IMG/VR virus record: IMGVR_UViG_3300042889_001272 | Location: 1-64,000 of that record | DNA length: 64,000 bases | Source of the DNA: a virus | Strand: one strand, 5' to 3' | In this document: one piece after another, positions 1 to 64,000 of the stretch | Layout: each line of letters begins with the position of its first letter | Numbering within the stretch: the stretch's first letter is position 1 | Program-made: the position numbers and the translations under genes | Notes under the pieces: model-generated | Told to the model about the DNA's origin: nothing | What the model saw: only the letters and a program-made list of their open reading frames with translations | Databases searched by the model: none

Positions 1-226
1 CATCATTGGTTGACCCGACAGTCTGCTTGGTTAGCAGGGCGGACGCAACGAAGTAGCTTAACTAGCACGATGAAAAAGCCCTTTACGCCGAGAGTGTATT
101 CAACTATGGTCAGTATTGGTAGATCCCGACCCAACTAGGTTGCTAGTCACAATACATAGGGGAAGGGGAATCGCCAAGAAGTTGCAAGAGTAGGCTTGAC
201 CGCCAGAGGGTAGCGACGCCATATAA
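1..226. other. Non-coding, probably structured stretch upstream of tRNA cluster 1
   Basis: No plausible gene is seen on either strand. The stretch is less AT-rich than the coding DNA and contains complementary segments, for example GTCTGC/GCGGAC around 21-44 and GTATTG/CAATAC around 113-156. It resembles the other non-coding stretches that lie between the tRNA genes of this window, so it may be a stable RNA. Its 5' boundary and strand cannot be decided because the window starts inside it. Confidence 0.35.
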
Positions 227-338
227 AAACACACTAGCATAGAGTGACGAGCCCGTTTAGCGGCGGGTGTTATGAGTTACTCGAATGTCAATACTTTGGT
301 GAGTAGCCGGCAAGGCGGTTCGATTCCGTAGTGTGTTT
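227..338 (+). ncRNA. tRNA-like structured RNA with 10-bp closing stem
   Basis: AAACACACTA at 227-236 pairs perfectly with TAGTGTGTTT at 329-338. Just inside the 3' strand sits a T-arm-like GGTTCGATTCC. An internal hairpin pairs GCCCG with CGGGT (251-268) around an 8-base loop, and TACTC/GAGTA can form another arm. At about 110 nt it is too long and irregular for a normal tRNA: the D-arm is poor and no clear 7-base anticodon loop is seen. It could be a degenerate or insertion-bearing tRNA, or a tRNA-mimic RNA. It ends seven bases before tRNA-Met. Confidence 0.45.
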
Positions 339-344
339 CTATAT

Positions 345-419
345 GGTAATGTAGGACAATGGTAGTCCACCTCCTTCATACGGAGACTGTTAGTGGTTCG
401 AGTCCACTCATTACCACCA
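345..419 (+). tRNA. tRNA-Met (CAU), elongator type or Ile2
   Basis: The acceptor GGTAATG pairs with CATTACC, the T-arm GTGGTTCGAGTCCAC is canonical, the anticodon loop is TTCATAC and the CCA is encoded. The first base pair is G-C, so this is not the initiator (a separate initiator lies at 33359). A CAU anticodon could also be lysidine-modified to read AUA; sequence alone does not decide. Confidence 0.9.
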
Positions 420-420
420 T

Positions 421-496
421 GGAGTTGTTAGTGTAAAGGTTAACACCACGGATTGTGATTCCGTTAATATGGGTTCGATTCCCATACATCTCCCCA
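421..496 (+). tRNA. tRNA-His (GUG)
   Basis: The anticodon stem ACGGA/TCCGT encloses the loop TTGTGAT (GTG). The T-arm is canonical and the discriminator is C, as expected for histidine tRNAs. The acceptor stem has one T-T mismatch. The 3' end reads C-CA, so the CCA tail is only partly encoded. Confidence 0.88.
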
Positions 497-505
497 ATCA
501 ACACC

Positions 506-581
506 GCCGCAGTAGCTCCAACGGTAGAGCAGAGGATTGAAAATTCTTGTGTTACTGGTTCGAGTCCAGTCTGTGGCACCA
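506..581 (+). tRNA. tRNA-Phe (GAA)
   Basis: The acceptor GCCGCAG pairs with CTGTGGC (one G-T pair). The anticodon loop is TTGAAAA, the T-arm CTGGTTCGAGTCCAG is canonical and the CCA is encoded. Confidence 0.92.
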
Positions 582-587
582 AAATTT

Positions 588-662
588 ACTCGATTCGTCT
601 ATCGGTTAGGACATCTGGTTTTCAACCAGGTAAGAGCGGTTCAACTCCGCTATCGAGTACCA
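588..662 (+). tRNA. tRNA-Glu (UUC), copy 1
   Basis: The acceptor ACTCGAT pairs with ATCGAGT, the anticodon loop is TTTTCAA (TTC) and the CCA is encoded. The D-arm (CGTCTATCGGTTAGGAC) is nearly identical to that of the second Glu gene at 29209. Two UUC isoacceptors in one phage suggest duplication or separate acquisition. Confidence 0.9.
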
Positions 663-666
663 TTAC

Positions 667-743
667 AGCCTCATAGCTCAGTTGGTTAGAGCACCGTCTT
701 GATAAGGCGGGGGTCCTGTGTTCGAGTCACAGTGAGGCTACCA
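667..743 (+). tRNA. tRNA-Ile (GAU)
   Basis: The acceptor AGCCTCA pairs perfectly with TGAGGCT. The anticodon loop is TTGATAA, the T-arm TGTGTTCGAGTCACA is canonical and the CCA is encoded. Confidence 0.93.
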
Positions 744-744
744 A

Positions 745-928
745 ATTTTCGGGATAGACGATGGGTTCGAGTCCCCGGTAATCTAGCATAGTCGGGGTTG
801 GCTATGTGACACCGCAGACGATTACCGGGTAGTATAAACTTGCCCATTCGAGACACTACTGAGTAGCACTCTTTAAGGACAAGACATTACCCAGTCGAGT
901 TTATAAAGACTCTCAGTGTCCCGAAAAC
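745..928 (+). ncRNA. Structured RNA candidate with T-arm-like motif
   Basis: TTTTCGGGA (746-754) pairs with TCCCGAAAA (919-927), closing about 180 nt. Inside, CCCGGTAATC (774-783) pairs with GATTACCGGG (820-829). Directly before the first of these is a T-arm-like GGGTTCGAGTCCCC. The order (T-arm and 3' acceptor-like strand before the 5' acceptor-like strand) recalls a permuted tRNA, but no convincing D-arm or anticodon arm is seen. No open reading frame fits. Confidence 0.45.
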
Positions 929-929
929 C

Positions 930-1121
930 TTATAGATGATATTTTACACGAATAGATAATTGGCCACTAGGCGGTATAAACTCAGTGAGTTTGCCTTCAT
1001 CCTTTTCCTTGTTGATCATAGAAAAGATAGGACCAATGGAATATTCGCCAGTTGGATCAGTGTCTACTGTTATTTCTTTGTAAAAAAGATCATTGATAAA
1101 AATTTGTAAAGTTCTTTGCAT
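930..1121 (-). CDS. Small hypothetical phage protein (63 aa)
   Basis: An acidic/basic mixed 63-residue protein with no signal peptide, membrane segment or recognised motif. The start at 1121 is chosen because a late-type box TTTAAATA (minus strand, 1126-1133) ends five bases upstream and no Shine-Dalgarno is present, the pattern seen for other late genes here. A TTG three bases further upstream is an unlikely alternative. It sits alone on the minus strand inside the tRNA cluster. Function unknown. Confidence 0.55.
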   Translation of the reverse strand: MQRTLQIFINDLFYKEITVDTDPTGEYSIGPIFSMINKEKDEGKLTEFIPPSGQLSIRVKYHL

Positions 1122-1125
1122 CAAG

Positions 1126-1133
1126 TATTTAAA
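1126..1133 (-). promoter_or_regulatory. Late-type box, leaderless spacing
   Basis: TTTAAATA on the minus strand; its last base lies 5 nt before the A of the ATG at 1121. No ribosome site lies between. It fits the NNTAAATA core seen elsewhere in the window. Confidence 0.45.
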
Positions 1134-1170
1134 AACGTTATCGAATATTTGTATAGTACAAAAGTTTTAC

Positions 1171-1244
1171 TCCCGGATAGTGTAGTGGTAGCACAACAGA
1201 CTTTGACTCTGCTAGTGTAGGTTCGATTCCTACTCCGGGTGCCA
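1171..1244 (+). tRNA. tRNA-Gln (UUG)
   Basis: The anticodon stem CAGA/TCTG encloses CTTTGAC (TTG). The discriminator is G and the first acceptor pair is an unpaired T-T; a weak 1-72 pair and G73 are known glutamine identity features. The T-arm is canonical and the CCA is encoded. Confidence 0.9.
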
Positions 1245-1257
1245 ATAAATAAAGAAT

Positions 1258-1331
1258 GCGGGATTAGTTTAATGGTCAAACGAAACCTTGCCAAGGTTTA
1301 GTCAGGAGTTCGATTCTCCTATCCCGCTCCA
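1258..1331 (+). tRNA. tRNA-Gly (GCC)
   Basis: The acceptor GCGGGAT pairs perfectly with ATCCCGC, the discriminator is T and the anticodon loop is TTGCCAA. The CCA is encoded. Acceptor and D-arm are almost identical to tRNA-Gly(UCC) at 33952, suggesting the two arose from one ancestor. Confidence 0.93.
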
Positions 1332-1338
1332 AATACAA

Positions 1339-1428
1339 GGAAGTGTGGCAGAGTCCGGTTTATTGCACCTGTCTTGAAAACAGACGGCCTGAAAGGGTCC
1401 GTGAGTTCGAATCTCACCGCTTCCGCCA
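1339..1428 (+). tRNA. tRNA-Ser (UGA)
   Basis: A class II tRNA with a long variable arm. The anticodon stem CTGT/ACAG encloses CTTGAAA (TGA). The acceptor GGAAGTG pairs with CGCTTCC, the discriminator is G and the CCA is encoded. Confidence 0.93.
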
Positions 1429-1440
1429 ATAATAAAAAGA

Positions 1441-2391
1441 ATGTATAACCTTAAATACATGATGAAACAACCCATTAAAATTATTCCCAAAAAATCAGTT
1501 ATAAATGTATACTGGAAACTCACTGATTTTTGTAACTTTAAATGCAATTACTGTCCTAGTTTCTTGCACAGCGGAAAGTATGCCAATGGAAAATTACCCG
1601 GCTTTCCGATTTATTCTGACATTATAGTTTTTATGGACAAGCTAAAAGCATTATCGGCTTCCGGAACGCATTTAAATCTTCAGTTTGGCGGCGGCGAACC
1701 AACCCTACATCCTAATTTCCTTGACATCATAAAATATATGAGTGCAGAAAATGTGTATCTCGGTGTCACTACCAACGGATCTAGAAGTGATGAATGGTGG
1801 AGCGAAGCTTTGCCATTTTTAGATAATGTAACAATGTCTCTTCATCCAGAGTTCACAAAGATAGACAAAGTAAATGTTCTGGCAAAATCCATAGTAGAGT
1901 CTGACACTTCGATATTGTTTAATCTTAGTTGCGATCCTGACAGATGGGACACTGTATTAGAGTTATACGACAATATAGACGATTATTTGAAACCAATGGT
2001 AACTACAAAAGTTCTGAATTATTTAGAAACAACTAGAGAAAATTATTCTTATACAAATGAACAAACCGCATGGATTAAAAACCACATTGCGAATCCGTCA
2101 TCATCCCGTGGTTTTATTAACTCGGTGATATATTTCGACGACGGATCATCTGAAAATTTAGTCCTGAGTAAAATTACTATCAATAATTGGAATGAGTTTG
2201 AAGGTTGGAAATGTAAAGTAGCTAGTCAAAGTTTAGTGATTGATTTTAACGGAAAAGTCAATGCCGGAATATGTAATGCTAAATCTTTGGGTCACATAAC
2301 TGATTTTAATTTAGATACTAACTATCTAGCCTGTCCATTTAAATATTGTACCTGCCCAACTGATATCAGGTCTGAAAAATATAAAATTTAA
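1441..2391 (+). CDS. Radical SAM protein with C-terminal cysteine cluster (316 aa)
   Basis: Radical SAM enzymes use a [4Fe-4S] cluster and S-adenosylmethionine to make a 5'-deoxyadenosyl radical. The cluster motif is CNFKCNYC at C31, C35 and C38, followed by GGGEPT, the SAM-binding element. Further cysteines near residue 255 and at the C-terminus (CPFKYCTC) resemble the auxiliary-cluster twitch/SPASM region of peptide- or protein-modifying members. The gene starts 12 bases after tRNA-Ser and may be co-transcribed with the tRNAs; the ribosome site is weak. ATGs at 1459 and 1462 are alternative starts. Substrate unknown; it is not related to the B12-type proteins at 22-25.6 kb. Confidence 0.85.
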   Translation: MYNLKYMMKQPIKIIPKKSVINVYWKLTDFCNFKCNYCPSFLHSGKYANGKLPGFPIYSDIIVFMDKLKALSASGTHLNLQFGGGEPTLHPNFLDIIKYMSAENVYLGVTTNGSRSDEWWSEALPFLDNVTMSLHPEFTKIDKVNVLAKSIVESDTSILFNLSCDPDRWDTVLELYDNIDDYLKPMVTTKVLNYLETTRENYSYTNEQTAWIKNHIANPSSSRGFINSVIYFDDGSSENLVLSKITINNWNEFEGWKCKVASQSLVIDFNGKVNAGICNAKSLGHITDFNLDTNYLACPFKYCTCPTDIRSEKYKI

Positions 2392-2395
2392 CCCG

Positions 2396-2472
2396 CGGTC
2401 CTTAACTCAATTGGATAGAGTGCCAGTCTTCGAAACTGGAAGTTGGGAGTTCGAATCTCTCAGGACCGGCCA
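2396..2472 (+). tRNA. tRNA-Arg (UCG)
   Basis: The acceptor CGGTCCT pairs perfectly with AGGACCG. The anticodon loop is CTTCGAA (TCG), the discriminator is G and the CCA is encoded. It begins five bases after the radical SAM stop codon. Confidence 0.92.
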
Positions 2473-2475
2473 TTA

Positions 2476-3021
2476 TTAAATAGTTTCTTCCCAAGGTCCA
2501 GGAAACAATCTTATTAAGATCATGATCCTAGTCTGATCACCATTATTGACAACTCTGTGCGGAGTTTTTACTCCCAATATGTATGGCTCATATGTTTCAG
2601 CTTCATATATTAGTTCACACTGGTCTTCGGTGTATCTAAAATATTGATGAGTCTTACCCTTATTGTTTACTTTGGCAATGGTATAATCAGAGTTTACTTT
2701 AAAAAAATTAATCCAAGTATTTTCACAGCCGATTATTGGTATATTTAAACTATGTTTAAAAGGACCACTGTCCATGTGATAAGTGCCGGCGTCTTTTCCA
2801 ACGGTTACGTTGACAGCAATCGAACCCACTGAATCGAACATTTTTTTACTTTTTAAAAAATCGCGTAGTGCGGCAACTTTGAGAAATATTTCTCTATTAT
2901 TTTCTATATAAGTTAATGTTGTTTTATCAAGTAAATATTCAGGTATTAATTTTAATACTTCTTGTTGTATCTCGTTGAGATTTTCAATGTGTACGGGTTT
3001 ATAAAAATCAGCAGTGTTCAT
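2476..3021 (-). CDS. 2OG-Fe(II) oxygenase-like protein (181 aa)
   Basis: A single jelly-roll-sized protein carrying the non-haem iron triad of 2-oxoglutarate dioxygenases: HMD at H82/D84, the distal histidine in TPHRV (H155) and a 2OG-binding-type arginine at about R165. It shares N-W and P-H-x-V signatures with the paralogues at 3587, 18359 and 20789. It is divergently transcribed from the next oxygenase gene, and each has its own late-type box in the 29-bp gap between them. Substrate unknown. Confidence 0.75.
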   Translation of the reverse strand: MNTADFYKPVHIENLNEIQQEVLKLIPEYLLDKTTLTYIENNREIFLKVAALRDFLKSKKMFDSVGSIAVNVTVGKDAGTYHMDSGPFKHSLNIPIIGCENTWINFFKVNSDYTIAKVNNKGKTHQYFRYTEDQCELIYEAETYEPYILGVKTPHRVVNNGDQTRIMILIRLFPGPWEETI

Positions 3022-3027
3022 AAAAAG

Positions 3028-3035
3028 TATTTATA
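3028..3035 (-). promoter_or_regulatory. T4-late-type box TATAAATA
   Basis: An exact TATAAATA on the minus strand, ending 7 nt before the ATG at 3021, back-to-back with the plus-strand box at 3038. Confidence 0.65.
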
Positions 3036-3037
3036 CC

Positions 3038-3045
3038 TATAAATA
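3038..3045 (+). promoter_or_regulatory. T4-late-type box TATAAATA
   Basis: An exact TATAAATA ending 6 nt before the ATG at 3051. Transcription from such a box would begin at or next to the start codon. Confidence 0.65.
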
Positions 3046-3050
3046 TAATT

Positions 3051-3590
3051 ATGCAATTTATCAAACTTAATAAAAAATTTGATGTTAGTAGTTTTACAGA
3101 AACATCACTGATCAACGAATATGCCATCAATGGCAAGGGCATTGGATTCTATAACATCGACAATTACAATAAAGAATTGATGCTTTCAGTTATACCAGAG
3201 AGATTTAGAAAAGATTTCTTTGCAAGAGAAATGAAAATAAATTATAACATTCCTCCTCATACAGATAGCTACGTGTATGCTACTATAAATTTTTATGTCA
3301 AAGCCGTTGATTGCCAAACAAATTTCTTTAAGAAAGTAGATGCTAGCCTTGGAGTTAAAATGACCACTCAGACTACTGGCAGGACATTTAAAGAAGAAAA
3401 TTTAGAACACGCTGGAAGTTTTGTAGCAGAATCTGGAGATGCTTGGTTATTGGATGTGTCTAGCCCACACAGCGTTAAGAATCTAAAATCTAGTACTGTT
3501 GACAGAGTTGCTCTGGTATTACAATCAAGTAACTATACCTTTGATCAAGTACACAGTATGTTACAAGAAACTGGTTACGTCGACGATTAG
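3051..3590 (+). CDS. 2OG-Fe(II) oxygenase-like protein (179 aa)
   Basis: The iron-binding motif is HTD at H70/D72, preceded by prolines (IPPHTD) as in prolyl-hydroxylase-like folds. The distal histidine lies in SSPHSV (H140) and a basic residue (R152) follows in DRVAL. No Shine-Dalgarno is present; a TATAAATA box sits six bases before the ATG. The 3' end overlaps the convergent oxygenase gene at 3587 by four bases. Probably cytoplasmic; substrate unknown. Confidence 0.75.
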   Translation: MQFIKLNKKFDVSSFTETSLINEYAINGKGIGFYNIDNYNKELMLSVIPERFRKDFFAREMKINYNIPPHTDSYVYATINFYVKAVDCQTNFFKKVDASLGVKMTTQTTGRTFKEENLEHAGSFVAESGDAWLLDVSSPHSVKNLKSSTVDRVALVLQSSNYTFDQVHSMLQETGYVDD

Positions 3591-4138
3591 ATTATAAATT
3601 CCTGCAATCTAAGTTTCGCTTCTGCCATAGTAAGTCTTTTTTTTGTTATTAAATCAACCAATACCACAGTAATGCATAAACGATCTTCTTTTGTAGTAGT
3701 TACATTATGCGGACATCCTGCTTGCACTAAACTAGGATAACTCAATGGGCTACTTTCCGCCAAGTCGACCATATCTGATCTCCATGGTATATATTCGGTA
3801 TTGATCGGTGTTTTTTCTACTACGGCGGGCGCGGAAGATGTTTCTTTTACTTTATACCAATGCATTAGACTGCCGTGGCCGCCGTATATAAAGTTTATTT
3901 TAACGTAATCACCGCCCATGCAGTCTGTGTGGATTCCTTGTTTACTTAGGTTGGCATACGGACGAGAATAAAATGATTCCATGTACCAAATTTGTATGCC
4001 AAGATTTTTTAAAAAATTAATAAAATCAGGATTTATATTTTCATGATCAATGGGAGTTTGATATTTCTTTTTCAACTCGAGATGATCTATGATCGCTGGA
4101 TTAATATTTAAATTTAAATATACGTAATAATCGGACAT
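3587..4138 (-). CDS. 2OG-Fe(II) oxygenase-like protein, NF..MxWY subgroup (183 aa)
   Basis: HTD at H70/D72, then the subgroup signature INF...LMHWY (81-95), PSLVQAGCPHNV with distal H144, and R153. Close relatives by these signatures lie at 18359, 18895 and 32813; the 32813 gene also shares the C-terminal LTMAE segment. A variant late box (ACTAAATA, 4144-4151) ends six bases before the ATG. Function unknown beyond the likely iron/2OG-dependent oxygenase chemistry. Confidence 0.78.
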   Translation of the reverse strand: MSDYYVYLNLNINPAIIDHLELKKKYQTPIDHENINPDFINFLKNLGIQIWYMESFYSRPYANLSKQGIHTDCMGGDYVKINFIYGGHGSLMHWYKVKETSSAPAVVEKTPINTEYIPWRSDMVDLAESSPLSYPSLVQAGCPHNVTTTKEDRLCITVVLVDLITKKRLTMAEAKLRLQEFII

Positions 4139-4143
4139 AACTA

Positions 4144-4151
4144 TATTTAGT
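4144..4151 (-). promoter_or_regulatory. Late-type box, leaderless spacing
   Basis: ACTAAATA on the minus strand ending 6 nt before the ATG at 4138. It matches only the TAAATA core. Confidence 0.45.
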
Positions 4152-4157
4152 CACTAA

Positions 4158-4186
4158 TTGACACAAACACCAAGATGTAGTATAAT
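4158..4186 (+). promoter_or_regulatory. Consensus sigma-70 promoter
   Basis: TTGACA (4158-4163), 17-bp spacer, TATAAT (4181-4186), followed by AAAGGAG before the ATG at 4205. A full consensus host-type promoter expected to act early in infection. Confidence 0.85.
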
Positions 4187-4204
4187 ATAACAAAGGAGAA
4201 AGTT

Positions 4205-4672
4205 ATGCCATGGATTGAAAACGTAGCCGCAGATGATATCCCAAAGAGATTTCATCACGAGCCTGGTGAGAACAGTATGCTGATCAGTATTGTCGATCCA
4301 GCAAGCTGGAGACCTTCACCTGCTCACAAGTTTAAAGAACAGCATAACTTTGAGTTCCTTGATATTGAAAAAAATGACTTTGCATTAGATGAAGCCATGC
4401 GTTGCAGTCAAGACCAGGCCAATGAACTTGTTCATTTGTTGCAACATGCCTTGGCCAATCGCATGAACGTTGTTGTTCATTGCTATGCAGGTATCTGCCG
4501 CAGTGGTGCAGTATGTGAAGTCGGAGTCATGATGGGCTTTGACGACACAAGACGATTCCGTAGTCCTAACTTGCTGGTCAAGCATCGCATGATGAAAGCC
4601 TTGGGTTGGACATATGATGAAGATGAGAAGCCAAACGTTGATGACTGGAGAACTTTTAAAAATGATGTATAA
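4205..4672 (+). CDS. Dual-specificity/tyrosine phosphatase-like protein (155 aa)
   Basis: The protein carries the cysteine-phosphatase P-loop HCYAGICRSG (H92, C93, R99), which forms the phospho-cysteine intermediate in the DSP/PTP superfamily. An upstream aspartate-rich segment could supply the general acid. The start has a strong AAAGGAG site and a consensus sigma-70 promoter. It leads a four-gene plus-strand unit with a small protein, a P-loop kinase and a metallophosphoesterase, so the unit handles phosphoryl groups on protein, nucleotide or RNA. The substrate is unknown. Confidence 0.82.
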   Translation: MPWIENVAADDIPKRFHHEPGENSMLISIVDPASWRPSPAHKFKEQHNFEFLDIEKNDFALDEAMRCSQDQANELVHLLQHALANRMNVVVHCYAGICRSGAVCEVGVMMGFDDTRRFRSPNLLVKHRMMKALGWTYDEDEKPNVDDWRTFKNDV

Positions 4673-4862
4673 AGTGATAAGCAAAAATAATTTAACTTTG
4701 AATGAATATCCTACACTGGATCAAGCATTGTTATTTGCCAGTACAGTCGGTGTGTTTGTGACTATTGCAGGTCCAGACTTCGAAGCTTGTGGTATTTTTG
4801 GAGTCGATGAAGTAAAAGATCCCGACTACAATGGATGGATATCAAGAAAAAAAGGAAGATAA
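4662..4862 (+). CDS. Small hypothetical protein (66 aa)
   Basis: The start overlaps the 3' end of the phosphatase gene by eleven bases (ATGATG at 4662/4665), with a GGAG about 12 bases upstream. The protein is soluble and acidic at the C-terminus. No motif is recognised. Its place between the phosphatase and kinase genes suggests translational coupling. Confidence 0.6.
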   Translation: MMYKVISKNNLTLNEYPTLDQALLFASTVGVFVTIAGPDFEACGIFGVDEVKDPDYNGWISRKKGR

Positions 4863-4863
4863 A

Positions 4864-5331
4864 ATGCCAATAGCATATATTTTAATAGGAGTACCCGGTA
4901 GTGGAAAATCCACTTGGGTCGACGAAGCCGAATTTGCCACAGACACTGCACATATTTCATCAGATTATTTCATTGAAGAATATGCCGATTTGCACAGTAC
5001 AACATATACATTAGTTTTTAAAGATTATGCGGCCACAGCAAATAAACTAATGTTCGATGAAGCATTGGAAGCAATTCGTCAAGGAATGGATATTGTATGG
5101 GATCAAACAAATACTACAATATCTACCCGCAGAAAAAAACTTGCCATGCTAAAAGACTATCACAAGATTGCAGTAGTGTTTAAAACACCTAAACCAGAAG
5201 TATTGCAACACCGTCTTGAGAGTCGAGGTCATTGGAAAGAAATTCCCAAGGATGTAGTGGAAAGTATGATTACACAATTTCAAGAACCAACTAAAAGCGA
5301 AGGCTTTGATGATATTTGGTTTGAAAATTAA
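4864..5331 (+). CDS. P-loop (polynucleotide kinase-like) kinase (155 aa)
   Basis: A Walker A motif GVPGSGKST lies at residues 9-17, followed by an aspartate-containing strand (IVWDQTNTT) and an arginine-rich lid (TRRKK, HRLESRGH). This arrangement is typical of the zeta-toxin/polynucleotide kinase-type AAA_33 family. In T4 the kinase domain of Pnkp acts with RNA ligase in RNA repair; here no phosphatase domain is fused, but separate phosphatase genes flank it. Start chosen at 4864, since upstream codons overlap the previous gene and lack a ribosome site. Confidence 0.8.
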   Translation: MPIAYILIGVPGSGKSTWVDEAEFATDTAHISSDYFIEEYADLHSTTYTLVFKDYAATANKLMFDEALEAIRQGMDIVWDQTNTTISTRRKKLAMLKDYHKIAVVFKTPKPEVLQHRLESRGHWKEIPKDVVESMITQFQEPTKSEGFDDIWFEN

Positions 5332-5345
5332 ACTAGGAGAATGAT

Positions 5346-5948
5346 ATGCCCTCAGTATTTTTAACCAGCGACACGCACTTTGGACACACAGGTGTATGCC
5401 GTTTTACCCGTAACGACGGAGTTACAAAACTTCGACCATGGGACTCAGCAGAGGAAATGGACGAGGAAATGATTCGTCGTTGGAATGATACAGTTAGACC
5501 CAACGATAAAGTTTATCACTTGGGCGATGTTGTTATCAACCGTAAATCATTGAAAACTCTTGCTCGTCTAAACGGCGACAAAGTATTAATCCGCGGCAAC
5601 CACGACATCTTTCGAGATGACGAGTATCGAGAATACTTTCGAGAACTACGTGCTTACCATGTTATGAACGGGATGATCCTTAGCCATATTCCCGTACACA
5701 GTGACAGCTTGGGTCGTTTTGGCACTAACATTCACGGACACACCCACGCAAATCGTGTACGTAAGGCCCGTGGAGTCGATGCACGTACCGGAGAAATCTT
5801 ATACAGTGACGAACCGGATGTACGCTATCATTGTGTTTGTGTAGAGCAAACTGACTTTGCTCCTATTTTATTTGAAGATGTTATCAAACGTATTGAAGCA
5901 GAAGGCGGAAGTGTGGGATTTAAAAACGGAAATGGTTCTATAATGTGA
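5346..5948 (+). CDS. Calcineurin-like metallophosphoesterase (200 aa)
   Basis: The metal-binding motifs appear in order: SDTHFGH near the N-terminus, LGDVV, RGNHD, SHIPVH and HGHTH. This is a complete set for a two-metal phosphoesterase. The ribosome site AGGAG is good. It is the last gene of the phosphatase/kinase unit, and its end overlaps the convergent PP-loop gene by eleven bases. Likely substrates are phosphodiesters or nucleotides; which one cannot be told. Confidence 0.88.
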   Translation: MPSVFLTSDTHFGHTGVCRFTRNDGVTKLRPWDSAEEMDEEMIRRWNDTVRPNDKVYHLGDVVINRKSLKTLARLNGDKVLIRGNHDIFRDDEYREYFRELRAYHVMNGMILSHIPVHSDSLGRFGTNIHGHTHANRVRKARGVDARTGEILYSDEPDVRYHCVCVEQTDFAPILFEDVIKRIEAEGGSVGFKNGNGSIM

Positions 5949-7110
5949 TTGTAGTATTGCTAAAATCAGATATAGCACCAATCTTGTACACTAATCTAAA
6001 AACTTTAAATCCAGTGCGAGGACCATTTAAATAAATAGGATCTATTTCTTTTATAAAATTTCTAAAGTCACTTACAATAAGATCAAAAGTTCTAGTGTTA
6101 TTGTGCATTTTGTAAAACCAATCATCGTGTTCGCCTAAAAACATGCGTGTGGGCTTATGTCCTTGGAATACTTTTCGGTGAGTCTGAGGATATATGCATG
6201 GTATAATAGCTCTTTCATAGAAACTATGCCTGGTTCTAGATTGTTCCAAAGACTGTATTGGCAATCTAAAATCAAGCATCTTTTCTTTAGCAAAACGGTT
6301 CTCTGGCATGTCTATCCATTTGGCTAATACATGCGCTTGCTTCACTTGCATTTCTGGCATTTCTGGGGCAAAATAAAATAATACATTTTCTACATTTGGA
6401 TACTTGTCCTTGAATGGAGGGCGTTGCACATTTACTGTAAGATCAGACATCATCACATTGACAGTATTATCTGTATCGTAGAACAGATGCGGCTTATCAA
6501 TGCCATACACTATAGCAATCTTCTTACCTTGTTCAGCTAACTGTTTGATATGCAACTGTTTGTCTAAATCATATCTTGCTCCGCTACTAGGATGTATCCA
6601 TTCGCCGCATCTAAAAATCCAGTCATCTGTTTCATAATTTAGTAATGTTTCAAAATAGTCGTTGATGGTGATTTTTACATCAGGATGCTTGCTGTGAATT
6701 TCGTGCATCAATGGCATCTGTGCCAGCATTGTTTCACTCATTGTATTACCAGCACTGGTATCTTTGTTGGTTTCAGTCCACTGTGATAAGCCACTGATAG
6801 GAGCACTGGCTACTACTTCATCAACTAATATACCGTTGTTCAAAAAGCTCCATATCACATTGGTGCTATCACCACCACCACTGCACAGGATCACTACATA
6901 ATCATATTGATCCCTGATCTGCTGTGCTCTAAGTTTGTAATACTGATCGAGACTGAGTTCCGGTTCAGTAGTCCAATCAGTGCGGCTATATATCTCATCA
7001 TTAAAATGCCATTCTATTTCTTCTTTAGTTAGACTCGCGTCAAGCACGGCAGCTAATTTATCAGAAAATACTTTATTTCCTACGGTGTAATATCCGGTGT
7101 TTGTTTTCAT
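5938..7110 (-). CDS. PP-loop ATPase, asparagine-synthase-like (390 aa)
   Basis: The pyrophosphatase loop CSGGGDS (SGGGDS at 77-82) defines an N-type ATP-pyrophosphatase. Such enzymes adenylate a carboxylate or a base and then transfer nitrogen. There is no N-terminal glutaminase domain, so it is not a full asparagine synthetase. It is the largest of four PP-loop genes in this island. The ATG overlaps the TAG stop of the ATP-grasp gene, so the two are probably translated together. Possibly an amide ligase of an unknown pathway. Confidence 0.75.
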   Translation of the reverse strand: MKTNTGYYTVGNKVFSDKLAAVLDASLTKEEIEWHFNDEIYSRTDWTTEPELSLDQYYKLRAQQIRDQYDYVVILCSGGGDSTNVIWSFLNNGILVDEVVASAPISGLSQWTETNKDTSAGNTMSETMLAQMPLMHEIHSKHPDVKITINDYFETLLNYETDDWIFRCGEWIHPSSGARYDLDKQLHIKQLAEQGKKIAIVYGIDKPHLFYDTDNTVNVMMSDLTVNVQRPPFKDKYPNVENVLFYFAPEMPEMQVKQAHVLAKWIDMPENRFAKEKMLDFRLPIQSLEQSRTRHSFYERAIIPCIYPQTHRKVFQGHKPTRMFLGEHDDWFYKMHNNTRTFDLIVSDFRNFIKEIDPIYLNGPRTGFKVFRLVYKIGAISDFSNTTITL

Positions 7111-8378
7111 TCTAAGTAACCTATGTCTTTTCGGTAAGTAAAGTTGTACATTTCAATATTTTCTAAAAACTTGTAAATTCTATCACTTGCTTCCATTCTT
7201 GTTGGTGCAGAACTAGTTATGACACTATTTAAAAGTTTCCTATCTTTATTAAAACTTATATGTATGTCAGGCAATTCCGGCCATAATTGAGGATTGTGGT
7301 GCGGCTCCAACTCTGCAGATCCGTACATGGCCTGAATATTTACGATATTATGATAATCAGAGTTTACGATTCGTAGACATACGGCTTGCTGATCATTATT
7401 TGACACTGGATCTATTTTTGCGCCAGTTGCGGCTTGGTATAACATATTTGAAATACTACACTTGCTGTCAAATGTCATGGCAATTGATTGAAATTCAGGG
7501 TCGCCTGGTCGGACGTTAATTTCAATCACATATACTTTGCCTTCCAAATCCTCCATAATGCCCAGATACAGAATCCCCACATAAGGAGTACCTTGTGATT
7601 TTAAGTAATTTAAAATAGTATCCGCATACTGATGCACTATGGGGTTAATATTAACTGGGGAATAACAACCCATGCTTGCAGTGTTGCTACCTGTGTCGCC
7701 TTCTCCGAACTTTTTATAATCTCTTGCAGAACCGAGATACTCCCAAGAATTCTCATTGCACAGTATGTGATAGGAATACTCACGTTTCCCGGTTATGAAT
7801 TCTTCTACTAGAAAATGCTGATCCAAGAACTGGCCGAACCCTTTCATATACCTGTTCTGCCCAAAAGATTGCAAATTTTCAAATTCTTTATTCACGTTAT
7901 CGTCGGTTATGATGACAGTCTGTAATCCTGCACGCCAGTCTCTTTCAAATTTTAATACCCATGGTCTGGGTATATTAAAAAATACTTCGAACAGTTTACT
8001 TTTATTATATACTCTGGATTTTGCAGTTGGAATATTCAGCTTTTGAAGTAAAGTCTTGCCATGAGCTTTACTCCATTCTAAGAATGATAAATCATAGCTC
8101 GGAGAGCAAGAAGGAATATTTTTTTCTTTTAGGAAATTCTGAAGACGTTGATTTTGTAGATAATTTATAGTAGTCAACCACACCAAATCCACTGGTGTAG
8201 TAGTCAGAAGGTCTATGATTTCGTCCACTGATTTTAGATCCAATGTGGAGTATCTTAATGAAGGTTGTATTGCAGGATTCGCTGTAATATGATAGATATG
8301 TTCTACTTCGTTTTCTTCTAATAATTTTTTAGAAAAAAAGTGTACCCCTGCGTGTGATCCAAATATTGCAATTTTCAT
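7107..8378 (-). CDS. PurD-like ATP-grasp ligase (423 aa)
   Basis: The layout follows phosphoribosylamine-glycine ligase: an N-terminal Rossmann-like segment (IAIFGSHAG), an ATP-grasp core (WVLKFERDWRAG), the segment ARDYKKFGEGDTGSNT..MG, and the metal/ATP motif EINVRPGDPE. These match PurD hallmarks, and 423 aa is the family length. PurD joins glycine to phosphoribosylamine using ATP. Here it sits with PP-loop ligases rather than other purine genes, so a different amine/carboxylate ligation is possible. It is preceded by a perfect palindrome (8385-8416). Confidence 0.85.
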   Translation of the reverse strand: MKIAIFGSHAGVHFFSKKLLEENEVEHIYHITANPAIQPSLRYSTLDLKSVDEIIDLLTTTPVDLVWLTTINYLQNQRLQNFLKEKNIPSCSPSYDLSFLEWSKAHGKTLLQKLNIPTAKSRVYNKSKLFEVFFNIPRPWVLKFERDWRAGLQTVIITDDNVNKEFENLQSFGQNRYMKGFGQFLDQHFLVEEFITGKREYSYHILCNENSWEYLGSARDYKKFGEGDTGSNTASMGCYSPVNINPIVHQYADTILNYLKSQGTPYVGILYLGIMEDLEGKVYVIEINVRPGDPEFQSIAMTFDSKCSISNMLYQAATGAKIDPVSNNDQQAVCLRIVNSDYHNIVNIQAMYGSAELEPHHNPQLWPELPDIHISFNKDRKLLNSVITSSAPTRMEASDRIYKFLENIEMYNFTYRKDIGYLE

Positions 8379-8384
8379 AATGTT

Positions 8385-8416
8385 TATAAACGTGTTGGCC
8401 GGCCAACACGTTTATA
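8385..8416. repeat. Perfect 32-bp palindrome
   Basis: TATAAACGTGTTGGCC is followed directly by its exact reverse complement, with no loop bases. It lies in the 64-bp gap upstream of the PurD-like gene and downstream of the 98-aa gene. It could be a protein-binding operator, a terminator/processing hairpin, or a cruciform. The minus-strand TATAAACA inside it, seven bases before the ATG at 8378, resembles a late box. Confidence 0.9.
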
Positions 8417-8442
8417 CAAGGCCCGGGTTTTTAAATAAGATA

Positions 8443-8739
8443 TTATTCGCCTAATAATTCAACGGTGTTTGTGATACCATTTGATTCATTGTGTCTTATT
8501 CGAGCTACGCTATTAGCGTTTGTCGAGCTCAGTCCTTTAATTTCAAGATAAGCAGCTTCGTCTCGAAATACATAGTTTCTAATAATAGAGTTGGCATTGA
8601 GTTTAGTTTTACTAACGCTCAATAAACCCGGCAAACTTTTAAACCAAGACGCCCATGCGGCATGACCCGCAGGATTTGCATCGCTAAACCATGCCGCATT
8701 GGCTGGCTTTACTGTTGTTACTCTTACTTTATATGACAT
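8443..8739 (-). CDS. Hypothetical protein (98 aa)
   Basis: A soluble 98-residue protein rich in Ala, Asn and Trp, with alternating hydrophobic segments suggesting a small alpha/beta fold. Size and pattern would fit a dimeric ABM-type barrel, but no signature supports this. An AAAGGAG site precedes the ATG, and a GATAAATA box lies further upstream (around 8750). It is placed between the cupin and the ATP-grasp gene. Confidence 0.65.
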   Translation of the reverse strand: MSYKVRVTTVKPANAAWFSDANPAGHAAWASWFKSLPGLLSVSKTKLNANSIIRNYVFRDEAAYLEIKGLSSTNANSVARIRHNESNGITNTVELLGE

Positions 8740-8761
8740 AAATGTCTCCTTTGATATATTA

Positions 8762-9418
8762 TTATTTATCTAAGTACGTTCTATTTAGCATAGTATGATT
8801 GTGATCCGTAGGTCCCCAGTCGCCGTCTGGGTGAAAGGCAATAACGGTCATACTACTATCAGTAGTACAGAAACGATGTCTTTCTTGTTCAGTTAAACAA
8901 AAGCTAATGCCAGTAACAAGCTCGTCTTCCTTTAAGTTGCCACTATCGCCGTGATGACTAATACCTTTACCGTCTATGACACAGCCTAATCGGATGCTGG
9001 GATGAGTGTGATAAGACTGTGTGATGCCCGGCGGAAAGAACAATAGATTCAAACTAGCGTCTCCCAGCCTAGCAGGATATACCAGTAAACTATCACTACA
9101 ACCGTCAATATAAGTTAATCTGCCCTTGGATTCTACCCAGCCCATAGTATCTGGTACGATGTATCCTAGTCTAACGATTACAAATAGTTTGTCAACGACG
9201 TCGACACTAACAGAGTCTCTTACGCCTAATCCGAAATATTGCCCTTTTTCCAGTGTATGTTTTTTGCCATCAATTGTGATTGTGGCTGTGCCGTAGCTGT
9301 AACCATACACTGAGCAGAATTTACAGAAATCTGGGAACGTGAATTGCTGATTTTCAAACATGTAGCCAGCTGATGGGTACATACTATTGTACAATTCTAA
9401 TTTTTTTCCATCTATCAT
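8762..9418 (-). CDS. Cupin-type protein (218 aa)
   Basis: The second half contains a cupin-like metal site: SYHTHPSIRLGCVIDGKG has the HxH..G spacing of cupin motif 1, and a later ERHRF histidine fits motif 2. The first half (IDGKKHTLEKGQYF) reads as a degenerate first barrel. Cupins here could act as an isomerase, dioxygenase or small-ligand sensor. It lies in the PP-loop/ATP-grasp gene run on the minus strand. Confidence 0.7.
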   Translation of the reverse strand: MIDGKKLELYNSMYPSAGYMFENQQFTFPDFCKFCSVYGYSYGTATITIDGKKHTLEKGQYFGLGVRDSVSVDVVDKLFVIVRLGYIVPDTMGWVESKGRLTYIDGCSDSLLVYPARLGDASLNLLFFPPGITQSYHTHPSIRLGCVIDGKGISHHGDSGNLKEDELVTGISFCLTEQERHRFCTTDSSMTVIAFHPDGDWGPTDHNHTMLNRTYLDK

Positions 9419-9438
9419 TGTTGTATAAGCCTTTTTTG

Positions 9439-10350
9439 TTAAACAATATTTAGTTCTAAAAACCTTTTTGTAACACCGGTCTGTGATTTAAGGTGTGCTA
9501 TTAATTCTTTCCACGGAATAAAACACTGACGTTCTTTACGTACAGTACGAACTTCTTTGTACAGCCAATCAATGTTTTCATAGCCACTGAACTTTGGGAA
9601 ATATACCAGATCTTCTCTCCAGTGTTTGGCATACAGCATAGGTTTGATATAATATTCATAGCGCAATACATCATTAATTTTCATGTTATATAACTTAAAT
9701 CCGTTGCCATCGTAATAAACCCAACTGTCTAAAAAGTAATGAAACAAGTCATCATCGATACTGCTGAGGAAATATTCACTGCTATCTCCGAACATGACAA
9801 TCTTACCAGTACGCTCTATTGCATTAAGCGCACGATATCTAGCAATCTCCGGATCATAATAACTTTGATACACATAGTGATTGCCATCTTTTTTATTGGT
9901 TATTAACCACGGATCGTGTAGCACTTGTATTATATCATAGTCCTTGGGTAATTCACTGACAAATATGTGTTGAATGCAATGATTGGCATGTGCATCTAGT
10001 TCGGGCTTCAATGCTTCTATTTCATCTCTGCGAGTGTTGGGATTTATGTTTACAACATTGGCAGTAAATCCCCACTTCTTTTCCAGCATCTTTAAGTTTT
10101 CGTATTCATTTTCGTTGAAGCCATCTAATCTAAGAAAGCTACATTCAAGTGGAATACCCTGCTTTAGAAAACTTACCAGTGCTATTTGACTGTCTAAACC
10201 AGAACTTAGACACAGCATTATTTTGCCGGGATTGTTCAGATAAATGTCACGAGCACGTCTGTCTGATTCTTCTTTTAAATTACCAGCGGGTCTAGTACAG
10301 CTGGTGTGTTCTACGTAGAACTTATTATTCTCATCAAAACCCCAATGCAT
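9439..10350 (-). CDS. PP-loop ATPase, asparagine-synthase-like (303 aa)
   Basis: The PP-loop reads SSGLDS (49-54) after a short N-terminal region. The family uses this loop to bind ATP pyrophosphate during substrate adenylation. No glutaminase domain and no QueC-type C-terminal cysteine cluster are present. It is two bases from the next PP-loop gene upstream, in the same orientation, so the pair is probably one transcript. Confidence 0.75.
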   Translation of the reverse strand: MHWGFDENNKFYVEHTSCTRPAGNLKEESDRRARDIYLNNPGKIMLCLSSGLDSQIALVSFLKQGIPLECSFLRLDGFNENEYENLKMLEKKWGFTANVVNINPNTRRDEIEALKPELDAHANHCIQHIFVSELPKDYDIIQVLHDPWLITNKKDGNHYVYQSYYDPEIARYRALNAIERTGKIVMFGDSSEYFLSSIDDDLFHYFLDSWVYYDGNGFKLYNMKINDVLRYEYYIKPMLYAKHWREDLVYFPKFSGYENIDWLYKEVRTVRKERQCFIPWKELIAHLKSQTGVTKRFLELNIV

Positions 10351-10352
10351 TG

Positions 10353-11375
10353 TTATCCTTGTATTGGTTGTTTAGTAAATCTGTAAACACCGTTGTCTTC
10401 GTAGATAAAGTCAAATGTATCTTTATAACGTAGCAATGCTGGCAAGCTAGGGTGCTTGGTTTTGTATTTAAAATATTGCAAGTCACCATCTACTTGATAG
10501 ATAAACTTCTTCATGATACCTTTATATTCGCCCCAGCTGGTTCCTTTGAAGTAATGACCTTCTTGTAGACTCCATTGTTGGAATGTATCTGTATTAAAGA
10601 AATGCTTTAAGTTTTTAATTAGTTGATTGCCCACTGCTTCGTTGTTGGCATGGCTTACTATGCGAAAGTTAACTGCCTGCCACTTTAAGTTAAAGTTCAA
10701 GTACCACAGCAAATCATGACAAGTAACCAATTCAACTGGGCTGGTTGAAATTTGTTGTTCTATAAATTCATATAGTTTTGGTTTTTCTTCTGTGGTTAAA
10801 TTTCTAGCCATCCAATCAACTGCCATTTGCAATGGCTTGTGAACAGTGCTAAAGTCATTGAAATAATCTACACAACTTTTCATAGTTAAACTGCCCACCA
10901 AGTTATCTGCCATTTCGCCTGTGATGATAACCTGATCCGGCTTGGGATCAGCAATAATCTTATCAGCTTGTACTACGCATGATATGAATCTATTTTTAAT
11001 AAATTTATTATAAAAGTTTGGATTTTCGCGGATACTGTCCATGTTCAATCCAATGGTCAATCTATTTTGTTTGTATAGTTCGTCGGCAATGCCAAGGTCA
11101 ACCATTAATGCAAAAATAAATGTACTGTCGATGCCGCCACTCCATAACACATTAACATGCATATTATGATCTGTTAATTCTTTAATTCTAGCAATGCTGG
11201 TTGCCATGAAGTCCGGACACGGTGTATCAACACTGGGCATGGGAAACATATTAACGTAATCGAAATTAGGCCAACGATTTGCGGTTCTGTCCAACACACT
11301 GATAAGTGGGTTGATTGTTTTATGAAAGACTTGTTTTTCTTTCAATGCTATGGGATGATAATAAACTAGATTCAT
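10353..11375 (-). CDS. PP-loop ATPase, asparagine-synthase-like (340 aa)
   Basis: LWSGGIDSTF contains the canonical PP-loop (SGGIDS at 79-84). A later DNLVGS segment fits the second nucleotide-contacting region of asparagine-synthase domains. It is a stand-alone synthetase domain. Its ATG overlaps the end of the 180-aa gene by four bases (translational coupling). Substrate unknown; adjacent PP-loop paralogues suggest either several ligation steps or a hetero-oligomer. Confidence 0.78.
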   Translation of the reverse strand: MNLVYYHPIALKEKQVFHKTINPLISVLDRTANRWPNFDYVNMFPMPSVDTPCPDFMATSIARIKELTDHNMHVNVLWSGGIDSTFIFALMVDLGIADELYKQNRLTIGLNMDSIRENPNFYNKFIKNRFISCVVQADKIIADPKPDQVIITGEMADNLVGSLTMKSCVDYFNDFSTVHKPLQMAVDWMARNLTTEEKPKLYEFIEQQISTSPVELVTCHDLLWYLNFNLKWQAVNFRIVSHANNEAVGNQLIKNLKHFFNTDTFQQWSLQEGHYFKGTSWGEYKGIMKKFIYQVDGDLQYFKYKTKHPSLPALLRYKDTFDFIYEDNGVYRFTKQPIQG

Positions 11376-11914
11376 AATAAAATATTTGTAAAGAACAAGC
11401 GTAACATGAGTTCACGAGCATTGACGAAATCATCTGCATTTTTTGCATCGAGTATTGCGGATATAACCTGCGTTTTAATGTTATTTAAATTTTGCATTAA
11501 CTGCATTTTATTCTCGTATTGAATGCCTGCATCAATGGGTGCAGTTCCTGTAATAACACCCTGTGAAACTAGGTATTCATGTAATTCAATAATTGTAAAA
11601 TTAGAATTGCTTATTCCTAGATTCTCCATGCTGGCTTCTAATCTATAATATAACTCTGCAAAGAATTTTAATCTATGCCCTATAATTATAGATTCCCGGT
11701 TGACCTCGGCTGGACTTGTTGCATTAGTATTAACAGTGACACTGGTCCAACTATTTGTTTTTAACTGCATAGGGCAGGATATTGGCGTGTCTATGGTAAA
11801 TGTTCTAAGAGTATACCAAGGACGGTCTTGAATCGCCCAGTGCATTACTTCTTTAATCGAATGCTCGCCTATTACCCAATTATTACTGTCAAGTATTACT
11901 GTTCGCCATTGCAT
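11372..11914 (-). CDS. Hypothetical protein (180 aa)
   Basis: No recognised motif. The N-terminal half is predicted mixed alpha/beta with several tryptophans. The C-terminal half is helical (YENKMQLMQNLNNIKTQV), possibly a coiled coil. It overlaps the desaturase gene upstream by 26 bases and the PP-loop gene downstream by four, so it is embedded in the operon and probably acts in the same process. Confidence 0.7.
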   Translation of the reverse strand: MQWRTVILDSNNWVIGEHSIKEVMHWAIQDRPWYTLRTFTIDTPISCPMQLKTNSWTSVTVNTNATSPAEVNRESIIIGHRLKFFAELYYRLEASMENLGISNSNFTIIELHEYLVSQGVITGTAPIDAGIQYENKMQLMQNLNNIKTQVISAILDAKNADDFVNARELMLRLFFTNILL

Positions 11915-12734
11915 CTTTTCTTGCCTTAAATATTTTTTCTTTGCTGGCCCTAGTTGCTATTAATGGAACAAATAATAAACTAGGATCAAATTCATCTTTG
12001 CGTCCACTGACACTAGTGCCGAAATCATAGGAACTTGCTTTGGCATGATGGTTATTATGCCATGCTTGCCCCCATACAATTTTAGCCATAATCGATCTAT
12101 TGTTGCTGTCATCCTTGGTTTCGAAGTTTCTATACCCCTGTCCTTTTAAATGACATAACACATTTACTGCTGATTCTTGGTGCAGACTATACACTGCTGG
12201 AATTATAAACATAAACAATAATATTTGCCAATCTATTAGTCCGATGATTGCATAACTAATAAAGATAATTTTAATGTAGTTGTGGGCAAAAAACAAATGC
12301 ATGGGATCTTTGAGTAAATCAATGGCATACTTGGGATTAAAATAATTCCCCCAATCATGCAACCAAAAGTGATAAGCATACAATTTTCCTTTGTTGGGCG
12401 TGTGTGCGTCTTTTTCAGTGTCACTGAATCTATGATGACTGCCTCTATGAATTGCGGCCCAACCCAATGGACTTCCTTGCAAGCACAAACTTGCTGTCCA
12501 CAATGCAATGGGTTTGATTCCTGGTCGCAATTCCAAGGCACGATGGCTGACAATACGATGCAATGTCACAGCACTTCCGAACCCAGCAAGTAGAATCCAG
12601 CCCGCAAATAATAATAGTATTTGTTTTAATCCAAAATCAAAGTAAAAAGGAAATACAAATACGCCCAGCAATGCAACAATATGTGCAGGGTAAAGGACGT
12701 AGTAAAGGAAATTGTTAATTTTTGGTGTATTCAT
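11889..12734 (-). CDS. Membrane fatty-acyl desaturase-like protein (281 aa)
   Basis: Three histidine boxes of the acyl-CoA/acyl-lipid desaturase family are intact: HRIVSH, HRGSHH and HNNHH. Four hydrophobic segments flank them. These diiron enzymes insert a double bond into an acyl chain using O2 and reducing power, at the inner membrane. It is one of three such genes in the window (others at 35514 and 36290). It lies inside the oxygenase/PP-loop operon, between the 180-aa protein and an acetyltransferase-like gene. Confidence 0.88.
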   Translation of the reverse strand: MNTPKINNFLYYVLYPAHIVALLGVFVFPFYFDFGLKQILLLFAGWILLAGFGSAVTLHRIVSHRALELRPGIKPIALWTASLCLQGSPLGWAAIHRGSHHRFSDTEKDAHTPNKGKLYAYHFWLHDWGNYFNPKYAIDLLKDPMHLFFAHNYIKIIFISYAIIGLIDWQILLFMFIIPAVYSLHQESAVNVLCHLKGQGYRNFETKDDSNNRSIMAKIVWGQAWHNNHHAKASSYDFGTSVSGRKDEFDPSLLFVPLIATRASKEKIFKARKDAMANSNT

Positions 12735-12735
12735 A

Positions 12736-13350
12736 TTAAAGGAAATCTATGTCTCGCTCATCAAACTCAACTGAGCCCTCTGATGTACACAAACTCTTCG
12801 ACATGTACATACTGATATTTATATCGTAAGGAAACAATTTTCCGCCACTAAACTGTAAGTGATCCAACCATTTTGGCATTGTATTTGCTGCCACTCTGGC
12901 ATAAACATAGTGATGATATTTTTCTCTGGCACCAGTGAAAAGTTTTTGCCATGCATCAAACTTTTCTAATTTGCTGACAACAAACCATTGATAAAATCCA
13001 CTTTTTTCCTGATAATCAATAGCAAATTTTAAAAGTTCTTTTATAACCCTGATGCTATTGCCACCGCGATGTGCAGTCACAATAAAACTAAAAATCCAAG
13101 AAGGACTGTTGTCTAAACAACGTAGTCCTATAATAGCAATTAATTTTGAATCTTCATCAAAATATCCAAATGCTCTCATTTTATCAGAACCATAGACATT
13201 CTGCGGTAGCACAAAATATTTAAACACCTTTGAGTTTGTATTGTCTTCGAAAATGCCAGAAGCAGTATTAGTCATAGCAAACTTTTCTTCTGCCATGGCT
13301 TCAATCATACTCAAGTCTTCTTGTAATAATCTTCTTATATATATTGACAC
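12736..13350 (-). CDS. GNAT-like acetyltransferase (204 aa)
   Basis: The N-terminal IRRLLQEDLSMIEAMAEEKF and the central strand FSFIVTAHRGGNSIRVIKEL resemble GNAT motifs, in which the R-G-x-x-I turn contacts acetyl-CoA. Confidence is limited because the pyrophosphate loop is not a perfect R/Q-x-x-G-x-G/A. The start is GTG at 13350, overlapping the PP-loop gene upstream by 16 bases. Substrate unknown. Confidence 0.6.
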   Translation of the reverse strand: MSIYIRRLLQEDLSMIEAMAEEKFAMTNTASGIFEDNTNSKVFKYFVLPQNVYGSDKMRAFGYFDEDSKLIAIIGLRCLDNSPSWIFSFIVTAHRGGNSIRVIKELLKFAIDYQEKSGFYQWFVVSKLEKFDAWQKLFTGAREKYHHYVYARVAANTMPKWLDHLQFSGGKLFPYDINISMYMSKSLCTSEGSVEFDERDIDFL

Positions 13351-14258
13351 ACTGTTCCTTGATTTGTTAAAATATCTATCATATCATTGTAAGAAATATA
13401 AGCATTTCTTGGTTTGAATTGTAATGTTTGTTGTATCAATTCTGAATTCTTTTGATTTAAACCAGGTATATGATCACCGCTGACTGTTTTAACAAACTTG
13501 AAAGTATTTCCATCAAATAAGTTTGTAAAACCTCCTTGATAATAAATTAAATTCTTTAAACTGTTTAAAGAAATTTTTCCGCTGGTTTGTTTTTTCACTA
13601 ATTCCCGTATTACGGGAAGAGTTAAAAAACTATATATTAATTCTGGACTGTATGAGAAGAAATTGTTAATAACTTTATTCTCATTAAAACTATTAAACCG
13701 CTCAGGCCAAAAATCAAAATCTTCATTGCGAATATAGCTCCAAGATAAGTCTGGATTCACATCTCTTCGAAGATTTACTTTATCAACTAATAACACATCC
13801 TCATGTAGTTGCTCCATATAATATGCATGTAAAGTTTGAACAAAACTGTACGTTTGATATTTTTTTGCAGTATCTATCATGTGCTCGTTTACAAACGTTT
13901 CAAAATTCACGTCGACTAATTTAGGTATAATATTATATTTTTTACACTGTTTTACTGCAATCTCGGTGTCATGGGAATTTAATCTAATGGGAAATTTTAA
14001 AATATATACATTTGGAGTAATGCCGGCTTCAATAAACGAGCGTAAACAAATTTGACTTTCCCATCCGCCCGACAATGCAATGTATATGTTGGGATATTTT
14101 AAATGTATTTCTTTGGCAGCAATTATACATTCTTCTTTCAAAGTCAATTCCTGTCTAGTTTTCGAGCTAATCTTAAGGTTGAGAATCTCAAGAGCTGTTG
14201 TCCTAAATTTATTACCAACATCATCGCCATACCAATAGTCTAAATTTTTCATTATCAT
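13335..14258 (-). CDS. PP-loop ATPase-like protein with altered loop (307 aa)
   Basis: The loop reads ALSGGWES (SGGWES at 63-68): the usual Asp of SGGxDS is Glu. This is conservative and may still bind Mg-ATP, but it is unusual. Overall size and layout match the 303-aa paralogue at 9439. An ATG at 14252 is an alternative start. A minus-strand ATTAAATA near 14261-14268 may be a promoter. Confidence 0.7.
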   Translation of the reverse strand: MIMKNLDYWYGDDVGNKFRTTALEILNLKISSKTRQELTLKEECIIAAKEIHLKYPNIYIALSGGWESQICLRSFIEAGITPNVYILKFPIRLNSHDTEIAVKQCKKYNIIPKLVDVNFETFVNEHMIDTAKKYQTYSFVQTLHAYYMEQLHEDVLLVDKVNLRRDVNPDLSWSYIRNEDFDFWPERFNSFNENKVINNFFSYSPELIYSFLTLPVIRELVKKQTSGKISLNSLKNLIYYQGGFTNLFDGNTFKFVKTVSGDHIPGLNQKNSELIQQTLQFKPRNAYISYNDMIDILTNQGTVCQYI

Positions 14259-14263
14259 TGTAT

Positions 14264-14863
14264 TTAATTTATAATTCCACTTTGATTTACAATTACACGG
14301 TTTGTCATATTTCTAATCCATGTTTCGTTGCCTAGATTGGTTAAATGATGTACAGCAACATATTGGATACAGCCTTCTTGCTCGTCATATGTATGCCCAC
14401 AGACATTATATCTATTTGGTTTTATATTAAAGTCTAAATCACAATTAATTTTAATTAAATCGATGTATTGTTTAAATCCGATTAAGTTATATTCTCTGCT
14501 TATGAAGACAGCATCGAGACCGACTTCCTTGGCCTTGTTTATCTGCACAGGTAAACAATATGTGGAGTTTAAAAACTTTGCACCGCCAGTAAACTTACCA
14601 ATGCCTTTTATTCTATAATCAGGATGTATCCACATTCTACTGCTAAATCGTGCAATTCCTTGGCCCCAGCGACGCTCATTATAATGCAGGCCACTGAAGC
14701 AAATTATTTTGTTATTCTCAACTACCGCCGGGAAACTCAAAAATTCATTAAATTTAATATTAGTATAATTACTCTTAAGTCGATCATCGGTGCCACTGAT
14801 ATAATCAATGGTATCTTTCCATAGTTGATCTTGTGGAGCAACAACTAAATCAATGACTTGCAA
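14264..14863 (-). CDS. GNAT-like acetyltransferase (199 aa)
   Basis: The segment RMWIHPDYRIKGIGKF matches the GNAT acetyl-CoA loop (hydrophobic strand, H-P-x-Y-R, then K-G-I-G-K). The only usable start is TTG at 14863, one base after the stop of the TauD-like gene; the first in-frame ATG lies far inside the domain. The rare start may hold translation down or couple it to the upstream gene. Confidence 0.7.
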   Translation of the reverse strand: MQVIDLVVAPQDQLWKDTIDYISGTDDRLKSNYTNIKFNEFLSFPAVVENNKIICFSGLHYNERRWGQGIARFSSRMWIHPDYRIKGIGKFTGGAKFLNSTYCLPVQINKAKEVGLDAVFISREYNLIGFKQYIDLIKINCDLDFNIKPNRYNVCGHTYDEQEGCIQYVAVHHLTNLGNETWIRNMTNRVIVNQSGIIN

Positions 14864-14864
14864 T

Positions 14865-15761
14865 TTATTTCTGCCAGGAGTTGAAAATATTCATACGATA
14901 AAACTCTCTAGATTTAGTATGAAGTTCACTGTGCAATGCTGTTCTAGAATGAATCATATGCACATTATTCCAAATAGCAAAGTCTTGTTCATCCCATGTT
15001 AAATCGTAGATGTTTTCATCTTGAATTGTTTTTTCATGAAGCAAACTCACATAGTCAGCAGTACATGGAACTTCATCACGTTTGGCGCCAAATATCCAAC
15101 CATGCACAGTCCAACCATGCCAATGATGACTGTATTTTTTACCGCTGTTACTGAAGCTGGTGAACTGCAAATACTTTTCACCGTTGTATGGACTAACAGC
15201 AACTACAGGAAGATAAGTCAAGTGTGTGCCCGGTTCGTACCAACTTTGATACAACAGTTTCCAGTGTTCTGCTTCTGCTTGTTCTTCATCAGTCATATTT
15301 CTATAACCCCAGGCACGGTCAGCAAAACTAGTTTTGCCATAACGATTGTCTGGAATACTCACAGCATAAAAACTGCGTAATGGTGCTTGGTGACTTGGCC
15401 ACAACGGAATATCAACATGCCAGCTCATATCAGCATCACCAATGGCCTTTGCAGTACTGCCTACATTGCTGTAATGAGCATAGACTCTTCCACTGGCATC
15501 ATCTATAGGAAAACATTTTTCTTTTCCTACTTCGTAGTCTTCTCTAGTCCAGCCGCCTTGGCCAAAGCGTGTGCTAAAGTCCCAAAACTGTACATTATTA
15601 ATATTTTTCATACCTTTAATGACTAGTAATTTGTCTTGATATACCCATGCATCTAATTGTTCTTTGGGTATAGACATGGCTTCTTCATAACTGTCTACAT
15701 GAACAATTATGCCATAGTGCAGGGCTGTGCCGGCGCGAGATGTTAATTTTTCAGTACGCAT
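14865..15761 (-). CDS. TauD/TfdA-family 2OG dioxygenase (298 aa)
   Basis: This is the only member of the larger TauD/TfdA/AsnO type here. The iron motif is WHVD (H115/D117) and the distal histidine is in VHMIHSRTALH (H271), followed by arginines that would bind 2OG. The length of 298 aa is normal. TauD-type enzymes hydroxylate small molecules such as taurine, carnitine precursors or carrier-bound amino acids. Together with PP-loop and ATP-grasp ligases this suggests small-molecule tailoring. Confidence 0.85.
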   Translation of the reverse strand: MRTEKLTSRAGTALHYGIIVHVDSYEEAMSIPKEQLDAWVYQDKLLVIKGMKNINNVQFWDFSTRFGQGGWTREDYEVGKEKCFPIDDASGRVYAHYSNVGSTAKAIGDADMSWHVDIPLWPSHQAPLRSFYAVSIPDNRYGKTSFADRAWGYRNMTDEEQAEAEHWKLLYQSWYEPGTHLTYLPVVAVSPYNGEKYLQFTSFSNSGKKYSHHWHGWTVHGWIFGAKRDEVPCTADYVSLLHEKTIQDENIYDLTWDEQDFAIWNNVHMIHSRTALHSELHTKSREFYRMNIFNSWQK

Positions 15762-16359
15762 TTTTCTCTGATAACTTATTTAGGTAATCTGGAGCAAGAC
15801 TTGGATCGGCATATTCGTCTTTGCGTCTAACAAAAGGACTGTGCAAATCGTGGGGCATTAGGTAATTCTTTAAATCAAAGTCTAAAAATGTAAATGCGGC
15901 ACAGACAAAATCAGCACTGGAAAAGTATCTATTTCCTATTCTGTTGTTGATTCTATATATATTCCCAGGAGTAAGAATGCTAGTAGTGTTAAAATCGTTG
16001 GTTGCAATTTTAACTTGCCCTTTTAATGGAATCAAAAATAATTCACCGATTCTGTTTAAATATCTCGAATGCTGTGAACTATCTCCCATTAATGACTCTG
16101 GAGGCTGGCACAGCATGGTTTCATAAATTACCATATTTTTTAACAATGCATATTGTTGACTATAGATATAAGATCCAATGGCAGTGACATGTCTAATTAA
16201 ATTTACTGGCATCTTGGTAACAATTTGTATTTTATTATCTTTACCAATAATTGCCCTTTTATCGATCTCAGTACTGATCTGCGATTCGTGTTCTAAGATG
16301 TTATCTATAAAATATCTTGGAATAGTGTCTATGGTTTGTGTAAGGTCATTAAAGTACAT
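15751..16359 (-). CDS. Oxygenase paralogue with lost iron ligands (202 aa)
   Basis: The protein aligns by eye with the 193- and 207-aa genes next to it: the segment GNIYRINN and the preceding strand pattern are shared. However, the HxD position reads DSSQHSR and the distal histidine after RINN is missing (RIGNRYF). It is therefore probably not catalytically active as a dioxygenase; it may be a regulatory or structural partner of the neighbouring oxygenases. A good AGGAG site precedes the ATG. It overlaps both neighbours. Confidence 0.65.
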   Translation of the reverse strand: MYFNDLTQTIDTIPRYFIDNILEHESQISTEIDKRAIIGKDNKIQIVTKMPVNLIRHVTAIGSYIYSQQYALLKNMVIYETMLCQPPESLMGDSSQHSRYLNRIGELFLIPLKGQVKIATNDFNTTSILTPGNIYRINNRIGNRYFSSADFVCAAFTFLDFDLKNYLMPHDLHSPFVRRKDEYADPSLAPDYLNKLSEKNAY

Positions 16360-16930
16360 ATTTTTCTCCTACGGCGTCTGCTAGTATCACAGACACAATA
16401 TCTTGATGTGATTTAAATTTATTATACAATCTTTTTGGCATCATATCAAAGTATATTGCTCGTCTATTATTAATATTATTATTTTTTAATCCATGTGTTA
16501 TGCTGGTGTTTAATCTATAAACATTGCCGTATTCTAATAGATAATTAACTTTCATATTAGATGTGGCCCAATGCCAATTTAAAACGTCAGGAACATCGTT
16601 GACTAATACTATCACTCTTTTTGCCATACGATGAAACATCATGCGGTCGGTGTGATCCACAACTTCACTTTTGCCTTTGAGATAACTCACACTCCAGCCA
16701 AATAATTCATCTTCAGGAAACATAGCTGTTACTGCATTAATTATTTCTGTGCCTGCAATGTCTTCTAATTTGTAATTTTCGGGATTGTGATAGCTGTCTA
16801 AACGCAGCCATTCTCCGTGCTTGAAGTTATATGCTTGTTTCTGTTCAAATAGTTCTATGTTAGAATTAACTTGTTCTAGTAAAGTTTTATTTACTTGCCC
16901 TATTAATTGATAATACCCAGAAAAAAACAT
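16349..16930 (-). CDS. 2OG-Fe(II) oxygenase-like protein, GN(V/I)YR subgroup (193 aa)
   Basis: DHTDR provides H93/D95, GNVYRLNTSITHG provides the distal H146, and arginines follow at 156-157. It forms a trio with the genes at 15751 and 16930, sharing the R..R-x-V/L-x-P/V and GNxYR(I/L)N signatures that recall aspartyl/asparaginyl beta-hydroxylase-like folds. Its ATG overlaps the last base of the upstream gene's stop. Confidence 0.75.
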   Translation of the reverse strand: MFFSGYYQLIGQVNKTLLEQVNSNIELFEQKQAYNFKHGEWLRLDSYHNPENYKLEDIAGTEIINAVTAMFPEDELFGWSVSYLKGKSEVVDHTDRMMFHRMAKRVIVLVNDVPDVLNWHWATSNMKVNYLLEYGNVYRLNTSITHGLKNNNINNRRAIYFDMMPKRLYNKFKSHQDIVSVILADAVGEKYVL

Positions 16931-17553
16931 TATAGTTGCACCTTTAAACGTTTTTCAAATTCTTGATTAACTCCAAATATTGTAAGTGCGGCAAGCCTAT
17001 CAGGATGATGGTTGAATTTTGTTTTTAGTCTTGCATCGAATGTATCTATTAAAATGTTATATCTATCAGTATCCTCTAAATTAAGAGCACTATGTATAAC
17101 AGCGTTATTAATTCTATAAATGTTGCCAAATTTCAATGGGTATATAACTTTTTCATCATCGTAGTAGCCATAGTTATAATTCACATCACTGTGTGTCAAC
17201 GGTACCAAGTATCTATTTGTTATTCTGTGTAAGAATCTGCCATCTGTGTGTTCATCCAAGACTTGTTTGGGTTTCAACATACTCACACTAACTGAGTTCA
17301 GTGGATCAATTTTGTATGTTTGTTGAATGTATTCAATGACTGTGAGAATAGCAGAATACAATGGCATTCTGCGCGAATCTGTTGGCGCTTGCATGAAATC
17401 CAGTCGCAACCAACTGTGTTCTTTGTTTACCAAATCTCTGTCTTTATAATTATAGTCATCGTCTGTTAATGCCAGTGAAATTTGTTCATTGACTGCATTT
17501 AGTAAATTATCAGGTACTGTTCCGAGAATTTGATACGCGGCATTAAAGTTCAT
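16930..17553 (-). CDS. 2OG-Fe(II) oxygenase-like protein, GN(V/I)YR subgroup (207 aa)
   Basis: EHTDG gives H102/D104, and GNIYRINNAVIHS gives the distal H154 with R164 downstream. This is the first gene of a long minus-strand operon: a TATAAATA box (17559-17566) ends six bases before its ATG and no Shine-Dalgarno is present. The following genes are tightly spaced down to about 10.35 kb, so this box probably drives the oxygenase/PP-loop/desaturase run. Confidence 0.78.
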   Translation of the reverse strand: MNFNAAYQILGTVPDNLLNAVNEQISLALTDDDYNYKDRDLVNKEHSWLRLDFMQAPTDSRRMPLYSAILTVIEYIQQTYKIDPLNSVSVSMLKPKQVLDEHTDGRFLHRITNRYLVPLTHSDVNYNYGYYDDEKVIYPLKFGNIYRINNAVIHSALNLEDTDRYNILIDTFDARLKTKFNHHPDRLAALTIFGVNQEFEKRLKVQL

Positions 17554-17558
17554 ATAAG

Positions 17559-17566
17559 TATTTATA
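17559..17566 (-). promoter_or_regulatory. T4-late-type box TATAAATA
   Basis: An exact match on the minus strand, ending 6 nt before the ATG at 17553. It is divergent with the plus-strand box at 17582. Confidence 0.65.
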
Positions 17567-17581
17567 AATGTGTGCCGTGTT

Positions 17582-17589
17582 TATAAATA
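17582..17589 (+). promoter_or_regulatory. T4-late-type box TATAAATA
   Basis: An exact match ending 6 nt before the ATG at 17595. Because the box would lie inside the longer reading frame (ATG at 17568), it supports 17595 as the real start. Confidence 0.65.
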
Positions 17590-17594
17590 CAAAT

Positions 17595-18359
17595 ATGAAT
17601 AAATTTTATAACATACGCGATGATTTAAAATCATGGAATATTAATCAAATTAATTTGGAATTAGAAAAAGCAATTACCGCGGCTGGCATTAATTTTAAAC
17701 ATTGGAAAAGAACAGTTGAGCTCAAAGATGTAAAAGGACAATGGACACATAAAAGTCTCCATCATAATAGTTCAGCAGTTAACCCTGCTAGAATTACCAA
17801 TGGTGATGTTAATATAACTACTAATACGTCTATGTTCACTGAGTTAGATCAGCAATTATTCGGAGGCACTGGTCGCAGAGGGCGAGTCGTAGATGGAGTG
17901 GGCGTAGAAGAACCAGCAATGACTGATGATCAACTAGCAGAATTAAATCCTATTTTTAAAGGTACTGTACTAGAAGAATTGCATGAATTTGCTAAAGAAA
18001 AATTTCAAGCACCTGTAAGAATTCGTTGTCAAAATAGAACTGTCAGCGGCACAAGTCAAGGCTTATATTGGCATAAAGATGATCCTGTGGAAAATAGGTT
18101 TCATATTCCATTGTGGACCAATCCAGGACATCTTCTATTGTTTACAGAACAAAATTTTAAATGGAAAGCAGGCTTTGATCCAATAGAAGCCATGCAGCCA
18201 TTAGATGTAGTTGGACATTATATTCCTGCTGACGGACAGGTATATGAAATATATACTAAAGATTTTATGCATGCCGTGGCCAGTGTGGGTGTGGGTTGGT
18301 ATCAGCCGAGGGAAGAACAGACTAGATGTCATTTAAGTTTCTGGGTAGGAAAAAATTAA
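17595..18359 (+). CDS. 2OG-Fe(II) oxygenase-like protein (254 aa)
   Basis: The iron motif is WHKDD (H160/D162), the distal histidine is FMHAV (H226) and R244 follows. It has a longer N-terminal region (about 130 aa) than its paralogues, with a Gly/Arg-rich patch near 90-100. The start at 17595 was preferred over 17568 because of the late box. The stop overlaps the next ATG (TAATG), making a three-gene oxygenase operon up to 19653. Confidence 0.72.
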   Translation: MNKFYNIRDDLKSWNINQINLELEKAITAAGINFKHWKRTVELKDVKGQWTHKSLHHNSSAVNPARITNGDVNITTNTSMFTELDQQLFGGTGRRGRVVDGVGVEEPAMTDDQLAELNPIFKGTVLEELHEFAKEKFQAPVRIRCQNRTVSGTSQGLYWHKDDPVENRFHIPLWTNPGHLLLFTEQNFKWKAGFDPIEAMQPLDVVGHYIPADGQVYEIYTKDFMHAVASVGVGWYQPREEQTRCHLSFWVGKN

Positions 18360-18898
18360 TGAGTGATTGTTACAAGTATTTAAATCTTCCGTTTGAAAAT
18401 AAATTAAGTCCAGTTGACATGCAACAGGCTCATATTAAATTAGACAGACAGTTAATAGACCCAGTCTTTATTGCTTGGCTAGACAGTTTAGATATTGTAA
18501 TAGGATTTAGTGAAATATTTAAAAAACAACCTGGGGAAGATTTCCCGCATAGTTTGCATTTAGATGGTGATGATTTTGATAATCATGTTAAGATAAACTT
18601 TGTGGTAAATCCAGGAACCAGTGTCATGCGTTGGTGGCGCCTTAAACCAGGCAAAGAACATCAAAAAAAAATAACAATAGTGGGCACCAGTTATTTGTGG
18701 GCATACAGAGATGATTGTGATATGGTCGCAGAAAGTGAATTATCACAGCCAGCATTAGTGAATGGCGGCCAATTACACAATGTAGAACAAGTAGATACAG
18801 TTAGATTGTGTTATAGTTTCATGTTATTACATAAAAAAACGCATAATAGATTATTATGGGATGAAGCCGTAGAAATATTTAAGGACTATTTAAAATGA
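18359..18898 (+). CDS. 2OG-Fe(II) oxygenase-like protein, NF..MxWW subgroup (179 aa)
   Basis: HSLHLDGDD gives H67/D69, INFVVNPG..VMRWW is the subgroup signature, PALVNGGQLHNV carries the distal H140, and R149 follows. The start overlaps the previous stop by one base (TAATG), so it is translated by coupling; an upstream in-frame ATG at 18326 would add 11 residues and is less likely. Close to the 3587 and 32813 paralogues. Confidence 0.78.
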   Translation: MSDCYKYLNLPFENKLSPVDMQQAHIKLDRQLIDPVFIAWLDSLDIVIGFSEIFKKQPGEDFPHSLHLDGDDFDNHVKINFVVNPGTSVMRWWRLKPGKEHQKKITIVGTSYLWAYRDDCDMVAESELSQPALVNGGQLHNVEQVDTVRLCYSFMLLHKKTHNRLLWDEAVEIFKDYLK

Positions 18899-19653
18899 CA
18901 TTCACATATAGAAAAATTGAATTACCCGTTGATCCCAGTACTATAGAAGAGATACATCGTCAATATCCGTGGCCTGCAAATCCAGAAACAGGTGTCAAGC
19001 GTAGCTATTTTTCACATTACAAATTCGATCATAGAAAATTAAATCACAAGTTTATTGAAATGATGGAATGGGGTGGAATGACCATTAAACACAGCGAAGT
19101 ATTTTATCGTCCTGGCACTGGCGAAACGTTTGATGCTTTTATTCATGTTGATGGACATAAACTTGTAGATTGTATAGGCAAGATCAACTGGGTCATTGGA
19201 GCACGTGGTAATATCATGCACTGGTTTGAAACTGTGGTTGAGATACAACCAAGGCACATGCTAGTAACAAATGCAGGCACAAAATACCTGACATTTTTAC
19301 CAGAAGATGTTAAAAAAATAGATTCCACAGATATGCATGGTTTGTATGTAGTTAATGCAGGTATTCCGCACAGTGTAGACATGATAGACGGCAGTCCTGA
19401 TGAGCCTAGAATCTGTTTGAGTATCGTACCTACATACATCCAAACGCCAGCAGGTAAAAAACCAAACAGCAATATAGGCGGCAACGAGATTTATCTAAGA
19501 TTGATATTTGGTTCTGTTATCATGGGAATTAACACCGTGGAACATTATGTACAAGAAAATAAAAGACTGACAGGTGAAGAACCTTCTCAATATGCTATAG
19601 AAGTATTGGCAGATAAAATGCAGGAAAGAATCCAGAGAGACTTGAAAAATTAA
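18895..19653 (+). CDS. 2OG-Fe(II) oxygenase-like protein, NW..MxWF subgroup (252 aa)
   Basis: AFIHVDGH gives H84/D86, INWVIGARGNIMHWF is the subgroup signature, and GIPHSV holds the distal histidine with arginine downstream (EPRICLS). The C-terminal 60 residues form a helical extension absent from the 180-aa relatives. ATG overlaps the preceding stop (ATGA). The end overlaps the convergent gene at 19650 by four bases. Confidence 0.78.
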   Translation: MTFTYRKIELPVDPSTIEEIHRQYPWPANPETGVKRSYFSHYKFDHRKLNHKFIEMMEWGGMTIKHSEVFYRPGTGETFDAFIHVDGHKLVDCIGKINWVIGARGNIMHWFETVVEIQPRHMLVTNAGTKYLTFLPEDVKKIDSTDMHGLYVVNAGIPHSVDMIDGSPDEPRICLSIVPTYIQTPAGKKPNSNIGGNEIYLRLIFGSVIMGINTVEHYVQENKRLTGEEPSQYAIEVLADKMQERIQRDLKN

Positions 19654-20228
19654 CCTAATGCTGCCGCAACTTGCTCAAAGTCTGGGTTAGTTGCAAATCT
19701 AAATGTAATCAAACATCTAGTACGATCAGTTACAGTGACCGCATGTGGCTGATTAACTGCAACCAAAGTGGGAGTATCGATAATTACTCTGTCAGCGACA
19801 TCCGGTATGTAATCGTCGTCGTCATCGCTCCAAATTAATTCCAAGTGTTTTCTAACTATACCATCTCGTCCCTTGACTGATGCTACTGAAATTTCGTAGT
19901 CTCCTGTGTACCATTCCATGTAGCTGTCATCGCAGTTAAGCAAAGGAATATTGATAGCACATTTAATACCCTGTGGAGGATCGTCGTTATTACAGTCCAA
20001 ATGTATGGGCTGCTGATAACCTCCAGGACGTCTAAATAATATACAATTATATAGACTGGGCAAAGCTGGGTAATTTTCTTTGAGATACCTGCCCAGAATA
20101 TATTGTGGTTTCTTTAAAAAATATAATTGCATTGCACCAAATTGCATGTCCTGCATTTCAGACAGGGCACAATTTTTAATTTCTTCTATTATAGAATCGG
20201 GTAAATTTAAAGTTTTAAAAAGTTTCAT
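19650..20228 (-). CDS. 2OG-Fe(II) oxygenase-like protein (192 aa)
   Basis: QPIHLDCNN gives H76/D78, CAINIPLL..YMEWY is the family signature, and AVNQPHAV gives the distal histidine followed by RCLITFRF. It is the last of four tightly packed minus-strand oxygenase genes (21976 down to 19650), one base from its upstream neighbour. Confidence 0.77.
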   Translation of the reverse strand: MKLFKTLNLPDSIIEEIKNCALSEMQDMQFGAMQLYFLKKPQYILGRYLKENYPALPSLYNCILFRRPGGYQQPIHLDCNNDDPPQGIKCAINIPLLNCDDSYMEWYTGDYEISVASVKGRDGIVRKHLELIWSDDDDDYIPDVADRVIIDTPTLVAVNQPHAVTVTDRTRCLITFRFATNPDFEQVAAALG

Positions 20229-20229
20229 A

Positions 20230-20799
20230 TCATATATTTAATATTGCGGGTAGGTTTTTCCATGGAGTAGTAACGGTTAAATTACTGCGACAACTAATTG
20301 TCCATCTAGGTTTATTCTTTATTTCCACAGAATGTAAAATATCTGTTCTGACTAAAGTAGGCTCTTTGCCTATAACTTTCCTGGCCGGCACCTGTTTATT
20401 ACTTACATCTACCAGTATGTACGGATACTCGATACCTTTATTATTTTTTCCAATTCTAATGTCACTGTCAGTATTAATATGATCATGCCATATCATTTCA
20501 CCATTAGGTTCGCCTATACACCAATTTAATGCGTTAGTCGCAATAGTATTTTTATCATACAAATCATAATGTGCTAATCTAGGATTACTATTAACTGCCT
20601 TGTAAAATAAAAAAACAGTGTCTATTTTAAAATTCAATCGACCGTGTACATATTCTATAAATTGAGATTTTAAGATTTCAGTAGAATAATAAAAAAATAA
20701 AAAATTATCTTTTTTAGTAATTTTAGGAAATACAAAATCTTCCTTTATAGCAAATTGTGCTCCTACTAAATTTGTGTCATAAAAATAATCAGTTGACAT
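20230..20799 (-). CDS. 2OG-Fe(II) oxygenase-like protein (189 aa)
   Basis: LAHYDLY gives H77/D79, ALNWCIGE..EMIWH is the subgroup signature, and PTLVRTDILHSV gives the distal histidine with an arginine in KPRWTIS. The phrase PTLVRTD recurs exactly in the 26284 paralogue. It overlaps the upstream oxygenase gene by 11 bases. Confidence 0.76.
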   Translation of the reverse strand: MSTDYFYDTNLVGAQFAIKEDFVFPKITKKDNFLFFYYSTEILKSQFIEYVHGRLNFKIDTVFLFYKAVNSNPRLAHYDLYDKNTIATNALNWCIGEPNGEMIWHDHINTDSDIRIGKNNKGIEYPYILVDVSNKQVPARKVIGKEPTLVRTDILHSVEIKNKPRWTISCRSNLTVTTPWKNLPAILNI

Positions 20800-21382
20800 A
20801 CTCTATTTTATCAATATCCGGATCCGGGGAAAATCTAAATGTTGTTACTATTCTTCTAGCAGACGTATTATTGACAACTTTATGTGGGATTCTATTATTA
20901 AACATCTTAGGAGTTTCTAAATTGTATCTTCCTATTTCTTCGGCAATTACCTTATCTTCTTTAAAATATATCCATGGTTCTCCTTGACCTGGAGTAGAAT
21001 TAGTTTGTTCAGGAAGCCCGTAGATTTTATAAAAAATATTCCAATTGTCCGCAGCATTTTCTAAACCGATATTTAATGCCAATTCGTTATTACCAGAGTC
21101 TGCATGAATCCATCCATTAGTCATTGGTGGGATATTAAGAACTTTTGCCACTGTGCAATTTAAGTTATAGCCATCAAAATATTCAAACAATCTGGGACAA
21201 TTCTTTTTTAATTCTTTAAAATCTAATGAGATTGCATTATCGATACTCAGGGTAGTTGCGTTTACTACAGGTAAAACAAACTCTTTTAGTTCTGCTGTTA
21301 GAGATTCGAGTTCCGCTATCAGCGGAGTTTTATATATGAAATTTCTGTGCTTATCTAAACAATCTACTTTATATTCTTGCAT
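20789..21382 (-). CDS. 2OG-Fe(II) oxygenase-like protein (197 aa)
   Basis: GWIHADSG gives H93/D95, ALNIGLENAADNWNIFY corresponds to the N..W strand, and RIPHKVVNN gives the distal histidine followed by RRIVTTFRF. The C-terminus is closest to the 2476 and 19650 paralogues. Six bases separate it from the upstream gene in the same operon. Confidence 0.76.
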   Translation of the reverse strand: MQEYKVDCLDKHRNFIYKTPLIAELESLTAELKEFVLPVVNATTLSIDNAISLDFKELKKNCPRLFEYFDGYNLNCTVAKVLNIPPMTNGWIHADSGNNELALNIGLENAADNWNIFYKIYGLPEQTNSTPGQGEPWIYFKEDKVIAEEIGRYNLETPKMFNNRIPHKVVNNTSARRIVTTFRFSPDPDIDKIEYVN

Positions 21383-21388
21383 AATATC

Positions 21389-21976
21389 TTATTTTTCGAA
21401 TTTTTGTCTAATTGTATTAAAGTCATCATTAACAACTCGCAGACTGGCACACCATCTCGATGATGTAGTCTTTTGCATAACAATATTATGTAATACTGAC
21501 GTATCAACTAGACAGGGATTATTGTATGACACTTCTTGTATTTTAACACAATCTTCTGTGGCATACTTACGATATGTATAAGGCTTGATTGTTTCTCTAC
21601 CATCTTTGTCTAGCCATTTATAAGTTGAACTGACATCGATATATTTTTCAGGAGTTGCATACCAACGCATCACCCAAGGATCACATGGTAACAAAGTCCA
21701 GTTAATTGCCATACTTGCACGGCGAGCAGGATTATCGCCGACAGGGTCAAGACCATCTATATGTATGGGCACAGGTTTCCCCGGCGCTGTGTAGAATACT
21801 TGTATAACATTGTAGATTAATCCCATATTTTTAATTTCTAAAGCCAAGTCAGGCCTGCACATTTCAATAGGATATGTTATAAACTGATGATTTTCCCCTT
21901 GCGGTAACACGACACCGGGTATTAAAGGCCAATCTTTCCAGACAGCTTTTGTAATCTCATAATATAAACTTTTCAT
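21389..21976 (-). CDS. 2OG-Fe(II) oxygenase-like protein, NW..MRWY subgroup (195 aa)
   Basis: PIHIDGLD gives H72/D74, AINWTLLPCDPWVMRWY is the subgroup signature, and LVDTSVLHNIV gives the distal histidine. It is the first gene of a four-oxygenase minus-strand operon. A TATAAATA box (21985-21992) ends nine bases before the ATG without a ribosome site. Confidence 0.78.
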   Translation of the reverse strand: MKSLYYEITKAVWKDWPLIPGVVLPQGENHQFITYPIEMCRPDLALEIKNMGLIYNVIQVFYTAPGKPVPIHIDGLDPVGDNPARRASMAINWTLLPCDPWVMRWYATPEKYIDVSSTYKWLDKDGRETIKPYTYRKYATEDCVKIQEVSYNNPCLVDTSVLHNIVMQKTTSSRWCASLRVVNDDFNTIRQKFEK

Positions 21977-21984
21977 ATTGCTTG

Positions 21985-21992
21985 TATTTATA
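21985..21992 (-). promoter_or_regulatory. T4-late-type box TATAAATA
   Basis: An exact match on the minus strand, ending 9 nt before the ATG at 21976. It is part of the palindromic TATTTATAAATA, so a plus-strand box overlaps it with no gene to serve. Confidence 0.55.
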
Positions 21993-22000
21993 AATATCGT

Positions 22001-23446
22001 TTAAATTGAATTTATTGTTATCAGGTACTTTTTTATAAATTCTTGTTTACGTCTGCGAAATTCGTCGCTGTTGTTGATTCGATCCTGATGCTGTGACATA
22101 ATTTCTTCATTGGTATATCCCAGTGTATGTAATGCTATGTGATTGAATCCTGCAAAGTTTAGACGTTTTCTCTGAGGATTTAATTTTTCAGCATAGGCCA
22201 GCACAGACTTTCGTTTCCAGGTGTCATTATACCATTGATTGTTTGAATCAAATTTAAAACCGTACTTGTCTGCATTGCGTTCGAATTCGCTGATATAACT
22301 TCGTTCATGTAGATTATTAGTGACCTGTAAGCCAAAGAATATCACATTTATCATGTGCTGATTCGCCCACAGTAAGCTACCTTGAAGATCATCTGCGGTT
22401 TCGCCTGGCAGTCCCACTATCAGTCCGCAATGAGCAGATATTTTATTTTTCCATATTTTATGAACTAGCTCTGGAACAAACTCACGGGCGCTTTTACCAC
22501 TCCAGCCCTTGCCTACAATTTTACTAGCAGTAGGATGTAGACTCTCTATGCCAAAGAATGCGCCGCGCAGTCCAGTCTCTGCCAGCTTGTCTGCCATGCC
22601 CTTGAATCTATGCACTAAGTCTGCTCTAATATAGGCTGCATATTCTATATTAAACGGCAAGCTTCTTGTGAGTTCTAAAAAGCTGTCTATCTTATATTCA
22701 CTGTCATTGAATGTGTCGTCCAGCATGATATAACTGGTAGTCTGCCACTTATTATAGTTGTTTTCTAGATATTTTTTTACAGAATCATTAGATTTTAAAT
22801 AATCAAATTTCTTTTTACCCAAATGGGGATACGCACAAAAACTACATTTGAAGATACAGCCTCGAGCAGTTTCCATAGGCAATACTTCGCCAGTCTGTAC
22901 ACAGTCTTCATCCTGCCACATAAAGTCACAACTTTGTATCTGGTAATTTTTGTTTATGGGATTTCTATAAGTCAGCTTATTCGTAGTGGGATTTATTTCA
23001 CGTTCAGGTTCTGATGCTTTTTTTGTCCAGTAATCCAGAACTTCCGCAAAAGTATCTTCACTTTCTCCTATGAACACACAGTCTATGTCTTCTATTCGTT
23101 TTCTCATATAACTACTGTGCGCTCCACCTAGTATTACTTTGATATCTGGATATTCTGCTTTGATTAGTTTTACCGCTTGATAGATGTTGGGAGGAATACC
23201 GTTGTCATATGTATAATAATGTTGTGACTCGTCGAACCAAAATGTACTACTCAGTGCCAAGCATATAGTATCAGCAGTGACAAAATTTTTAAATAGCTCC
23301 AGTAACTGAGTTGCAGTCCACTCTTGGCAAAAATCTATAACTCGACTGTTGTATCCTCGTTTTTTTAACTGATGTTTTAGTAGATAGGGACCTAACGCAC
23401 GTTGCGGAATAACTGAATAAATACTGTTTAGAAATATAACGTGCAT
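22001..23446 (-). CDS. B12-binding-domain radical SAM protein (481 aa)
   Basis: The N-terminal 140 residues resemble a cobalamin-binding Rossmann domain (ILGGAHSSY, FIGESED), though the DxHxxG base-on motif is not seen. The radical SAM motif is C197-x3-C201-x2-C204 in METARGCIFKCSFC, followed by elements of a TIM-barrel core (DDTFND, FFGIESLHP, GLIVGLPGET). Such proteins methylate unactivated carbons or rearrange rings. It is a paralogue of the 494-aa gene at 24180 with cysteines at identical positions. A late box ends five bases before the ATG. Confidence 0.87.
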   Translation of the reverse strand: MHVIFLNSIYSVIPQRALGPYLLKHQLKKRGYNSRVIDFCQEWTATQLLELFKNFVTADTICLALSSTFWFDESQHYYTYDNGIPPNIYQAVKLIKAEYPDIKVILGGAHSSYMRKRIEDIDCVFIGESEDTFAEVLDYWTKKASEPEREINPTTNKLTYRNPINKNYQIQSCDFMWQDEDCVQTGEVLPMETARGCIFKCSFCAYPHLGKKKFDYLKSNDSVKKYLENNYNKWQTTSYIMLDDTFNDSEYKIDSFLELTRSLPFNIEYAAYIRADLVHRFKGMADKLAETGLRGAFFGIESLHPTASKIVGKGWSGKSAREFVPELVHKIWKNKISAHCGLIVGLPGETADDLQGSLLWANQHMINVIFFGLQVTNNLHERSYISEFERNADKYGFKFDSNNQWYNDTWKRKSVLAYAEKLNPQRKRLNFAGFNHIALHTLGYTNEEIMSQHQDRINNSDEFRRRKQEFIKKYLITINSI

Positions 23447-23450
23447 GCCT

Positions 23451-23458
23451 TATTTATA
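23451..23458 (-). promoter_or_regulatory. T4-late-type box TATAAATA
   Basis: An exact match on the minus strand, ending 5 nt before the ATG at 23446. Confidence 0.65.
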
Positions 23459-23461
23459 GTG

Positions 23462-23469
23462 GATAAATA
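23462..23469 (+). promoter_or_regulatory. Late-type box GATAAATA
   Basis: A 7/8 match to TATAAATA ending 6 nt before the ATG at 23475, back-to-back with the minus-strand box at 23451. Confidence 0.6.
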
Positions 23470-23474
23470 TATTC

Positions 23475-24185
23475 ATGGAAACTTTAAATTATTGCTATCA
23501 CCAAAGTGACTTTAAATTCAGCGCAGAAGCTGAAAAATGGATACGTGATACTTATCACTATCCTTATTTAAATAAATTTGTAGCCTACGACAAGTATTCT
23601 ACTGCTAACAGCGAAAAAAATATTTTAAATAAAAAAATTACATGGCAAGGCACTAAGGCTTTGGAAGAACTTCGAGACTATTTGTCAAGTTGGGGGATTG
23701 CACGTGATTACGTTGGTAGTGAACTATGTGGCCCTGACGTTTTTATCAGTAACAGTCAGATACATGCACAACCTGGCTGGCCGCACATAGACGGACATAA
23801 ATGGGACAATATCAATCCCAATAAACGATTACCAGTATTAACACGGTTTAATGTGGTTATAGAATACAATCCAGATGATCCCATGCATTGGTGGGAGGAT
23901 GTAACTCCTGGGCATCCAATGGTTGGGCAAATCGATCATAATGTCAATGGCCATCGTAACAATCAATATCTTGCTATTAAAGGCGCAAACCATAAAGAAA
24001 AATGGAATAACCTAGGAACACCCAGTACGACAAAACACGGACTATATAAAAATCATTGCTCTGCATTTTTGCGGACAGACTGTGCTCATTGTCTAGATAT
24101 AAATAAACCAGGATTTAGATTGGTTGTTTCACTGGCATTAGACTGTACCCTAGAAGAATTATACAAACGTCGAGGCTTATTATAA
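23475..24185 (+). CDS. 2OG-Fe(II) oxygenase-like protein, MHWW subgroup (236 aa)
   Basis: GWPHIDGHKW gives H104/D106, RFNVVIEYNPDDPMHWW is the subgroup signature, and FLRTDCAHCLD gives the distal histidine with a later arginine. A longer insertion separates the two halves (residues 140-185). It is placed between the two B12-type radical SAM genes, which supports a joint role. Leaderless-type late promoter. Confidence 0.77.
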   Translation: METLNYCYHQSDFKFSAEAEKWIRDTYHYPYLNKFVAYDKYSTANSEKNILNKKITWQGTKALEELRDYLSSWGIARDYVGSELCGPDVFISNSQIHAQPGWPHIDGHKWDNINPNKRLPVLTRFNVVIEYNPDDPMHWWEDVTPGHPMVGQIDHNVNGHRNNQYLAIKGANHKEKWNNLGTPSTTKHGLYKNHCSAFLRTDCAHCLDINKPGFRLVVSLALDCTLEELYKRRGLL

Positions 24186-25664
24186 ATTCAATAGCAGTTG
24201 TTTATAGTCATCAACATATTTTGCTTTACGCTTTAAAAAAGTACTATCTGTTAAAAAACCGTTGTGTGTGAGTTGACTACTTGTAATTTTCCATAGTTCT
24301 TCATCAGTATATCCAAATGCTCTGAGTTGAATATGAAACCAACAGCTGATACGTTTCAGTTTACGTTTGTAGTTTAAATCTTCCATGGCGAATTTTTGAG
24401 CTTTGTGATGTGTCCATAAGTCATTGTACCACCAACCCTTGTCGTCAAATTTATAACCGTACTGTTCTGCATTACGTTCAAACTCACTGTAGAAAGCTAC
24501 TCCGTCCATACTGCCTGCCATTAAACTTGCAGGACTACTGATTCCCAAGCCAAGCCAGAATGTCATGATATCGTTGTCATTGACCCAAGTCAATGTATCA
24601 CGTAGACTGTCGGCATCTTCGCCCGGTAAACCTGCAATAAACCCAGTAGTAACATTAACTCGATCTTTCCATATGTCGTGTAACAGATGCGGGATATATT
24701 CTTTGGCACTTTTACCACTCCATCCCTTTCCCACAGCCTGACTGGCAACAGGGTTTAAACTTTCTAAGCCAAAGAAACATGCTTCTAATCCAGTCTCTTG
24801 TAATTTTTCCGCCATACCATTAAACCTATGAACTAGGTCAGCACGTATATAAGCAACATATCCAATTTTGAATGGTAATGTTCTTGTCATGTCTAACAAT
24901 GTGTCTATTTTATATTCACTGTCATTAAACGTATCATCTAACATAATATAATGTGTAGTTCCCCAATTCTCGTAATTATGCATTAAATGATTACGGATAT
25001 GATCAATGGGTTTTAAGTAATCCATTTTCTTTTTACCCAAATGCGGATAACTACAAAATTTGCATTTAAAAATACAACCGCGAGCAGTTTCCATAGGCAA
25101 AGGTTCTCCGTGAACAATAGCATCTTGATTGCTCCACATAAAATCACATTTGCTTATATCATAATTTTTGTTTATACATTGACTGTAATACGGTTTGTTA
25201 ACTGTGTCATTTGTTTTCATTGGAGGCTCTTCTGTACCTTTGGTCCAATGATCTAATAACTCTATGAATAAATCTTCTGCTTCACCAATTACTAATGCAT
25301 CGACATGATCTACCTTGCTACCTACATTACGTATACCAGCTCCACCTAATACGATTTTAATATGTGGGAACTCTGCTTTAATTCTACGGCTAGCGATGTC
25401 CAGATTAGGAGGCATGCCTCCGTTGTTATCCCATATTTTTTGTTCGATATCACGCCAGAACGTTGTACTAAAACCCAAGCATATTGTAGTGTCATCGATG
25501 AAATGTTTAATCAATTCATACATTGTGTCTGCTGTAAATTCTTGACAATGATCTATCACTTGACAAGAATAATTATTTTTTTCAAGTACGTGTCTAAGCA
25601 AATATGGCCCAAGACTTCTACTGGGCATGATATCATAAATGCCGTTGATTAAAATTACATTCAT
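24180..25664 (-). CDS. B12-binding-domain radical SAM protein (494 aa)
   Basis: A paralogue of the protein encoded at 22001: the same N-terminal pattern (LGPYLLRH, VLGGAG), the same METARGCIFKC..C motif (C197, C201, C204) and the same CDFMW and YPHLGKKK segments. Differences cluster in the C-terminal third (about 360-480), which often shapes the substrate pocket, so the two copies may act on different substrates. It follows the oxygenase genes at 26287 and 26910 with a four-base overlap. Confidence 0.87.
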   Translation of the reverse strand: MNVILINGIYDIMPSRSLGPYLLRHVLEKNNYSCQVIDHCQEFTADTMYELIKHFIDDTTICLGFSTTFWRDIEQKIWDNNGGMPPNLDIASRRIKAEFPHIKIVLGGAGIRNVGSKVDHVDALVIGEAEDLFIELLDHWTKGTEEPPMKTNDTVNKPYYSQCINKNYDISKCDFMWSNQDAIVHGEPLPMETARGCIFKCKFCSYPHLGKKKMDYLKPIDHIRNHLMHNYENWGTTHYIMLDDTFNDSEYKIDTLLDMTRTLPFKIGYVAYIRADLVHRFNGMAEKLQETGLEACFFGLESLNPVASQAVGKGWSGKSAKEYIPHLLHDIWKDRVNVTTGFIAGLPGEDADSLRDTLTWVNDNDIMTFWLGLGISSPASLMAGSMDGVAFYSEFERNAEQYGYKFDDKGWWYNDLWTHHKAQKFAMEDLNYKRKLKRISCWFHIQLRAFGYTDEELWKITSSQLTHNGFLTDSTFLKRKAKYVDDYKQLLLNL

Positions 25665-26287
25665 ATGAGTTTTAATTTTTCTTTAAAGTCGTCTGTGAAT
25701 AACCCATCTAATCTAATACTCCATCTGAGTCCGGACTCGGCTAAAGTATAGTGTTCCACATAATTATTAAACCATGCAATATGTGCTGTTTGTACTTCAT
25801 TGACAAACAGTTTCTTTCCCATGGTGGGAGATGTTATCCATATGAATTCAGAATTTTTTCTATACTCTTCCGGTGCATTTTTTAAATCTTGATCCACGTG
25901 TTTTGGAGTATTGGAATTTTGCAACTGAATAAACACTATCTGCCTGCCTACTTGTTTGAAAATATTGCTGTCTTTGATCCATGTTTGTAACAAGAGAAAA
26001 TTTTCAATGTTAGCAGTAGGAGTCCAATGTTCTTCATGTCCCAACTTATACCATGCATCATGCCATGTATTTGCGGTAGTTAATAAAATGTCTAAACCTT
26101 TCAATGAATCGCCTGTGGTAATCGTTTTATGCCAAACTTGCTGCTCTGGTGTTAGGCCGGCTATGCTATGATTGTGTCCATAAAATATACTTGCTTTCTT
26201 TGCAGACTTGGCAATACCCAATGAGATTTCATCCCAGGGAAATAAAGTAGTGTCTATGATAGAAGTTAAATCGTAGACATCTTTCAT
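25661..26287 (-). CDS. 2OG-Fe(II) oxygenase-like protein (208 aa)
   Basis: PKHVDQD gives H130/D132, later than in the other members because of a longer N-terminal region. NNYVEHYTLAESGLRWSIRLD carries a plausible distal histidine and arginine. It overlaps the neighbours on both sides by four bases, so oxygenase-oxygenase-radical SAM form one translational unit. Confidence 0.68.
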   Translation of the reverse strand: MKDVYDLTSIIDTTLFPWDEISLGIAKSAKKASIFYGHNHSIAGLTPEQQVWHKTITTGDSLKGLDILLTTANTWHDAWYKLGHEEHWTPTANIENFLLLQTWIKDSNIFKQVGRQIVFIQLQNSNTPKHVDQDLKNAPEEYRKNSEFIWITSPTMGKKLFVNEVQTAHIAWFNNYVEHYTLAESGLRWSIRLDGLFTDDFKEKLKLI

Positions 26288-26910
26288 TCTTTAATTAGTG
26301 GTGTAAATTTATCCAAAGCACCTTCCCATGAATGATTGAAATCTTCTTCAAAGAATCTAACACTTACTCCTACTCTGACAGTATTGGGATTATTAAAAAG
26401 AGTTGCATGTGGAATATCAGTTCTAACCAAAGTCGGGCCGTCTATAGTTGTTTGATCTAATAATTTTGCATTTTCGGGTATTCCCATTTTAAAACGTTCA
26501 CCAAAATGTATACCATTTAAATAATTAAATTTACTTTTATCAACTGGCTGTCCAACTGGCCAACATTCTTTAATTCCAGTCATGTCATACCAATAAAAAT
26601 CATTATGACTGCCTTCTATTTCCCAATTAACTCCTGCAACCAATTTACGCCAATTCTCTGGAACGTTATCATCATAAGCAATATCTGCGTGTATCATTCT
26701 ATTTTTTGGCGATGATGTACTGTCTCCGCGACCAAACAGCACCACCATCTTTGGACGCAATCCGATATTTTTAAAAATATCCAATACCTCGGATGTCAAA
26801 ACTTCATTGGGTAAAACAATATTGTATCCAGCAGTGATAGCACGTTGTGTTACTTCTTTGCTGTTCTTCAAAGGATTAATCGGCAAATTTAATTTTTTAA
26901 AATATGACAT
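26284..26910 (-). CDS. 2OG-Fe(II) oxygenase-like protein, NW..YWY subgroup (208 aa)
   Basis: RMIHADIAYDD gives H74/D76, GVNWEIEGSHNDFYWY is the subgroup signature, and PTLVRTDIPHAT gives the distal histidine, followed by VRVGVSVRF. It is the first gene of the unit that ends with the 494-aa radical SAM gene. A TATAAATA box lies 21 bases upstream of the ATG. Confidence 0.77.
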   Translation of the reverse strand: MSYFKKLNLPINPLKNSKEVTQRAITAGYNIVLPNEVLTSEVLDIFKNIGLRPKMVVLFGRGDSTSSPKNRMIHADIAYDDNVPENWRKLVAGVNWEIEGSHNDFYWYDMTGIKECWPVGQPVDKSKFNYLNGIHFGERFKMGIPENAKLLDQTTIDGPTLVRTDIPHATLFNNPNTVRVGVSVRFFEEDFNHSWEGALDKFTPLIKE

Positions 26911-26930
26911 AAATGTATTCTAGTTACAGT

Positions 26931-26938
26931 TATTTATA
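26931..26938 (-). promoter_or_regulatory. T4-late-type box TATAAATA
   Basis: An exact match on the minus strand, 21 nt before the ATG at 26910. Unlike most, it leaves room for a short leader. Confidence 0.5.
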
Positions 26939-26974
26939 TTTCATAATGTTAAATAAAGCACAACCGAGGAATAT

Positions 26975-27337
26975 ATGGACTACTGGGGTTATCATTTAAT
27001 TTTAGACTGTGGACAATGTGATCCTGCAAAGATGTCGGATTACGACAATGTTGATGTTTGGATTCGTAAACTTGTTAAAGACATTGACATGCAACCAATT
27101 GGCGAACCACGCATCGAATACACTGCCGCAGAGTTTCCTGATAAAGCAGGCTTTACTGTAGTGCAAGTGATTGTAACTAGTTCAATTGTTGCTCACTTTG
27201 TTGATGGTCTGGGGCAAATTTATTTAGATGTTTTTTCATGTAAACCGTTTGATCTCGCCGTAGTTGAGCAAAGCATGAAAGAACATTTCGGCTGTGCTAA
27301 GAGTAGGAAATACTTTTTAACTAGACAAGCAGATTAA
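26975..27337 (+). CDS. speD: S-adenosylmethionine decarboxylase-like proenzyme (120 aa)
   Basis: SpeD makes decarboxylated SAM, the aminopropyl donor for spermidine, after self-cleavage at a serine that yields a pyruvoyl group. The segment VTSSIVAHFVD..GQIYLDVFSCKPFD matches the cleavage region and the conserved cysteine strand of the prokaryotic class; the residue before the serine is Ser rather than Glu. Length is normal. A GAGGA site precedes the ATG. SpeD genes are common in marine T4-like phages, where polyamines may help packaging or metabolism. Confidence 0.78.
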   Translation: MDYWGYHLILDCGQCDPAKMSDYDNVDVWIRKLVKDIDMQPIGEPRIEYTAAEFPDKAGFTVVQVIVTSSIVAHFVDGLGQIYLDVFSCKPFDLAVVEQSMKEHFGCAKSRKYFLTRQAD

Positions 27338-27987
27338 ACTAACGTTAAGAAATCTACGACCAAATGTGTTCTAGGACTTGTGCCGTTGTTTTGTACTGAA
27401 TGCCGCATTAAATTATTAAAAATAAAACATTCTCCTAGATCAAAATGACGCTTTTCGCCATTGCACGTTATGTAGCTTTCGTTATTTGTTTCTAATACTA
27501 AATGAACTCTAGTAGTTTCTTCTACAAGTCGATGGCCATCTATATGACTTTTAATTTGTGTATTTGATGGCAGTGTGTTGATTTCCACTCCGTGTGTATA
27601 ATATTGTCGCTGATTGTAATTGTTCAATGCTGCCATCATTTTTGTAGCCAATGGCATAATTAGATCTCGTACATTACGACTAAACTCCATGCGTTCAATG
27701 CTGTTATCAAGTCCAAGATGCCAAAACAAGCCGGCCCAATTGGCATCAGTGTTTTCTTCAGGATTGATACAGCCATTTGCCAATCGTATATATTTAGATT
27801 CAGCGAAGTCGGCTCTTCCTTTGATGTTCGGAGTCAGTAAATGTTGTACTGCCGGATCAGTTATGTATGCTAAAAGATTGTTTATTTCTTCTTTTGCAAT
27901 ATCAACGGTCAATGACTGGAAAGGAACGTCTAGTTTGACATTGGATTTCAAATAATTGAGCGTTTTAAATAATAGTCCAAATTCCAT
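27334..27987 (-). CDS. Aspartyl/asparaginyl beta-hydroxylase-like oxygenase (217 aa)
   Basis: SHIDGHR gives H148/D150, FDLGECFIFNNLMRHSVQNNG gives the distal histidine, and SPRTHLVVDF supplies the 2OG-binding arginine. The order and the R-x-H-L-V-V-D ending match the PF05118-type hydroxylase core. A TATAAATA box ends six bases before the ATG. It overlaps the convergent speD gene by four bases. Confidence 0.8.
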   Translation of the reverse strand: MEFGLLFKTLNYLKSNVKLDVPFQSLTVDIAKEEINNLLAYITDPAVQHLLTPNIKGRADFAESKYIRLANGCINPEENTDANWAGLFWHLGLDNSIERMEFSRNVRDLIMPLATKMMAALNNYNQRQYYTHGVEINTLPSNTQIKSHIDGHRLVEETTRVHLVLETNNESYITCNGEKRHFDLGECFIFNNLMRHSVQNNGTSPRTHLVVDFLTLV

Positions 27988-27992
27988 AATAT

Positions 27993-28000
27993 TATTTATA
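27993..28000 (-). promoter_or_regulatory. T4-late-type box TATAAATA
   Basis: An exact match on the minus strand, ending 6 nt before the ATG at 27987. Confidence 0.65.
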
Positions 28001-28024
28001 ACAATAAATAGACTACAGTATTAA

Positions 28025-28053
28025 TTGACACAAAGTAAAAAATGTTGTATAAT
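28025..28053 (+). promoter_or_regulatory. Consensus sigma-70 promoter (tRNA cluster 2, distal)
   Basis: TTGACA (28025), 17-bp spacer, TATAAT (28048-28053). It points into the non-coding/tRNA cluster. Confidence 0.82.
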
Positions 28054-28117
28054 AGACTTTGTTAAGCAGTAATTCATCGTACTCATTGTTTAACAAGAAC
28101 TAGTTAGCCAAATTTAA

Positions 28118-28146
28118 TTGACATTAATTGAATTCTATGTTACAAT
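28118..28146 (+). promoter_or_regulatory. Sigma-70 promoter (tRNA cluster 2, proximal)
   Basis: TTGACA (28118), 17-bp spacer, TACAAT (28141-28146). Tandem with the promoter 93 bp upstream, giving the tRNA/ncRNA cluster two starts. Confidence 0.75.
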
Positions 28147-28200
28147 AGTTCTATGTTAAGCAATTAACAATGTTCTTTAAAAAGTTATCCCACATATGAA

Positions 28201-28436
28201 ACGCTGTGAAGCGTCATTCATATGTAAATATATTATAGGTTACCTACACCGTTAGGTACTTAAGGCGAGGACTGTGAGGCCGCTCACGCTCAATCTAAGT
28301 ATATGAAACAGGAGCGCAAGCTCTGGAGATGTGGCGGAAGATGTAGGAAGTAATGACCGTGCAGGCCCTTGACGGAGACGTTCCCCTGGGTAGACATAGA
28401 TGCACAATGGTTCCTATAGTATTTTTACATATGAAT
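28201..28436 (+). ncRNA. Structured RNA closed by a 14-bp helix, fused to tRNA-Leu
   Basis: CATTCATATGTAAA (28215-28228) pairs perfectly with TTTACATATGAATG (28424-28437), and the helix continues inward as ATTATAGG/CCTATAGT. The 3' strand of the helix ends on the first base of tRNA-Leu. A small ACGC/GCGT hairpin precedes it. Roughly 220 nt, no reading frame. It probably matures from the same precursor as the tRNA. Family not recognised. Confidence 0.6.
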
Positions 28437-28520
28437 GCCCCGGTGGCGGAATGGTAGACGCGGTGGTCTTAGAAACCACTATCGAGAGGTGTAGGAGTTC
28501 GAGTCTCCTCTGGGGCACCA
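28437..28520 (+). tRNA. tRNA-Leu (UAG)
   Basis: A class II tRNA with acceptor GCCCCGG, anticodon stem GTGGT/ACCAC around CTTAGAA (TAG), a variable arm and encoded CCA. Its first base also closes the long helix of the preceding RNA. Confidence 0.93.
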
Positions 28521-28530
28521 TAATTTGAAG

Positions 28531-28615
28531 GTTAAAAAGGAGAGGCCATATCGCCTGGATACTTCCTTTGGTAACGAAGCACTAGGTCCTGCAACCTTGG
28601 CCTCTCCTTTTTAAC
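28531..28615 (+). ncRNA. Long hairpin RNA with 18-bp perfect stem
   Basis: GTTAAAAAGGAGAGGCCA (28531-28548) pairs perfectly with 28598-28615. Inside, CCTGG pairs with CTAGG and CTTC with GAAG, giving a three-step rod-like fold. The stem lies ten bases after tRNA-Leu. It could be an RNase III-type processing signal, a small RNA, or a terminator-like element; the T-tract lies within the stem, so a simple intrinsic terminator is less likely. The following 94 bases to the next tRNA show no gene. Confidence 0.6.
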
Positions 28616-28709
28616 TTACATTAAAGTGTGACTGCGAGATTTGAAAAAGTCTAAGGCCTGTTCTAGCTACAGGACATTAGTGTGAGTTGATATCATAAGT
28701 AAGTATATT

Positions 28710-28797
28710 GGAGCATTGGCCGACCGGTTAAGGCAACAGATTGCTAATCTGTCATTCAGCAATGGGTGAGTAGGTTCGATTCCTACATGCTCCGCCA
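28710..28797 (+). tRNA. tRNA-Ser (GCU)
   Basis: A class II tRNA with acceptor GGAGCAT/ATGCTCC, anticodon loop TTGCTAA (GCT), a long variable arm and encoded CCA. It complements tRNA-Ser(UGA) at 1339. Confidence 0.93.
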
Positions 28798-28812
28798 AAG
28801 TAAAAGGTTAAT

Positions 28813-28953
28813 ATGACAACTAGCGAAGTGATTGAAAAAGCCTATGGGAATATTCCCAAGGATGTCGGCATCAATTTCGACTTATCATGGATACCTACAC
28901 CACGTGGTGTTAAGTATTACTGGTTAGTTCTAGTAAGAAAATTTACAAGATAA
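28813..28953 (+). CDS. Small hypothetical protein (46 aa)
   Basis: A short gene squeezed between tRNA-Ser and tRNA-Val. AAGG lies seven bases before the ATG. The product is mixed in character with a Pro-Thr-Pro-Arg-Gly turn and a C-terminal hydrophobic stretch (YYWLVLV). Its in-frame length between two tRNAs and the ribosome site favour a real gene, but no homologue is recognised. Confidence 0.5.
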   Translation: MTTSEVIEKAYGNIPKDVGINFDLSWIPTPRGVKYYWLVLVRKFTR

Positions 28954-28956
28954 TTT

Positions 28957-29032
28957 GGGTTCTTAGCTCAGTTGGTAGAGCGTCTGCCTTACACGCAGAA
29001 TGTCGTCAGTTCGACCCTGGCAGAACCCACCA
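28957..29032 (+). tRNA. tRNA-Val (UAC)
   Basis: The acceptor GGGTTCT pairs with AGAACCC. The anticodon loop is CTTACAC and the CCA is encoded. The T-loop is TTCGACC. Confidence 0.92.
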
Positions 29033-29038
29033 AATTAT

Positions 29039-29114
29039 TCCTCAGTAGCTCAGTTGGTAGAGTAGCGGACTGTTAATCCGTTGGTCGCTGGATCGTGCCC
29101 AGCCTGAGGAGCCA
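29039..29114 (+). tRNA. tRNA-Asn (GUU) with unusual T-loop
   Basis: The acceptor TCCTCAG pairs with CTGAGGA, the anticodon loop is CTGTTAA, the discriminator is G and the CCA is encoded. The T-loop reads ATCGTGC instead of TTCGANT, losing the T54 and A58 that normally pair, although the T-stem GCTGG/CCAGC is intact. It may be unusually folded or partly decayed. Confidence 0.85.
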
Positions 29115-29126
29115 AGTTTTTATAAT

Positions 29127-29202
29127 GGGGGTGTAGCTCAGTTGGGAGAGCGGTTGCTTTGCAAGCAATAGGTCGCAGGTTCGATCCCTGTCTCCTCCAC
29201 CA
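29127..29202 (+). tRNA. tRNA-Ala (UGC)
   Basis: The anticodon stem GTTGC/GCAAT encloses TTTGCAA (TGC). The D-arm and T-arm are canonical and the CCA is encoded. The acceptor has G-T and T-T irregularities. The G3-T70 pair, the main alanine identity element, is present. Confidence 0.9.
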
Positions 29203-29208
29203 TTTTTC

Positions 29209-29283
29209 GGAGCGTTCGTCTATCGGTTAGGACACTGGCCTTTCACGTCGGTAAGAGGAGTTCGATTCTCCTACGCTCTACCA
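29209..29283 (+). tRNA. tRNA-Glu (UUC), copy 2
   Basis: The anticodon loop is CTTTCAC (TTC), the acceptor GGAGCGT pairs with ACGCTCT (terminal G-T) and the CCA is encoded. It is more like typical bacterial tRNA-Glu than copy 1 at 588. Confidence 0.9.
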
Positions 29284-29540
29284 AACACGCCAAGTATCGT
29301 TGGCTACTCTGACCCAGAGGATGAAGTACAGTGATGTGTACGGGTGGTTCGAGCAAGGGCCTGCCCCAGCAATGAGGATGGTAAATCTGCTCCGGCGCAA
29401 GCCGCAGTTAAACCGAACTGGCGTTAGCAATACGAGAACGGTCCCTGTCGGGAAGCGGGTGGAAGGTACGTGTGATGGGTATGATAGCGTCATATCTTGA
29501 TGTACTACAATTACCGCCGGGGGATGCAGAGCATCTACAT
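29284..29540 (+). ncRNA. Non-coding structured stretch between tRNA-Glu and a sigma-70 promoter
   Basis: About 250 bases with no credible gene. The stretch is GC-richer than flanking genes and contains hairpins such as GATGC-AGA-GCATC (near 29522) and a T-arm-like GGTTCGAGC near 29346. Overlapping reading frames on both strands lack ribosome sites and are rejected. Likely another stable RNA of the tRNA cluster; ends are uncertain. Confidence 0.4.
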
Positions 29541-29542
29541 AA

Positions 29543-29571
29543 TTGACACAAAACAAGTTCTATAGTATACT
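29543..29571 (+). promoter_or_regulatory. Sigma-70 promoter
   Basis: TTGACA (29543), 17-bp spacer, TATACT (29566-29571), followed by AAGGAG before the ATG at 29596. Confidence 0.82.
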
Positions 29572-29595
29572 ACAATCTTAGTACAAGGAGACACA

Positions 29596-30759
29596 ATGTC
29601 CAAAAGAGAGATAACTGTAGAAAAGTTTAAAAACAAATTTACAGACGTCATCCGCCATTCCAAAATGGAAGTGGTGGACATCGTCATTGCCTTAGAGAAA
29701 ATGGATCCTACAAAGAACTTGCAGTATGTTCCTTGGCTGGCCAAACAACTAATAAACGAGCAGTTTAAATTTGAAGATACAAAAAGAGTTAAAACTATAT
29801 TAGAACACTTTGAAACTCTAAAACCTCGTTTGGCTAAGCGAGACATTAACCAGTTTAGTTTTTATGAACTAGACGATACTATTGAACAAGTTCTTAATCC
29901 TAAAATTGGAATTAAGGAAGCTAAAAAACAAGAAGGAACCTTTCCTGTTGTTGCAGACAGCGACGTACTATACAATGGTCCTTTTGGACAGTTAGCTATT
30001 CCTAAAACAGCCCTGGCCTCTAAAGAATTGGGTTTGGGCACCAAATGGTGCACCACTGAACCGGGTGCATTTAAACAGTACAATAGAGATGGTCCTTTGT
30101 ATATATGGAGAGACCGTAGTGGTGACAAGTTTCAATTCCATATTACAACTAAAACTCCTAGCAAAGTACGTTTGGTAGATGCACAGGATCGTTATGTTAA
30201 GGCTCCGGAGGCCAAACAGTTTAAAGAGCATCCTGTAATTGGTCAGATTATAAAAGAGCAAGATAAAATTTATCGTCAGTACTTAGTTGATGAGAAAAAA
30301 GATCAAGAAGAGAAATGGCGAGCCCAGGAAGAACGCAACAAGACACAACGGCAAAGACAACACGAACAAGACAGGATACACGACCTTCACAAATTTATTT
30401 TAGACGAGTACGGTATAAATGTTAAACACATTAAAAAGGCCAAGTCCTATCCTGGTGGATTGGAAGGCTTTTGTAAAGACGTTCTGGATGAGAACTGGGA
30501 CAAAATTAAACCGCAAATGGCATTGGGCCCACGTAGTAGTTTAGAATTTGCTATACTAGTTATTAAAGGTAGATGGATAGAACAAGAACCTCTTATTGCT
30601 AAACACGCAGTAAGTTGGACAATGTACAGTAGAGAGATCCTGGGCACTAACAATATGACAAAAGAAGGTCGTACGCAACGAGATAAGATGCGTAGGGAAG
30701 TGCTAAAGACTATTGGTCTTAAACTTACAGCTAAAATGAAAAAGCTACCACAATGGTGA
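29596..30759 (+). CDS. Hypothetical phage protein with GTKWCT segment (387 aa)
   Basis: A basic, mostly helical protein with a central globular part (about 100-215) holding GTKWCTTEPGAFKQY and GPLYIWRDRSGDKFQFH. A charged coiled-coil-like stretch rich in Arg, Gln and Glu follows (235-270), and the C-terminus is basic. I do not recognise a named family. It has a strong sigma-70 promoter and AAGGAG site, so it is expected early, and it is followed four bases later by another unknown gene. Confidence 0.7.
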   Translation: MSKREITVEKFKNKFTDVIRHSKMEVVDIVIALEKMDPTKNLQYVPWLAKQLINEQFKFEDTKRVKTILEHFETLKPRLAKRDINQFSFYELDDTIEQVLNPKIGIKEAKKQEGTFPVVADSDVLYNGPFGQLAIPKTALASKELGLGTKWCTTEPGAFKQYNRDGPLYIWRDRSGDKFQFHITTKTPSKVRLVDAQDRYVKAPEAKQFKEHPVIGQIIKEQDKIYRQYLVDEKKDQEEKWRAQEERNKTQRQRQHEQDRIHDLHKFILDEYGINVKHIKKAKSYPGGLEGFCKDVLDENWDKIKPQMALGPRSSLEFAILVIKGRWIEQEPLIAKHAVSWTMYSREILGTNNMTKEGRTQRDKMRREVLKTIGLKLTAKMKKLPQW

Positions 30760-30763
30760 TATA

Positions 30764-31711
30764 ATGGCAACAAAGAAAACACAAACACAAACTAAGATAG
30801 ACTTAGACCTTAATGATATATTTAAGGATAAGAAAGCTCAGCCAATTACTAAACACGTTGATGACAAGCCCAAGGACAAGCGCAAACAGGCCAAGCCTAA
30901 AGTTGTAAACATTAAAAAATCTAGCATTGCTAACACTTTAAAAGCCACAAGTAGCATTAAGCCTACTAAAGCTATGGAGGATATGCTAGGTAAGATGATA
31001 GACATTAAGCTGGATGACGACTTACCATCCTATGAGGAATCTCTGGGCTTAGAAAAAGGCACTAAGGTCAATACAACTATAATTAATAAGACAACCGTTG
31101 ACATAGAGATCAAGTTAGATACAAAGTCAAAGCAAAAGTTTGAGTCCGAGGAAGAAGAAGGCGAGATACCCGTACCTGGAGAGATTCCAGATAAACTGTT
31201 TCCTAAACCAGAAGATGAAGAGGAAGAAGAGGACTTACTTAAACCTGAGATGTTGCCAGCAGTTATAGTAACAACATTGGCAACAACAGCACAGAACGCA
31301 CTACGCAAAGCAGGATACTTGGTACCAGCCTTCCATCAAGTAGCGGCGCTGCCAGGTAACATACAAGACCAAATTAGGCAGCTAGGACGTAGCTTGTTTA
31401 AGTCTATGACAATTACACCTACAAATAAAATCTTTGTAGTGGCTAACTTAGGTGGTATGGGACCTAATACTAATAGGGAAGTACAAAGTGTGGCAAATTG
31501 GATTAGAGACTGTGGTGATGATTTTGGAGATGGTTCCATAGACTTTGACAGGTCTATCCCAGGCTATGAGGCAGAAACGTATATGTATACAGCCGCAGGC
31601 ATTGCTTGGTTACTGGTAAGAGATTTTGCAGGCATATACATTTATGCTTGGCCAGAGAATGACAGCTTGTTTAAAATTGAGACTAACAAGTTATTAGAGA
31701 AGTGTGCATAA
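30764..31711 (+). CDS. Hypothetical phage protein with charged disordered N-terminus (315 aa)
   Basis: Residues 1-60 are Lys/Asp-rich and probably disordered. An acidic run of glutamates sits near 125-155. The C-terminal 150 residues look folded (LFKSMTITPTNKIFVVANLGGMG, then WLLVRDFAGIYIYAWPE). No catalytic motif is recognised. It is four bases downstream of the 387-aa gene and probably part of the same transcript, ending just before tRNA-Tyr. Confidence 0.7.
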   Translation: MATKKTQTQTKIDLDLNDIFKDKKAQPITKHVDDKPKDKRKQAKPKVVNIKKSSIANTLKATSSIKPTKAMEDMLGKMIDIKLDDDLPSYEESLGLEKGTKVNTTIINKTTVDIEIKLDTKSKQKFESEEEEGEIPVPGEIPDKLFPKPEDEEEEEDLLKPEMLPAVIVTTLATTAQNALRKAGYLVPAFHQVAALPGNIQDQIRQLGRSLFKSMTITPTNKIFVVANLGGMGPNTNREVQSVANWIRDCGDDFGDGSIDFDRSIPGYEAETYMYTAAGIAWLLVRDFAGIYIYAWPENDSLFKIETNKLLEKCA

Positions 31712-31721
31712 TTTAGATTTT

Positions 31722-31806
31722 GGAGGTGCCGCCGTAATGGTATGGCAGCGGACTGTAACTCCGCCGACTTCGGTCATAACAGGTTCGATCCCTGTCACCT
31801 CCACCA
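31722..31806 (+). tRNA. tRNA-Tyr (GUA)
   Basis: A class II-type tRNA with acceptor GGAGGTG, anticodon loop CTGTAAC (GTA), a variable arm and encoded CCA. It lies eleven bases after the 315-aa gene. Confidence 0.92.
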
Positions 31807-31822
31807 TTTGGTAAACCACAAG

Positions 31823-31851
31823 TTGACAGCTTGTGCGAGTTTTGTTATAAT
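31823..31851 (+). promoter_or_regulatory. Consensus sigma-70 promoter for tRNA-Asp
   Basis: TTGACA (31823), 17-bp spacer, TATAAT (31846-31851). The predicted start is at or next to the 5' end of tRNA-Asp (31861). Confidence 0.85.
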
Positions 31852-31860
31852 AAGTTTAAA

Positions 31861-31936
31861 GCACCGTTAACTCAGTTGGTAGAGTACCCGACTGTCTATT
31901 GGGAGGTCAGGGGTTCGAGTCCCCTACGGTGCGCCA
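31861..31936 (+). tRNA. tRNA-Asp (GUC)
   Basis: The acceptor GCACCGT pairs perfectly with ACGGTGC. The anticodon loop is CTGTCTA (GTC), the discriminator is G and the CCA is encoded. Confidence 0.93.
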
Positions 31937-32200
31937 AGTTTGGTAGTAGTCTTCCAAGATAACTACCCGGAGGAAAGAAAGAGATGAGAACTAACACCGT
32001 TATCGCTTCATGCGATACCGAACAAATTACTGGCTGGCGCCTTGAAAACGCCTCGTGCTTGTGTGCTCCAACCCTCGGGATGTGACAGAATTGTGTCTTG
32101 CTCCTGGATATACACAGGTCTCTGTGCCTTGTGCATTGTGACTTGTCAGGATTTTAGTTAAAGCTAATCCGCATGTTATTTGTCCAGTTGGTTACTTTCT
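31937..32200 (+). ncRNA. Structured non-coding stretch downstream of tRNA-Asp
   Basis: No gene is seen. Several clear hairpins occur: GGTAGT/ACTACC (31942-31967), TATCGC-TTCAT-GCGATA, GGCG/CGCC, and CACAG-GTCT-CTGTG. GAAAGAAAG near 31974 can pair with CTTTCTTTC near 32196, closing the whole element. It shares this long-range closure with the other cluster RNAs. Probably co-transcribed with tRNA-Asp. Confidence 0.5.
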
Positions 32201-32203
32201 TTC

Positions 32204-32232
32204 TTGACTCTGTTTTTATTTTGTTGTATAAT
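32204..32232 (+). promoter_or_regulatory. Sigma-70 promoter
   Basis: TTGACT (32204), 17-bp spacer, TATAAT (32227-32232), then AAAGGA before the ATG at 32249. Confidence 0.8.
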
Positions 32233-32248
32233 TATTTAAAGGAAATAT

Positions 32249-32818
32249 ATGAATATCAGTCTACGTAAAGCCAGTGTATTGCAGAACAGCATCAATGATG
32301 CTGTCAAAGGCATTGACCTCAAAGGTCAAGTTACACTAACAGAATTCCATGCTCCGATCATGGAAATTGACAAGGCCACAACTGTGTTTAAAACTAATTT
32401 GAATCGTCGCGATTCTTTGGTTAAAGCACTGTATGACATCCGTAAGCAAGTCAGTGCAGTTAACAGTCGTGTGGGCATAGATGACAAACTCACAGAGATT
32501 GCTGGTCTTGAAAAGCAAATTCAGAACTATACAGAGTTGTCTGGCTTTGCAGTTCGCGAACAAGAAGCAGTTGTGCTGGGCAAGTTGGATAAGATTAAAA
32601 ATCGTAAAGAAGAAGGTCGCAGTATCTATGGTTACGAAAGCACAGTAGCCACTAGTGTGTTCACAGAAGAAGACATCAAGGGCTTTAAAGTTTTTGTAAA
32701 TCTAGCCAAGAAAGCCAAACAACGTCTTCAAGACGAAGTTCTAGAATTGAATGTGCGTACTGACATCGGTCTAAGTGTAGACACAGTTCAAACATTGAAG
32801 TCAGAAGAATTATTATAA
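32249..32818 (+). CDS. Hypothetical phage protein, helical (189 aa)
   Basis: Predicted mainly alpha-helical with heptad-like hydrophobic spacing (residues 55-100 and 145-175), so possibly a coiled-coil oligomer. No signal peptide and no known motif. It has its own sigma-70 promoter and a good ribosome site. The 3' end overlaps the convergent oxygenase gene by six bases. Confidence 0.7.
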   Translation: MNISLRKASVLQNSINDAVKGIDLKGQVTLTEFHAPIMEIDKATTVFKTNLNRRDSLVKALYDIRKQVSAVNSRVGIDDKLTEIAGLEKQIQNYTELSGFAVREQEAVVLGKLDKIKNRKEEGRSIYGYESTVATSVFTEEDIKGFKVFVNLAKKAKQRLQDEVLELNVRTDIGLSVDTVQTLKSEELL

Positions 32819-33346
32819 GTATTGTTTGAACATTTCAATTGATTCTGCCATAGTTAATCTAGTATTATCTTGTTTTTTTAATACTAAACTTAGGCAGTAT
32901 CTAGGTTCTTCAAAATTATGTATGTTATGAGGAATACCAACTTGAACTATACTAGGAAAATTTACTGGCTGTTTATCGATTAAGTCAACTTGGTCTATCT
33001 TGTAATCAATATAAGAACTATTGAGTGCGTTGAGTTCTGCACTATTCGATATATTAGGTTTTTGTTTCCACCAATACATTAAACTGTTTTTGCCGCCGAA
33101 TACATAATTGAGTTTGATATAATCTCCGCCTGTGTCATCGAGATGTATTGTACTAAAACGAAAAGGAAGATTGTAAAATAATTCTACTCGGCCAATGGTT
33201 AGATTTAAAGTTTTTAAAAATAAAATTAAATCATTGTTAATATCGTCAATTGATATTTTAATATGATTGTGTGTGCCATATGAGTTTATATTTAAATCTT
33301 CTCTCAGAGGATTTATGTCTAGATTTATATTAAGACTGTTAATCAT
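32813..33346 (-). CDS. 2OG-Fe(II) oxygenase-like protein, NY..MYWW subgroup (177 aa)
   Basis: STIHLDDTGGDYIKLNYVFGG gives H68/D70 and the subgroup signature with LMYWW; PSIVQVGIPHNI gives the distal histidine and EPRYCLSLVL the arginine. It is the closest relative of the 183-aa protein at 3587 (shared GDYxKxNxxxGG and LTMAE). The start at 33346 was chosen because a GATAAATA box ends six bases upstream; the longer frame would run into tRNA-fMet. Confidence 0.8.
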   Translation of the reverse strand: MINSLNINLDINPLREDLNINSYGTHNHIKISIDDINNDLILFLKTLNLTIGRVELFYNLPFRFSTIHLDDTGGDYIKLNYVFGGKNSLMYWWKQKPNISNSAELNALNSSYIDYKIDQVDLIDKQPVNFPSIVQVGIPHNIHNFEEPRYCLSLVLKKQDNTRLTMAESIEMFKQYL

Positions 33347-33351
33347 AAATA

Positions 33352-33359
33352 TATTTATC
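33352..33359 (-). promoter_or_regulatory. Late-type box GATAAATA overlapping tRNA-fMet
   Basis: Minus-strand GATAAATA ending 6 nt before the ATG at 33346. Its outer base is the first base of the divergent initiator tRNA gene. Confidence 0.6.
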
Positions 33360-33434
33360 GCGGGGTACGTCAGTTGGTAGACTATCAGGCTCATAACCTG
33401 GAAGACGGAGGTTCGAGTCCTTCCCCCGCAACCA
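33359..33434 (+). tRNA. Initiator tRNA-fMet (CAU)
   Basis: The acceptor CGCGGGG faces CCCCGCA, leaving the C1-A72 mismatch that marks bacterial initiator tRNAs for formylation. The anticodon loop is CTCATAA; the discriminator is A and the CCA is encoded. The anticodon stem (TCAGG/CCTGG) keeps only two of the three consecutive G-C pairs typical of initiators. Confidence 0.9.
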
Positions 33435-33435
33435 A

Positions 33436-33600
33436 TTATAAACTGTGAATGTAATCTAAAGCAGAATCTAAGTTAGTAAAGTACAGCATTTCAAAGTCAT
33501 TGCTAAAAATATCTTTGACAATGATATAGCAGATACCTTGCTTGCTTAGACTTACATGAAAATGTAGGCCTGCTTCGGTGACAATGTCATAGGATTGCAT
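33436..33600 (-). CDS. Small hypothetical protein (54 aa)
   Basis: A continuous 54-codon frame ending one base after tRNA-fMet on the opposite strand. The product is a mixed alpha/beta-like peptide (for example HFHVSLSKQGICYIIVKD) with a balanced composition, more protein-like than its neighbours. No clear ribosome site or late box is seen. Function unknown. Confidence 0.45.
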   Translation of the reverse strand: MQSYDIVTEAGLHFHVSLSKQGICYIIVKDIFSNDFEMLYFTNLDSALDYIHSL

Positions 33601-33950
33601 AGTAGTATTTAATAGAAAACCCGGTTACACTTTGACGTCTAAAGTGGGTAGGGCAGTTACCATAAAGAGTGCTAGGTATGTAGTGCTATGACCATCCGTG
33701 CTCTGTGAAGGAGTGGCGGGAACGCATTAGGTAAGGTATAACACCTGCCCAAAAGAACAAATGTTATGGACAGAGTAACAGCTCAGTCCGGGGCCTATGT
33801 GGTGTAGGTAGCCGGACACTTTATACGTGCTTTCTGTAGTAGCTACAATGGAACACCGAAATACTTGTCAATGTCGACCATGTACAAGGACCGGCCATGA
33901 AGAGCAGGGCTACCGTGGATTCAAGCGCCGCAGAGAGCACCTATAAAGTC
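33601..33950 (+). ncRNA. Structured non-coding RNA candidate (about 300 nt)
   Basis: No gene is seen over 350 bases. GTCCGG..CCGGAC encloses CCTA..TAGG in one extended hairpin (33795-33827). GGGCAG near 33652 pairs with CTGCCC near 33746, closing a multibranched domain with AGTGCT repeats. A segment GGAGTGGCGGGAACGC lies inside. The layout suggests a large structured RNA. I checked for RNase P and tmRNA hallmarks and did not find them. Confidence 0.5.
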
Positions 33951-33951
33951 A

Positions 33952-34025
33952 GCGGGATTAGTTTAATGGTAAAACAGCAGATTTCCAATCTTCGGTCAAG
34001 AGTTCGATTCTCTTATCCCGCTCCA
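33952..34025 (+). tRNA. tRNA-Gly (UCC)
   Basis: The acceptor GCGGGAT pairs with ATCCCGC, the discriminator is T, the anticodon loop is TTTCCAA (TCC) and the CCA is encoded. Together with the GCC isoacceptor at 1258 it covers all glycine codons. Confidence 0.92.
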
Positions 34026-34044
34026 ATTTATTAAAGGATTCATC

Positions 34045-34224
34045 ATGGCACATGAAGCAGGCAAAGGTTCAACTCCTAGACCATTTAGTATTGCACAGGA
34101 AGAGTACAATTCTAGATGGGACGCTATATTTGGTCGAGATTCGAAAAAAGAAAAACAAGAAGACGCATTGTCCACCGACAATCGTTTAGATTCTAAATAC
34201 GATAAACCTAAAGAAGAAAATTAA
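34045..34224 (+). CDS. Small hydrophilic phage protein (59 aa)
   Basis: An AAAGGA site lies ten bases before the ATG. The product is charged and probably disordered at the C-terminus (Lys/Glu/Asp-rich), with a short aromatic segment (EEYNSRWDAIFGRD) in the middle. It ends one base before the next gene, consistent with an operon. No function recognised. Confidence 0.6.
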   Translation: MAHEAGKGSTPRPFSIAQEEYNSRWDAIFGRDSKKEKQEDALSTDNRLDSKYDKPKEEN

Positions 34225-34225
34225 A

Positions 34226-34678
34226 ATGTTACATTTAATTCAAAATCTCAGTGATAAATTTGTCGACTTGATTAGTCAAGATCCGGTGCGTCCGCACATT
34301 CCCCGGACTGAACGTGTTGGTGCAAACAAAGACATTTTTGTAACTAGAGACGAGAATGACAATGTACAAGCAATTACCTGTGTCAGTTATCAATTAACTG
34401 TGCCTTGTTCTGAATCTGAATTATTCGAAACCTGCAATGAGCCCCAAGTTGCTGTATTTTATACTATTTGGAGTTATGCCCCAGGCGCAGGAAAAAAGTT
34501 AATCTTTAACGCAGTAAAACATATCAAAGAAAATCAAAAAACAATTAACAGATTCGTAACACTGAGTCCGAAAACTGACATGGCTAGAAAATTCCATATT
34601 AAAAATGGAGCCGTGGTTTTTAGAGACAACGAAGAATCTGTTAACTACGAATACTTAAACAACGAAGTCGAAGGTTAA
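34226..34678 (+). CDS. GNAT-fold-like protein (150 aa)
   Basis: The pattern of strands (VQAITCVSYQL, VAVFYTIWSYAPGAGKKLIFNAVKHI, FVTLSPKTDMARKFHIKNGA) matches a small GNAT fold, with APGAGKKL in the acetyl-CoA loop position and the FHIKNGA ending helix common to N-acetyltransferases. Catalysis is not certain. It is one base after the 59-aa gene. Confidence 0.6.
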   Translation: MLHLIQNLSDKFVDLISQDPVRPHIPRTERVGANKDIFVTRDENDNVQAITCVSYQLTVPCSESELFETCNEPQVAVFYTIWSYAPGAGKKLIFNAVKHIKENQKTINRFVTLSPKTDMARKFHIKNGAVVFRDNEESVNYEYLNNEVEG

Positions 34679-34685
34679 GTAAATA
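34678..34685 (+). promoter_or_regulatory. Late-type box, leaderless spacing
   Basis: AGTAAATA ending 5 nt before the ATG at 34690. It matches the TAAATA core only and overlaps the stop of the preceding gene. Confidence 0.45.
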
Positions 34686-34689
34686 TATT

Positions 34690-35397
34690 ATGACATTCGA
34701 TACCAATGTACCCGGTTGGATGACATCATCAGATCTAGCCGTATTGCACAAGCTAGCAGGATTAGTTCCAAAATCTGGATCTATTATTGAAGTAGGATGC
34801 TTCTTGGGTAGATCAACTGATGCATTTTTCAATGGCAAGGATTCATCTGTTAAAATGACAGTGGTGGATTCGTTTCAGGTACATGGTGGATATGAAACTC
34901 ATCGTAATATATTTGCTAAAAAAGTTAATGAAAAAGGACAAGAATATATCGATGCATTTGGCAGTCAAGAACTTTATGATGCAGCCAAAGAATTAGCAAA
35001 TTCAACTGGAGATTGGTTAGCAGGATTTAAATATTGTGTGGGTCAAGATCTATTAGATGATATTAATTTACACAAATCTTATTTTAAAGATTTTAATCTA
35101 GATCCCAAGGGATATGATTTGGCATTTATCGATGCATCACATAAATTTGAAGATGTATTATTTGATATTTCAAAATTCATTACTAATCAAAAGACTTTAA
35201 TAGTCGGAGATGATTTTACTTGGGCACAACCCGGTGTTGCTAGGGCCTTAACAGAAGTAAGACGCGGTGATATAAATGGCAGATCAACAAAAAGGTTATT
35301 AATTGTACCTGAATGTAGTAAAATATGGATGTTAGTTCCAGTCGAAGGATACTGGAAAGAGCAGTTTAGAAAAAAAGATAGTTTCTTCTTCGAGTAA
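34690..35397 (+). CDS. Class I SAM-dependent methyltransferase (235 aa)
   Basis: The SAM-binding motif I is IIEVGCFLGRST (about 37-48), followed by the acidic residue in MTVVDSF and the motif FIDASHKFEDV. This layout is that of the Methyltransf_24 group, which often methylates small molecules or sugars. It has no ribosome site and a near-start late-type box, like the oxygenase genes. Confidence 0.82.
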   Translation: MTFDTNVPGWMTSSDLAVLHKLAGLVPKSGSIIEVGCFLGRSTDAFFNGKDSSVKMTVVDSFQVHGGYETHRNIFAKKVNEKGQEYIDAFGSQELYDAAKELANSTGDWLAGFKYCVGQDLLDDINLHKSYFKDFNLDPKGYDLAFIDASHKFEDVLFDISKFITNQKTLIVGDDFTWAQPGVARALTEVRRGDINGRSTKRLLIVPECSKIWMLVPVEGYWKEQFRKKDSFFFE

Positions 35398-35406
35398 ATA
35401 TAATGT

Positions 35407-35483
35407 CGGAGTGTAGCGCAGTCTGGTAGCGCACCTGGTTTGGGACCAGGGGGTCCAAGGTTCGAATCCTTGTACTCCGACCA
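35407..35483 (+). tRNA. tRNA-Pro (UGG)
   Basis: The acceptor CGGAGTG pairs with TACTCCG, the anticodon loop is TTTGGGA (TGG), the T-arm AAGGTTCGAATCCTT is canonical and the CCA is encoded. It is the last tRNA in the window. Confidence 0.93.
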
Positions 35484-35500
35484 AGTTTAAGAGCAATTTA

Positions 35501-35508
35501 AATAAATA
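35501..35508 (+). promoter_or_regulatory. Late-type box AATAAATA
   Basis: A 7/8 match to TATAAATA ending 6 nt before the ATG at 35514. Confidence 0.6.
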
Positions 35509-35513
35509 TCGTT

Positions 35514-36293
35514 ATGTCCTACAAACGAATCATCAATAATGCTCTTGCGTCTAACACGCAATATCTACCCTACGTACAACTCAGCGCCACGGCACTGGTT
35601 CTACTCTATGCATTCCTTTTACCACAAGTTGGTTTACTGTGGTTACTGAGTGTGCTGATGTATGTGGGCATAGGCGGCCTCGGCATCAGCATAGGCTTTC
35701 ATAGATTATTAACACATAAAAGTTTTAAGACTAGTAAATTCTGGGAATACTTTTGTGCAACATGGGGTGCCCTTGCATTCACAGGCAGTGCAATCGGTTG
35801 GGTGGGTATGCACAGGGATCATCACAAGTACAGCGACAAGCCTGGTGACCCACACAGTCCCATGGTCAGTGGTCCCAAGATGTTGGTAGCTGCCTATGAC
35901 TATGAGCCCAACAAGTGGAAAATACGACATTTGATTTTTGACAAGTATCATATCTTTATGCACAAGTGGTACTTTGGTTTGCTATTATTATGGACAATAT
36001 TCTGGGCTGTTATAGATCCTGTGTTGGCCATGCACGTTGTTGTCATCCCTGCGGTGTTCAGTGTTTGGAGCAGTACAACCAGTAACTACATGAACCACCG
36101 TTGGGGTTATAAGAATTTTGAAACCAGCGACAACAGTCGAAATCTTTGGATCAATGCTATATTCACATTTGGCGAAGGCTGGCACAACAATCACCATGCT
36201 CGACCAGGCAACTATGACTTTGGCAGTGGCACCAGTGGCAAGTGGTGGGAATTTGATCCCGCCGCCAGAGTCATTGAATTAATTAGACGATGA
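35514..36293 (+). CDS. Membrane fatty-acyl desaturase-like protein (259 aa)
   Basis: Three histidine boxes are intact: HRLLTH, HRDHH and HNNHH, with hydrophobic pairs of membrane helices on both sides of the first and before the third. These are the diiron ligands of acyl desaturases acting in the inner membrane. It is the first gene of a plus-strand run of five ending with rpoZ. A leaderless-type late box precedes it. The next gene is a second desaturase, overlapping by four bases. Confidence 0.88.
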   Translation: MSYKRIINNALASNTQYLPYVQLSATALVLLYAFLLPQVGLLWLLSVLMYVGIGGLGISIGFHRLLTHKSFKTSKFWEYFCATWGALAFTGSAIGWVGMHRDHHKYSDKPGDPHSPMVSGPKMLVAAYDYEPNKWKIRHLIFDKYHIFMHKWYFGLLLLWTIFWAVIDPVLAMHVVVIPAVFSVWSSTTSNYMNHRWGYKNFETSDNSRNLWINAIFTFGEGWHNNHHARPGNYDFGSGTSGKWWEFDPAARVIELIRR

Positions 36294-37045
36294 TATTTGG
36301 ATCCACAAGTAGAAATATAAATCTACTAACTATTTTTGTTTTTATTAGCAGTGTAGTTGGATTGTTTTTTGTTGATTACACATTGAACAACATACTAATC
36401 ATGTTAACAAGTTTTTATGTTTTGAACATCCTGGGAGTATGGATGACATTTCATAGATATTATAGTCATAAAAGTTTTGCACTAAATCCCGTGCTTAAAT
36501 GGCTGTTTTCTATTATTGCTTTATTAACAGGTCGCGGTAGTATCTTGGGCTGGGTTTACCTACATAGACTACATCACGCATACAGTGACCGAGACAAGGA
36601 CCCTCATAGCCCTCATAATTTAGGATATAAATTATTTGGCTTTGGACACATGAAACAGCAAGAGGGTGAAATGAAGATATTCTTGGTTAAAGAATTAATG
36701 ACACCGGCTCAATTGTTTATACATAAATGGTACATGCTGTTGTTAATACCCGTGCTTATTATTTTTGCAGTAATAGATTTACAATTATTTTATTGGGCTT
36801 GGCTAGTGCCTGCAATGTTAATACAGTTCAGCACCAGCAACTTTAATTACTTTGGCCACACGCATGGCTATAGGAATTTTGAAACAAAAGATCATAGTAG
36901 AAATAACGCATGGCTTTGGCCCATTATACTGGGCGAAGCGTGGCACAATAATCATCACGGCGACGCAAAGAATCCCAGCACAACATATAAATTCTGGGAA
37001 ATAGATCCTTTGACATGGGTGATTAAACTAGTATGTACAAAGTAA
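36290..37045 (+). CDS. Membrane fatty-acyl desaturase-like protein (251 aa)
   Basis: The histidine boxes are HRYYSH, HRLHH and HNNHH. N-terminal and central hydrophobic segments would form four membrane helices. It is a paralogue of the genes at 35514 and 11889 and overlaps the former by ATGA coupling. Two adjacent desaturases suggest consecutive or different-position unsaturation of host lipid chains, or of an acyl group made by the island. Confidence 0.87.
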   Translation: MIFGSTSRNINLLTIFVFISSVVGLFFVDYTLNNILIMLTSFYVLNILGVWMTFHRYYSHKSFALNPVLKWLFSIIALLTGRGSILGWVYLHRLHHAYSDRDKDPHSPHNLGYKLFGFGHMKQQEGEMKIFLVKELMTPAQLFIHKWYMLLLIPVLIIFAVIDLQLFYWAWLVPAMLIQFSTSNFNYFGHTHGYRNFETKDHSRNNAWLWPIILGEAWHNNHHGDAKNPSTTYKFWEIDPLTWVIKLVCTK

Positions 37046-37674
37046 AAAAATACAATAAATTAACCAAGTCAGAACTACAACGTTTTTGGGATACTATAGA
37101 ATTAGAATGTCAAAAAGATACCAGTCCTGCCATGATCAATATGCACAGCAAAACTTGGAGAAATGAAAATAATACTCTACGCTATATATTAGAAGTAGAA
37201 AATAAATTCGATCACGGCGAATACTTTGTGTTGTTTGACGATAAATTACCAGTGGCCAGCGGCGGCGTTTACTTCAGTGAATGGACCGAAGATATTGCAA
37301 TGGCGGGTATCAGAACATGGGCACACACCGAACATAGAAACAAATTATTAGTTGCCGAATACATTCTCCCTGCATGTAAGGCATGGGCAGTTAAATACAA
37401 ATGTAAATTTATTACATTGACATTTAATGATTATAATAAAAATTTAATCAAAGTATGTATTAGAACTCGTGCTGGAGAAAGTGCTACTAGAATTTCTGGC
37501 AGAACTCCACGCCGATTATTCTATAATGGCGCAACAGTGGTTGACTTTCCATTAGAAATCAACTATACTAAACAATGGCTGATATACGAAAAGTTGGACA
37601 GTGAATTTTTATTTAATTGGGAAGAATTCAAATGGCAGGACAAGATAAAGATTGTGAAGAGAAAGCTGGGCTGA
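37033..37674 (+). CDS. GNAT-like acetyltransferase (213 aa)
   Basis: A central strand followed by RTWAHTEHRNKLLVAEYILPACKAWAVKY resembles the GNAT acetyl-CoA loop and helix, and FITLTFNDYNKNLIKV the following strand and helix. The pyrophosphate loop is divergent, so activity is not certain. It overlaps the desaturase by 13 bases and the next gene by 43. Confidence 0.6.
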   Translation: MYKVKKYNKLTKSELQRFWDTIELECQKDTSPAMINMHSKTWRNENNTLRYILEVENKFDHGEYFVLFDDKLPVASGGVYFSEWTEDIAMAGIRTWAHTEHRNKLLVAEYILPACKAWAVKYKCKFITLTFNDYNKNLIKVCIRTRAGESATRISGRTPRRLFYNGATVVDFPLEINYTKQWLIYEKLDSEFLFNWEEFKWQDKIKIVKRKLG

Positions 37675-38246
37675 GTAAAAGCCCTGATAGATATACATTC
37701 CAACGTAATAATTATCTTGCACGTAAAATAGAAGAAGGCAAGCAGGACGATCCTAATACTATTGCTATGCTAGAATACTATGATGAACTTCCAAAAAGGC
37801 AAGCGGACCGAGAAGAGAATCCTGACTGGAAAGAAAATAACATGGAGTACGATCTACGCAATACTTCTTGGATCTGTGATAAAGTAAAAAGCGATGATGT
37901 TTACGCACAAAACTTATATGCTGCCATGTGTAACAATGACTTTCAACGCAATGATATGATGCCCATACTCAAAGATCAACAGTGGAGTTGTAGTTGGAGA
38001 TATGCCGGTGGCATTGTAGCAGACATGCAGGGAAAAGGTGATTACATTGACTGGTACTGTAGTGGTATTAAAAATACTGGTCCAATAGAACAAAGTGAAT
38101 GGGATAATTTAACTTTAGAACAACAACTACGATACAAGGAAACAGAAGCCTATGTATCGGAAAGTGTGGTCACTGACGAGATTCGCAGTGACCTAAAGAA
38201 ACTAGGTTGGCTAGTTTTGGAAGACAACAACGAAATGGATATATAA
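37632..38246 (+). CDS. Hypothetical phage protein (204 aa)
   Basis: A soluble, acidic protein rich in Asp, Trp and Cys, with the segment QQWSCSWRYAGGIVADMQ and an aromatic DYIDWYCSGI. It looks like a compact phage-specific fold but no family is named. The start at 37632 (GGGAAG upstream) overlaps the acetyltransferase gene by 43 bases; the end overlaps rpoZ by one base. Confidence 0.65.
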   Translation: MAGQDKDCEEKAGLSKSPDRYTFQRNNYLARKIEEGKQDDPNTIAMLEYYDELPKRQADREENPDWKENNMEYDLRNTSWICDKVKSDDVYAQNLYAAMCNNDFQRNDMMPILKDQQWSCSWRYAGGIVADMQGKGDYIDWYCSGIKNTGPIEQSEWDNLTLEQQLRYKETEAYVSESVVTDEIRSDLKKLGWLVLEDNNEMDI

Positions 38247-38446
38247 TGGCTAGAATTACCAGTGAAAAAGCAGTGGAAGCAGTGGGAAATAGATTTGATC
38301 TAGTGTTGATCGCTTGTCAACGTGCCCGCGAATTGAAGCGAGGCGCTATGCCAAAAGTTTCAAGTAAAAATAGCGCAGTAGTAACAGCACTGCGTGAAAT
38401 TGAAGCGGGTCATATAGGTCGTGATTATTTAAAACGTATTCAATAA
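38246..38446 (+). CDS. rpoZ: RNA polymerase omega subunit homologue (66 aa)
   Basis: The N-terminal MARITSEKAVEAVGNRFDLV and the segment VVTALREIEAGHI match bacterial omega (E. coli starts [20 protein letters not shown] and has ALREIEEG). Omega assists folding and assembly of beta-prime and mediates ppGpp effects. A phage copy could join host polymerase and change late transcription, fitting the T4-like late promoters here. TAATG overlap with the previous gene. Confidence 0.88.
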   Translation: MARITSEKAVEAVGNRFDLVLIACQRARELKRGAMPKVSSKNSAVVTALREIEAGHIGRDYLKRIQ

Positions 38447-38478
38447 TCAAATTTATCTTCTGATGACTTGTGCATCTA

Positions 38479-38486
38479 TATAAATA
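38479..38486 (+). promoter_or_regulatory. T4-late-type box TATAAATA
   Basis: An exact match ending 5 nt before the ATG at 38491. It lies inside the longer reading frame from 38470 and supports the shorter protein. Confidence 0.65.
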
Positions 38487-38490
38487 TTGT

Positions 38491-39189
38491 ATGAGATCAT
38501 CGGAAGATAAAGAATTACTAGTGTCTAGATTCACTGATACTATCTATGTAGAAGAATTTCTCCAGCCTGAAGAAATCCAGTATCTAGTCCAACTGTTTGA
38601 TAACTCAAACGACAAAATTTATAAGAACACCGGACCCGTGACTTCTAATTCTATTATGAAAGATTCTATTTTGGAATCTATAGTAGAAAGACTCAGACCT
38701 TTAATTGGTGATTTTAAGATTTATTCTGCGGCATTCTTTAATGTAAAAACGCCGCATATCATACACAATGATGATGAGAAGTCATTTCCTTTGACTTATA
38801 AAGCAATTACATTGCCATTGAAATTAGAGTATTCTGTGGTCTCTACAGAGCTACCCAGTCTGTGTATCTTTGATCAGTATTACTTGGAAGGCCCGAGTAA
38901 ATTTTTTAATGGCTCCAATGATATTCCCACATATTATAATCAACAAATCTACGAATACTCCGAAGTACAAAACAAATCTTCAACCGGTATCAGGGTAGAT
39001 GACATACAGAGATATCTAACACATATAAAACCAAATTGGTTACATGGACTTAGTTTAAATTCAATACATGCATGGAAGCCAGGATCTGCAATTATATTCG
39101 ATGCATTAAAACTTCATTGTGCCAGCGACTTTAGACAGCACAGCATTATCAGCAAACTGGGCATTAGTATTTTTACATACACTGATTAA
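38491..39189 (+). CDS. 2OG-Fe(II) oxygenase-like protein (232 aa)
   Basis: PHIIHNDDEK gives H92/D94, and AIIFDALKLHCASDFR a distal histidine near the C-terminus. A longer insertion (about 115-175) separates the halves. The fold is less certain than for the smaller paralogues. Start chosen at 38491 (late box five bases upstream) rather than 38470. It is convergent with the next oxygenase gene. Confidence 0.68.
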   Translation: MRSSEDKELLVSRFTDTIYVEEFLQPEEIQYLVQLFDNSNDKIYKNTGPVTSNSIMKDSILESIVERLRPLIGDFKIYSAAFFNVKTPHIIHNDDEKSFPLTYKAITLPLKLEYSVVSTELPSLCIFDQYYLEGPSKFFNGSNDIPTYYNQQIYEYSEVQNKSSTGIRVDDIQRYLTHIKPNWLHGLSLNSIHAWKPGSAIIFDALKLHCASDFRQHSIISKLGISIFTYTD

Positions 39190-39191
39190 TT

Positions 39192-39794
39192 TTACAAAAA
39201 TAAAATTTTACTGTCGTTGACATTTTTTGCGGCATCTTCATAGTCTTGGAATTCTTTTATGTAGGTAAGGTCAAACAAAAGACTTGTTCTTTTACCTACA
39301 TAATTATCCACTGCATGTATAGCCGAATTATTAATCAGATACCATTTGTTAAGATCGAATCTATATCGATTTATTTCTGTCAATTCACTTTTTTCAAACA
39401 TTCTAGCAGCCACGGTATTATTAATATCCTTTTGTTTGTAAAATACAGTATCAGCCGCGCCTTCTACTACATAGATTATACTCATCTTTCTAAAGGTATC
39501 TGTATGTGGCGGCAGTTCGTTGATACTTCGTTGCAGTGTTATATATTCTAAAAATTTTCTATTAATTTTATGACCATGAAAAATCTCATCAAGGAAATTC
39601 ATATGCTCTGGCCATTTCTGCAATTGATACGATCCGGCCGTTTCAACTAAAAAATCATCCTGAACCATACTTTTGCCCTGTTCTATTCTTTTGAACCTTT
39701 TTCCATAATGCTTGTACTGTTCATAATGCTTGATTATTTTTTCAGAGACTTCTATCCCCAATGGTGGCCAGTTTAACTCAATGGCATTGTTCAT
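39192..39794 (-). CDS. 2OG-Fe(II) oxygenase-like protein (200 aa)
   Basis: ELPPHTDTF gives H97/D99, WYLINNSAIHAVDN gives the distal histidine, and GKRTSLLFDL the arginine. The INNSAIH signature links it to the GNxYR subgroup at 16-17.5 kb. The ATG at 39794 is preferred over a TTG at 39803. The upstream oxygenase gene ends six bases before it, so both are read from one promoter. Confidence 0.75.
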   Translation of the reverse strand: MNNAIELNWPPLGIEVSEKIIKHYEQYKHYGKRFKRIEQGKSMVQDDFLVETAGSYQLQKWPEHMNFLDEIFHGHKINRKFLEYITLQRSINELPPHTDTFRKMSIIYVVEGAADTVFYKQKDINNTVAARMFEKSELTEINRYRFDLNKWYLINNSAIHAVDNYVGKRTSLLFDLTYIKEFQDYEDAAKNVNDSKILFL

Positions 39795-39799
39795 ATAAA

Positions 39800-40516
39800 T
39801 CAATGCCCGTGTTTAAGATTTGCAATCAATTTAGATACATTGTCAGTGGTAAACGGTACGTTGAGAATCAGATGTATGCTGTTGTCAACCCAACTAATTG
39901 TTCTATGTGTTCGTCTAGTGTTGATGTAATAAGCTCGGCCTTCTTCAATTTGGAGTTTTGTATCGGCACCGATTATCCAGTCATAGTCATAAGTCCCACA
40001 ATGTTTTAAAAACACTGCGATTCTAAATGTTTCTCTTGGTATTTCAGGATGGTCTCTGTGTGGAGTAAAATATCCGCCTATGTTACTTTTTACTAAAAAT
40101 GTTCTGCCCAATGGAGAGAATGTATCCAATAAAGGATGTAAACTGGGACAATTTTGATAAACTGCTGTGTGATGAGAAAACTCTTTCTCAAATACTTTTC
40201 TGCCGGCAGCATGACTGGCCTGTGCTTGGCTGGGATTATCCTGATGTGTTTTGCCTTCGAGGTTAGTAATTGCTAGACCTTTTCTATTATTAAGTCTATC
40301 TGCTCTTGGCAAATAATCTACCCAGTCGTTGTCAAATTTTGCAATTTCACGATTGAACTGCCCCGGATCTATAAAAAAGTTTAAAGATTCAAAGTCTCCC
40401 AGTGTTAATAATGCCAATTCATCTGTGACAGTTTCTTGGCTAATTGCGGCGCTGTTATATTTGGTAGGTCTTCTCACAGCATGTTTTTTACCTACAATAA
40501 TATTTTTGTCATTCAT
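39800..40516 (-). CDS. Aspartyl/asparaginyl hydroxylase-like 2OG oxygenase (238 aa)
   Basis: GGYFTPHRDHPE gives H153/D155, YYINTRRTHRTISW gives the distal histidine, and the C-terminal strand HLILNVPF ends the barrel. The N-terminal 100 residues form an extra domain. A late-type box AATAAATT ends six bases before the ATG. It is the first of a two-gene minus-strand unit. Confidence 0.75.
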   Translation of the reverse strand: MNDKNIIVGKKHAVRRPTKYNSAAISQETVTDELALLTLGDFESLNFFIDPGQFNREIAKFDNDWVDYLPRADRLNNRKGLAITNLEGKTHQDNPSQAQASHAAGRKVFEKEFSHHTAVYQNCPSLHPLLDTFSPLGRTFLVKSNIGGYFTPHRDHPEIPRETFRIAVFLKHCGTYDYDWIIGADTKLQIEEGRAYYINTRRTHRTISWVDNSIHLILNVPFTTDNVSKLIANLKHGH

Positions 40517-40521
40517 ATTAT

Positions 40522-40529
40522 AATTTATT
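40522..40529 (-). promoter_or_regulatory. Late-type box AATAAATT
   Basis: Minus strand, ending 6 nt before the ATG at 40516. It differs from TATAAATA at the first and last positions. Confidence 0.4.
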
Positions 40530-40642
40530 ATCTCTATTCAGAATACAAGATACACATTACGATAAATCAATGTCAATCTCACCGATACCGCCTGCAAAAG
40601 CCTGTTATTGCGATAAACGACATTGGAGATTCGGCTACCTTG

Positions 40643-40650
40643 AATAAATA
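40643..40650 (+). promoter_or_regulatory. Late-type box AATAAATA
   Basis: A 7/8 match to TATAAATA ending 6 nt before the ATG at 40656. Confidence 0.6.
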
Positions 40651-40655
40651 TCAGT

Positions 40656-41171
40656 ATGCATATACAGTTTAAATCAATTTACCCTAAATTCAAAGAAGTA
40701 TTGGATCAATGTATATATCTAGGCAAAGAATACGCTGATTGGCCGAATAACGAAGAAGGCCAGTTAGCTATTCAAACAGATGATCCAAATATAGATAACT
40801 GGACTTCTGGAATAGGAAAAAGTGTTGCAAAAACTCCCGAGTGGGAGCAACAATTTAGATATATTCAACCAAGTTTAATTGGCACGCCTGTAGATAGATA
40901 TATCAAATGGCTGGGTATTCCCGTTTATCGAACAAGAATTATGTTATCTAAATCTAAATCTTGTTACAGTGTTCATCGTGATTACAGTCCAAGATTGCAT
41001 CTCCCGTTGATAACTAATAAGCAATGCAATTTTTTAATTACAGATCCCATACAGTTTTTTCATTTGCCAGCCGATGGCAGAACAACTTGGGTAAACACAA
41101 CCATGCCCCATACTTTCATGAATGGCAGTTTAGAAAATAGATTACATCTAGTAATGATAACAAAGGAATAA
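40656..41171 (+). CDS. Aspartyl/asparaginyl beta-hydroxylase-family oxygenase (171 aa)
   Basis: This is the clearest PF05118-type member: [16 protein letters not shown] (H107/D109), then [14 protein letters not shown] with the distal histidine, and NRLHLVMI with the 2OG-binding arginine. Family members hydroxylate Asp/Asn side chains in proteins or small molecules. It has a leaderless-type late box and lies one base before the A-type Fe-S carrier gene. Confidence 0.85.
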
Positions 41172-41172
41172 T

Positions 41173-41496
41173 ATGATCACAATTACAGAAAACGTTGATA
41201 CAAAAGTATCGTCAATATTAAAAGAAGAAAATGATCCTACCGCAAGTCTACGAGTATTTGTGCAAGGCGGCGGCTGTTCAGGAATGAGTTATGGCTTTAC
41301 TTTAGAAACTGAACAAAATGAAGATGACTTTGTCATTGAACAACAAGGCGTAAAATACCTTGTTGATGCAATGAGTATGCAATACTTACAAGGTTCTGTT
41401 ATTGATTACAAAGAAGACATTGAAGGTTCAAACTTTGTAATTAAAAATCCCAATGCAGAAACTAGCTGTGGTTGTGGTAGTAGCTTCAGCGTATGA
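41173..41496 (+). CDS. A-type Fe-S carrier (IscA/ErpA family), 107 aa
   Basis: The three cluster-binding cysteines are present: [11 protein letters not shown] (C35) and CGCG at the C-terminus (C99, C101). A-type carriers hand [4Fe-4S] clusters from a scaffold to target enzymes. The phage also encodes SufB, SufC and a CGFS glutaredoxin at 61.7-64 kb and two ferredoxin/radical SAM client types, so this is a likely delivery factor. AAGGA precedes the ATG. The symbol (iscA, erpA or sufA) cannot be chosen from sequence alone. Confidence 0.88.
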
Positions 41497-41738
41497 TGGT
41501 CAGTAAGATCACCGAAGCAGTGATCTACGAAAGTCCGGATGGTGGCGAAACCATCTATGTTCGAGAATCGGGTAGTAGTCAACGACAACTTCATGTTGAA
41601 AGTCCAAGAGCAGTTAGTCTGCATGAACAAATAAAAGAAAATCAACTTTGGGGACAAATACGCAGAGCTGCCAAAACTAATCCCACACTACAACGTGTTC
41701 TTGAAGAAGCAGTTTTAATTTATACCTTATCAAAATAA
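41493..41738 (+). CDS. Hypothetical phage protein (81 aa)
   Basis: Its ATG overlaps the stop of the Fe-S carrier gene (ATGA), so it is translated by coupling. The N-terminal half is beta-like ([17 protein letters not shown]) and the C-terminal half helical. No motif recognised. A sigma-70 promoter begins on its stop codon. Confidence 0.65.
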
Positions 41739-41767
41739 TTGACATAAAATCTCAGTTGTAGTATAAT
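41739..41767 (+). promoter_or_regulatory. Consensus sigma-70 promoter
   Basis: TTGACA (41739), 17-bp spacer, TATAAT (41762-41767), then CTGGAG before the ATG at 41791. Confidence 0.85.
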
Positions 41768-41790
41768 ATACAAATATTACTGGAGAATCT

Positions 41791-42183
41791 ATGAGTATGC
41801 ATCTTCATCACCCTAGCCTTAGCTATAATGGCAAGAAAAAAGGCAAGGTTAAGTTTGCCAGTGCGGCAGCAAAACACAAGGCGGAACAATTGGACAAAGA
41901 ATGGCGAGAACTACAGGCTAAATGGGGTGTAGACGCAGAAGAGAAAAAGCGTAAGCGAGCGATGTCTGCCGAACCTTTGGATTATAAACTGTCTGCTCCT
42001 GTGGGGCGAGAAACACAAAAGATTGCCAGTCGTGACACTGGACATAGTGGTGCAGTTAAAACTAAAGGTATTCCACAATACACAGGTACAAAAGTTTTAG
42101 GTATTGGTACTATGCATAAAAGTAATGCTGTTCCAATTTTCAGTAACGAAGAAGCAATATCAATTTCAACAATGCGGAGATAA
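41791..42183 (+). CDS. Hypothetical basic phage protein (130 aa)
   Basis: Very Lys/Arg-rich (KKKGKVK, EKKRKRAMS) with a helical central stretch and a C-terminal motif GTMHKSNAVPIFS. The basic character suggests nucleic-acid or protein-complex binding. It has a consensus sigma-70 promoter and ribosome site. No named family. Confidence 0.65.
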   Translation: MSMHLHHPSLSYNGKKKGKVKFASAAAKHKAEQLDKEWRELQAKWGVDAEEKKRKRAMSAEPLDYKLSAPVGRETQKIASRDTGHSGAVKTKGIPQYTGTKVLGIGTMHKSNAVPIFSNEEAISISTMRR

Positions 42184-42187
42184 TATT

Positions 42188-42685
42188 ATGAATCAGCAAT
42201 TAATCAATATGGCATTTAGCAATTACTATCGTAAAGAAATTTTTTCTTTAGAAGAAGCACTGCATTTTCTCGGAGACCGTAACTTGATTAATATTGGAGA
42301 ACTTGCCGAATTTGCTATTCAACGTAAAGGCAAATTAAAGAAAAATGCACGTAATACTAAAGGCAGCGACTTCGAAGATAACAGCGACAGTAAATATGTC
42401 ACCGTTTCGCATTATGAAACTAAACTGGGGACTATTTCCAGTTATGCTTCAATCAGTGGATTGAGAAATAAAATTGGAACTTTGAGAGTAATGGTTTACG
42501 AACCAATAACTGATGTTAATTACTTTTTTAGAATTCCTCACAGGGTTTATGCTCCCTACACTGACGCAGATGATAGTTTGAAAATCTGGTTTGACAGCAA
42601 CGGGTCTCCGCGTGTGCCAACACGTAGTAATATTAGATATAATTTATGGGACTATGAATGCTCGCAAGCAGAATATGTATCTTAA
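42188..42685 (+). CDS. Hypothetical protein (165 aa)
   Basis: The N-terminus is helical (EEALHFLGDRNLINIGELAEFA) and the rest beta-rich with the phrase IPHRVYAPYTDADDS. It is not an obvious oxygenase, since no HxD precedes that histidine. The start at 42188 is chosen over an upstream in-frame ATG at 42104, which would overlap the basic-protein gene by 80 bases. Confidence 0.6.
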   Translation: MNQQLINMAFSNYYRKEIFSLEEALHFLGDRNLINIGELAEFAIQRKGKLKKNARNTKGSDFEDNSDSKYVTVSHYETKLGTISSYASISGLRNKIGTLRVMVYEPITDVNYFFRIPHRVYAPYTDADDSLKIWFDSNGSPRVPTRSNIRYNLWDYECSQAEYVS

Positions 42686-42710
42686 ATAAATAAAGCAAAA
42701 GGAAATATAA

Positions 42711-43034
42711 ATGACTTATGTCGTAACAGAAAATTGTATCAAGTGCAAACACACAGATTGCGTGGCCGTTTGTCCAGTGGATTGCTTCTATGAAGGACCA
42801 AACTTTCTAGTAATTAATCCCGACGAATGTATTGATTGTGCAGTATGTGTACCGGAATGTCCCATTGATGCGATTTATGCCGACACTGATCTGCCAGAAG
42901 ATCAAAAAGTTTTTATAGAATGGAACAAAGAATTGAGTAAGTCTTGGAAAAGAATTACTAAACAAAAACCAGCCCTACCTGATCACGAGGCATGGAATGG
43001 TAAACCAAATAAACGTGATTTATTAGAAAGGTAA
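42711..43034 (+). CDS. fdxA: FdxA-type ferredoxin (107 aa)
   Basis: Two clusters of cysteines bind a 3Fe-4S and a 4Fe-4S centre in this family: C9-C12-C17-C21-C25 and C40-C43-C46-C50. Length and the C-terminal extension ([21 protein letters not shown]) match proteobacterial FdxA. It probably carries electrons for radical SAM enzymes, desaturases or Fe-S assembly. AAAGGA precedes the ATG, and a late-type AATAAATA (42685-42692) lies upstream. Confidence 0.9.
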
Positions 43035-43039
43035 TCGAA

Positions 43040-43708
43040 ATGGAATACGCAGTTTATAGAAGTGCCGGTGAAATCAATTCAGCAATGGGTCGTGTCTATG
43101 GACACATGAGTCTAGCTGTTATTGTATCGATGTTTGTAAGTTATTTTGTAGGTTCAAGCCCTGAACTATTGCAGTTCTTCTTTACAGGTGTACTGAAATG
43201 GATTATAATTTTTGCACCATTGGTGGCAATCTTTGCAATTAGTTTTGCCATGGAAAAGGCAAACAAACAAGGTGCTCAACTCATGCTCTATGGTTTCTCA
43301 GCATTAATGGGATTAAGTTTTGCTATGATATTTGCTGTATTTACAATGGGTAGTATTGTAAGTGCATTCATGGGAGCGGCAATTTTATTTGCTGTAATGA
43401 GCGGTTATGGCTACTTTACCAAACGCAGTTTAGACAGCATGGGACAGTTTATGTTCATTGGTTTAATTGCCATTGTCATTGCCAGCATTGTTAATATCTT
43501 TATCGGCAGCTCAGTAATGCAAACAGTTATCAGCGCATTGGCAATTATTATCTTCCTTGGATTAACTGCCTATGATACACAAAAGATTAGAGAAGAAGTT
43601 AGTTATGAAACTAACGGAGTTGCTGAAGTTCGCGGCGCATTAACGCTGTACATGGATTTTATCAATTTGTTTCTCAACTTATTAAATTTATTTGGAGATA
43701 GAAAATGA
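43040..43708 (+). CDS. Bax inhibitor-1/YccA-family membrane protein (222 aa)
   Basis: Seven hydrophobic segments and the C-terminal signature TAYDTQKIREE identify the BI-1/TMBIM family. Bacterial members (YccA, YbhL) sit in the inner membrane; YccA restrains the FtsH protease. In T4-like phages a similar role in protecting proteins from FtsH or membrane stress is plausible but inferred. It is five bases after fdxA. Confidence 0.88.
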   Translation: MEYAVYRSAGEINSAMGRVYGHMSLAVIVSMFVSYFVGSSPELLQFFFTGVLKWIIIFAPLVAIFAISFAMEKANKQGAQLMLYGFSALMGLSFAMIFAVFTMGSIVSAFMGAAILFAVMSGYGYFTKRSLDSMGQFMFIGLIAIVIASIVNIFIGSSVMQTVISALAIIIFLGLTAYDTQKIREEVSYETNGVAEVRGALTLYMDFINLFLNLLNLFGDRK

Positions 43709-44214
43709 CATTGGCACTAAAAAAAGGACAGACAGTAGATCTAGGGGTTGTATATAGAATTAATCCTAATGGACTTCATGAAAGCGTGAATATTAAAGAC
43801 TTGTTCGCAGGCCGAAGATTATTAGTATTCATGGGTCCGGCACCTTTCAGTAAACTAGATACTGAACAAGCCATTGAATTTGAACGTCAAAGTAAACAAA
43901 TCCTTGCACAAAAAATTGATGACATCATTGGCATCTATGTACAAGATGCGTTTGTAATGAAAAAATATCAAGAATTTGTATATGAGTCTGGCGGCACTAA
44001 CAATGTACAATTTTATGGTGACGGTGATGGATTTTTTGTTAAAGCAAATAACTTATCACATGACTTTACATTTGAAGGATTGAGTACAAGATCCGGTCGG
44101 TGGGCGTTTGTAATCAATGACGGCGTTATTGAATATGTAACGGTTGACGATTACTCGGTAGTAGAAACAACCAGTGCTAACAGTATTCTAAAACAATTGA
44201 AGAATGAAGCCTAA
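43705..44214 (+). CDS. Peroxiredoxin-like protein lacking catalytic cysteine (169 aa)
   Basis: The layout resembles a Prx5/AhpC-type thioredoxin fold (LFAGRRLLVFMGPAPFSKLDTEQAIEFE, then IIGIYVQDAFVMKKY and a WAFVINDGVIEYV strand). However, the position of the peroxidatic cysteine (P-x3-T-x2-C) reads APFSKLD, and the protein has no cysteine at all. It therefore cannot reduce peroxides by the usual mechanism; it may be a structural or binding derivative. Confidence 0.65.
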   Translation: MTLALKKGQTVDLGVVYRINPNGLHESVNIKDLFAGRRLLVFMGPAPFSKLDTEQAIEFERQSKQILAQKIDDIIGIYVQDAFVMKKYQEFVYESGGTNNVQFYGDGDGFFVKANNLSHDFTFEGLSTRSGRWAFVINDGVIEYVTVDDYSVVETTSANSILKQLKNEA

Positions 44215-44719
44215 ATTTAGACTACTCTACAGTATTATGGCGCAGGAAGTAGCTAAAATGAGTCATGCTCGTAGGCTACAAGTAGGCGCAGTTATTGTCA
44301 AAGACGACAGAGTTATCAGTATGGGCTACAATGGTATGCCCGCAGGTTGGGACAATGACTGTGAACTTCGAGAGTATATGTCAAGGGATGCTGGTGGTTG
44401 GCTCAGCCCAGTTGAAATAATGGAAAACTGGCCGTATCAAGAAGATGAAACATCTTTTCAACTTGAAAGACGATACCGATTAAAAACAAGACCAGAAGTA
44501 CTTCATGCAGAATCAAATGCTATAGCAAAATTGGCGAAGAGTAACGACAGTGGTGATGGCGCTGACATATTTGTTACTCACGCTCCTTGCATGGAATGCA
44601 GTAAACTTATTTTTCAGTCAGGTATTCGTAGGGTATATTATAGTTCGGACTACAGGGACGACAGTGGTATTAAATTCCTTAAACAAAGCGGAGTAGAGGT
44701 AATCAAACATGACGAATAA
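44204..44719 (+). CDS. dCMP deaminase (171 aa)
   Basis: The zinc-site motifs are HAESNAIAKL (HAE) and PCMECSKLI (PCxxC). An insert between residues 60 and 100 is typical of phage dCMP deaminases such as T4 Cd. The enzyme makes dUMP, feeding thymidylate synthesis. The start overlaps the end of the peroxiredoxin-like gene by eleven bases. Confidence 0.9.
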   Translation: MKPKFRLLYSIMAQEVAKMSHARRLQVGAVIVKDDRVISMGYNGMPAGWDNDCELREYMSRDAGGWLSPVEIMENWPYQEDETSFQLERRYRLKTRPEVLHAESNAIAKLAKSNDSGDGADIFVTHAPCMECSKLIFQSGIRRVYYSSDYRDDSGIKFLKQSGVEVIKHDE

Positions 44720-44939
44720 ATGGACAATTACATTGGAAGAAGCCGAAGATGGCAGTGGTGATTTGGTTATGCCATTACCGCAGGACTTGTTAGACAGCGC
44801 AAGTTGGCAGGAAGGCGACACGCTTAATTGGACAGATCTGGGCAATGGCACTTGGAGCTTGACAAAGCAACAGCCTGATGTTACAATAGAAGAAGAGGAA
44901 GCATGGCGCGACCTTGAAAGTAAAATAAACAAGGCTTAA
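44709..44939 (+). CDS. AbrB-like small protein (76 aa)
   Basis: The segment GDLVMPLPQDLLDSASWQEGDTLNW matches the swapped-hairpin AbrB/MazE-type pattern (hydrophobic strand, P-x-D/E-L-L, W-x-x-G-D-x-L). Such domains bind DNA or act as antitoxin-like regulators; the acidic C-terminus (EEEEAW) argues against strong DNA binding. It overlaps the dCMP deaminase gene by 11 bases. Confidence 0.55.
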   Translation: MTNKWTITLEEAEDGSGDLVMPLPQDLLDSASWQEGDTLNWTDLGNGTWSLTKQQPDVTIEEEEAWRDLESKINKA

Positions 44940-44940
44940 C

Positions 44941-45504
44941 ATGGCAGACATTATGGTGGACATTGAAACTCTAGCCACCACACCTGAAGCAGTAGTCATC
45001 ACAATCGGCGCAATTCGCTTTGATCCTTTTGCCGACGATAGAACTAGTTATGAAGGCGACAAGATCCTCATGGATACTTTCTATCGTAGAATTGACCCTG
45101 AGAGTTTTACTTGGCCCAGTGCTCACATTGATGACAACACTCTAGCTTGGTGGAGTAAACAAAAACCTGAAGTACAACACGAAGCATTTACAGACGATGA
45201 TAGACATCCTATTCAAGAAGTCATGCTGGACTTTCATCGTTGGTGTGGCGGTTATCAAAATATGTGGGCCAATGGTCCTGCATTTGATATTGTTATTTTA
45301 GAAGAAGTGTGTAAACAACTTAAACGAGGTGCACCTTGGCAGTATTGGCAAGTAAAAGACACTAGAACTGTGTATGGTCTAGTGGAACACGAACGTCCTA
45401 ATCCCAGACTGCATCATGCCGCGTGGGACTGTTGGAGTCAAATTGTTGCATTACAAAGTTGTTTCAGAAACTTAAATATAACAAAATACCCAGAGAGAAA
45501 ATAA
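44941..45504 (+). CDS. DEDD-family 3'-5' exonuclease (187 aa)
   Basis: MVDIETLATTP supplies the first two acidic residues, MWANGPAFDIVIL the third, and HHAAWDCWSQI the H and final D, a complete DEDDh arrangement. It is related to small RNase T-type and phage DexA-type exonucleases. The likely role is RNA or DNA trimming. ATG lies one base after the previous stop. Confidence 0.87.
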   Translation: MADIMVDIETLATTPEAVVITIGAIRFDPFADDRTSYEGDKILMDTFYRRIDPESFTWPSAHIDDNTLAWWSKQKPEVQHEAFTDDDRHPIQEVMLDFHRWCGGYQNMWANGPAFDIVILEEVCKQLKRGAPWQYWQVKDTRTVYGLVEHERPNPRLHHAAWDCWSQIVALQSCFRNLNITKYPERK

Positions 45505-46472
45505 TGGAAACAAGCGGTAAAGATACACTGAGTTGGTTGCATGGCTTAGAAGATTATTTGAAGTTTATGGATTCTTCTTTGGCCGAGAATTATGTTCATC
45601 AATTGCTATCTCTAAATTATTCGGAAAATCCTTATTTTCCGTTAAGAAAACTTATTGTACATGCAAAAGAAAATATCGTCGGAGACTCTGATTTATTCAG
45701 GAAAGCAGTTGATGAATTACTAACATCTTTTGAAATTATTTGCACAGAATCTGACAAGGAACTAAGCATACGCACATTTGCATACATTGCCAAGCTAGCT
45801 AATCCAGATGAAAATGTTTTTTATATACTACATGAATATTTTAAATTACATAATGGCGAGCAAGAAATTAATGCTATCTCCGATGCATTTAGTCGTAGTC
45901 AAATTAAAAGTAAGGTATGGCTAGTTGAAGAATTATCTAAGATAGGATTAAAGTACGATAATGTCGTAATAATGGCTAGTTGGTTTGGACAATTAATTCG
46001 TTTGTTAGATAAAAAATTAATATTTAAAAAAGCTCGGTTGCTCGAGCTAGATAAATCTGCATGTATAATTAGTGATAAAATTTTTAACTTTGATAATTTA
46101 GATGGATATCGAGTCAAGAGCATAAACGCTGATATTAGTGCATTAACCGCAGTTAAGTCTGGATATATTTGGAACATCGAAAACTTTACTAATAACAAAG
46201 TGTACGAGGAAAAGTTTCTTCCAGACTTGATTATTAATACCAGTGCAGAACATATGGACGAAGAATGGTTTAATCAAATTAGATTTAAAGAATTTGAAAA
46301 CAATCCTGTTGTTGCGATACAAAGCAACAACCTATTCGACATTCCTGAGCACATTAATTGTGTGCATGGCATTGATCATATGAAGAAAAAGTTTCCAATG
46401 AAAGAGATTTTGTTTGAAGGTGAACTTCAATTAAAAGGGTACAAACGAGTCATGCTAATCGGCAGACCTTGA
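45504..46472 (+). CDS. Methyltransferase-like phage protein (322 aa)
   Basis: The N-terminal half is helical with no motif. The C-terminal half contains VVIMASWFGQL, KKARLLELDKSA, and LIINTSAEHMDEEWF, a layout like a class I methyltransferase (motif I, acidic residue, motif IV), but the GxGxG loop is degenerate. SAM binding is therefore uncertain. The ATG overlaps the exonuclease stop by one base; the longer frame from 45423 is not used. Confidence 0.55.
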   Translation: METSGKDTLSWLHGLEDYLKFMDSSLAENYVHQLLSLNYSENPYFPLRKLIVHAKENIVGDSDLFRKAVDELLTSFEIICTESDKELSIRTFAYIAKLANPDENVFYILHEYFKLHNGEQEINAISDAFSRSQIKSKVWLVEELSKIGLKYDNVVIMASWFGQLIRLLDKKLIFKKARLLELDKSACIISDKIFNFDNLDGYRVKSINADISALTAVKSGYIWNIENFTNNKVYEEKFLPDLIINTSAEHMDEEWFNQIRFKEFENNPVVAIQSNNLFDIPEHINCVHGIDHMKKKFPMKEILFEGELQLKGYKRVMLIGRP

Positions 46473-46507
46473 TAAGTACTAACAGCGGCCTTTGAGCATC
46501 ATCCCGC

Positions 46508-46536
46508 TTTACAAACTCTGCTGCCTATGCTATAAT
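46508..46536 (+). promoter_or_regulatory. Sigma-70 promoter
   Basis: TTTACA (46508), 17-bp spacer, TATAAT (46531-46536), then ATAGGAG before the ATG at 46553. Confidence 0.75.
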
Positions 46537-46552
46537 TAACATAGGAGAAAAC

Positions 46553-47059
46553 ATGGCACAATTACAACCTGTACAATATATGTACACATCAACAAAAGAG
46601 TATCACGACGCATTTCCCTGCGCTTATCGTCAGTGGAGGGCAGATAGTCACTGTAACACAATTCACGGCTACTCGTTTAGCATGAAGTTTTACTTTGGTA
46701 CCAACTATCTAGATGCACGAAACTGGGCAGCTGACTATGGCGGCCTAAAAGAACTTAAAGGTGTGTTGGAAAGCCAATTTGATCATACACTACTTGTTTC
46801 CGAAGATGACCCCCATATGGATCTGTATCTAGAAATGCAAAAGCGTGGCATTGCTAAACTTACTATACTACCAAAAGTAGGTTGCGAAGGCCTAGCAGAT
46901 CAGCTTTACAAGTATATCAATGGTGTGTATATCCCAGATTATCTAGGACACGGCGAGGCACAACGCTTGTGGTGCTATCGTGTAGAAGTACGTGAGACAC
47001 AAAGTAACATGGCTTTTAGAGAAGGTCATCGCGAATGGAATGAGAATTTGTTTGCGTGA
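46553..47059 (+). CDS. queD: 6-carboxytetrahydropterin synthase-like protein (168 aa)
   Basis: Zinc-binding histidines appear in SHCNTIHGYSF and a further FDHTLL segment, with the CEG near the C-terminal half, typical of the QueD/PTPS family. It makes the queuosine/7-deazaguanine precursor or biopterin. No queE, folE or full QueC homologue is found in this window, so the pathway is incomplete here. It has its own sigma-70 promoter and AGGAG site. Confidence 0.78.
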   Translation: MAQLQPVQYMYTSTKEYHDAFPCAYRQWRADSHCNTIHGYSFSMKFYFGTNYLDARNWAADYGGLKELKGVLESQFDHTLLVSEDDPHMDLYLEMQKRGIAKLTILPKVGCEGLADQLYKYINGVYIPDYLGHGEAQRLWCYRVEVRETQSNMAFREGHREWNENLFA

Positions 47060-47247
47060 ACAGCTTAGAACGCATTTGGGCTAGGGCAACGGGACACCTA
47101 ATGGGCGAGTCAGATCATGATCGCCCAGATGTGCCAATACTTTCACTACGTGAAGCAAGGATTGCACTGTTCTTTAAAACCTTTTGGGTGGTGATTCACA
47201 TCATCACTTGCTTGTTTATTATAGCAAATACTATTCGTCATTGGTAA
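47056..47247 (+). CDS. Small membrane protein (63 aa)
   Basis: GTG start overlapping the queD stop (GTGA). The N-terminal 38 residues are hydrophilic and the C-terminal 25 form a membrane helix (VVIHIITCLFIIANTI). No named family. Confidence 0.65.
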   Translation: MNSLERIWARATGHLMGESDHDRPDVPILSLREARIALFFKTFWVVIHIITCLFIIANTIRHW

Positions 47248-47249
47248 TA

Positions 47250-47888
47250 TTATAAGTGTGCTTCGAACAATTCAATACATTCGTTCCAGTGATGAATTCT
47301 GTCAGCAAGTCCTAGTGTGCCGCCGTTGATGCGTTTAGACAATAGTACAACATCACCCTTGTCGCAGATATCGTTTAATTTATTTTTGTGCCAAAACCAG
47401 CAGGCACTTAGAACTGCGTATTCTGGTTCACAGACTAGATCTGGATTTTGCACAAGACAATCATCACCAAACAAGTCTTTGCTACACTGTGTGTAATTTG
47501 CACGGCCTGTGAGTTGCACTAGTCCACGACCACGGAATTTAAATCCGTCACCACTGGCTTCAGGGCCGTTGCCCATGCGATTAGCATAAACTCTATTGGC
47601 AATCATTTCTGGTTTTCTTGCGTAGGGTTTAGCTGTGTTTAAATCGGGAAAGTATTTTTTAAATGTGCCCACAAGACCCTTGTCACTGTAGTTTAAGTTT
47701 TCTACTAGTGCTGTGAAGTCTGCACTTTCATGTTGACATTGGCTGATAAAACCAGCAACACGGGCCGGTGTAACAATGGCAAATTGTGGCAATTGATTGC
47801 ATAATCCTTCATACCACTCGTTGGGGTTTTTATTCTTCTTAATGCATTGTGCCAGCATCTCGGCAGTAAATTCAAAAGTAAAGTCCAT
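47250..47888 (-). CDS. GH19 chitinase-type endolysin (212 aa)
   Basis: SQCQHESADFTALVENLNYS carries the catalytic Glu of glycoside hydrolase family 19, and RGRGLVQLTGRANY is the substrate-groove signature. GH19 endolysins cut the glycan strands of peptidoglycan. No signal peptide, so export would need a holin. An AGGAG site precedes the ATG, with a GGTAAATA box further upstream (47911-47918). Confidence 0.92.
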   Translation of the reverse strand: MDFTFEFTAEMLAQCIKKNKNPNEWYEGLCNQLPQFAIVTPARVAGFISQCQHESADFTALVENLNYSDKGLVGTFKKYFPDLNTAKPYARKPEMIANRVYANRMGNGPEASGDGFKFRGRGLVQLTGRANYTQCSKDLFGDDCLVQNPDLVCEPEYAVLSACWFWHKNKLNDICDKGDVVLLSKRINGGTLGLADRIHHWNECIELFEAHL

Positions 47889-47934
47889 GATTGTCTCCTA
47901 TACGAATATTTACCTTTTTGCAATCAAACTAAAT

Positions 47935-48651
47935 TTATGTCAAGTCGACTCGTTTAACTATGTCTTCAAATGCAGGTCGAGGATATACTTTTTCTACATT
48001 AGATGGAGAGAACGGAATTCGTTTAAAGCTGTCAACTCTAGGGTCAAAATAATTATGCCAAGTATGTTGATCTTTACCGTAGCCTATTCCCATGATAAAT
48101 CTAAAATCTAATGCTCGAGGATCATTATCTATGTTAAAAATCTCGGTGGCTCGTTTATAATTATTACAAATATTTTGACACATTCCAGTTTGTATACCTT
48201 TGTTAGCAAGAGCCAGCATTATATAGGCAGAGAATATTCCAATTTCTATATTTTCTGTTTGTCTCTGGCCGCCGTCGATGTCATTGGTTCTGTGTTTCCC
48301 TTTTCCAAAGCCGTCGAGCGTTCCTCGAATTGATTCAGTTTCGTATCGCGTTTCTAAATCACCAACCCATCTAGCACTAAAACCCAGTAACCAAGGTGCA
48401 AGTACTTGTGGATTTCCATGATCTTCTTCAATAGTTGCATGACCGTTTCGTTGACATATGGTCATTATTTCTTTTCTAATAGCAGGGTCATTATTTCTTA
48501 ACAAGTGTACTTGATATGGAAATTGCAGATTCTTACTTGGAATATGCTGATATACTTCTTGTAATGCTGACAATATTATACTTTCTTCAGGTACAGTATC
48601 GTCCCAAGCAAATGTTGTATGCCTGGCTGTTATTAGTGGGATCCAATCCAT
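47935..48651 (-). CDS. Nitroreductase-family protein (238 aa)
   Basis: The flavin-domain pattern is present: SARWVGD near the middle, ENIEIGIFSAYIMLALANKGIQTGMC as the conserved FMN-binding helix, and FRFIMGIGYG near the C-terminus. Family members reduce nitro, quinone or enone groups using FMN and NAD(P)H. The N-terminal R-H-T-T-F replaces the usual R-R-S-x-R. AGGAG precedes the ATG. It lies between the endolysin and tail-type genes. Confidence 0.78.
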   Translation of the reverse strand: MDWIPLITARHTTFAWDDTVPEESIILSALQEVYQHIPSKNLQFPYQVHLLRNNDPAIRKEIMTICQRNGHATIEEDHGNPQVLAPWLLGFSARWVGDLETRYETESIRGTLDGFGKGKHRTNDIDGGQRQTENIEIGIFSAYIMLALANKGIQTGMCQNICNNYKRATEIFNIDNDPRALDFRFIMGIGYGKDQHTWHNYFDPRVDSFKRIPFSPSNVEKVYPRPAFEDIVKRVDLT

Positions 48652-48722
48652 GTCAACTCCTTAATATTATTCTTGATGCATTATGTCGGCATCTCGCCTA
48701 TAATTGACTCTTATATGAATAT

Positions 48723-50378
48723 TTACCTTTGATAAATCTTATCCCAAGTTCCGGCATCATTTTTCTGCCAGCCTGCTTGTGCTTGTTTCCAAGTTCCATC
48801 GTCATGTTTGACATATACTGCTTGTGTTGGCCTCCACGTATTTGTAGCATCTTTAATGTAAGAATATGTGACGTCTCCTACTAGATTAATATAAGCAATG
48901 CGATTTCCTCCACCATGCAAACTGCGTGTATTAGCATAATCAGTAGACGATCCTGTGGTATATAACATATTGGATGTTGCATTTGAAATTACTAAATCAC
49001 GAATTTGTGCAGGTGTGTATCCTGGATATAATTGTAATAATTGTGCGGACAGACCTGCAACATTAGGACTAGCCATAGACGTTCCCGAAATACTCATAAT
49101 TTTGTAATTACTGTTGAATGGATAAGCTGTGGCAGCGCCATATTTATTAGTGGTGCTGGCGGTACTCACAATATTCGTGCCAGGGGCCCATACATCGACT
49201 CTTGGACCTGATTCACTTGATCCAGATTTTTCTTCAGGATTGTCACTAGACGTAGTTATATTTCCGACACAAATAACTCCGGATGCAGACGTAGGTGAAC
49301 CACCTCGCATATAATAAGTACTAGATCCACTAGTATTAGTATAATAGTTATTGTAATCCAAACCTCCCGGTGCATCAATGGTTTGATAATAATTACCAGC
49401 GGCACCGCATATTATGATTCCGGCTGCAATCATTTCTGCTATGTCAATATCAACCGAATCAACTCTGACACCAAAAATATTACCAGTGGAGCCTCCGCCA
49501 ATCATACCATACTCGGCCATTTTAGTTGAAGTTGCATATGTAGTACCACGATATGTTACACTTTCTATACTACTAAATTGAGTAATATAACTCCAACTCA
49601 TATTAACAACAGTTAGACGTTTATATCCCGTTGCTGGGTCAATCGGTTTATTATTATGCCAGCCTTTAATAGTATCAAAACAATCAGTAACTGAAATGCC
49701 CGTTGTAGGTGACACTGTAAGACCACTTACTGACATTACATATATGCGAGAATTTTTTGCTCTGCCATAAGTTTTGCCGGCTGCTATACCTGTGCAGTGA
49801 GTTCCATGTCCGTCATAGTCTGTATAAAATGTTGCAAAACTAGGCATAGTACCTGAAACGCCACTAGCGGTATACCAGTTGATTTGTTGCACTCTTGTCA
49901 CACCACTGGCATCAGTAAATTCAGGATGGTCTATTTGACAACCCGAATCAGAAACAACAAAATCTACACCTGTACCATCTAATGAATAATTGTAGTTCAG
50001 TGTACCAGATGATCCGGGTGTATTATTAGTTGTAGAATTTAGACGAAAGAGCCCCCAATTTATGCCAAGATTATTTGCTGGATTAGTTCCTGGACTTTTA
50101 TAATACAATCCCGTTTGCACCGCACTGTGTTTAAGTTCAATATCAGTACGATGTTCTGGTGGAATCTCTGCACAATAAACTCTAGGATCATTGCGTAGTT
50201 TTTCTGCCTCTTCATTAGACAGTTCATACCAGCATTGTCGTAAACTAGTAGGGCGTTCATTGACTATACTAACGGATCTGTTAGGAATATATGTACTATC
50301 GGATCCGTTAGTTTCTATTTCATTCCAAAAAGCATCATAATCGACACCTTCGTTTAGTGCTACGTTATATGTTGTCAT
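48723..50378 (-). CDS. Subtilisin-like protease with phage tail-type C-terminus (551 aa)
   Basis: The catalytic triad motifs are VVSDSGCQIDHPEF (Asp, about 140), DGHGTHCTGIAAG (His, about 195) and SGTSMASPNVAGLSA (Ser, about 435). A prodomain-like region precedes them. The last 45 residues contain W-x-x-A-x-x-x-Y-V-K-x-D-G-x-W repeats (WRPTQAVYVKHDDGTWKQ) common at the end of phage tail proteins. It is next to the collagen-like gene. A virion protease is inferred. Confidence 0.87.
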   Translation of the reverse strand: MTTYNVALNEGVDYDAFWNEIETNGSDSTYIPNRSVSIVNERPTSLRQCWYELSNEEAEKLRNDPRVYCAEIPPEHRTDIELKHSAVQTGLYYKSPGTNPANNLGINWGLFRLNSTTNNTPGSSGTLNYNYSLDGTGVDFVVSDSGCQIDHPEFTDASGVTRVQQINWYTASGVSGTMPSFATFYTDYDGHGTHCTGIAAGKTYGRAKNSRIYVMSVSGLTVSPTTGISVTDCFDTIKGWHNNKPIDPATGYKRLTVVNMSWSYITQFSSIESVTYRGTTYATSTKMAEYGMIGGGSTGNIFGVRVDSVDIDIAEMIAAGIIICGAAGNYYQTIDAPGGLDYNNYYTNTSGSSTYYMRGGSPTSASGVICVGNITTSSDNPEEKSGSSESGPRVDVWAPGTNIVSTASTTNKYGAATAYPFNSNYKIMSISGTSMASPNVAGLSAQLLQLYPGYTPAQIRDLVISNATSNMLYTTGSSTDYANTRSLHGGGNRIAYINLVGDVTYSYIKDATNTWRPTQAVYVKHDDGTWKQAQAGWQKNDAGTWDKIYQR

Positions 50379-50390
50379 AATTCTTTATAA

Positions 50391-51371
50391 TTAATACTGA
50401 TACCAGATATCACCAGCAACTCCTTCACTATTAGTAGGAGCTCGTTGTTCACGCCATACTTTTACACTTTGGCCGTTAGTGCCGTTAGTGCCTGCAACTC
50501 CATTTGCGCCAGCTGGACCTCGTGCGCCCGTAGCACCTGTCGGACCTGCAGGTCCTGTGGCACCAACTGCGCCAGTATCGCCTTTTGCACCTTGTGGTAT
50601 TGTAAAGTTTAATGTTGCGACATTTGCAGTTCCTGTGTTAGTAACTATTACAGATGAACCAACTGCGCCAGTAGTCACTGTGCCAACAGCAACGGTTGCC
50701 GCTGTTCCCGTAGCACCGACTGCGCCCCGAGCTCCTGTTGCACCTATAGCGCCGCGAGGAATTGTAAAGTTTAATGTCGCGGCATTAATGGTTCCCGTAT
50801 TAGTAACTATTACAGATGAACCAACTGCGCCAGTAGTCACTGTGCCAACTGTTAATGTTGCTGCCGAACCTGTATCGCCTTTTGCGCCTATAGGACCCGT
50901 AAAACCAACTGGGCCCTGAGCTCCAGTCGGTCCTACAGTTCTACCTGCATTTATCAATGTATCATTTGTTCTTGTTAAAATTAAATTTCCACTAGGATTT
51001 ACGACTGCGTCCTTGATGCCAACACCTGTGGGGCCTATTGGGCCCGCTGATCCTGTGTCGCCTTTAGATGCGACAGCACCTGCAATGCCTTGCGATCCGG
51101 CCGGCCCTGTATCTCCAGTATCGCCTTTTGGTCCAGTATCTCCAATATCGCCTTTATCGCCTTTTGGTCCAGTATCTCCAATATCGCCTTTATCGCCTTT
51201 TGGTCCAGTATCTCCAATATCGCCTTTGGGCCCAATAGGTCCTAGAATTCCATTAGATGGGCCTTGTGGCCCTGTGTCTCCTTTATCACCTTTTGGTCCT
51301 TTGTACCCAGTGGGGCCTGATATTCCTCTCGGTCCTTGCGGTCCCCTAAATCCCTTTAGACTTGTAGCCAT
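50391..51371 (-). CDS. Collagen-like tail fibre protein (326 aa)
   Basis: After a short N-terminus (MATSLKGFRGPQG) nearly all of the protein is Gly-X-Y repeats, interrupted by a Thr/Val-rich segment repeated twice (GTVTTGAVGSSVIVTNTGT). The C-terminus ends in W-R-E-Q and DIWYQY. Such proteins form trimeric rods in phage fibres. The start at 51371 has GGGAG nine bases upstream. An upstream in-frame ATG at 51392 lacks a ribosome site. Confidence 0.87.
   Translation of the reverse strand: MATSLKGFRGPQGPRGISGPTGYKGPKGDKGDTGPQGPSNGILGPIGPKGDIGDTGPKGDKGDIGDTGPKGDKGDIGDTGPKGDTGDTGPAGSQGIAGAVASKGDTGSAGPIGPTGVGIKDAVVNPSGNLILTRTNDTLINAGRTVGPTGAQGPVGFTGPIGAKGDTGSAATLTVGTVTTGAVGSSVIVTNTGTINAATLNFTIPRGAIGATGARGAVGATGTAATVAVGTVTTGAVGSSVIVTNTGTANVATLNFTIPQGAKGDTGAVGATGPAGPTGATGARGPAGANGVAGTNGTNGQSVKVWREQRAPTNSEGVAGDIWYQY
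50590..50870. repeat. Duplicated segment of about 100 bp in the collagen-like gene
   Basis: A segment encoding VKFN..ATFAVPVLVTIT on the opposite sense (GTVTTGAVGSSVIV on the coding strand) occurs twice, near 50597-50690 and 50762-50855. The two copies are nearly identical in DNA, implying recent duplication. Confidence 0.75.
51121..51227. repeat. 36-bp tandem repeat in the collagen-like gene
   Basis: About three copies of a 36-bp unit (51121-51156, 51157-51192, 51193 onward partial) encode GDKGDIGDTGPK. Exact copies suggest the rod length can change by slippage or recombination. Confidence 0.9.
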
Positions 51372-51479
51372 AATATATTCTCCCGTATCCAATATTTACC
51401 AAAATCTACGACTAAAGTACTATATTATTCATAGGTTATTCAAAATTAAATAAATAGTACTATAATTTAGGAGCAGGAT

Positions 51480-51626
51480 ATGAGTTGGTTTAAACATCGT
51501 CCACGTATTAAAGAGCCTGCTGTACCTCACTCACACAGAACTTCTAGTCCTATACTAGATGAAATTAAAAAGAAGGCCAAAGAGGCTGGACCAAATTCAA
51601 AGCCTAAACCGGCTAAAAAGGAATAA
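51480..51626 (+). CDS. Small basic phage protein (48 aa)
   Basis: AGGAG lies seven bases before the ATG. The product is Lys/Pro/His-rich and probably disordered (PAVPHSHRTS, KKKAKEAG). It is one base from the next gene. It may serve a structural or assembly role; function unknown. Confidence 0.6.
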   Translation: MSWFKHRPRIKEPAVPHSHRTSSPILDEIKKKAKEAGPNSKPKPAKKE

Positions 51627-51627
51627 A

Positions 51628-52218
51628 ATGGCACTAATTGATTCAGTATTAAATTTAATTAACAAACAACCTAAAGATCCGGATGCTCCTAAGCCACCGG
51701 TAGGATCACGTAGCGAACGTGAAGCTAAACTAAAAGACAAAGCCGGTATGGTTATTTCTATATTTGCATTGTTACTAGCAGTTAACAGTTGGTATGGTGG
51801 TACATTGAGTAGCTTAACATTAGGTAATACTATTAAAGCAAACAATATATGGGCATTCTATCAATCTAAGAGCATTAAACAAACTCTAGCAGAACAAAGT
51901 TTAGATGATGCTACAGTACGTAAAGATACAGCAAAGATGGCCGTGCTACAAGCCAAGATTGACCGTTACGAAAGTGATCCTAAGTCAGGTGAAGGCAAGA
52001 AAGAGCTAATGGAAAAAGCACGAGTATTAGAAGTAGAACGTGATGAAGCTAAACAACGTAGTCCATGGATTGGTTATGCTAATACATTATATCAACTAAG
52101 CATTGTTGTGCTATCAGCAAGTATTCTTGCAGTCAGTGTAAGCATGTTTTGGGGTAGCTTCTTTGTTGCAGGTTTAGGTCTGTTGCTAAGTGCTCAAGGC
52201 TTATTTTTATTCATATAA
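51628..52218 (+). CDS. DUF4337-like membrane protein (196 aa)
   Basis: The phrase AKLKDKAGMVISIFALLLAVNSWYG and a later TLGNTIKANNIWAFYQSKSIKQT match the DUF4337 pattern. Two C-terminal hydrophobic segments (LYQLSIVVLSASILAV and GLGLLLSAQGLFLFI) make further membrane helices, with a charged helix between. The start at 51628 is chosen since the upstream frame overlaps the 48-aa gene. Confidence 0.7.
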   Translation: MALIDSVLNLINKQPKDPDAPKPPVGSRSEREAKLKDKAGMVISIFALLLAVNSWYGGTLSSLTLGNTIKANNIWAFYQSKSIKQTLAEQSLDDATVRKDTAKMAVLQAKIDRYESDPKSGEGKKELMEKARVLEVERDEAKQRSPWIGYANTLYQLSIVVLSASILAVSVSMFWGSFFVAGLGLLLSAQGLFLFI

Positions 52219-52221
52219 ATT

Positions 52222-52626
52222 ATGCAAATAACATATTCACAAGGCTACAAATATCAACTAGAAAAGGACTTTATAACTGAAGTCGACTTATTCGGCGAAA
52301 GCGTGTCAAGTCCTTTTATTGACCTTAGACCCGACGGGTATCTATTAATTAAAAAAGGATATTCATGGGATGGTCCGAGCGGGCCGGCCGTTGATACTAA
52401 AAACTTTATGAGAGGAGCATTGATACACGATGCTCTTTATCAACTAATGCGAGAATACGGATTAAATCGAGACCATAGACCTATTGCCGATAAAATTATG
52501 AAGCAGTTTTGTTTAATGGACGGAATGAATCCTGCTCGTGCATGGATAACATGGTTTGGTGTTAGACTATTTGGCAGAGATAGTGCTAGGCCAGAAGGCA
52601 GTTATAAAATCACAACTGCTCCGTAA
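52222..52626 (+). CDS. DUF1353-like protein (134 aa)
   Basis: LLIKKGYSWDGPSGP..DTKNFMRGALIHDALYQLM matches DUF1353, a phage-associated family with a conserved HDxLY helix. The exact role is unknown; it is frequent in T4-like and other phages. It starts three bases after the DUF4337-like gene. Confidence 0.72.
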   Translation: MQITYSQGYKYQLEKDFITEVDLFGESVSSPFIDLRPDGYLLIKKGYSWDGPSGPAVDTKNFMRGALIHDALYQLMREYGLNRDHRPIADKIMKQFCLMDGMNPARAWITWFGVRLFGRDSARPEGSYKITTAP

Positions 52627-52641
52627 TACTGACAAATTAAG

Positions 52642-52649
52642 CATAAATA
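52642..52649 (+). promoter_or_regulatory. Late-type box CATAAATA
   Basis: A 7/8 match to TATAAATA ending 9 nt before the ATG at 52658, with no ribosome site in between. Confidence 0.5.
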
Positions 52650-52657
52650 TAATTACT

Positions 52658-53476
52658 ATGAAAAAACTTCTTACCCTTTTATTCGTACTGGTTACCTCAC
52701 TAGCACAGGCACAGATGCCAGGTTCCACAGTACCCCTGCCCGCAGATATTGCCGCAATTAAGAAAGCCAATGTTCTTGTTGTTGCAATGACCAAAAATGA
52801 TGTTCCGCCTTTCTTCTCTGGAGAAGGCGATGATATCCGAGGTCTTGACGTTGAGATTGCTCGACGTATTGGCGTCCTGCTTGGCGTCCCTGTACAGTTC
52901 AGACGAGATGCAGTAAGTTTTGCTGAAGTTGTCGAACAAGTTCGTGACGGCAGAGCAGACATTGCAGTTAGTAAATTATCTGTAACTGGTCCACGTTTAC
53001 AAGTTGTTAAGTTCAGCGCACCCTATGTTAAACTAAGACAAAGTTTGGTCATTAACCGACTATGGTTAAGTCAAAATAGCAAAGGCAAAGAAGTTTATCA
53101 AGTCGTTAGAGATTTTAATGGCAAGATAAGTTTTATTCGTAATTCAAGTTACGACACATTTGCCCGTATCAACTTTCCTAATGCAACCTTCCTCCCGGAA
53201 GATAAATGGGATGTAATCATTGACAAGGTCACACGTGGCGACATCGCTGCCGCTTATCGTGATGAATTTGAAATTAAGAAAATTGCTTTTGAAAAGCCTG
53301 ATGCAGCCATCACTACCAAGAGTATTACAATTTCAGACAGCGTGGATAATATTGCTATTGCAGTGAATCCCCGAGCTGTCCAACTATTAAGTATTGTAGA
53401 TCACGTAATTAAAAATGAATTCAATAACATTGACACTAAAAAGTTAATGGACAGATATAAAGCTGAAAAGAAATAA
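52658..53476 (+). CDS. Periplasmic amino-acid-binding protein (272 aa)
   Basis: A signal peptide (MKKLLTLLFVLVTSLAQAQ, cleavage after AQA) precedes a solute-binding family 3 fold: VPPFFSGEGDDIRGLDVEIARRIG, then DGRADIAVSKLSVTGPR and KLRQSLVI. These are the ligand-contacting segments of amino-acid-binding proteins. It lies nine bases before a DAACS symporter gene, so the phage appears to provide both capture and import of an amino acid or dicarboxylate. Confidence 0.85.
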   Translation: MKKLLTLLFVLVTSLAQAQMPGSTVPLPADIAAIKKANVLVVAMTKNDVPPFFSGEGDDIRGLDVEIARRIGVLLGVPVQFRRDAVSFAEVVEQVRDGRADIAVSKLSVTGPRLQVVKFSAPYVKLRQSLVINRLWLSQNSKGKEVYQVVRDFNGKISFIRNSSYDTFARINFPNATFLPEDKWDVIIDKVTRGDIAAAYRDEFEIKKIAFEKPDAAITTKSITISDSVDNIAIAVNPRAVQLLSIVDHVIKNEFNNIDTKKLMDRYKAEKK

Positions 53477-53485
53477 GGACACATC

Positions 53486-54763
53486 ATGACAACAGCACAT
53501 TTAAAAAGTTTCCTGGTTAGTCCCTGGACTATTTTAGGATCAATTATTGTAGGTATATTAAGCGGAGTATATATTCCTGAGTTTAGTATTAGCCTTGACA
53601 GTATTGGTAGTATCTATATTAGTTTGTTAAAGGTAGTTGTACTACCATTCTTATTAGCAACTATCCTAGTTGGTATCATTGGCTTGCTACAAAAAGAAGG
53701 CAGTCAAACATTAATTCGTAAAATCATCATTGGCTTTGTCAGCAGTATGTTTATTGCCGCGGTCATAGGAGTAGGTACTGTAATGGTCACCGGTACAGAA
53801 ATGACACCTGAGAAGAAAACACAGCTTGGTGTACTAGTCAACGACAAAGACAGCGGCACTGATTTAAACATCACGCTTAAAGAACCAATGCCGCAGGCAG
53901 CAGAAGTTAGTGCTGGTAAGATGGCAGAGAAGTTTATTCCAGAAAATATCTTTAACACACTAAACAATGGTGAGAGTTTAAAGATCGTTATCTTCTGTTT
54001 AATCTTTGGTGTAGCATTAGGACACTTAAAAACAGAGGGTCAACGCATGTTGGTTGAAGTACTTAAGAGTATTCAACAGGCAAGTATTAGTATCTTTAAG
54101 TTCTTAAACTATTTCTTGCCCATTGCACTATTAGCAATGATTTCATCACAGGTAGGCAAAGTAGGCGTGGGAATCTTTATGACCATGTTTGACTTTGTGT
54201 TCCAACAGTTTATTGGCGGAATGCTAGTTATTGCGCTAGGTACAGTTGTAATCTGGATGCGTTCTGGATTGAGTCTAATGACTGTTATACGTGAAACTAA
54301 AGAAACGCTAATTGTTGCTGTTAGTTCACGTAGCTCATTGGCCTGTATCCCATATGCACAAGAAGCACTACACAGACTACACTTTGACAAAGGCGGAGTT
54401 GAACTAACTGTTCCACTAAGTTTCACTGTTAACCGTATCGGTAGTATTGTTTACTATGCTATTGCTACAGTATTCATTGCCAACATCTATGATGCACCAT
54501 TGGGCCTAACAGGACTAGCAGTAGTATTATTTGGTAGTATCTTAGCTGGATTAGCAAGTGCTGGTACAACCGGTATCCTTACAGTTGCTACAGTGGCAGT
54601 TGTTTGTGACTTGTTAAAACTACCAAGTGAAGCGGTATTGGTATTACTAATTGCAGTTGATCCATTAATGGATATGATCCGCACTGCAAGTCACGTACAC
54701 GGAAACGTAGCAGTCACAGCATTTGTCTGTGATAAAGAGGCACCGGAAAGTGGACAAACTTAA
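53486..54763 (+). CDS. DAACS-family dicarboxylate/amino-acid symporter (425 aa)
   Basis: The transport core contains SSRSSLACIPY (serine-rich hairpin), NRIGSIVYYAIATVF and GLASAGTTG, with eight or so membrane segments, matching GltP/DctA-type Na+/H+ symporters. It would import glutamate, aspartate or C4-dicarboxylates across the inner membrane. A GGAC site precedes the ATG. Its end overlaps the next gene by 14 bases. Confidence 0.87.
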   Translation: MTTAHLKSFLVSPWTILGSIIVGILSGVYIPEFSISLDSIGSIYISLLKVVVLPFLLATILVGIIGLLQKEGSQTLIRKIIIGFVSSMFIAAVIGVGTVMVTGTEMTPEKKTQLGVLVNDKDSGTDLNITLKEPMPQAAEVSAGKMAEKFIPENIFNTLNNGESLKIVIFCLIFGVALGHLKTEGQRMLVEVLKSIQQASISIFKFLNYFLPIALLAMISSQVGKVGVGIFMTMFDFVFQQFIGGMLVIALGTVVIWMRSGLSLMTVIRETKETLIVAVSSRSSLACIPYAQEALHRLHFDKGGVELTVPLSFTVNRIGSIVYYAIATVFIANIYDAPLGLTGLAVVLFGSILAGLASAGTTGILTVATVAVVCDLLKLPSEAVLVLLIAVDPLMDMIRTASHVHGNVAVTAFVCDKEAPESGQT

Positions 54764-55352
54764 AGATTTTCTTTTAAGTTTATTAACATATATAGGCGAA
54801 AGTCCATTTCGTCTATTCACTGTTGTATTCTTATGTATACTGGGCTTTGGTGGCTGGATAGTTTATTCTGAAAAAGATAACTTCATGGCCAGCTATCGTG
54901 CCCAGCAAGCCATGCCCAAGATGAATGGTCGGTATGAAGAAGCATATAATTTCTTGTTGAAGCACACAGACATAGAACTCGTGTCTATCATGGAAGTCAA
55001 CACATTAATAAACACAAGAAAAATTGTGTTCTTGGCCACACGCAATGGCGGAAAGATTAAAGAACACAATGGATTAGACGTTGGATTGTTTAGTAAAAAC
55101 TACGACAACAACAATGATGTCATAGGACTAATGTCCGGTAAAATTCCTTGTAGTCCATATCTTAAGCCGCAGAGTCTCATTGGCTTTACCTACAAGGAAA
55201 CTGGTGTAAATTATATGTGCAGGATCAGTGTGCCTGCAGAGCCCGGAGTGTTCATTGGACAAATCAGTGTAGGTTGGAAAGAACAGCCTGCAGATGTCGA
55301 AGCGGCACAAACAGCATTAGTCATTGCTTCTGCGTTATTATTTAAAAAATGA
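54750..55352 (+). CDS. Membrane-anchored hypothetical protein (200 aa)
   Basis: A GTG start at 54750 has GAGG about ten bases upstream; a TTG 27 bases earlier is the alternative. One membrane helix (FTVVFLCILGFGGWIVYS) near residue 30 is followed by a 145-residue probably periplasmic domain (VSIMEVNTLINTRKIV, VNYMCRISVPAEPG). It resembles small sensor-like domains, but no family is named. Overlaps the symporter gene. Confidence 0.65.
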   Translation: MDKLKDFLLSLLTYIGESPFRLFTVVFLCILGFGGWIVYSEKDNFMASYRAQQAMPKMNGRYEEAYNFLLKHTDIELVSIMEVNTLINTRKIVFLATRNGGKIKEHNGLDVGLFSKNYDNNNDVIGLMSGKIPCSPYLKPQSLIGFTYKETGVNYMCRISVPAEPGVFIGQISVGWKEQPADVEAAQTALVIASALLFKK

Positions 55353-55411
55353 GACTTCCTACTGTCATTGTTGTTGGCATTTTGATAATCATTGTATTTT
55401 TTATACTATGA
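55349..55411 (+). CDS. Single-pass membrane microprotein (20 aa)
   Basis: ATG overlaps the previous stop (ATGA at 55349-55352) and its TGA overlaps the next ATG (ATGA at 55408). The product is almost entirely a hydrophobic helix (VIVVGILIIIVFFIL). The tandem ATGA junctions on both sides suggest it is translated. Could also be a mere spacer. Confidence 0.45.
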   Translation: MRLPTVIVVGILIIIVFFIL

Positions 55412-56100
55412 AACGACTAGGTATACTTGGTGGCATGGGTCCTGCAGCCAGTGCTGAGTTCGTTAATAGGCTTATAGCACAAACTCCTGCAAGTTGCGAT
55501 CAAGAACACATACCTTTTGTTTTGTGGAACAATCCACAAATCCCAGACCGCAGTACAAGTATGCGTAACGGTGACAACAAACCATTACCGTTTTTACTGG
55601 AAGGAATTCGAGGTCTAAAAGCCGCAGGCTGCGATACTATTGTTATACCTTGTAACACTGCACATTTTTGGTTCAATGATATAATTAAAATTAATATTAG
55701 AACTATTCATATTGTCGACAGCGTGGCCAGTGCATTGCGTGATGTAAAAGTAACTAATACAACTATAGGCGTCATAGGAACACAGGCCACTGTAGAACTG
55801 GGATTGTATCAAACTAGATTAAATGATCAAGGATGGAATTGCATTGTCCCATCTAAAGAAGAAATGTCGACATTGGTACAACCTGCTATTAATTTGATTA
55901 AATGCGGCGAACTCGAACAGTCACATCCAATGTTTATGTCTGTGGTAGATAGTTTGATAGCACGTGGTGCTCAAGCAGTGGTATTGGGGTGTACTGAAAT
56001 ACCATTGGCAGTCAAGGAAGACAACCATAATGGTATTCCATTAATCAACAGTATAGACAGCTTGGTCAAAGCGGCCATTAAAGAAAGAAGTAGGCCTTAA
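55408..56100 (+). CDS. Aspartate/glutamate racemase family protein (230 aa)
   Basis: GILGGMGPAAS at the N-terminus, then VIPCNTAHFW (first catalytic cysteine) and VVLGCTEIPL (second catalytic cysteine), the two-cysteine arrangement of PLP-independent Asp/Glu racemases. With the binding protein and symporter upstream, the cluster could import and epimerise aspartate or glutamate, perhaps for cell-wall or D-amino-acid use. The start at 55408 excludes an upstream extension at 55324. Confidence 0.9.
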   Translation: MKRLGILGGMGPAASAEFVNRLIAQTPASCDQEHIPFVLWNNPQIPDRSTSMRNGDNKPLPFLLEGIRGLKAAGCDTIVIPCNTAHFWFNDIIKINIRTIHIVDSVASALRDVKVTNTTIGVIGTQATVELGLYQTRLNDQGWNCIVPSKEEMSTLVQPAINLIKCGELEQSHPMFMSVVDSLIARGAQAVVLGCTEIPLAVKEDNHNGIPLINSIDSLVKAAIKERSRP

Positions 56101-56103
56101 AAG

Positions 56104-56724
56104 TTATTTGTTGGCCAATGGATTGTCGATGGCTTTTTGTATCTTACTATCAACTTCTCTTTTCAGCGTTTCAACTTCACGATTAATTTCTCTACGAGCC
56201 GCAGTAAATTCACTGTTGATTTCTTTACGTGTTGATTCCATGTCCCTGCGAATTGCGTTAGCTTCGTTTCTTGCTCGTTCTAAGTCTTCACGAACTGCCT
56301 TACGCATATCACGCATTTCACTTTCAGTTTCACGCTGTGCAGTTTTAACACTGCGCTCTACTTGTTCCGTAACGGTTTCATTACGACGGATATCGTTCTT
56401 TAAATCAACTTTAATATCACGAGTATAGTCAGCACCTTTTTGGCTGTTCTCTTCGATGACTGCTAGACGTTTATCAAAGCCACTTAGATCTGGTGCAGAG
56501 TAGTCGGCAATCTTTTTCTTCATACCTTGATAGTCTTTGTATACTTCAAATGTGCCATAAAGTCCACCTAGTATAGATGACACTAATGTAAATGCCACCA
56601 TCAGTTTGGCCGGTGTAAATTCATATCCACCAATACTGATAACAGTGTCCTTGCTGGCATATTTCTTTGCGGCTGCTTCAAGTTCATCAACTTTAGCGTT
56701 TACGTCTTTAATTTCTTCTGTCAT
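56104..56724 (-). CDS. Membrane-anchored coiled-coil protein (206 aa)
   Basis: One membrane segment (LMVAFTLVSSILGGLYG, about 40-57) is followed by a long charged coiled coil (residues 95-200, rich in Arg/Glu heptads such as SEMRDMRKAVREDLERAR). No lipobox is seen. A spanin-like or virion-anchoring role is possible. AAGGA precedes the ATG. It ends four bases from the convergent racemase gene. Confidence 0.7.
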   Translation of the reverse strand: MTEEIKDVNAKVDELEAAAKKYASKDTVISIGGYEFTPAKLMVAFTLVSSILGGLYGTFEVYKDYQGMKKKIADYSAPDLSGFDKRLAVIEENSQKGADYTRDIKVDLKNDIRRNETVTEQVERSVKTAQRETESEMRDMRKAVREDLERARNEANAIRRDMESTRKEINSEFTAARREINREVETLKREVDSKIQKAIDNPLANK

Positions 56725-56735
56725 TTTATTTTCCT

Positions 56736-58484
56736 TTATCTATATTGTAGGTTCACCAAATCTTGGTGTAATTTATCACTAGACAATTGACGCAAAACTT
56801 TTGCATTGTCTACATTCACTTGATTCTTGTAAATCTCTTTTGGTGCATAGAATGCTACATCAGGTATCATCATTGAATATGCTTGATATCCTGCGGGCTG
56901 TGTTGCCATGCCAGCAATATCCACACGTCCAGCCAGTTCATTTGGCTGTACATTTCTGTTTACAGATTCAGTTTTTTGTTCTTGTGCGTTATTACCTTGT
57001 AATATTGGGCGTTGTTCCATTGCGTCATTCAATGCTGAACGACCACCAATTTTAATACCCTCGTTTTGCGGTACTTCTATTTCTGGTTGTTTACTACTAT
57101 TTGTTGGTGCCTGCAAACTATACATATCAACTTGACCCTGCGACATGTTTGATGACGAAGACATACTAGGATCAGCAAATACACTTTGCGTTACTGGTCG
57201 TAAGCCACCGACATTGACTACACTAGTTTGTGATACACTAGCTACATTTACCACAGTCATTTGTGATTGACTGCTGGTTACTACTGTCGATCCAGTACTT
57301 GTACTAGACTGTGCCATACTGCTGGTAATGCTTTGTGTAGTTAATGTGCCTGCTACTGTTTCTGCTTGTTGCTGTGCTTGTTGTGCATCTTTGGCAGCGG
57401 CAGTTTCTGCAGCCTGTACAACAGACTTGGCCTCATTGCCTATTCTAGCTTGATTGCTACTAATCATACTTATAACATTGCCTAGACTAGGTCCCGTCTT
57501 ATCACTTGCTGTTTTATTATCACCTGCTGTTTTAACTTCACCTGCTCGAGGTTGACTACCGCCGCCCTGCGGAGGAGGTTGATTTGCTGGTGGAGGTGAG
57601 CCAGGATTATTGCCTGGTCCAGGAGCTCCGGGTGGTGGTGGTGGGCCTGCCATAGGTCCATCAGCAGGAGGAGGACTACCAAGCGGGGGTGGGCCACCAG
57701 GTGGTGGCGGAGCCGCTTCGTCAGGTGGCGGTGCCGGTCCAACGGTTTCAGGATTAACTACAACTGGATTTAGTTTGGCCATTGCATCGTTATAGCCTCT
57801 GCAACTAGGAGAGTATAGTGGATTGGTAGCACAAGGATCAACACTATATTTCAAACTAAAATTTACATTGATGATTTCCGGACCGTATGGTCCAACCCAA
57901 TAATTATTGTCTCTGCCAACAAATCCATACTGGGCATTGCCAACATTAGATACACTGTATGCGTTGGTAAAAGTTTTACTGTACTCAAAGGTTCTCCAAC
58001 CTTGTGTGTTATAGGACAAGTCCCAGTTGTAGTTTTCTACCACTTTTGAATTTGTATTGTTGTAGATGTTTACGTAAGCACTTAGAGTGTCGGTCATTCC
58101 GTTGTCCCAGCCGTTGCCGTTCTTGGCTTGAAAACTAAAATTGAAACCATTGACTTGCAATCCTGTACCACTGTTGGGCAATGCATTTTTAATAGCAACA
58201 GTTTGATTTAAGTCAGTTAATCCATATGAGAAGTTGATAACATTGCTGCCAACACCCCAGGCAGCAACTCTAGGCAATGGCCCGCAATATCCTGGATCAC
58301 CGCTTGCCCAGCAAGTTAGTGGTTCTCCAATTGTGCCGGCGTTTTGCCAAGTAGAGGTAGTACTGTTAGCCTGACTAGTAAAGTTAGTCAGGTTACCGGT
58401 CGTATCAACTTGTTGACTGTTAGAATAACTTGTGGACAAGAACGCCAAGGATAGCGCCAATGCCAATTTTCTTATAAGTATCAT
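56736..58484 (-). CDS. Exported low-complexity protein (582 aa)
   Basis: A signal peptide (LALALSLAFLSTSYSNS) leads into a beta-rich N-terminal domain (about 25-235) with paired cysteines. A Pro/Gly-rich linker (about 245-310) and a Gln/Ser/Ala-rich region follow. It probably reaches the periplasm or outer membrane or lies on the virion surface. GAGG precedes the ATG. The first 65 bases overlap the end of the next gene upstream. Confidence 0.7.
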   Translation of the reverse strand: MILIRKLALALSLAFLSTSYSNSQQVDTTGNLTNFTSQANSTTSTWQNAGTIGEPLTCWASGDPGYCGPLPRVAAWGVGSNVINFSYGLTDLNQTVAIKNALPNSGTGLQVNGFNFSFQAKNGNGWDNGMTDTLSAYVNIYNNTNSKVVENYNWDLSYNTQGWRTFEYSKTFTNAYSVSNVGNAQYGFVGRDNNYWVGPYGPEIINVNFSLKYSVDPCATNPLYSPSCRGYNDAMAKLNPVVVNPETVGPAPPPDEAAPPPPGGPPPLGSPPPADGPMAGPPPPPGAPGPGNNPGSPPPANQPPPQGGGSQPRAGEVKTAGDNKTASDKTGPSLGNVISMISSNQARIGNEAKSVVQAAETAAAKDAQQAQQQAETVAGTLTTQSITSSMAQSSTSTGSTVVTSSQSQMTVVNVASVSQTSVVNVGGLRPVTQSVFADPSMSSSSNMSQGQVDMYSLQAPTNSSKQPEIEVPQNEGIKIGGRSALNDAMEQRPILQGNNAQEQKTESVNRNVQPNELAGRVDIAGMATQPAGYQAYSMMIPDVAFYAPKEIYKNQVNVDNAKVLRQLSSDKLHQDLVNLQYR

Positions 58485-59544
58485 CTATTTTTACCTCATC
58501 CAATTTTGGAATCTTATCTGGATTTGCATCCCAAGATGCTTTGGCTTGTTCACCGATCTTACCTTCATATGGGCACGGTGTTCCTGCGGCTAACATGGCA
58601 TCAAATACTCTGCGATCTTGACACATAGTGGCAACTGCGGCTACTTTCATGCCCATGTCATATAATGTTTTGGATAACTTTAATCTTTCGCAATTCATGT
58701 CCCGAACAGTGCCGCCCGAACTTACACCGAAAACTTGTGTCTGCACACTACCACTACTACCAGTACTACACAAATCAGCATTACCACCCGACAACATAGC
58801 AGGAGCCACTGCTGTTGGAGGAGGCTGAATAATACGTTGTGTAATCTCAGTGGAGTTGATATTTCGATTAGTCATGTCACCTGTCTGTACGTTTTGATTA
58901 ACGGCTGTACTAGCGTTAACATTATTATTAACATTATTACTTGTACTTGTACTTGTATTGACATTTCGATTTGTCATATCACCGGTGTTGACGTTGTTGT
59001 TGGTCGCAGTACTTGTGCTAACATTGTTATTATTGTTGGTGGCTGTGCTGTTGTTGACATTGTTGTTATTGTATGTCATTGTACCAGTATTTTCGTTCTT
59101 GTTAACATTGGTATTATTACTTGTGCTAGTACTTACATTGTTGTTATTGTATGTCATTGTACCAGAGTTGACATTGTTGTTATTGTATGTCATTGTACCA
59201 GAGTTGACATTGTTATTGTTAACAGTACTTGTGCCACTATTGATGTTGTTATTTGTGTTTACACTAGTGCTATTGTTAGTGTTGGTGTTTGCACTAGTAC
59301 TATTGACAGCGGCTGTACTTGTGCTGTTGCTGTTGCTTATAGTATTACTGTTAGAAGTAACTGTACTGGTACTGTTGCTGGTGCTATTGGTATCTACTAG
59401 TGATTTAGAATCATAGCTTCCTTGATTAATTAATGTGGCAGTACCGGTGGTTGTTCCACCTGTTGTGCCTGATGTGGTGGTTGTTTGTGCTGATACAGAA
59501 ATTGCAATGGCTGTCAAAGCAAATGTAACAAGTGTTCTTTTCAT
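58420..59544 (-). CDS. Exported Asn/Thr/Ser-repeat protein (374 aa)
   Basis: A signal peptide (MKRTLVTFALTAIAISVSAQ) precedes about 200 residues of Asn-Thr-Ser tandem repeats, then a cysteine-containing C-terminal domain (C in NADLCSTG, MNCERL, MCQDRR, PCPYEG) and a hydrophobic C-terminus (IGIGAILGVLVHKLF). Probably an outer-surface or adhesin-like protein. AGGAG precedes the ATG. Its end encodes, in another frame, the signal peptide of the downstream gene. Confidence 0.7.
   Translation of the reverse strand: MKRTLVTFALTAIAISVSAQTTTTSGTTGGTTTGTATLINQGSYDSKSLVDTNSTSNSTSTVTSNSNTISNSNSTSTAAVNSTSANTNTNNSTSVNTNNNINSGTSTVNNNNVNSGTMTYNNNNVNSGTMTYNNNNVSTSTSNNTNVNKNENTGTMTYNNNNVNNSTATNNNNNVSTSTATNNNVNTGDMTNRNVNTSTSTSNNVNNNVNASTAVNQNVQTGDMTNRNINSTEITQRIIQPPPTAVAPAMLSGGNADLCSTGSSGSVQTQVFGVSSGGTVRDMNCERLKLSKTLYDMGMKVAAVATMCQDRRVFDAMLAAGTPCPYEGKIGEQAKASWDANPDKIPKLDEVKIDDTYKKIGIGAILGVLVHKLF
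59059..59220. repeat. 36-bp repeats in the Asn/Thr/Ser protein gene
   Basis: Two exact 36-bp copies (59135-59170 and 59171-59206) and a third related copy near 59059 encode NNNNVNSGTMTY-type units. Such repeats can expand or contract. Confidence 0.8.
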
Positions 59545-59651
59545 GATCTTACTCCTATACCATTTAATGGCTTTTTAGTATTTAAAATAATATGCGGTCA
59601 GGTAAAGTACTATTAAAACTAATTGCGTATAATGGTTATACTGACTTTTTT

Positions 59652-59659
59652 TATAAATA
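59652..59659 (+). promoter_or_regulatory. T4-late-type box TATAAATA
   Basis: An exact match ending 5 nt before the ATG at 59664. Confidence 0.65.
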
Positions 59660-59663
59660 GTCA

Positions 59664-59969
59664 ATGAAACATATTTTAATTTTTCTAACTTCTATGATGG
59701 CCATCACAGCATCGGCTCAACCGGCAACCACAAAAAAAGAAGTTTACTGCGATAAAACTGAAACAATGATTTCAGTTTTAAAAGGCCGAGACTATGAAGA
59801 ATCGCCCTTATGGTTTGGTACAGAAAAGGATAGTAAAGCATCAAACTATTCACTGTTTGTTAATCAAGAAACCAAAACCTGGACTATAATCCAATTCAAC
59901 AAAGAAACAGCCTGCGTTCTAGGCGCAGGCGAGGATTTCATCGTACTTTCCAAAAAATCATACATTTAA
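59664..59969 (+). CDS. Small secreted protein (101 aa)
   Basis: A signal peptide (MKHILIFLTSMMAITASAQ) is followed by an 80-residue domain with two cysteines, which could form one disulphide. There is no ribosome site; a late box lies five bases before the ATG. It may act in the periplasm, for instance in lysis or superinfection exclusion. Function unknown. Confidence 0.65.
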   Translation: MKHILIFLTSMMAITASAQPATTKKEVYCDKTETMISVLKGRDYEESPLWFGTEKDSKASNYSLFVNQETKTWTIIQFNKETACVLGAGEDFIVLSKKSYI

Positions 59970-59978
59970 CCGTTTAAC

Positions 59979-60007
59979 TTGACAGTTAAGCCATTAAGTG
60001 CTATTAT
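59979..60007 (+). promoter_or_regulatory. Sigma-70 promoter
   Basis: TTGACA (59979), 17-bp spacer, TATTAT (60002-60007); TATAAC three bases later is an alternative -10. It lies before the SleB-type gene with AAGGAGG at its start. Confidence 0.75.
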
Positions 60008-60063
60008 AACGAATGTATCGTAACAGATACGTAATTAACCAACCGCGTAAAAGGAGGAGACTT

Positions 60064-60588
60064 ATGATACGCATCATGAAAATCGTCGCTACTTTTGTAG
60101 GACTAATACTGGTAGTTTTTGTAGCAAAATATGCTTATGACTATAAAGTAGCGTCACTGAAGGCAGCTCAAAATTTAAATTCCAGTGTGATCACTGCTGA
60201 AGTTCGCAATACCCAACTCGACTGTTTGACCAGAAATATTTACTACGAAGCAGGACACGAACCCTTCGAAGGTAAAGTTGCTGTGGCCCAAGTTACATTA
60301 AACAGAGTTGACAGCGGAAAATTTCCCAATGACATCTGTAAAGTAGTTTACCAAAAAGACAATGCACTAGGACTGTGCCAGTTCAGTTGGTACTGCAACG
60401 GCGATGTAAGAAAACCCAAAAACTTGGCCGCTTATCGTGAAAGCGAGATTGTTGCAAAACAAGTTTTACTGGAAAAATTTAGACTACCAAGTCTAAACCA
60501 TGCTCTTTATTTTCACGGAACATATATTAATCCGGGATGGAAAAAAGAAAAAGTAGCCATTATCGGCAATCATATATTTTACAAATAA
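60064..60588 (+). CDS. SleB/CwlJ-type cell wall hydrolase (174 aa)
   Basis: A membrane helix at the N-terminus (IVATFVGLILVVFVAKYAYD) anchors a hydrolase_2 domain with CLTRNIYYEAGHEPFEGK (catalytic Glu) and LCQFSWYCNG. The anchored domain is placed outside the inner membrane, where it could cut peptidoglycan. The start at 60064 has AAGGAGG upstream; the longer start at 60013 would lie at the transcription start itself. Confidence 0.87.
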   Translation: MIRIMKIVATFVGLILVVFVAKYAYDYKVASLKAAQNLNSSVITAEVRNTQLDCLTRNIYYEAGHEPFEGKVAVAQVTLNRVDSGKFPNDICKVVYQKDNALGLCQFSWYCNGDVRKPKNLAAYRESEIVAKQVLLEKFRLPSLNHALYFHGTYINPGWKKEKVAIIGNHIFYK

Positions 60589-60599
60589 GAAAGACTAAA

Positions 60600-60920
60600 A
60601 TGAATATTTTCAAAACACTCAACGATTTTACCAGCGAGAGTGCAAAAAATCTGAAAGAGCAATTGGTCACAGTCAGTGCAGAGACACTTGGCTGGGTTGC
60701 TGTTATCCTTGTACACTTGGCTACTATTCCTACGTTAGTTGCCATACTAACTGGTCTCACTGAAAAGACTCCTCCAGTTGATCTAGTATTGTTAGCTTGG
60801 GCAGGTTTGTTCTTATTCTTTGTTAAAGCCACTATCAGTAAAGATATTTTAAATATTGTTACAATTGGCTTTGGATTTTTTATTCAAGCATGTTTAATGG
60901 CACTTATCATTTTTAAATGA
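60600..60920 (+). CDS. Membrane protein (106 aa)
   Basis: Three hydrophobic segments (LGWVAVILVHLATIPTLVAIL, VDLVLLAWAGLFLFFV, IVTIGFGFFIQACLMALIIF) preceded by a short amphipathic N-terminus. Its place after the cell-wall hydrolase would fit a holin-like or accessory lysis role, but nothing proves this. The upstream frame from 60537 overlaps the hydrolase gene and is rejected. Confidence 0.62.
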   Translation: MNIFKTLNDFTSESAKNLKEQLVTVSAETLGWVAVILVHLATIPTLVAILTGLTEKTPPVDLVLLAWAGLFLFFVKATISKDILNIVTIGFGFFIQACLMALIIFK

Positions 60921-61171
60921 TCAAGTTAGTTGTCAAGACTCTTAGAGTCGGCGATGTTGAAGATCCGGAAATATATCTAGGTGCAGTTGCACACGATTGG
61001 TTACAGACCGACCATGGTAAGTATGTTAAAGAGAAAGCAAGAGATTTGACGTATAATCAAGTACCTTTTGTATTGAATGAAGGCTATTATGGATATCAAT
61101 TTAATATTACAGCAGTGTTTGAAGATGAAGAAGCAGTGATATATAAATTAAAATTTGGTGATGTCAAGTAA
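60917..61171 (+). CDS. Hypothetical phage protein (84 aa)
   Basis: ATG overlaps the end of the membrane-protein gene (ATGA). Beta-rich pattern (LVVKTLRVGD, GYQFNITAVFED). No motif recognised; part of a tightly coupled run leading to sufB. Confidence 0.65.
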   Translation: MIKLVVKTLRVGDVEDPEIYLGAVAHDWLQTDHGKYVKEKARDLTYNQVPFVLNEGYYGYQFNITAVFEDEEAVIYKLKFGDVK

Positions 61172-61496
61172 TCCCACTGCACATTATAACAGTTCTAAGC
61201 TGTGCTGGGAAATTCTCCTAGAAGAAGCGCAGGGTGATAGAATGGTGTTAGTGCATAAAGAAGCTAATACTGCACACAGGATGTTAAAGGAACGGGGCAT
61301 TAAATTTGTTGATGCAAAAGTCAGTAGATTTGGTGCTCCTATGTTATTAATCTCCGACTTTATATTCTGGTATCAGAATGAAGAAGAAATATTTGACTGG
61401 TGCACCGAAAGTCGTGTACAATGTACACTAACAGGTATGATACTTGAATTTGATAGTCAACAAGATAAAATGATGTTTATGTTGCGGTGGAGTTAA
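61161..61496 (+). CDS. Hypothetical phage protein (111 aa)
   Basis: The start at 61161 overlaps the previous gene by 11 bases; an alternative in-frame TTG/GTG lies six bases earlier. The sequence has alternating helices and strands (CWEILLEEAQGDRMVLVHKE, MLLISDFIFWYQNEEE). No motif recognised. Confidence 0.6.
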   Translation: MSSNPTAHYNSSKLCWEILLEEAQGDRMVLVHKEANTAHRMLKERGIKFVDAKVSRFGAPMLLISDFIFWYQNEEEIFDWCTESRVQCTLTGMILEFDSQQDKMMFMLRWS

Positions 61497-61699
61497 TGTT
61501 TGATCCCATTGGTAATGTTGCTAGGAAGATAAAAATGGCACCTTGGACGATTTGGTTCGCTTGGCATCCAGTTTACACTGTCAACAATGAACGTGTTTGG
61601 GGTAAGCGGATTTATCGCAGAAAAATCAACACCTATGTTGATCACGATGATTGGTCACGATACGAATATGGCAACATGTTCGATATATTAAAACGATGA
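61496..61699 (+). CDS. Hypothetical phage protein (67 aa)
   Basis: TAATG overlap with the previous stop at 61496. A Trp/Tyr-rich, basic protein ([24 protein letters not shown]). No motif recognised. Its stop overlaps the sufB ATG (ATGA), so it is coupled to it. Confidence 0.6.
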
Positions 61700-63111
61700 A
61701 TGAATTAGAACAAGAATACACAGCAGGGTTTACTACTAATGTTGAAAGTGAATTGACAGGCAAGGGCTTGAATGAAAACACTGTTAGACTTATCAGTGCC
61801 AAAAACAATGAACCCATGTGGTTGCTGGAGTTTAGATTAAATGCTCTAAATAAACTAGCTAGTATAACTGAACCCAACTGGGCAGAGATTAAATATACCC
61901 GACCCGACTACGATAACATTTATTATCACAGTCGTCCTAAGAAACAATTTAAAAGTTTAGATGAAGTCCCGCAAGAGATTTTAGATGACTTTGAAAAGTT
62001 GGGCATTCCTTTACACGAACGTGCCAAACTTGCAGGCGTAGCAGTTGATGCTGTGTTTGACAGTGTCAGTATTGGCACAACATACAAAGCTAAACTAGCA
62101 GAAGAAGGAATTATCTTTTGCAGTTTTACAGAAGCAGTACAAGATCATCCGGAACTAGTTAAAGAATATCTAGGATCAGTTGTGCCTCAAGGTGACAACT
62201 GGTTTGCCTGCATCAATTCAGCAGTGTTCAGTGATGGTAGTTTTGTATATATTCCTGAAGGTAAACGATGCCCTTTGGAGTTAAGCACTTACTTTAGAAT
62301 TAACAGTGCCGGTAGCGGTCAATTTGAACGCACCTTAATTATAGCAGACAAGGATAGTTATGTATCTTACTTGGAGGGATGTACAGCACCCCAACGTGAC
62401 GAGAATCAGTTACATGCCGCAGTGGTCGAACTTATTGCCCTTGATAGGGCAGAGATTAAATATTCAACTGTACAAAATTGGTACCCCGGCAACGAACACG
62501 GGATTGGCGGAGTCTACAACTTTGTCACAAAACGTGCCCATTGTCGAGGAATTAAAAGTAGAGTTAGTTGGACTCAAGTGGAAACAGGATCAGCCATTAC
62601 CTGGAAGTATCCAAGTTGCATATTGCAAGGTGACGGGAGTACCGGAGAGTTTTACTCAGTGGCGGTTACCAAAGGCCATCAACAAGCTGACACTGGTACA
62701 AAAATGATTCACATTGGTGCTAATACTCGCAGTAAAATTATCAGCAAGGGTATTAGCATAGGTAACAGCACGATGACTTATCGTGGACTTGTGCGAATGA
62801 ATCCCGGTGCTAAAAATGCTCGTAACTATACGCAATGCGATAGTTTGATGATTGGCAATAACAGTCGTAGTAACACTGTGCCTTACACAGATTGCAGAAA
62901 TGATTCAGCGCAGATTGAACACGAAGCGACAACTGGCAGAGTAAGTGATGAAGAATTATATTATCTAGCCACTAGAGGATTAGATCCTGAACAGGCAGCA
63001 AGTGCCATTGTAAACGGCTTTTGCCGTAGTGTATTAAACACATTACCTTTAGAATTTGCGGCGGAAGCGAATAAATTACTAGCAGTAACCATGGAAGGAA
63101 GCATAGGATGA
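61696..63111 (+). CDS. sufB: SufB, Fe-S cluster scaffold subunit (471 aa)
   Basis: SufB forms the SufBC2D scaffold that builds [4Fe-4S] clusters. The conserved core is present: [31 protein letters not shown], the long beta-helix with [20 protein letters not shown], and [25 protein letters not shown] (active-site Cys and His). The length is normal for the family. ATGA overlap with the upstream gene. SufD is not found in this window. Confidence 0.95.
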
Positions 63112-63413
63112 ACTTAGAAGAGATTAAACAATTGGTAGAAACAAACAAGGTAGTACTGTTTATGAAAGGTACACCACAATTTCCAGAATGCGGATTTAGT
63201 CAGCAGGCCACAAAAATTTTACGGGCTTGTAATGTTGAACAATTTGAAAGTCGCAATGTTTTAGCCGACGAGGCTTTGAGATCAAACATCAAACAATTCA
63301 GCAATTGGCCCACTGTTCCACAATTATATATCAAGGGCGAATTTATTGGCGGCAGTGATATTATGATGGAAATGTACCAAGCTGGCGAACTGGAAGTTTT
63401 ATTAAATGATTAA
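63108..63413 (+). CDS. grxD: Monothiol CGFS glutaredoxin (101 aa)
   Basis: The CGFS motif (PECGFSQQA) marks the monothiol glutaredoxin class that binds [2Fe-2S] clusters with glutathione. The later [17 protein letters not shown] is the glutathione-binding segment. It sits between sufB and sufC with overlaps (ATGA and 8 bases), so the three are co-translated. The role is likely cluster transfer in the phage-encoded Suf system. Confidence 0.93.
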
Positions 63414-64000
63414 AGTAAGCAATCTATCAGCAAGTATCGGCAATAAACAAATTTTAAACAAGATTAGTTTTACAGTAGAACCCGGAGAATGTTTGTTGAT
63501 CACAGGACCAAACGGCAGCGGCAAATCAACCTTGCTACATACTATTATGGGTAGACCAGATATTAATGCCACAGGTAGTATTAAAATTCGCAGTGGAGAA
63601 ATAATTGACATGCTTTGTCATGATCGTAGTCAAGCAGGAGTATTCATGGCGCATCAAAGTCCTCCTGCCATCGATGGTATCAACACTATGACATTGTTTA
63701 AAGAAATACAAAAAGTTCAAAACGTTGCAGGCAGTACCGGTGAATTAATTAAACTTACCAAGTCATTATTTAAATGGATTGGCTTGCCCGAAGGCTGGGA
63801 GAAAAGACAGTTCAATAATGGTGCCAGCGGCGGTGAGCGTAAAAAAAATGAACTCACACAGGCCGTATATCTACAAGGCAAAACACAAGTCTTACTATTG
63901 GACGAACCCGACAGCGGATTAGAACAAAGCAGCCGTCAAAAAATAATTGATTTAATTCAAGAAACTAAAAATCGACGCGGATGTGTATTATTAGTCACAC
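63406..64000 (+). CDS. sufC: SufC, Fe-S assembly ATPase (partial)
   Basis: The Walker A GPNGSGKST, signature ASGGERKKNE and Walker B LLLDEPDSGLEQ are all present, matching the ABC-type ATPase SufC. The gene overlaps the glutaredoxin gene by eight bases and runs off the window end after about 198 codons; complete SufC is about 250 aa, so roughly 50 residues are missing. It powers SufBCD during cluster assembly. Confidence 0.93.
   Translation, partial: MIKVSNLSASIGNKQILNKISFTVEPGECLLITGPNGSGKSTLLHTIMGRPDINATGSIKIRSGEIIDMLCHDRSQAGVFMAHQSPPAIDGINTMTLFKEIQKVQNVAGSTGELIKLTKSLFKWIGLPEGWEKRQFNNGASGGERKKNELTQAVYLQGKTQVLLLDEPDSGLEQSSRQKIIDLIQETKNRRGCVLLVT

Follow-up and report, generated by a model that had tools for sequence, protein, structure and literature searches.

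The abundance of oxygenases in T4-like phages is already known, and the 2OG-Fe(II) oxygenases of cyanophages have been tabulated (PMC3037559). Marine T4-like phages carry many small double-stranded beta-helix (DSBH) oxygenases of family PF13640, some of them in tandem: we found nine matches in P-SSM2, nine in HTVC008M, and six in S-SM1. Pelagimyophages, also T4-like, have large, non-syntenic, hypervariable host-recognition islands with radical SAM cassettes and gradual divergence in the tail-fibre region; oxygenases are unmentioned (PMC7029224). The HxD...H...R pattern of the proteins described below is shared with the Asp_Arg_Hydrox family (PF05118), which includes AspH and L-proline cis-4-hydroxylase.

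The phage analyzed here is a T4-like phage represented by a 235,561-base contig (G000), of which the window covers the first 64 kb. It likewise carries many small oxygenase-like genes. However, PF13640 is absent from G000 (0 matches), the core family defined below has no match in P-SSM2, HTVC008M, or S-SM1, and the 23 genes of the set lie mostly inside or adjoining an exchangeable block. In contrast to the pelagimyophage island, replacement here affects an entire block, flanked by a phosphoesterase gene on one side and an oxygenase gene on the other. The 64-kb window also holds 20 tRNA genes.

An oxygenase-rich region

Genes are named by start coordinate (3587 or g3587 is the gene at 3587..4138). 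Between positions 2,476 and 41,171, we observed 22 genes encoding an HxD...H facial triad and one relative without it, in agreement with the first-pass annotation, which had listed 22 genes with HxD and a distal histidine plus one degenerate copy and had placed most of them between 2.5 and 28 kb (18 of 23 lie there). Eighteen of the 23 are inside or adjoining the exchangeable block (∼5.95 to 27.3 kb); the other five are outside it in a conserved part, 32.8 to 41.2 kb, which counts against reading the array as a cassette. An arginine follows the distal histidine by 9 to 13 residues in 20 of the 22 triad genes (the C-terminal Arg of 14865 was counted by eye), the exceptions being 38470, with Arg at +6, and 39800, without Arg at the usual place. 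The motif is enriched in the region above chance: H-x-D-(40-115)-H-(7-14)-R was matched by 23 of 41 region ORFs of 150 to 320 amino acids, compared with a mean of 5.1 and a maximum of 13 in 500 residue shuffles and with 10 of 72 ORFs elsewhere in the genome (Fisher p = 4e-6 versus the region). Two of these 23 ORFs, one GNAT and one desaturase, match by chance. Iterative searches from single sequences joined 13 to 17 of the oxygenase-set genes. Most of the set was missed by Pfam and PHROGs; only 27334, 16930, and 40656 (PF05118) and 14865 (TauD) reached or exceeded a Pfam cut-off, and the remaining members tested scored under that of PF05118. The encoded proteins presumably use Fe(II) and 2OG.

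Outside the core family, 14865 (14865..15761, minus strand) encodes a TauD-like 2OG oxygenase (PF02668, E = 1.7e-16). The gene at the right flank of the block, 27334 (27334..27987, minus), encodes an Asp/Pro-hydroxylase-like oxygenase (PF05118, E = 2e-17; 94% identity to phage G001) that matches L-proline cis-4-hydroxylase at E = 2e-4. The oxygenase-like genes 16349 (16349..16930, minus; HTD93...H146) and 16930 (16930..17553, minus; HTD102...H154; PF05118 at the cut-off) match each other by blastp (E = 2e-22). Their relative 15751 (15751..16359, minus) has no metal triad and probably encodes a pseudoenzyme; its orthologue in phage G007 (45% identity) shows the same loss, which is therefore old and retained. 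An iterative profile joins 3051 (3051..3590, plus; HTD70...H140; dN/dS 0.07) to the core, and 39192 (39192..39803, minus; HTD100...H163) is linked by blastp to 3051 (E = 5e-4) and by an iterative profile. The iterative 27334 profile matched 39800 (39800..40516, minus; HRD153...H204), and 40656 (40656..41171, plus; HRD107...H152) reached PF05118 at the cut-off. For 25661 (25661..26287, minus; HVD130...H179), assignment to a second family was based on alignment A6 only, with its invariant H, D, N, and H; the fold model has a pLDDT of 45. The weakest members by sequence are 17568 (17568..18359, plus; HKD169...H235), which has the motif and one orthologue (G007, 74% identity) and no Pfam match, 38470 (38470..39189, plus; HND99...H216), weakly supported by a G001 orthologue, and 39800, the latter two for their exceptional arginines.

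A core family with a predicted beta-helix fold

Eleven members constitute one family, the core. These are 2476 (2476..3021, minus; HMD82...H155; G001 orthologue, dN/dS 0.09), the modelled member 3587 (3587..4138, minus), and the genes at 18326..18898 (plus), 18895..19653 (plus), 19650..20228 (minus), 20230..20799 (minus), 20789..21382 (minus), 21389..21976 (minus), 23475..24185 (plus), 26284..26910 (minus), and 32813..33394 (minus), which were placed by alignment A2. Residues H70, D72, N82, H144, and R153 (g3587 numbering) are invariant in A2, including in 2476, and the signature noted earlier (HxD, N, M-x-W, P-H-x-V, R) holds in all 11. The AlphaFold2 model of g3587 (pLDDT 92.9, pTM 0.88) is a DSBH whose fold neighbours in the PDB include cupins, ABH2, AlkB, YcfD, NO66, and proline hydroxylase, with Foldseek TM-scores to solved structures that are low (0.25 to 0.46). 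We consider the DSBH fold of the core a high-confidence prediction. The first-pass annotation had proposed to abandon its oxygenase claim if the fold or a shared signature were lacking; for the core, both the A2 signature and a confident DSBH model were found.

In the core tree, the 13 rows from G000 fall at 13 separate places, with the nearest neighbour usually an orthologue from another phage, which rules out recent duplication within the genome. Genes with orthologues show purifying selection (dN/dS 0.07 to 0.34), and for these genes pseudogene decay is likewise ruled out. A rapid expansion within this genome was therefore not supported, since the core paralogs occupy separate old branches common to other phages. 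A pattern-based search, a weak negative, found no cellular relatives of three core members, and neither one core member nor one type C cassette oxygenase had a tblastn match among isolate phages. Searching PDB sequences with the A2 profile returned a chance match only, and profile-profile comparison, when run without secondary structure, lacked the power to connect the singleton families.

Replacement and recurrence of whole cassettes

The exchangeable block (5945..27333) is absent from the sister phage G001, the flanks of which are ∼93% identical; at the same place, G001 carries a different block of 13.3 kb, full of other oxygenases. Block boundaries coincide with gene ends. On the left, the conserved flank is a phosphoesterase-like gene (5346..5948, plus; 90% nucleotide identity to G001) with an orthologue that adjoins the block in both G007 and G014. 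We term the cassette in the window type A. It is collinear in G000 and G007, with radical SAM proteins 77 to 85% identical.

Companions of the type A oxygenases include PP-loop enzymes, GNATs, a desaturase, and B12-radical SAM proteins. PP-loop ATP pyrophosphatase-like proteins are encoded at 5938..7110 (minus; SGGGDS motif, no Pfam match) and 10353..11375 (minus; SGGIDS motif, weak PHROG QueC match), and two related PP-loop-like proteins at 9439..10350 (minus; 72% identity to the G007 orthologue) and 13335..14258 (minus; SGGWES motif). A PurD-like ATP-grasp ligase (7107..8378, minus; PF01071, E = 1.8e-26; TIGR00877 under cut-off) and a cupin protein (8762..9418, minus; PF07883, E = 2.1e-6) lie among them. 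The GNAT-like N-acyltransferase at 12736..13350 (minus; PF13420, E = 6.5e-4) and the GNAT-like protein at 14264..14863 (minus; PF13508, E = 0.005) both score under cut-off. The membrane fatty-acid desaturase-like gene at 11889..12734 (minus) was assigned by motifs (HNNHH; DesA family under cut-off) and has desaturase-like paralogues at 35514..36293 and 36290..37045 (both plus). Also encoded are a B12-binding radical SAM protein (22001..23446, minus; PF02310, PF04055; CxxxCxxC), a B12-type radical SAM protein 50% identical to it (24180..25664, minus), and an AdoMet decarboxylase-like protein (26975..27337, plus; PF02675, E = 1.3e-14) found also in G007 and in the type C cassette. The GNAT, desaturase, and PP-loop assignments fall under curated cut-offs, which counts against the cassette reading. 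PADLOC returned radical SAM and viperin-model similarities only.

Types B and C also recur. Type B, the G001 block, combines other oxygenases with an acyl carrier protein and recurs in G006 and G014; in G014, a core-family domain lies inside a 468-aa protein. We considered whether the type B proteins of 272 and 468 aa are PLP enzymes and dropped the idea, as there was no Pfam or NCBIfam match and nothing useful in the PDB. Type C runs in the order desaturase, oxygenases, ketoacyl synthase, AdoMet decarboxylase, amidinotransferase, oxygenases, and usually a class III aminotransferase. This order is conserved in 20 viral contigs, two of which carry a T4 portal protein, indicating that the contigs are phages. 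The amidinotransferase was matched in 16 of the 17 type C contigs that have the ketoacyl synthase. It is a homologue of the bacterial amidinotransferases HsvA (E = 5e-21), StrB1, and SxtG and adjoins the AdoMet decarboxylase; unlike in those pathways, the phage copy is embedded among oxygenases. Ketoacyl synthase and amidinotransferase are found in type C but not in the window's block, which counts against a single pathway. Types A and C thus unite scaffold-forming and tailoring enzymes that are co-located and recurrent, as expected of a biosynthetic gene cluster; we found no reports of such cassettes in the open-access literature. The dedicated modification programme proposed earlier stands insofar as oxygenases with ligase-like and radical SAM genes recur in other phages; a rapid expansion inside this genome is not supported.

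Candidate roles of the oxygenase arrays

The resemblance of this block to a biosynthetic gene cluster suggests that some lytic phages carry swappable small-molecule pathways. We favor the hypothesis, to which we give an even chance, that the arrays supply the tailoring enzymes of exchangeable, phage-encoded cassettes for small-molecule biosynthesis or modification. PP-loop, ATP-grasp, and GNAT enzymes would assemble a scaffold with amine, amide, or acyl groups; in other cassettes, the scaffold would arise via the acyl carrier protein or via ketoacyl synthase together with amidinotransferase and AdoMet decarboxylase. Its oxidation or methylation would follow, carried out by many 2OG/Fe(II) oxygenases, the desaturase, and B12-radical SAM enzymes. 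In the phage family of the window, the cassette is exchanged as a whole at one fixed position in the genome, as would be expected under changing selection on the chemical outcome. We infer the shared pathway, the small-molecule substrate, and a benefit to the phage. One pathway logic may not serve all cassette types, as their gene sets differ. The low Foldseek TM-scores count against the cassette reading, and so does the fact that DSBH enzymes can also have proteins, nucleic acids, or lipids as substrates.

Nucleic acids are one such target. Phage base-modification loci are known to include PP-loop, ATP-grasp, GNAT, and radical SAM genes as companions; oxygenases, ligase-like, and radical SAM enzymes could build complex, protective DNA bases, with cassettes swapped under restriction pressure, and swapping of whole cassettes suits an arms race. 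Such hypermodification is nonetheless unlikely: desaturases, acyl carrier protein, and ketoacyl synthase are out of place in it. The relative G016 does carry a TET/JBP gene, but ∼37 kb away from the cassette, and TET/JBP (PF12851) is absent from G000, G001, G005, G006, G007, and G014; a search for 5-hmdU kinase, run without a positive control, was negative. Acyl-chain enzymes would be at home in remodelling of the host envelope, in which hydroxylation or desaturation of the acyl chains of membrane lipids or lipid A would alter the surface or spare phosphorus. The related hydroxylases LpxO and OlsC have acyl-chain substrates, three genes (27334, 16930, and 40656) reach PF05118, the window encodes three desaturases, and the phages have acyl carrier proteins. 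We judge this role improbable: it leaves the PP-loop, ATP-grasp, and amidinotransferase genes and the many divergent oxygenases unexplained, and no glycerolipid enzyme was recognized in the block.

Certain DSBH enzymes hydroxylate ribosomes or proteins, and both the fold neighbours YcfD and NO66 of g3587 and the tRNA genes of the window are consistent with oxygenases that modify tRNA, ribosomes, or proteins of the host or phage. For conserved macromolecular targets, however, scaffold-type enzymes and whole-cassette replacement would be unexpected, making this very unlikely. There is a similarly slim chance that unlinked accessory genes have gathered at hypervariable sites, as they do in other T4-like phages, without a common pathway. 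The pelagimyophage islands with radical SAM genes (PMC7029224) and the PF13640 matches in P-SSM2 and HTVC008M (nine each) are compatible with such gathering; the fixed type C order over 20 contigs, the collinearity of type A in G000 and G007, and the core-family domain within the G014 468-aa protein argue against it.

Extending the small-molecule cassette hypothesis, we propose only tentatively that lytic T4-like phages of aquatic bacteria draw on a pool of interchangeable cassettes, mostly of divergent oxygenases, that make phage-specific small molecules during infection. If so, some virulent phages would encode multi-step tailoring chemistry, exchanged blockwise, rather than single auxiliary enzymes; the arrays would offer a not yet exploited supply of oxygenases and perhaps of new metabolites; and the long-open puzzle of the many 2OG oxygenases in T4-like phages would become directly testable. 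Two features had escaped the first-pass annotation: whole blocks are exchanged between near-identical phages, and the arrays of other phages flank acyl-chain, polyamine-type, and guanidine-type enzymes.

Census and predicted fold of the oxygenases

The phage genome (G000) is an IMG/VR virus record of 235,561 bases, of which the window covers bases 1-64,000 and contains 20 tRNA genes. Its portal protein is of the T4 type and, among isolates, best matches those of large T4-like phages (∼50% identity), including Sinorhizobium phage Phosso and Pseudomonas phage PA5oct. Protein reading and a motif scan confirmed the first-pass annotation of 22 oxygenase candidates with an HxD/E motif and a distal histidine, plus one degenerate copy lacking the triad (gene 15751); the motif count in the window region exceeded residue-shuffle expectation. 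Alignment of the 11 core-family members revealed invariant H, D, N, H, and R residues. Iterative profiles begun from single sequences united 13 to 17 candidates, and the final family-profile census detected 23 in G000, every one inside the window, with profile-building members matching their own profile by construction. Outside the window, G000 encodes two additional oxygenases, these of standard families: the one at 134,665 is a PhyH, and the one at 150,096 belongs to PF05118. Of 20 oxygenase-like proteins tested against PHROGs, only 27334, a PF05118-type protein at the right flank of the oxygenase block, was recognized, weakly.

An AlphaFold2 model of core-family protein 3587, based on an alignment of 35 family members, was mostly beta (pLDDT 92.9, pTM 0.88), with triad residues on or near strands. 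Foldseek searches of the PDB matched the model to cupins and 2OG oxygenases, with low TM scores (0.25-0.46). Among viral models, uncharacterized Caudovirales proteins ranked at the top (TM 0.92 and 0.87), with annotated phage 2OG oxygenases further down the list. Together, these predictions make the fold class well supported, with no pointer to a substrate.

The core family was not found in seven isolates: PA5oct, Phosso, Atu_ph07, Vibrio phage 2.275.O, P-SSM2, HTVC008M, and S-SM1. PF13640 matches numbered nine, nine, and six in P-SSM2, HTVC008M, and S-SM1, respectively (some under cut-off), so oxygenase abundance in T4-like phages was already known. However, G000, with no PF13640 matches, differs from these three in oxygenase family, number, and exchangeable context.

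Exchange and age of the oxygenase blocks

Relatives of G000 are all metagenomic contigs, many fragmentary. In one of these, G001 (IMGVR_UViG_3300027772_000009; 111,576 bases), sequence aligns with G000 330-61,053 at 81-96% per segment, mostly 92-96%. The exception is G000 5,957-27,333, which is missing from G001. In its place lies a different 13.3-kb sequence that stops cleanly at gene ends and encodes, besides about ten different oxygenase-like proteins, a desaturase, a GDSL hydrolase, and an acyl carrier protein. The more distant G007 carries the G000-type block, collinear and in the same slot. The G001-type block also occurs in G006 and G014, in the latter between an orthologue of window gene 32249 and the phosphoesterase that also borders the block in G000. 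The block thus travels separately from the rest of the phage genome.

A tree of 56 rows, built from the core family and two families linked to it, scattered the 13 G000 rows over 13 separate positions. The earlier suggestion of a rapidly diversifying family was therefore not borne out; diversification predates the split of these phages, whose genomes each carry a sample of the family. dN/dS values of G000/G001 orthologues were 0.07-0.34. Protein 15751 (15751-16359) lacks the metal ligands and, since its G007 orthologue has lost the same residues, is probably a retained noncatalytic protein.

A third cassette type and possible functions

A further cassette (type C) was first found in contigs L040 and G005. 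Pfam supports its ketoacyl synthase (PF00109/PF02801), class III aminotransferase (PF00202), and AdoMet decarboxylase (PF02675, measured on the window homologue), and PDB relatives HsvA, StrB1, SxtG, and AGAT back its amidinotransferase. Two pattern-based scans, which miss distant relatives, detected the synthase in 17 contigs and the amidinotransferase in 19 (both in 16; total, 20). Gene order was conserved; wherever contigs were long enough, three to six oxygenases preceded the synthase and three to six followed the amidinotransferase, with an aminotransferase before or after the array in most long contigs. Two type C contigs encode a T4 portal, nearest to that of Methylophilales phage Melnitz (61%). 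In G016, a TET/JBP oxygenase (E = 2e-25) lies at 45368-45847, ∼37 kb from the type C cassette that this phage also carries.

The analysis shows which genes are present, the fold predicted for the core family, and that cassettes recur and are exchanged. The arrays are best read as a pathway that would tailor a small molecule, in which oxygenases would catalyze ordered steps toward a product that would benefit the phage. Because the amidinotransferase adjoins the AdoMet decarboxylase, type C gene content suggests guanidine and polyamine chemistry; in bacteria, HsvA-type genes belong to the pathway for the small molecule phevamine A (PMC13123061). An amidinotransferase is absent from the block in the window itself. 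Modification of DNA, of protein or RNA, and remodeling of lipids are possible but less likely alternatives to a small-molecule pathway, as is a collection of unlinked genes.

Other genes of G000

Gene calls were mechanical, and many companion genes were named from motif or sub-threshold matches. A radical SAM protein (1441-2391; PF04055, E = 9e-12) scored 56 bits against the PADLOC viperin (pVip) model, which may reflect only general radical SAM similarity. Iron-sulfur assembly genes named by eye (IscA-, ferredoxin-, SufB-, and glutaredoxin-like) occupy 41173-63413 and just beyond, adjoined by SufC- and SufS-like starts, and possibly supply Fe-S clusters to radical SAM enzymes. A second large cluster at 143-184 kb (loci L009 and L010) contains SPASM radical SAM, carbamoyltransferase, nucleotidyltransferase-like, and glycosyltransferase-like genes. 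Unusual phage cargo, a subtilisin-like serine protease (by eye), is encoded at 48723-50378.

Follow-up and report, generated by a model that had tools for sequence, protein, structure and literature searches.

The 15 genes lying on the minus strand between 17553 and 5938 of the DNA analyzed here (64,000 nucleotides of a virus record, hereafter the 64-kb window) form an operon that may, with roughly even chances in our judgment, specify a phage-exclusive, late-expressed biosynthetic pathway, whose product would be amide-linked and probably acylated. The gene set is conserved in dozens of independent contigs, which rules out a chance association, and no account of such an operon was found in the literature searched.

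Extent and Composition of the Operon

The initial annotation had placed the operon at 5938-14258, with four stand-alone PP-loop ATPases, a PurD-like ATP-grasp ligase, a cupin, a desaturase, and a GNAT. All ten open reading frames were found at these coordinates on the minus strand, most of their ends overlapping or nearly so, and the gene assignments were confirmed; only the extent had been set too small. Beyond that stretch, the unit continues with an acyltransferase-like GNAT gene, GNAT2 (14264..14863, minus strand), which precedes PP4, a TauD/TfdA-type 2OG-Fe(II) dioxygenase (14865..15761, minus strand; PF02668, 1.7e-16), and, at the operon head, three related small proteins without Pfam match (15751, 16349, and 16930, together spanning 15751..17553, minus strand), which are probably 2OG-Fe(II) oxygenases as well. 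Directly upstream of the first gene, a T4-type late-promoter match (TATAAATA; 17559..17566, minus strand) predicts late expression, as had been proposed.

The largest gap between genes is 64 bp. The only sizeable one, upstream of the PurD-like gene, contains a 32-bp perfect palindrome (8385..8416), to judge from its sequence a possible stem-loop. A 98-aa protein (8443..8739, minus strand) has no match in Pfam, PHROG, or NCBIfam, and the cupin (8762..9418, minus strand; PF07883) has conserved residues H137, H139, and H181. In related loci the cupin gene adjoins PP1 (L005 and L007) or lies close to PP3-PP2-PP1 (L170-L175).

The PP-Loop Enzymes and the PurD-Like Ligase

The four PP-loop genes, all on the minus strand, encode PP1, a virus-specific N-type ATP pyrophosphatase with the PP-loop SGGGDS and the last gene of the operon (5938..7110); PP2 (9439..10350), with a conserved SSGLDS loop; PP3 (10353..11375), with SGGIDS and an AsnB-like TGEMAD loop; and PP4 (13335..14258), whose SGGWES motif has E in place of the usual D. 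None of them reaches the cut-off in Pfam, PHROGs, or NCBIfam (the last for PP1-PP3 only), some giving no match whatever. Their placement in the PP-loop superfamily is supported by mutual paralogy, by profile matches to NadE, QueC, and GMP synthetase, and by AlphaFold models compared with Foldseek; in PP1-PP4, as in the AANH superfamily, strand 1 of a HUP-like fold ends in a conserved SGGxDS-type PP-loop, and the PP1 model (pLDDT 92) has the AANH fold. The Foldseek matches were weak (TM about 0.2-0.36) and included AsnB, beta-lactam, and carbapenam synthetases as well as the sulfurtransferases LarE and MnmA. PP3 does not qualify as a member of the asparagine synthetase B family (PF00733), with 12.6 bits against a cut-off of 21 and no glutaminase domain, and any resemblance to that enzyme is meant as an analogy in the way of working. 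The four-way alignment of PP1-PP4 was too diverged to search with, and a scan seeded with PP4 returned five loci, mostly near copies.

Across an alignment of 134 PP1 sequences, S77, G79, D81, S82, G203, and K206 are conserved; such conservation of active-site residues indicates that they are under selection. No cysteine is conserved in PP1 (no Cys column at 50% in the alignment); PP4 has C105, and PP2 and PP3 have partly conserved cysteines, so that sulfur transfer may still apply to these three. Because the catalytic or Fe-S cysteines of sulfur-transferring PP-loop enzymes (MnmA, LarE, TtuA) have no conserved counterpart in PP1, we rejected membership of PP1 in that group; thiolation is disfavored, and carboxylate activation of the amide-forming type fits PP1 better.

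This bears on a role in nucleic-acid modification, in which the PP-loop enzymes would act in the manner of QueC, TilS, or MnmA on 7-deazaguanine precursors or phage tRNAs, and which we hold to be very unlikely. The genome does encode FolE, QueD, and QueE without QueC (nowhere in the genome record does PF06508 score above cut-off), tRNA arrays border the gene island on its flanks, the PP4 profile matches QueC at 1.4e-4, and QueC-family enzymes are capable of deazaguanine-protein conjugation (PMC11996544, PMC13279940). However, of 37 PP1 records only 4 contained QueD, PP1 contigs of 197, 142, 133, and 128 kb (which may be fragments) lacked it, and neither a fatty-acid desaturase nor secreted carboxylate-binding proteins fit such a role, any more than does a PP1 without a conserved cysteine for thiolation. 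The proposal of modified nucleosides in virion DNA has so far not been supported, and DNA modification is disfavored as the role of the operon. A linkage between PP4 and QueD was not supported either, as one genome (G004) carries PP4 without QueD.

The start of PP1 overlaps by 4 bp the gene of the PurD-like ATP-grasp ligase (7107..8378, minus strand). This protein matches PF01071 at 1.7e-26 (93.7 bits, cut-off 27) and solved PurD structures at about 1e-25, and its domain together with the conserved catalytic E/D/N/R residues identifies it as an ATP-grasp carboxylate-amine ligase. Against the NCBIfam equivalog TIGR00877 it reaches 150.7 bits, below the cut-off of 288, and the N-terminal GGREHA motif is missing from six phage PurD-like sequences; on both counts PurD itself was rejected, and the loss of the motif makes a GAR synthetase improbable. 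PurD-like relatives were found with a two-sequence alignment, a scan from a single sequence having given none.

More than 100 viral relatives of PP1 were identified in uncultivated phage contigs; the carriers are large uncultivated viruses of bacteria. Two exact short-peptide-pattern scans of 84,980 prokaryote genomes, which distant relatives could escape, gave no match to PP1, the only protein that these scans covered. The full PP1 alignment was too diverged for a genome scan. On these exact patterns PP1 is apparently a virus-only enzyme. By tblastn against GenBank phages (about 50,000 deposited records), PP1, PP2, PP4, and the desaturase had no convincing relative, and ordinary phage surveys would therefore miss the system. 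PP3 had a weak match in Pseudomonas phage Cygsa01 only, beside tail-fibre genes. Matches to PurD and the desaturase in the same search are apparently to contigs of bacteria that had been deposited as phage.

Conserved Neighborhoods and What They Suggest

Five non-redundant PP1 loci carry the PurD-like gene, and in each of them it adjoins PP1 (shuffled mean 0.3). These pairs come from two distinct PP1 clades, and either gene order occurs. PP2 adjoins PP1 in 14 of the 20 loci in which it is present. Among 68 loci, 29 have a TctC/Bug carboxylate-binding gene next to PP1 (against a mean of 7.4 and a maximum of 16 after shuffling), and 20 are coupled; a scan seeded with TctC found PP1 nearby in 22 of 22 loci, the seeds being themselves neighbors of PP1. 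In the present genome the TctC partner lies outside the window, paired with a second PP1 copy ~125 kb from the PurD-like/PP1 pair; a PF03401 match over cut-off and a signal peptide, judged by eye, place it in the TctC/Bug family. DctP and a TctA permease occur in related loci of some phages, and neither was found in this genome record; a tctA domain match in SUP05 viruses is the sole precedent that we found in the literature (PMC4164917).

That TctC, DctP, and TctA are transport proteins, and that desaturases are common in IMG/VR phages (342 relatives), might suggest ordinary auxiliary metabolism, that is, scavenging of organic acids, a PurD serving purine synthesis, and desaturases adjusting membrane fluidity, with no joint product. 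We give this reading a slim chance, given the loss of the PurD signature, the tight coupling of PP1, found only in viruses, to its partners, and the synteny of ligase and desaturase genes.

This synteny involves the membrane fatty-acid desaturase (11889..12734, minus strand; PF00487), whose His boxes are invariant in 36 phage relatives. When IMG/VR was scanned with it, PP4 was present in 43 of 45 non-redundant desaturase loci. Between the two lies GNAT' (12736..13350, minus strand; 204 aa; PF13420 weak, profile 2.3e-47), which is conserved in this slot. One related locus (L182) has the same order as the window, GNAT-PP4-GNAT'-desaturase-u180-PP3-PP2. Taken with the PurD-like/PP1 adjacency, the desaturase-PP4 linkage and the shared gene order strongly bear out the expectation that these genes would be conserved together in relatives. 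The GNAT family matches are weak; FeeM/LuxI-type acyl-ACP N-acyltransferases, GNAT-fold enzymes that use acyl-ACP, are candidate kin.

Three membrane desaturase copies occur in the window, fatty-acid hydroxylases lie near PP4, L010 has a PF05118-type hydroxylase, and at 120-124 kb of the genome PP4 adjoins sugar-nucleotide and cytidylyltransferase genes. These observations would suit a remodeling of the host envelope. The lipids of the host membrane, or its LPS, would be changed by desaturases, GNATs, and 2OG/Rieske oxygenases, and amidation of lipid-linked or sugar groups would fall to the PP-loop enzymes, protection against superinfection being one conceivable purpose. We consider this rather unlikely, because it leaves the coupling of PP1 to TctC/DctP and to the PurD-like ligase unexplained and because membrane lipids are not usual substrates of PP-loop enzymes.

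The protein u180 (11372..11914, minus strand), encoded between the desaturase and PP3, has no relative found in the PDB. At its very C-terminus stands a nearly invariant N-[IMV]-L-[LM], with which 16 u180-type proteins end exactly; similarly, of 4,564 open reading frames examined, the 32 that end in GGN[IL] are all members of the GNAT'-like family. Proteins with such tails could be ribosomally made scaffolds whose C-termini the PP-loop and ATP-grasp enzymes activate and conjugate in a RiPP-like protein modification, to which we attach little credence: the GNAT' of the window lacks GGN[IL], u180 occurs mainly between the desaturase and PP3, its end overlaps the PP3 start codon in the window, and conservation of the tails may reflect a docking or structural function.

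A Possible Pathway and Its Relation to Known Systems

In the biosynthetic pathway that we favor, organic acids would be provided by TctC/DctP/TctA proteins. PP1-PP4 would activate carboxylates with ATP to acyl-adenylates and transfer them to amines, following N-type pyrophosphatase chemistry of which asparagine or beta-lactam synthetase is the model, and the PurD-like ligase would form a further amide from an amino acid through an acyl-phosphate. An unsaturated acyl group may be made and transferred by the desaturase and GNAT enzymes, and oxygenases and radical-SAM enzymes may decorate the product, which would be acylated, amide-linked, and peptide-like, either free or ending on a lipid or protein. 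That all this forms a single pathway is uncertain because the modules are mosaic, many phages having one half only (PP4-desaturase or PP1-TctC). Also weighing against the pathway are the weak Foldseek matches, with sulfurtransferases among them, the weak GNAT matches, and the ~125 kb that separate the PurD-like/PP1 pair from the PP1-TctC copy in this genome. The biosynthetic operon of carboxylate-amine ligases put forward in the initial annotation accordingly gains from the conserved gene set and the late-promoter match, and its link to modified nucleosides has so far found no support; the pairing with carboxylate-binding proteins and the apparent restriction of PP1 to viruses lay beyond what that annotation could show. 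A bolder version, a complete virus-invented natural-product pathway leading from a u180 scaffold or a free precursor to a lipopeptide-like product, appears distinctly unlikely to us; the precursor would be built up by the four PP-loop ligases together with a PurD turned to a new use, fed by phage-encoded carboxylate uptake, a desaturated fatty chain would then be added, and the product might serve in infection or in signaling between infected cells.

Metabolic genes of phages are usually viewed as enzymes borrowed from the host. In the present case the searches found the signature ligase in viruses alone, where it shares conserved operons with genes for acyl, oxidation, and carboxylate-uptake functions, and phages may thus run their own chemistry instead of a host-borrowed one. 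If the amide-forming reading is true, viruses make small molecules absent from their hosts, a new chemical layer of the phage-host interaction. The PP1 and PurD-like ligase, PP1 and TctC, and PP4 and desaturase pairs offer testable entry points.

With AsnB, beta-lactam, and carbapenam synthetases, the phage enzymes share the SGGxDS PP-loop, a HUP-type fold, a conserved Lys, and, in PP3, a TGExAD-like loop; they differ by the absence of a glutaminase domain, of a confident family match and of strong TM-scores, and by the virus-specific N-terminal region of PP1. The PP-loop core of NadE, QueC, LarE, and MnmA is matched by profiles and folds, whereas the match is confined to this nucleotide-binding core, remains below the QueC cut-off, and concerns, in PP1, a protein without conserved Cys. 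QueC-family deazaguanylation enzymes of CBASS/Qat defence also have a PP-loop and can form a nucleobase-protein conjugate (PMC11996544, PMC13279940), whereas no phage protein here matches QueC above cut-off and 7-deazaguanine genes do not track PP1. The PurD-like protein matches PurD (GAR synthetase) over the full ATP-grasp length and retains its catalytic core residues, but at ~23% identity and coupled to PP1, not to purine genes. Many small 2OG-like genes, tRNAs, and late-type promoters are also features of phage auxiliary gene islands rich in 2OG-Fe(II) oxygenases, from which the operon differs by a core ligase without detected cellular relatives and by conserved multi-gene synteny. Finally, the carboxylate-binding and permease proteins resemble TctC/TctA transporters and TRAP DctP in their Pfam matches over cut-off and apparent signal peptides but, unlike these known systems, are phage-encoded and coupled to a PP-loop enzyme.

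Gene content and promoter of the operon

In the linear virus record of 235,561 bp, of which the window is bases 1–64000, every minus-strand ORF named at 5938–14258 by the initial annotation, which proposed a biosynthetic operon there, was present; its ATP-grasp (PF01071, 1.7e-26), cupin, and desaturase assignments were supported by Pfam, and its GNAT assignment only weakly so. The operon extends beyond that span, as the unit comprises 15 minus-strand genes running from 17553 to 5938, with a largest gap of 64 bp. At its head are three small mutually related proteins (15751, 16349, and 16930), probably 2OG oxygenases, followed by a TauD dioxygenase (14865), GNAT2 (14264–14863), the PP-loop protein PP4 (13335–14258), the GNAT-like protein GNAT' (12736–13350), the desaturase, u180 (11372–11914), the PP-loop proteins PP3 (10353–11375) and PP2 (9439–10350), the cupin, a 98-aa protein, a PurD-like ATP-grasp ligase (7107–8378), and a fourth PP-loop protein, PP1 (5938–7110). 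Just one intergenic gap of appreciable size exists, ahead of the PurD-like gene, and it is filled by a perfect 32-bp palindrome (8385–8416) that occurs once in the window.

A TATAAATA box, matching the late-promoter core known from T4, precedes the first gene by 5 bp. The window contains 13 such boxes (8.5 expected by chance), eight of which are on the correct strand and no more than ~25 bp ahead of an ORF start, seven of these in the operon's island. These positions support late transcription of the operon, without proving it.

The region 2476–33394 is unusually rich in small related 2OG-like genes forming paralogue groups, most of them devoid of a Pfam match. Two closely paralogous (1e-170) B12-binding radical SAM proteins stand side by side at 22001–25664, and relatives occur near PP1 in several contigs.

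Conservation of gene neighborhoods in relatives

Relatives were obtained by alignment-seeded IMG/VR scans. A desaturase-seeded scan, whose selection was independent of PP-loops, gave 80 loci (45 non-redundant). PP4 was found within ~6 kb of the desaturase in 43 of the 45, and within three genes in 42. Across the 80 loci, the one-strand order PP4-x-desaturase occurred 51 times and desaturase-y-PP3 12 times, the profiles of x and y matching GNAT' (2.3e-47) and u180 (7.1e-40), respectively; one locus, L182, displays the window order GNAT2-PP4-GNAT'-desaturase-u180-PP3-PP2. This linkage and conserved order show that the operon genuinely holds together as a syntenic unit; a set of unconnected auxiliary genes is an improbable reading. 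Many phages have one of the two modules alone, so the halves may be separable.

Sixteen u180-type proteins, from the window and relatives (including L182:6809–7357, L191:6758–7345, and L202:6714–7415), terminate exactly in N-[IMV]-L-[LM], and this C-terminus, their most conserved part, is possibly a substrate or docking tail. In the GNAT'-like family, 32 members end in GGN[IL] (e.g., L010:17399–17998 and L184:7723–8241), as does no other among 4,564 ORFs; the window GNAT' ends in DERDIDFL.

For PP1, adjacencies in 68 non-redundant loci were compared with 500 within-locus shuffles of gene order. The carboxylate-binding protein TctC adjoins PP1 in 29 loci (shuffled mean 7.4, maximum 16), and in 20 the two are coupled, no more than 30 bp apart. 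The corresponding adjacency counts are 14 for PP2 (mean 3.1) and 9 for a nitronate-monooxygenase-like protein (2.1), and the PurD-like ligase adjoins PP1 in all five non-redundant loci that encode it (0.3). The genes proposed to act together are conserved together in relatives. The PurD-like gene precedes PP1 in the window, L134, L147, and L149 and follows it in L150 and L151, the pair being found at two separate places in the PP1 tree; L148 shows a PurD-like match on its own. A TctC-seeded scan detected PP1 close by in 22/22 loci, an estimate biased by a query taken from PP1 neighbors. Related loci also carry a TctA permease (PF01970, 3e-51) and DctP (PF03480), and this genome has two more PP1 copies at 132–134.6 kb, the nearer of which overlaps a TctC gene. 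In one viral contig, a cytochrome P450 (L006:7485–8672; PF00067, 1.8e-13) is flanked by two PP1 genes.

Active sites and candidate product

Neither Pfam nor PHROGs gave a confident family for PP1–PP4, and the three proteins scanned in NCBIfam likewise remained without one. Because PP-loop profiles match NadE (1e-4), QueC (1.4e-4), and GMP synthetase (3e-4), all four can be assigned by similarity to the N-type ATP pyrophosphatase superfamily; three are detectably paralogous (PP1 vs. PP4, 8.8e-6; PP2 vs. PP4, 2.8e-7). In Foldseek, a high-confidence AlphaFold model of PP1 (pLDDT 92, pTM 0.92) retrieved MnmA, LarE, carbapenam and beta-lactam synthetases, GMPS, and AsnB at low TM-scores, and the PP4 model gave the same picture; the close PP1 folds in BFVD are uncharacterised proteins of uncultured Caudovirales.

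In 134 PP1 sequences, motif residues S77, G79, D81, and S82, together with G203 and K206, are 94–100% conserved, and no column reaches 50% Cys. Along with established knowledge of the superfamily, this favors acyl-adenylate formation and amine attack over thiolation as the probable PP1 chemistry. For PP4, which keeps one Cys (C105), and for PP2 and PP3, with partly conserved ones, either chemistry may apply. The desaturase His boxes and three cupin His are 100% conserved. Compared with a bacterial PurD, the phage family retains the ATP-grasp residues and R-x-GDPE; given the loss of GGREHA in 6/6 phage sequences and a score far under the NCBIfam PurD equivalog cut-off, the protein is best called, from its sequence, a PurD-derived ligase.

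The product is most likely an amide-linked, acylated compound made from organic or amino acids, the carboxylates of which would be supplied in many phages by TctC/DctP/TctA. The same enzymes might instead modify the envelope, which seems unlikely, or proteins, which is more doubtful still. Modification of nucleic acid, suggested initially as a modified nucleoside, could draw on the FolE, QueD, and QueE encoded in this genome, which has no QueC, but QueD accompanies PP1 in only 4/37 PP1 records, long though possibly incomplete PP1 contigs lacking it; we give this reading as little weight as protein modification. FolE, QueD, and QueE lie at 115–127 kb of the record (L047) and window 46553–47059, and form a probable 7-deazaguanine pathway that would halt before preQ0 or rely on host QueC. 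A candidate DpdA-like gene (L047:366–1928) had no family match.

Distribution and comparison with known systems

When 84,980 prokaryote genomes were scanned twice with alignments of PP1, the one PP-loop protein covered, no relative emerged, although distant cellular ones could escape the exact short peptide patterns used. PP1, PP2, PP4, and the desaturase had no convincing relative in 50,697 GenBank phage records. In the cultured Pseudomonas phage Cygsa01, a pair of PP-loop genes resembling PP3 and annotated as MnmA (12031–14180) neighbors genes for tail fibres and baseplate, and this phage may offer a laboratory model. Searches of families, structures, and open-access literature turned up neither a known pathway nor a described phage system of such composition; all that the literature offered was a tctA domain hit from SUP05 viruses (PMC4164917). 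The enzymes add new members to known superfamilies, and the conserved phage-borne system they form is, on this evidence, new in kind.
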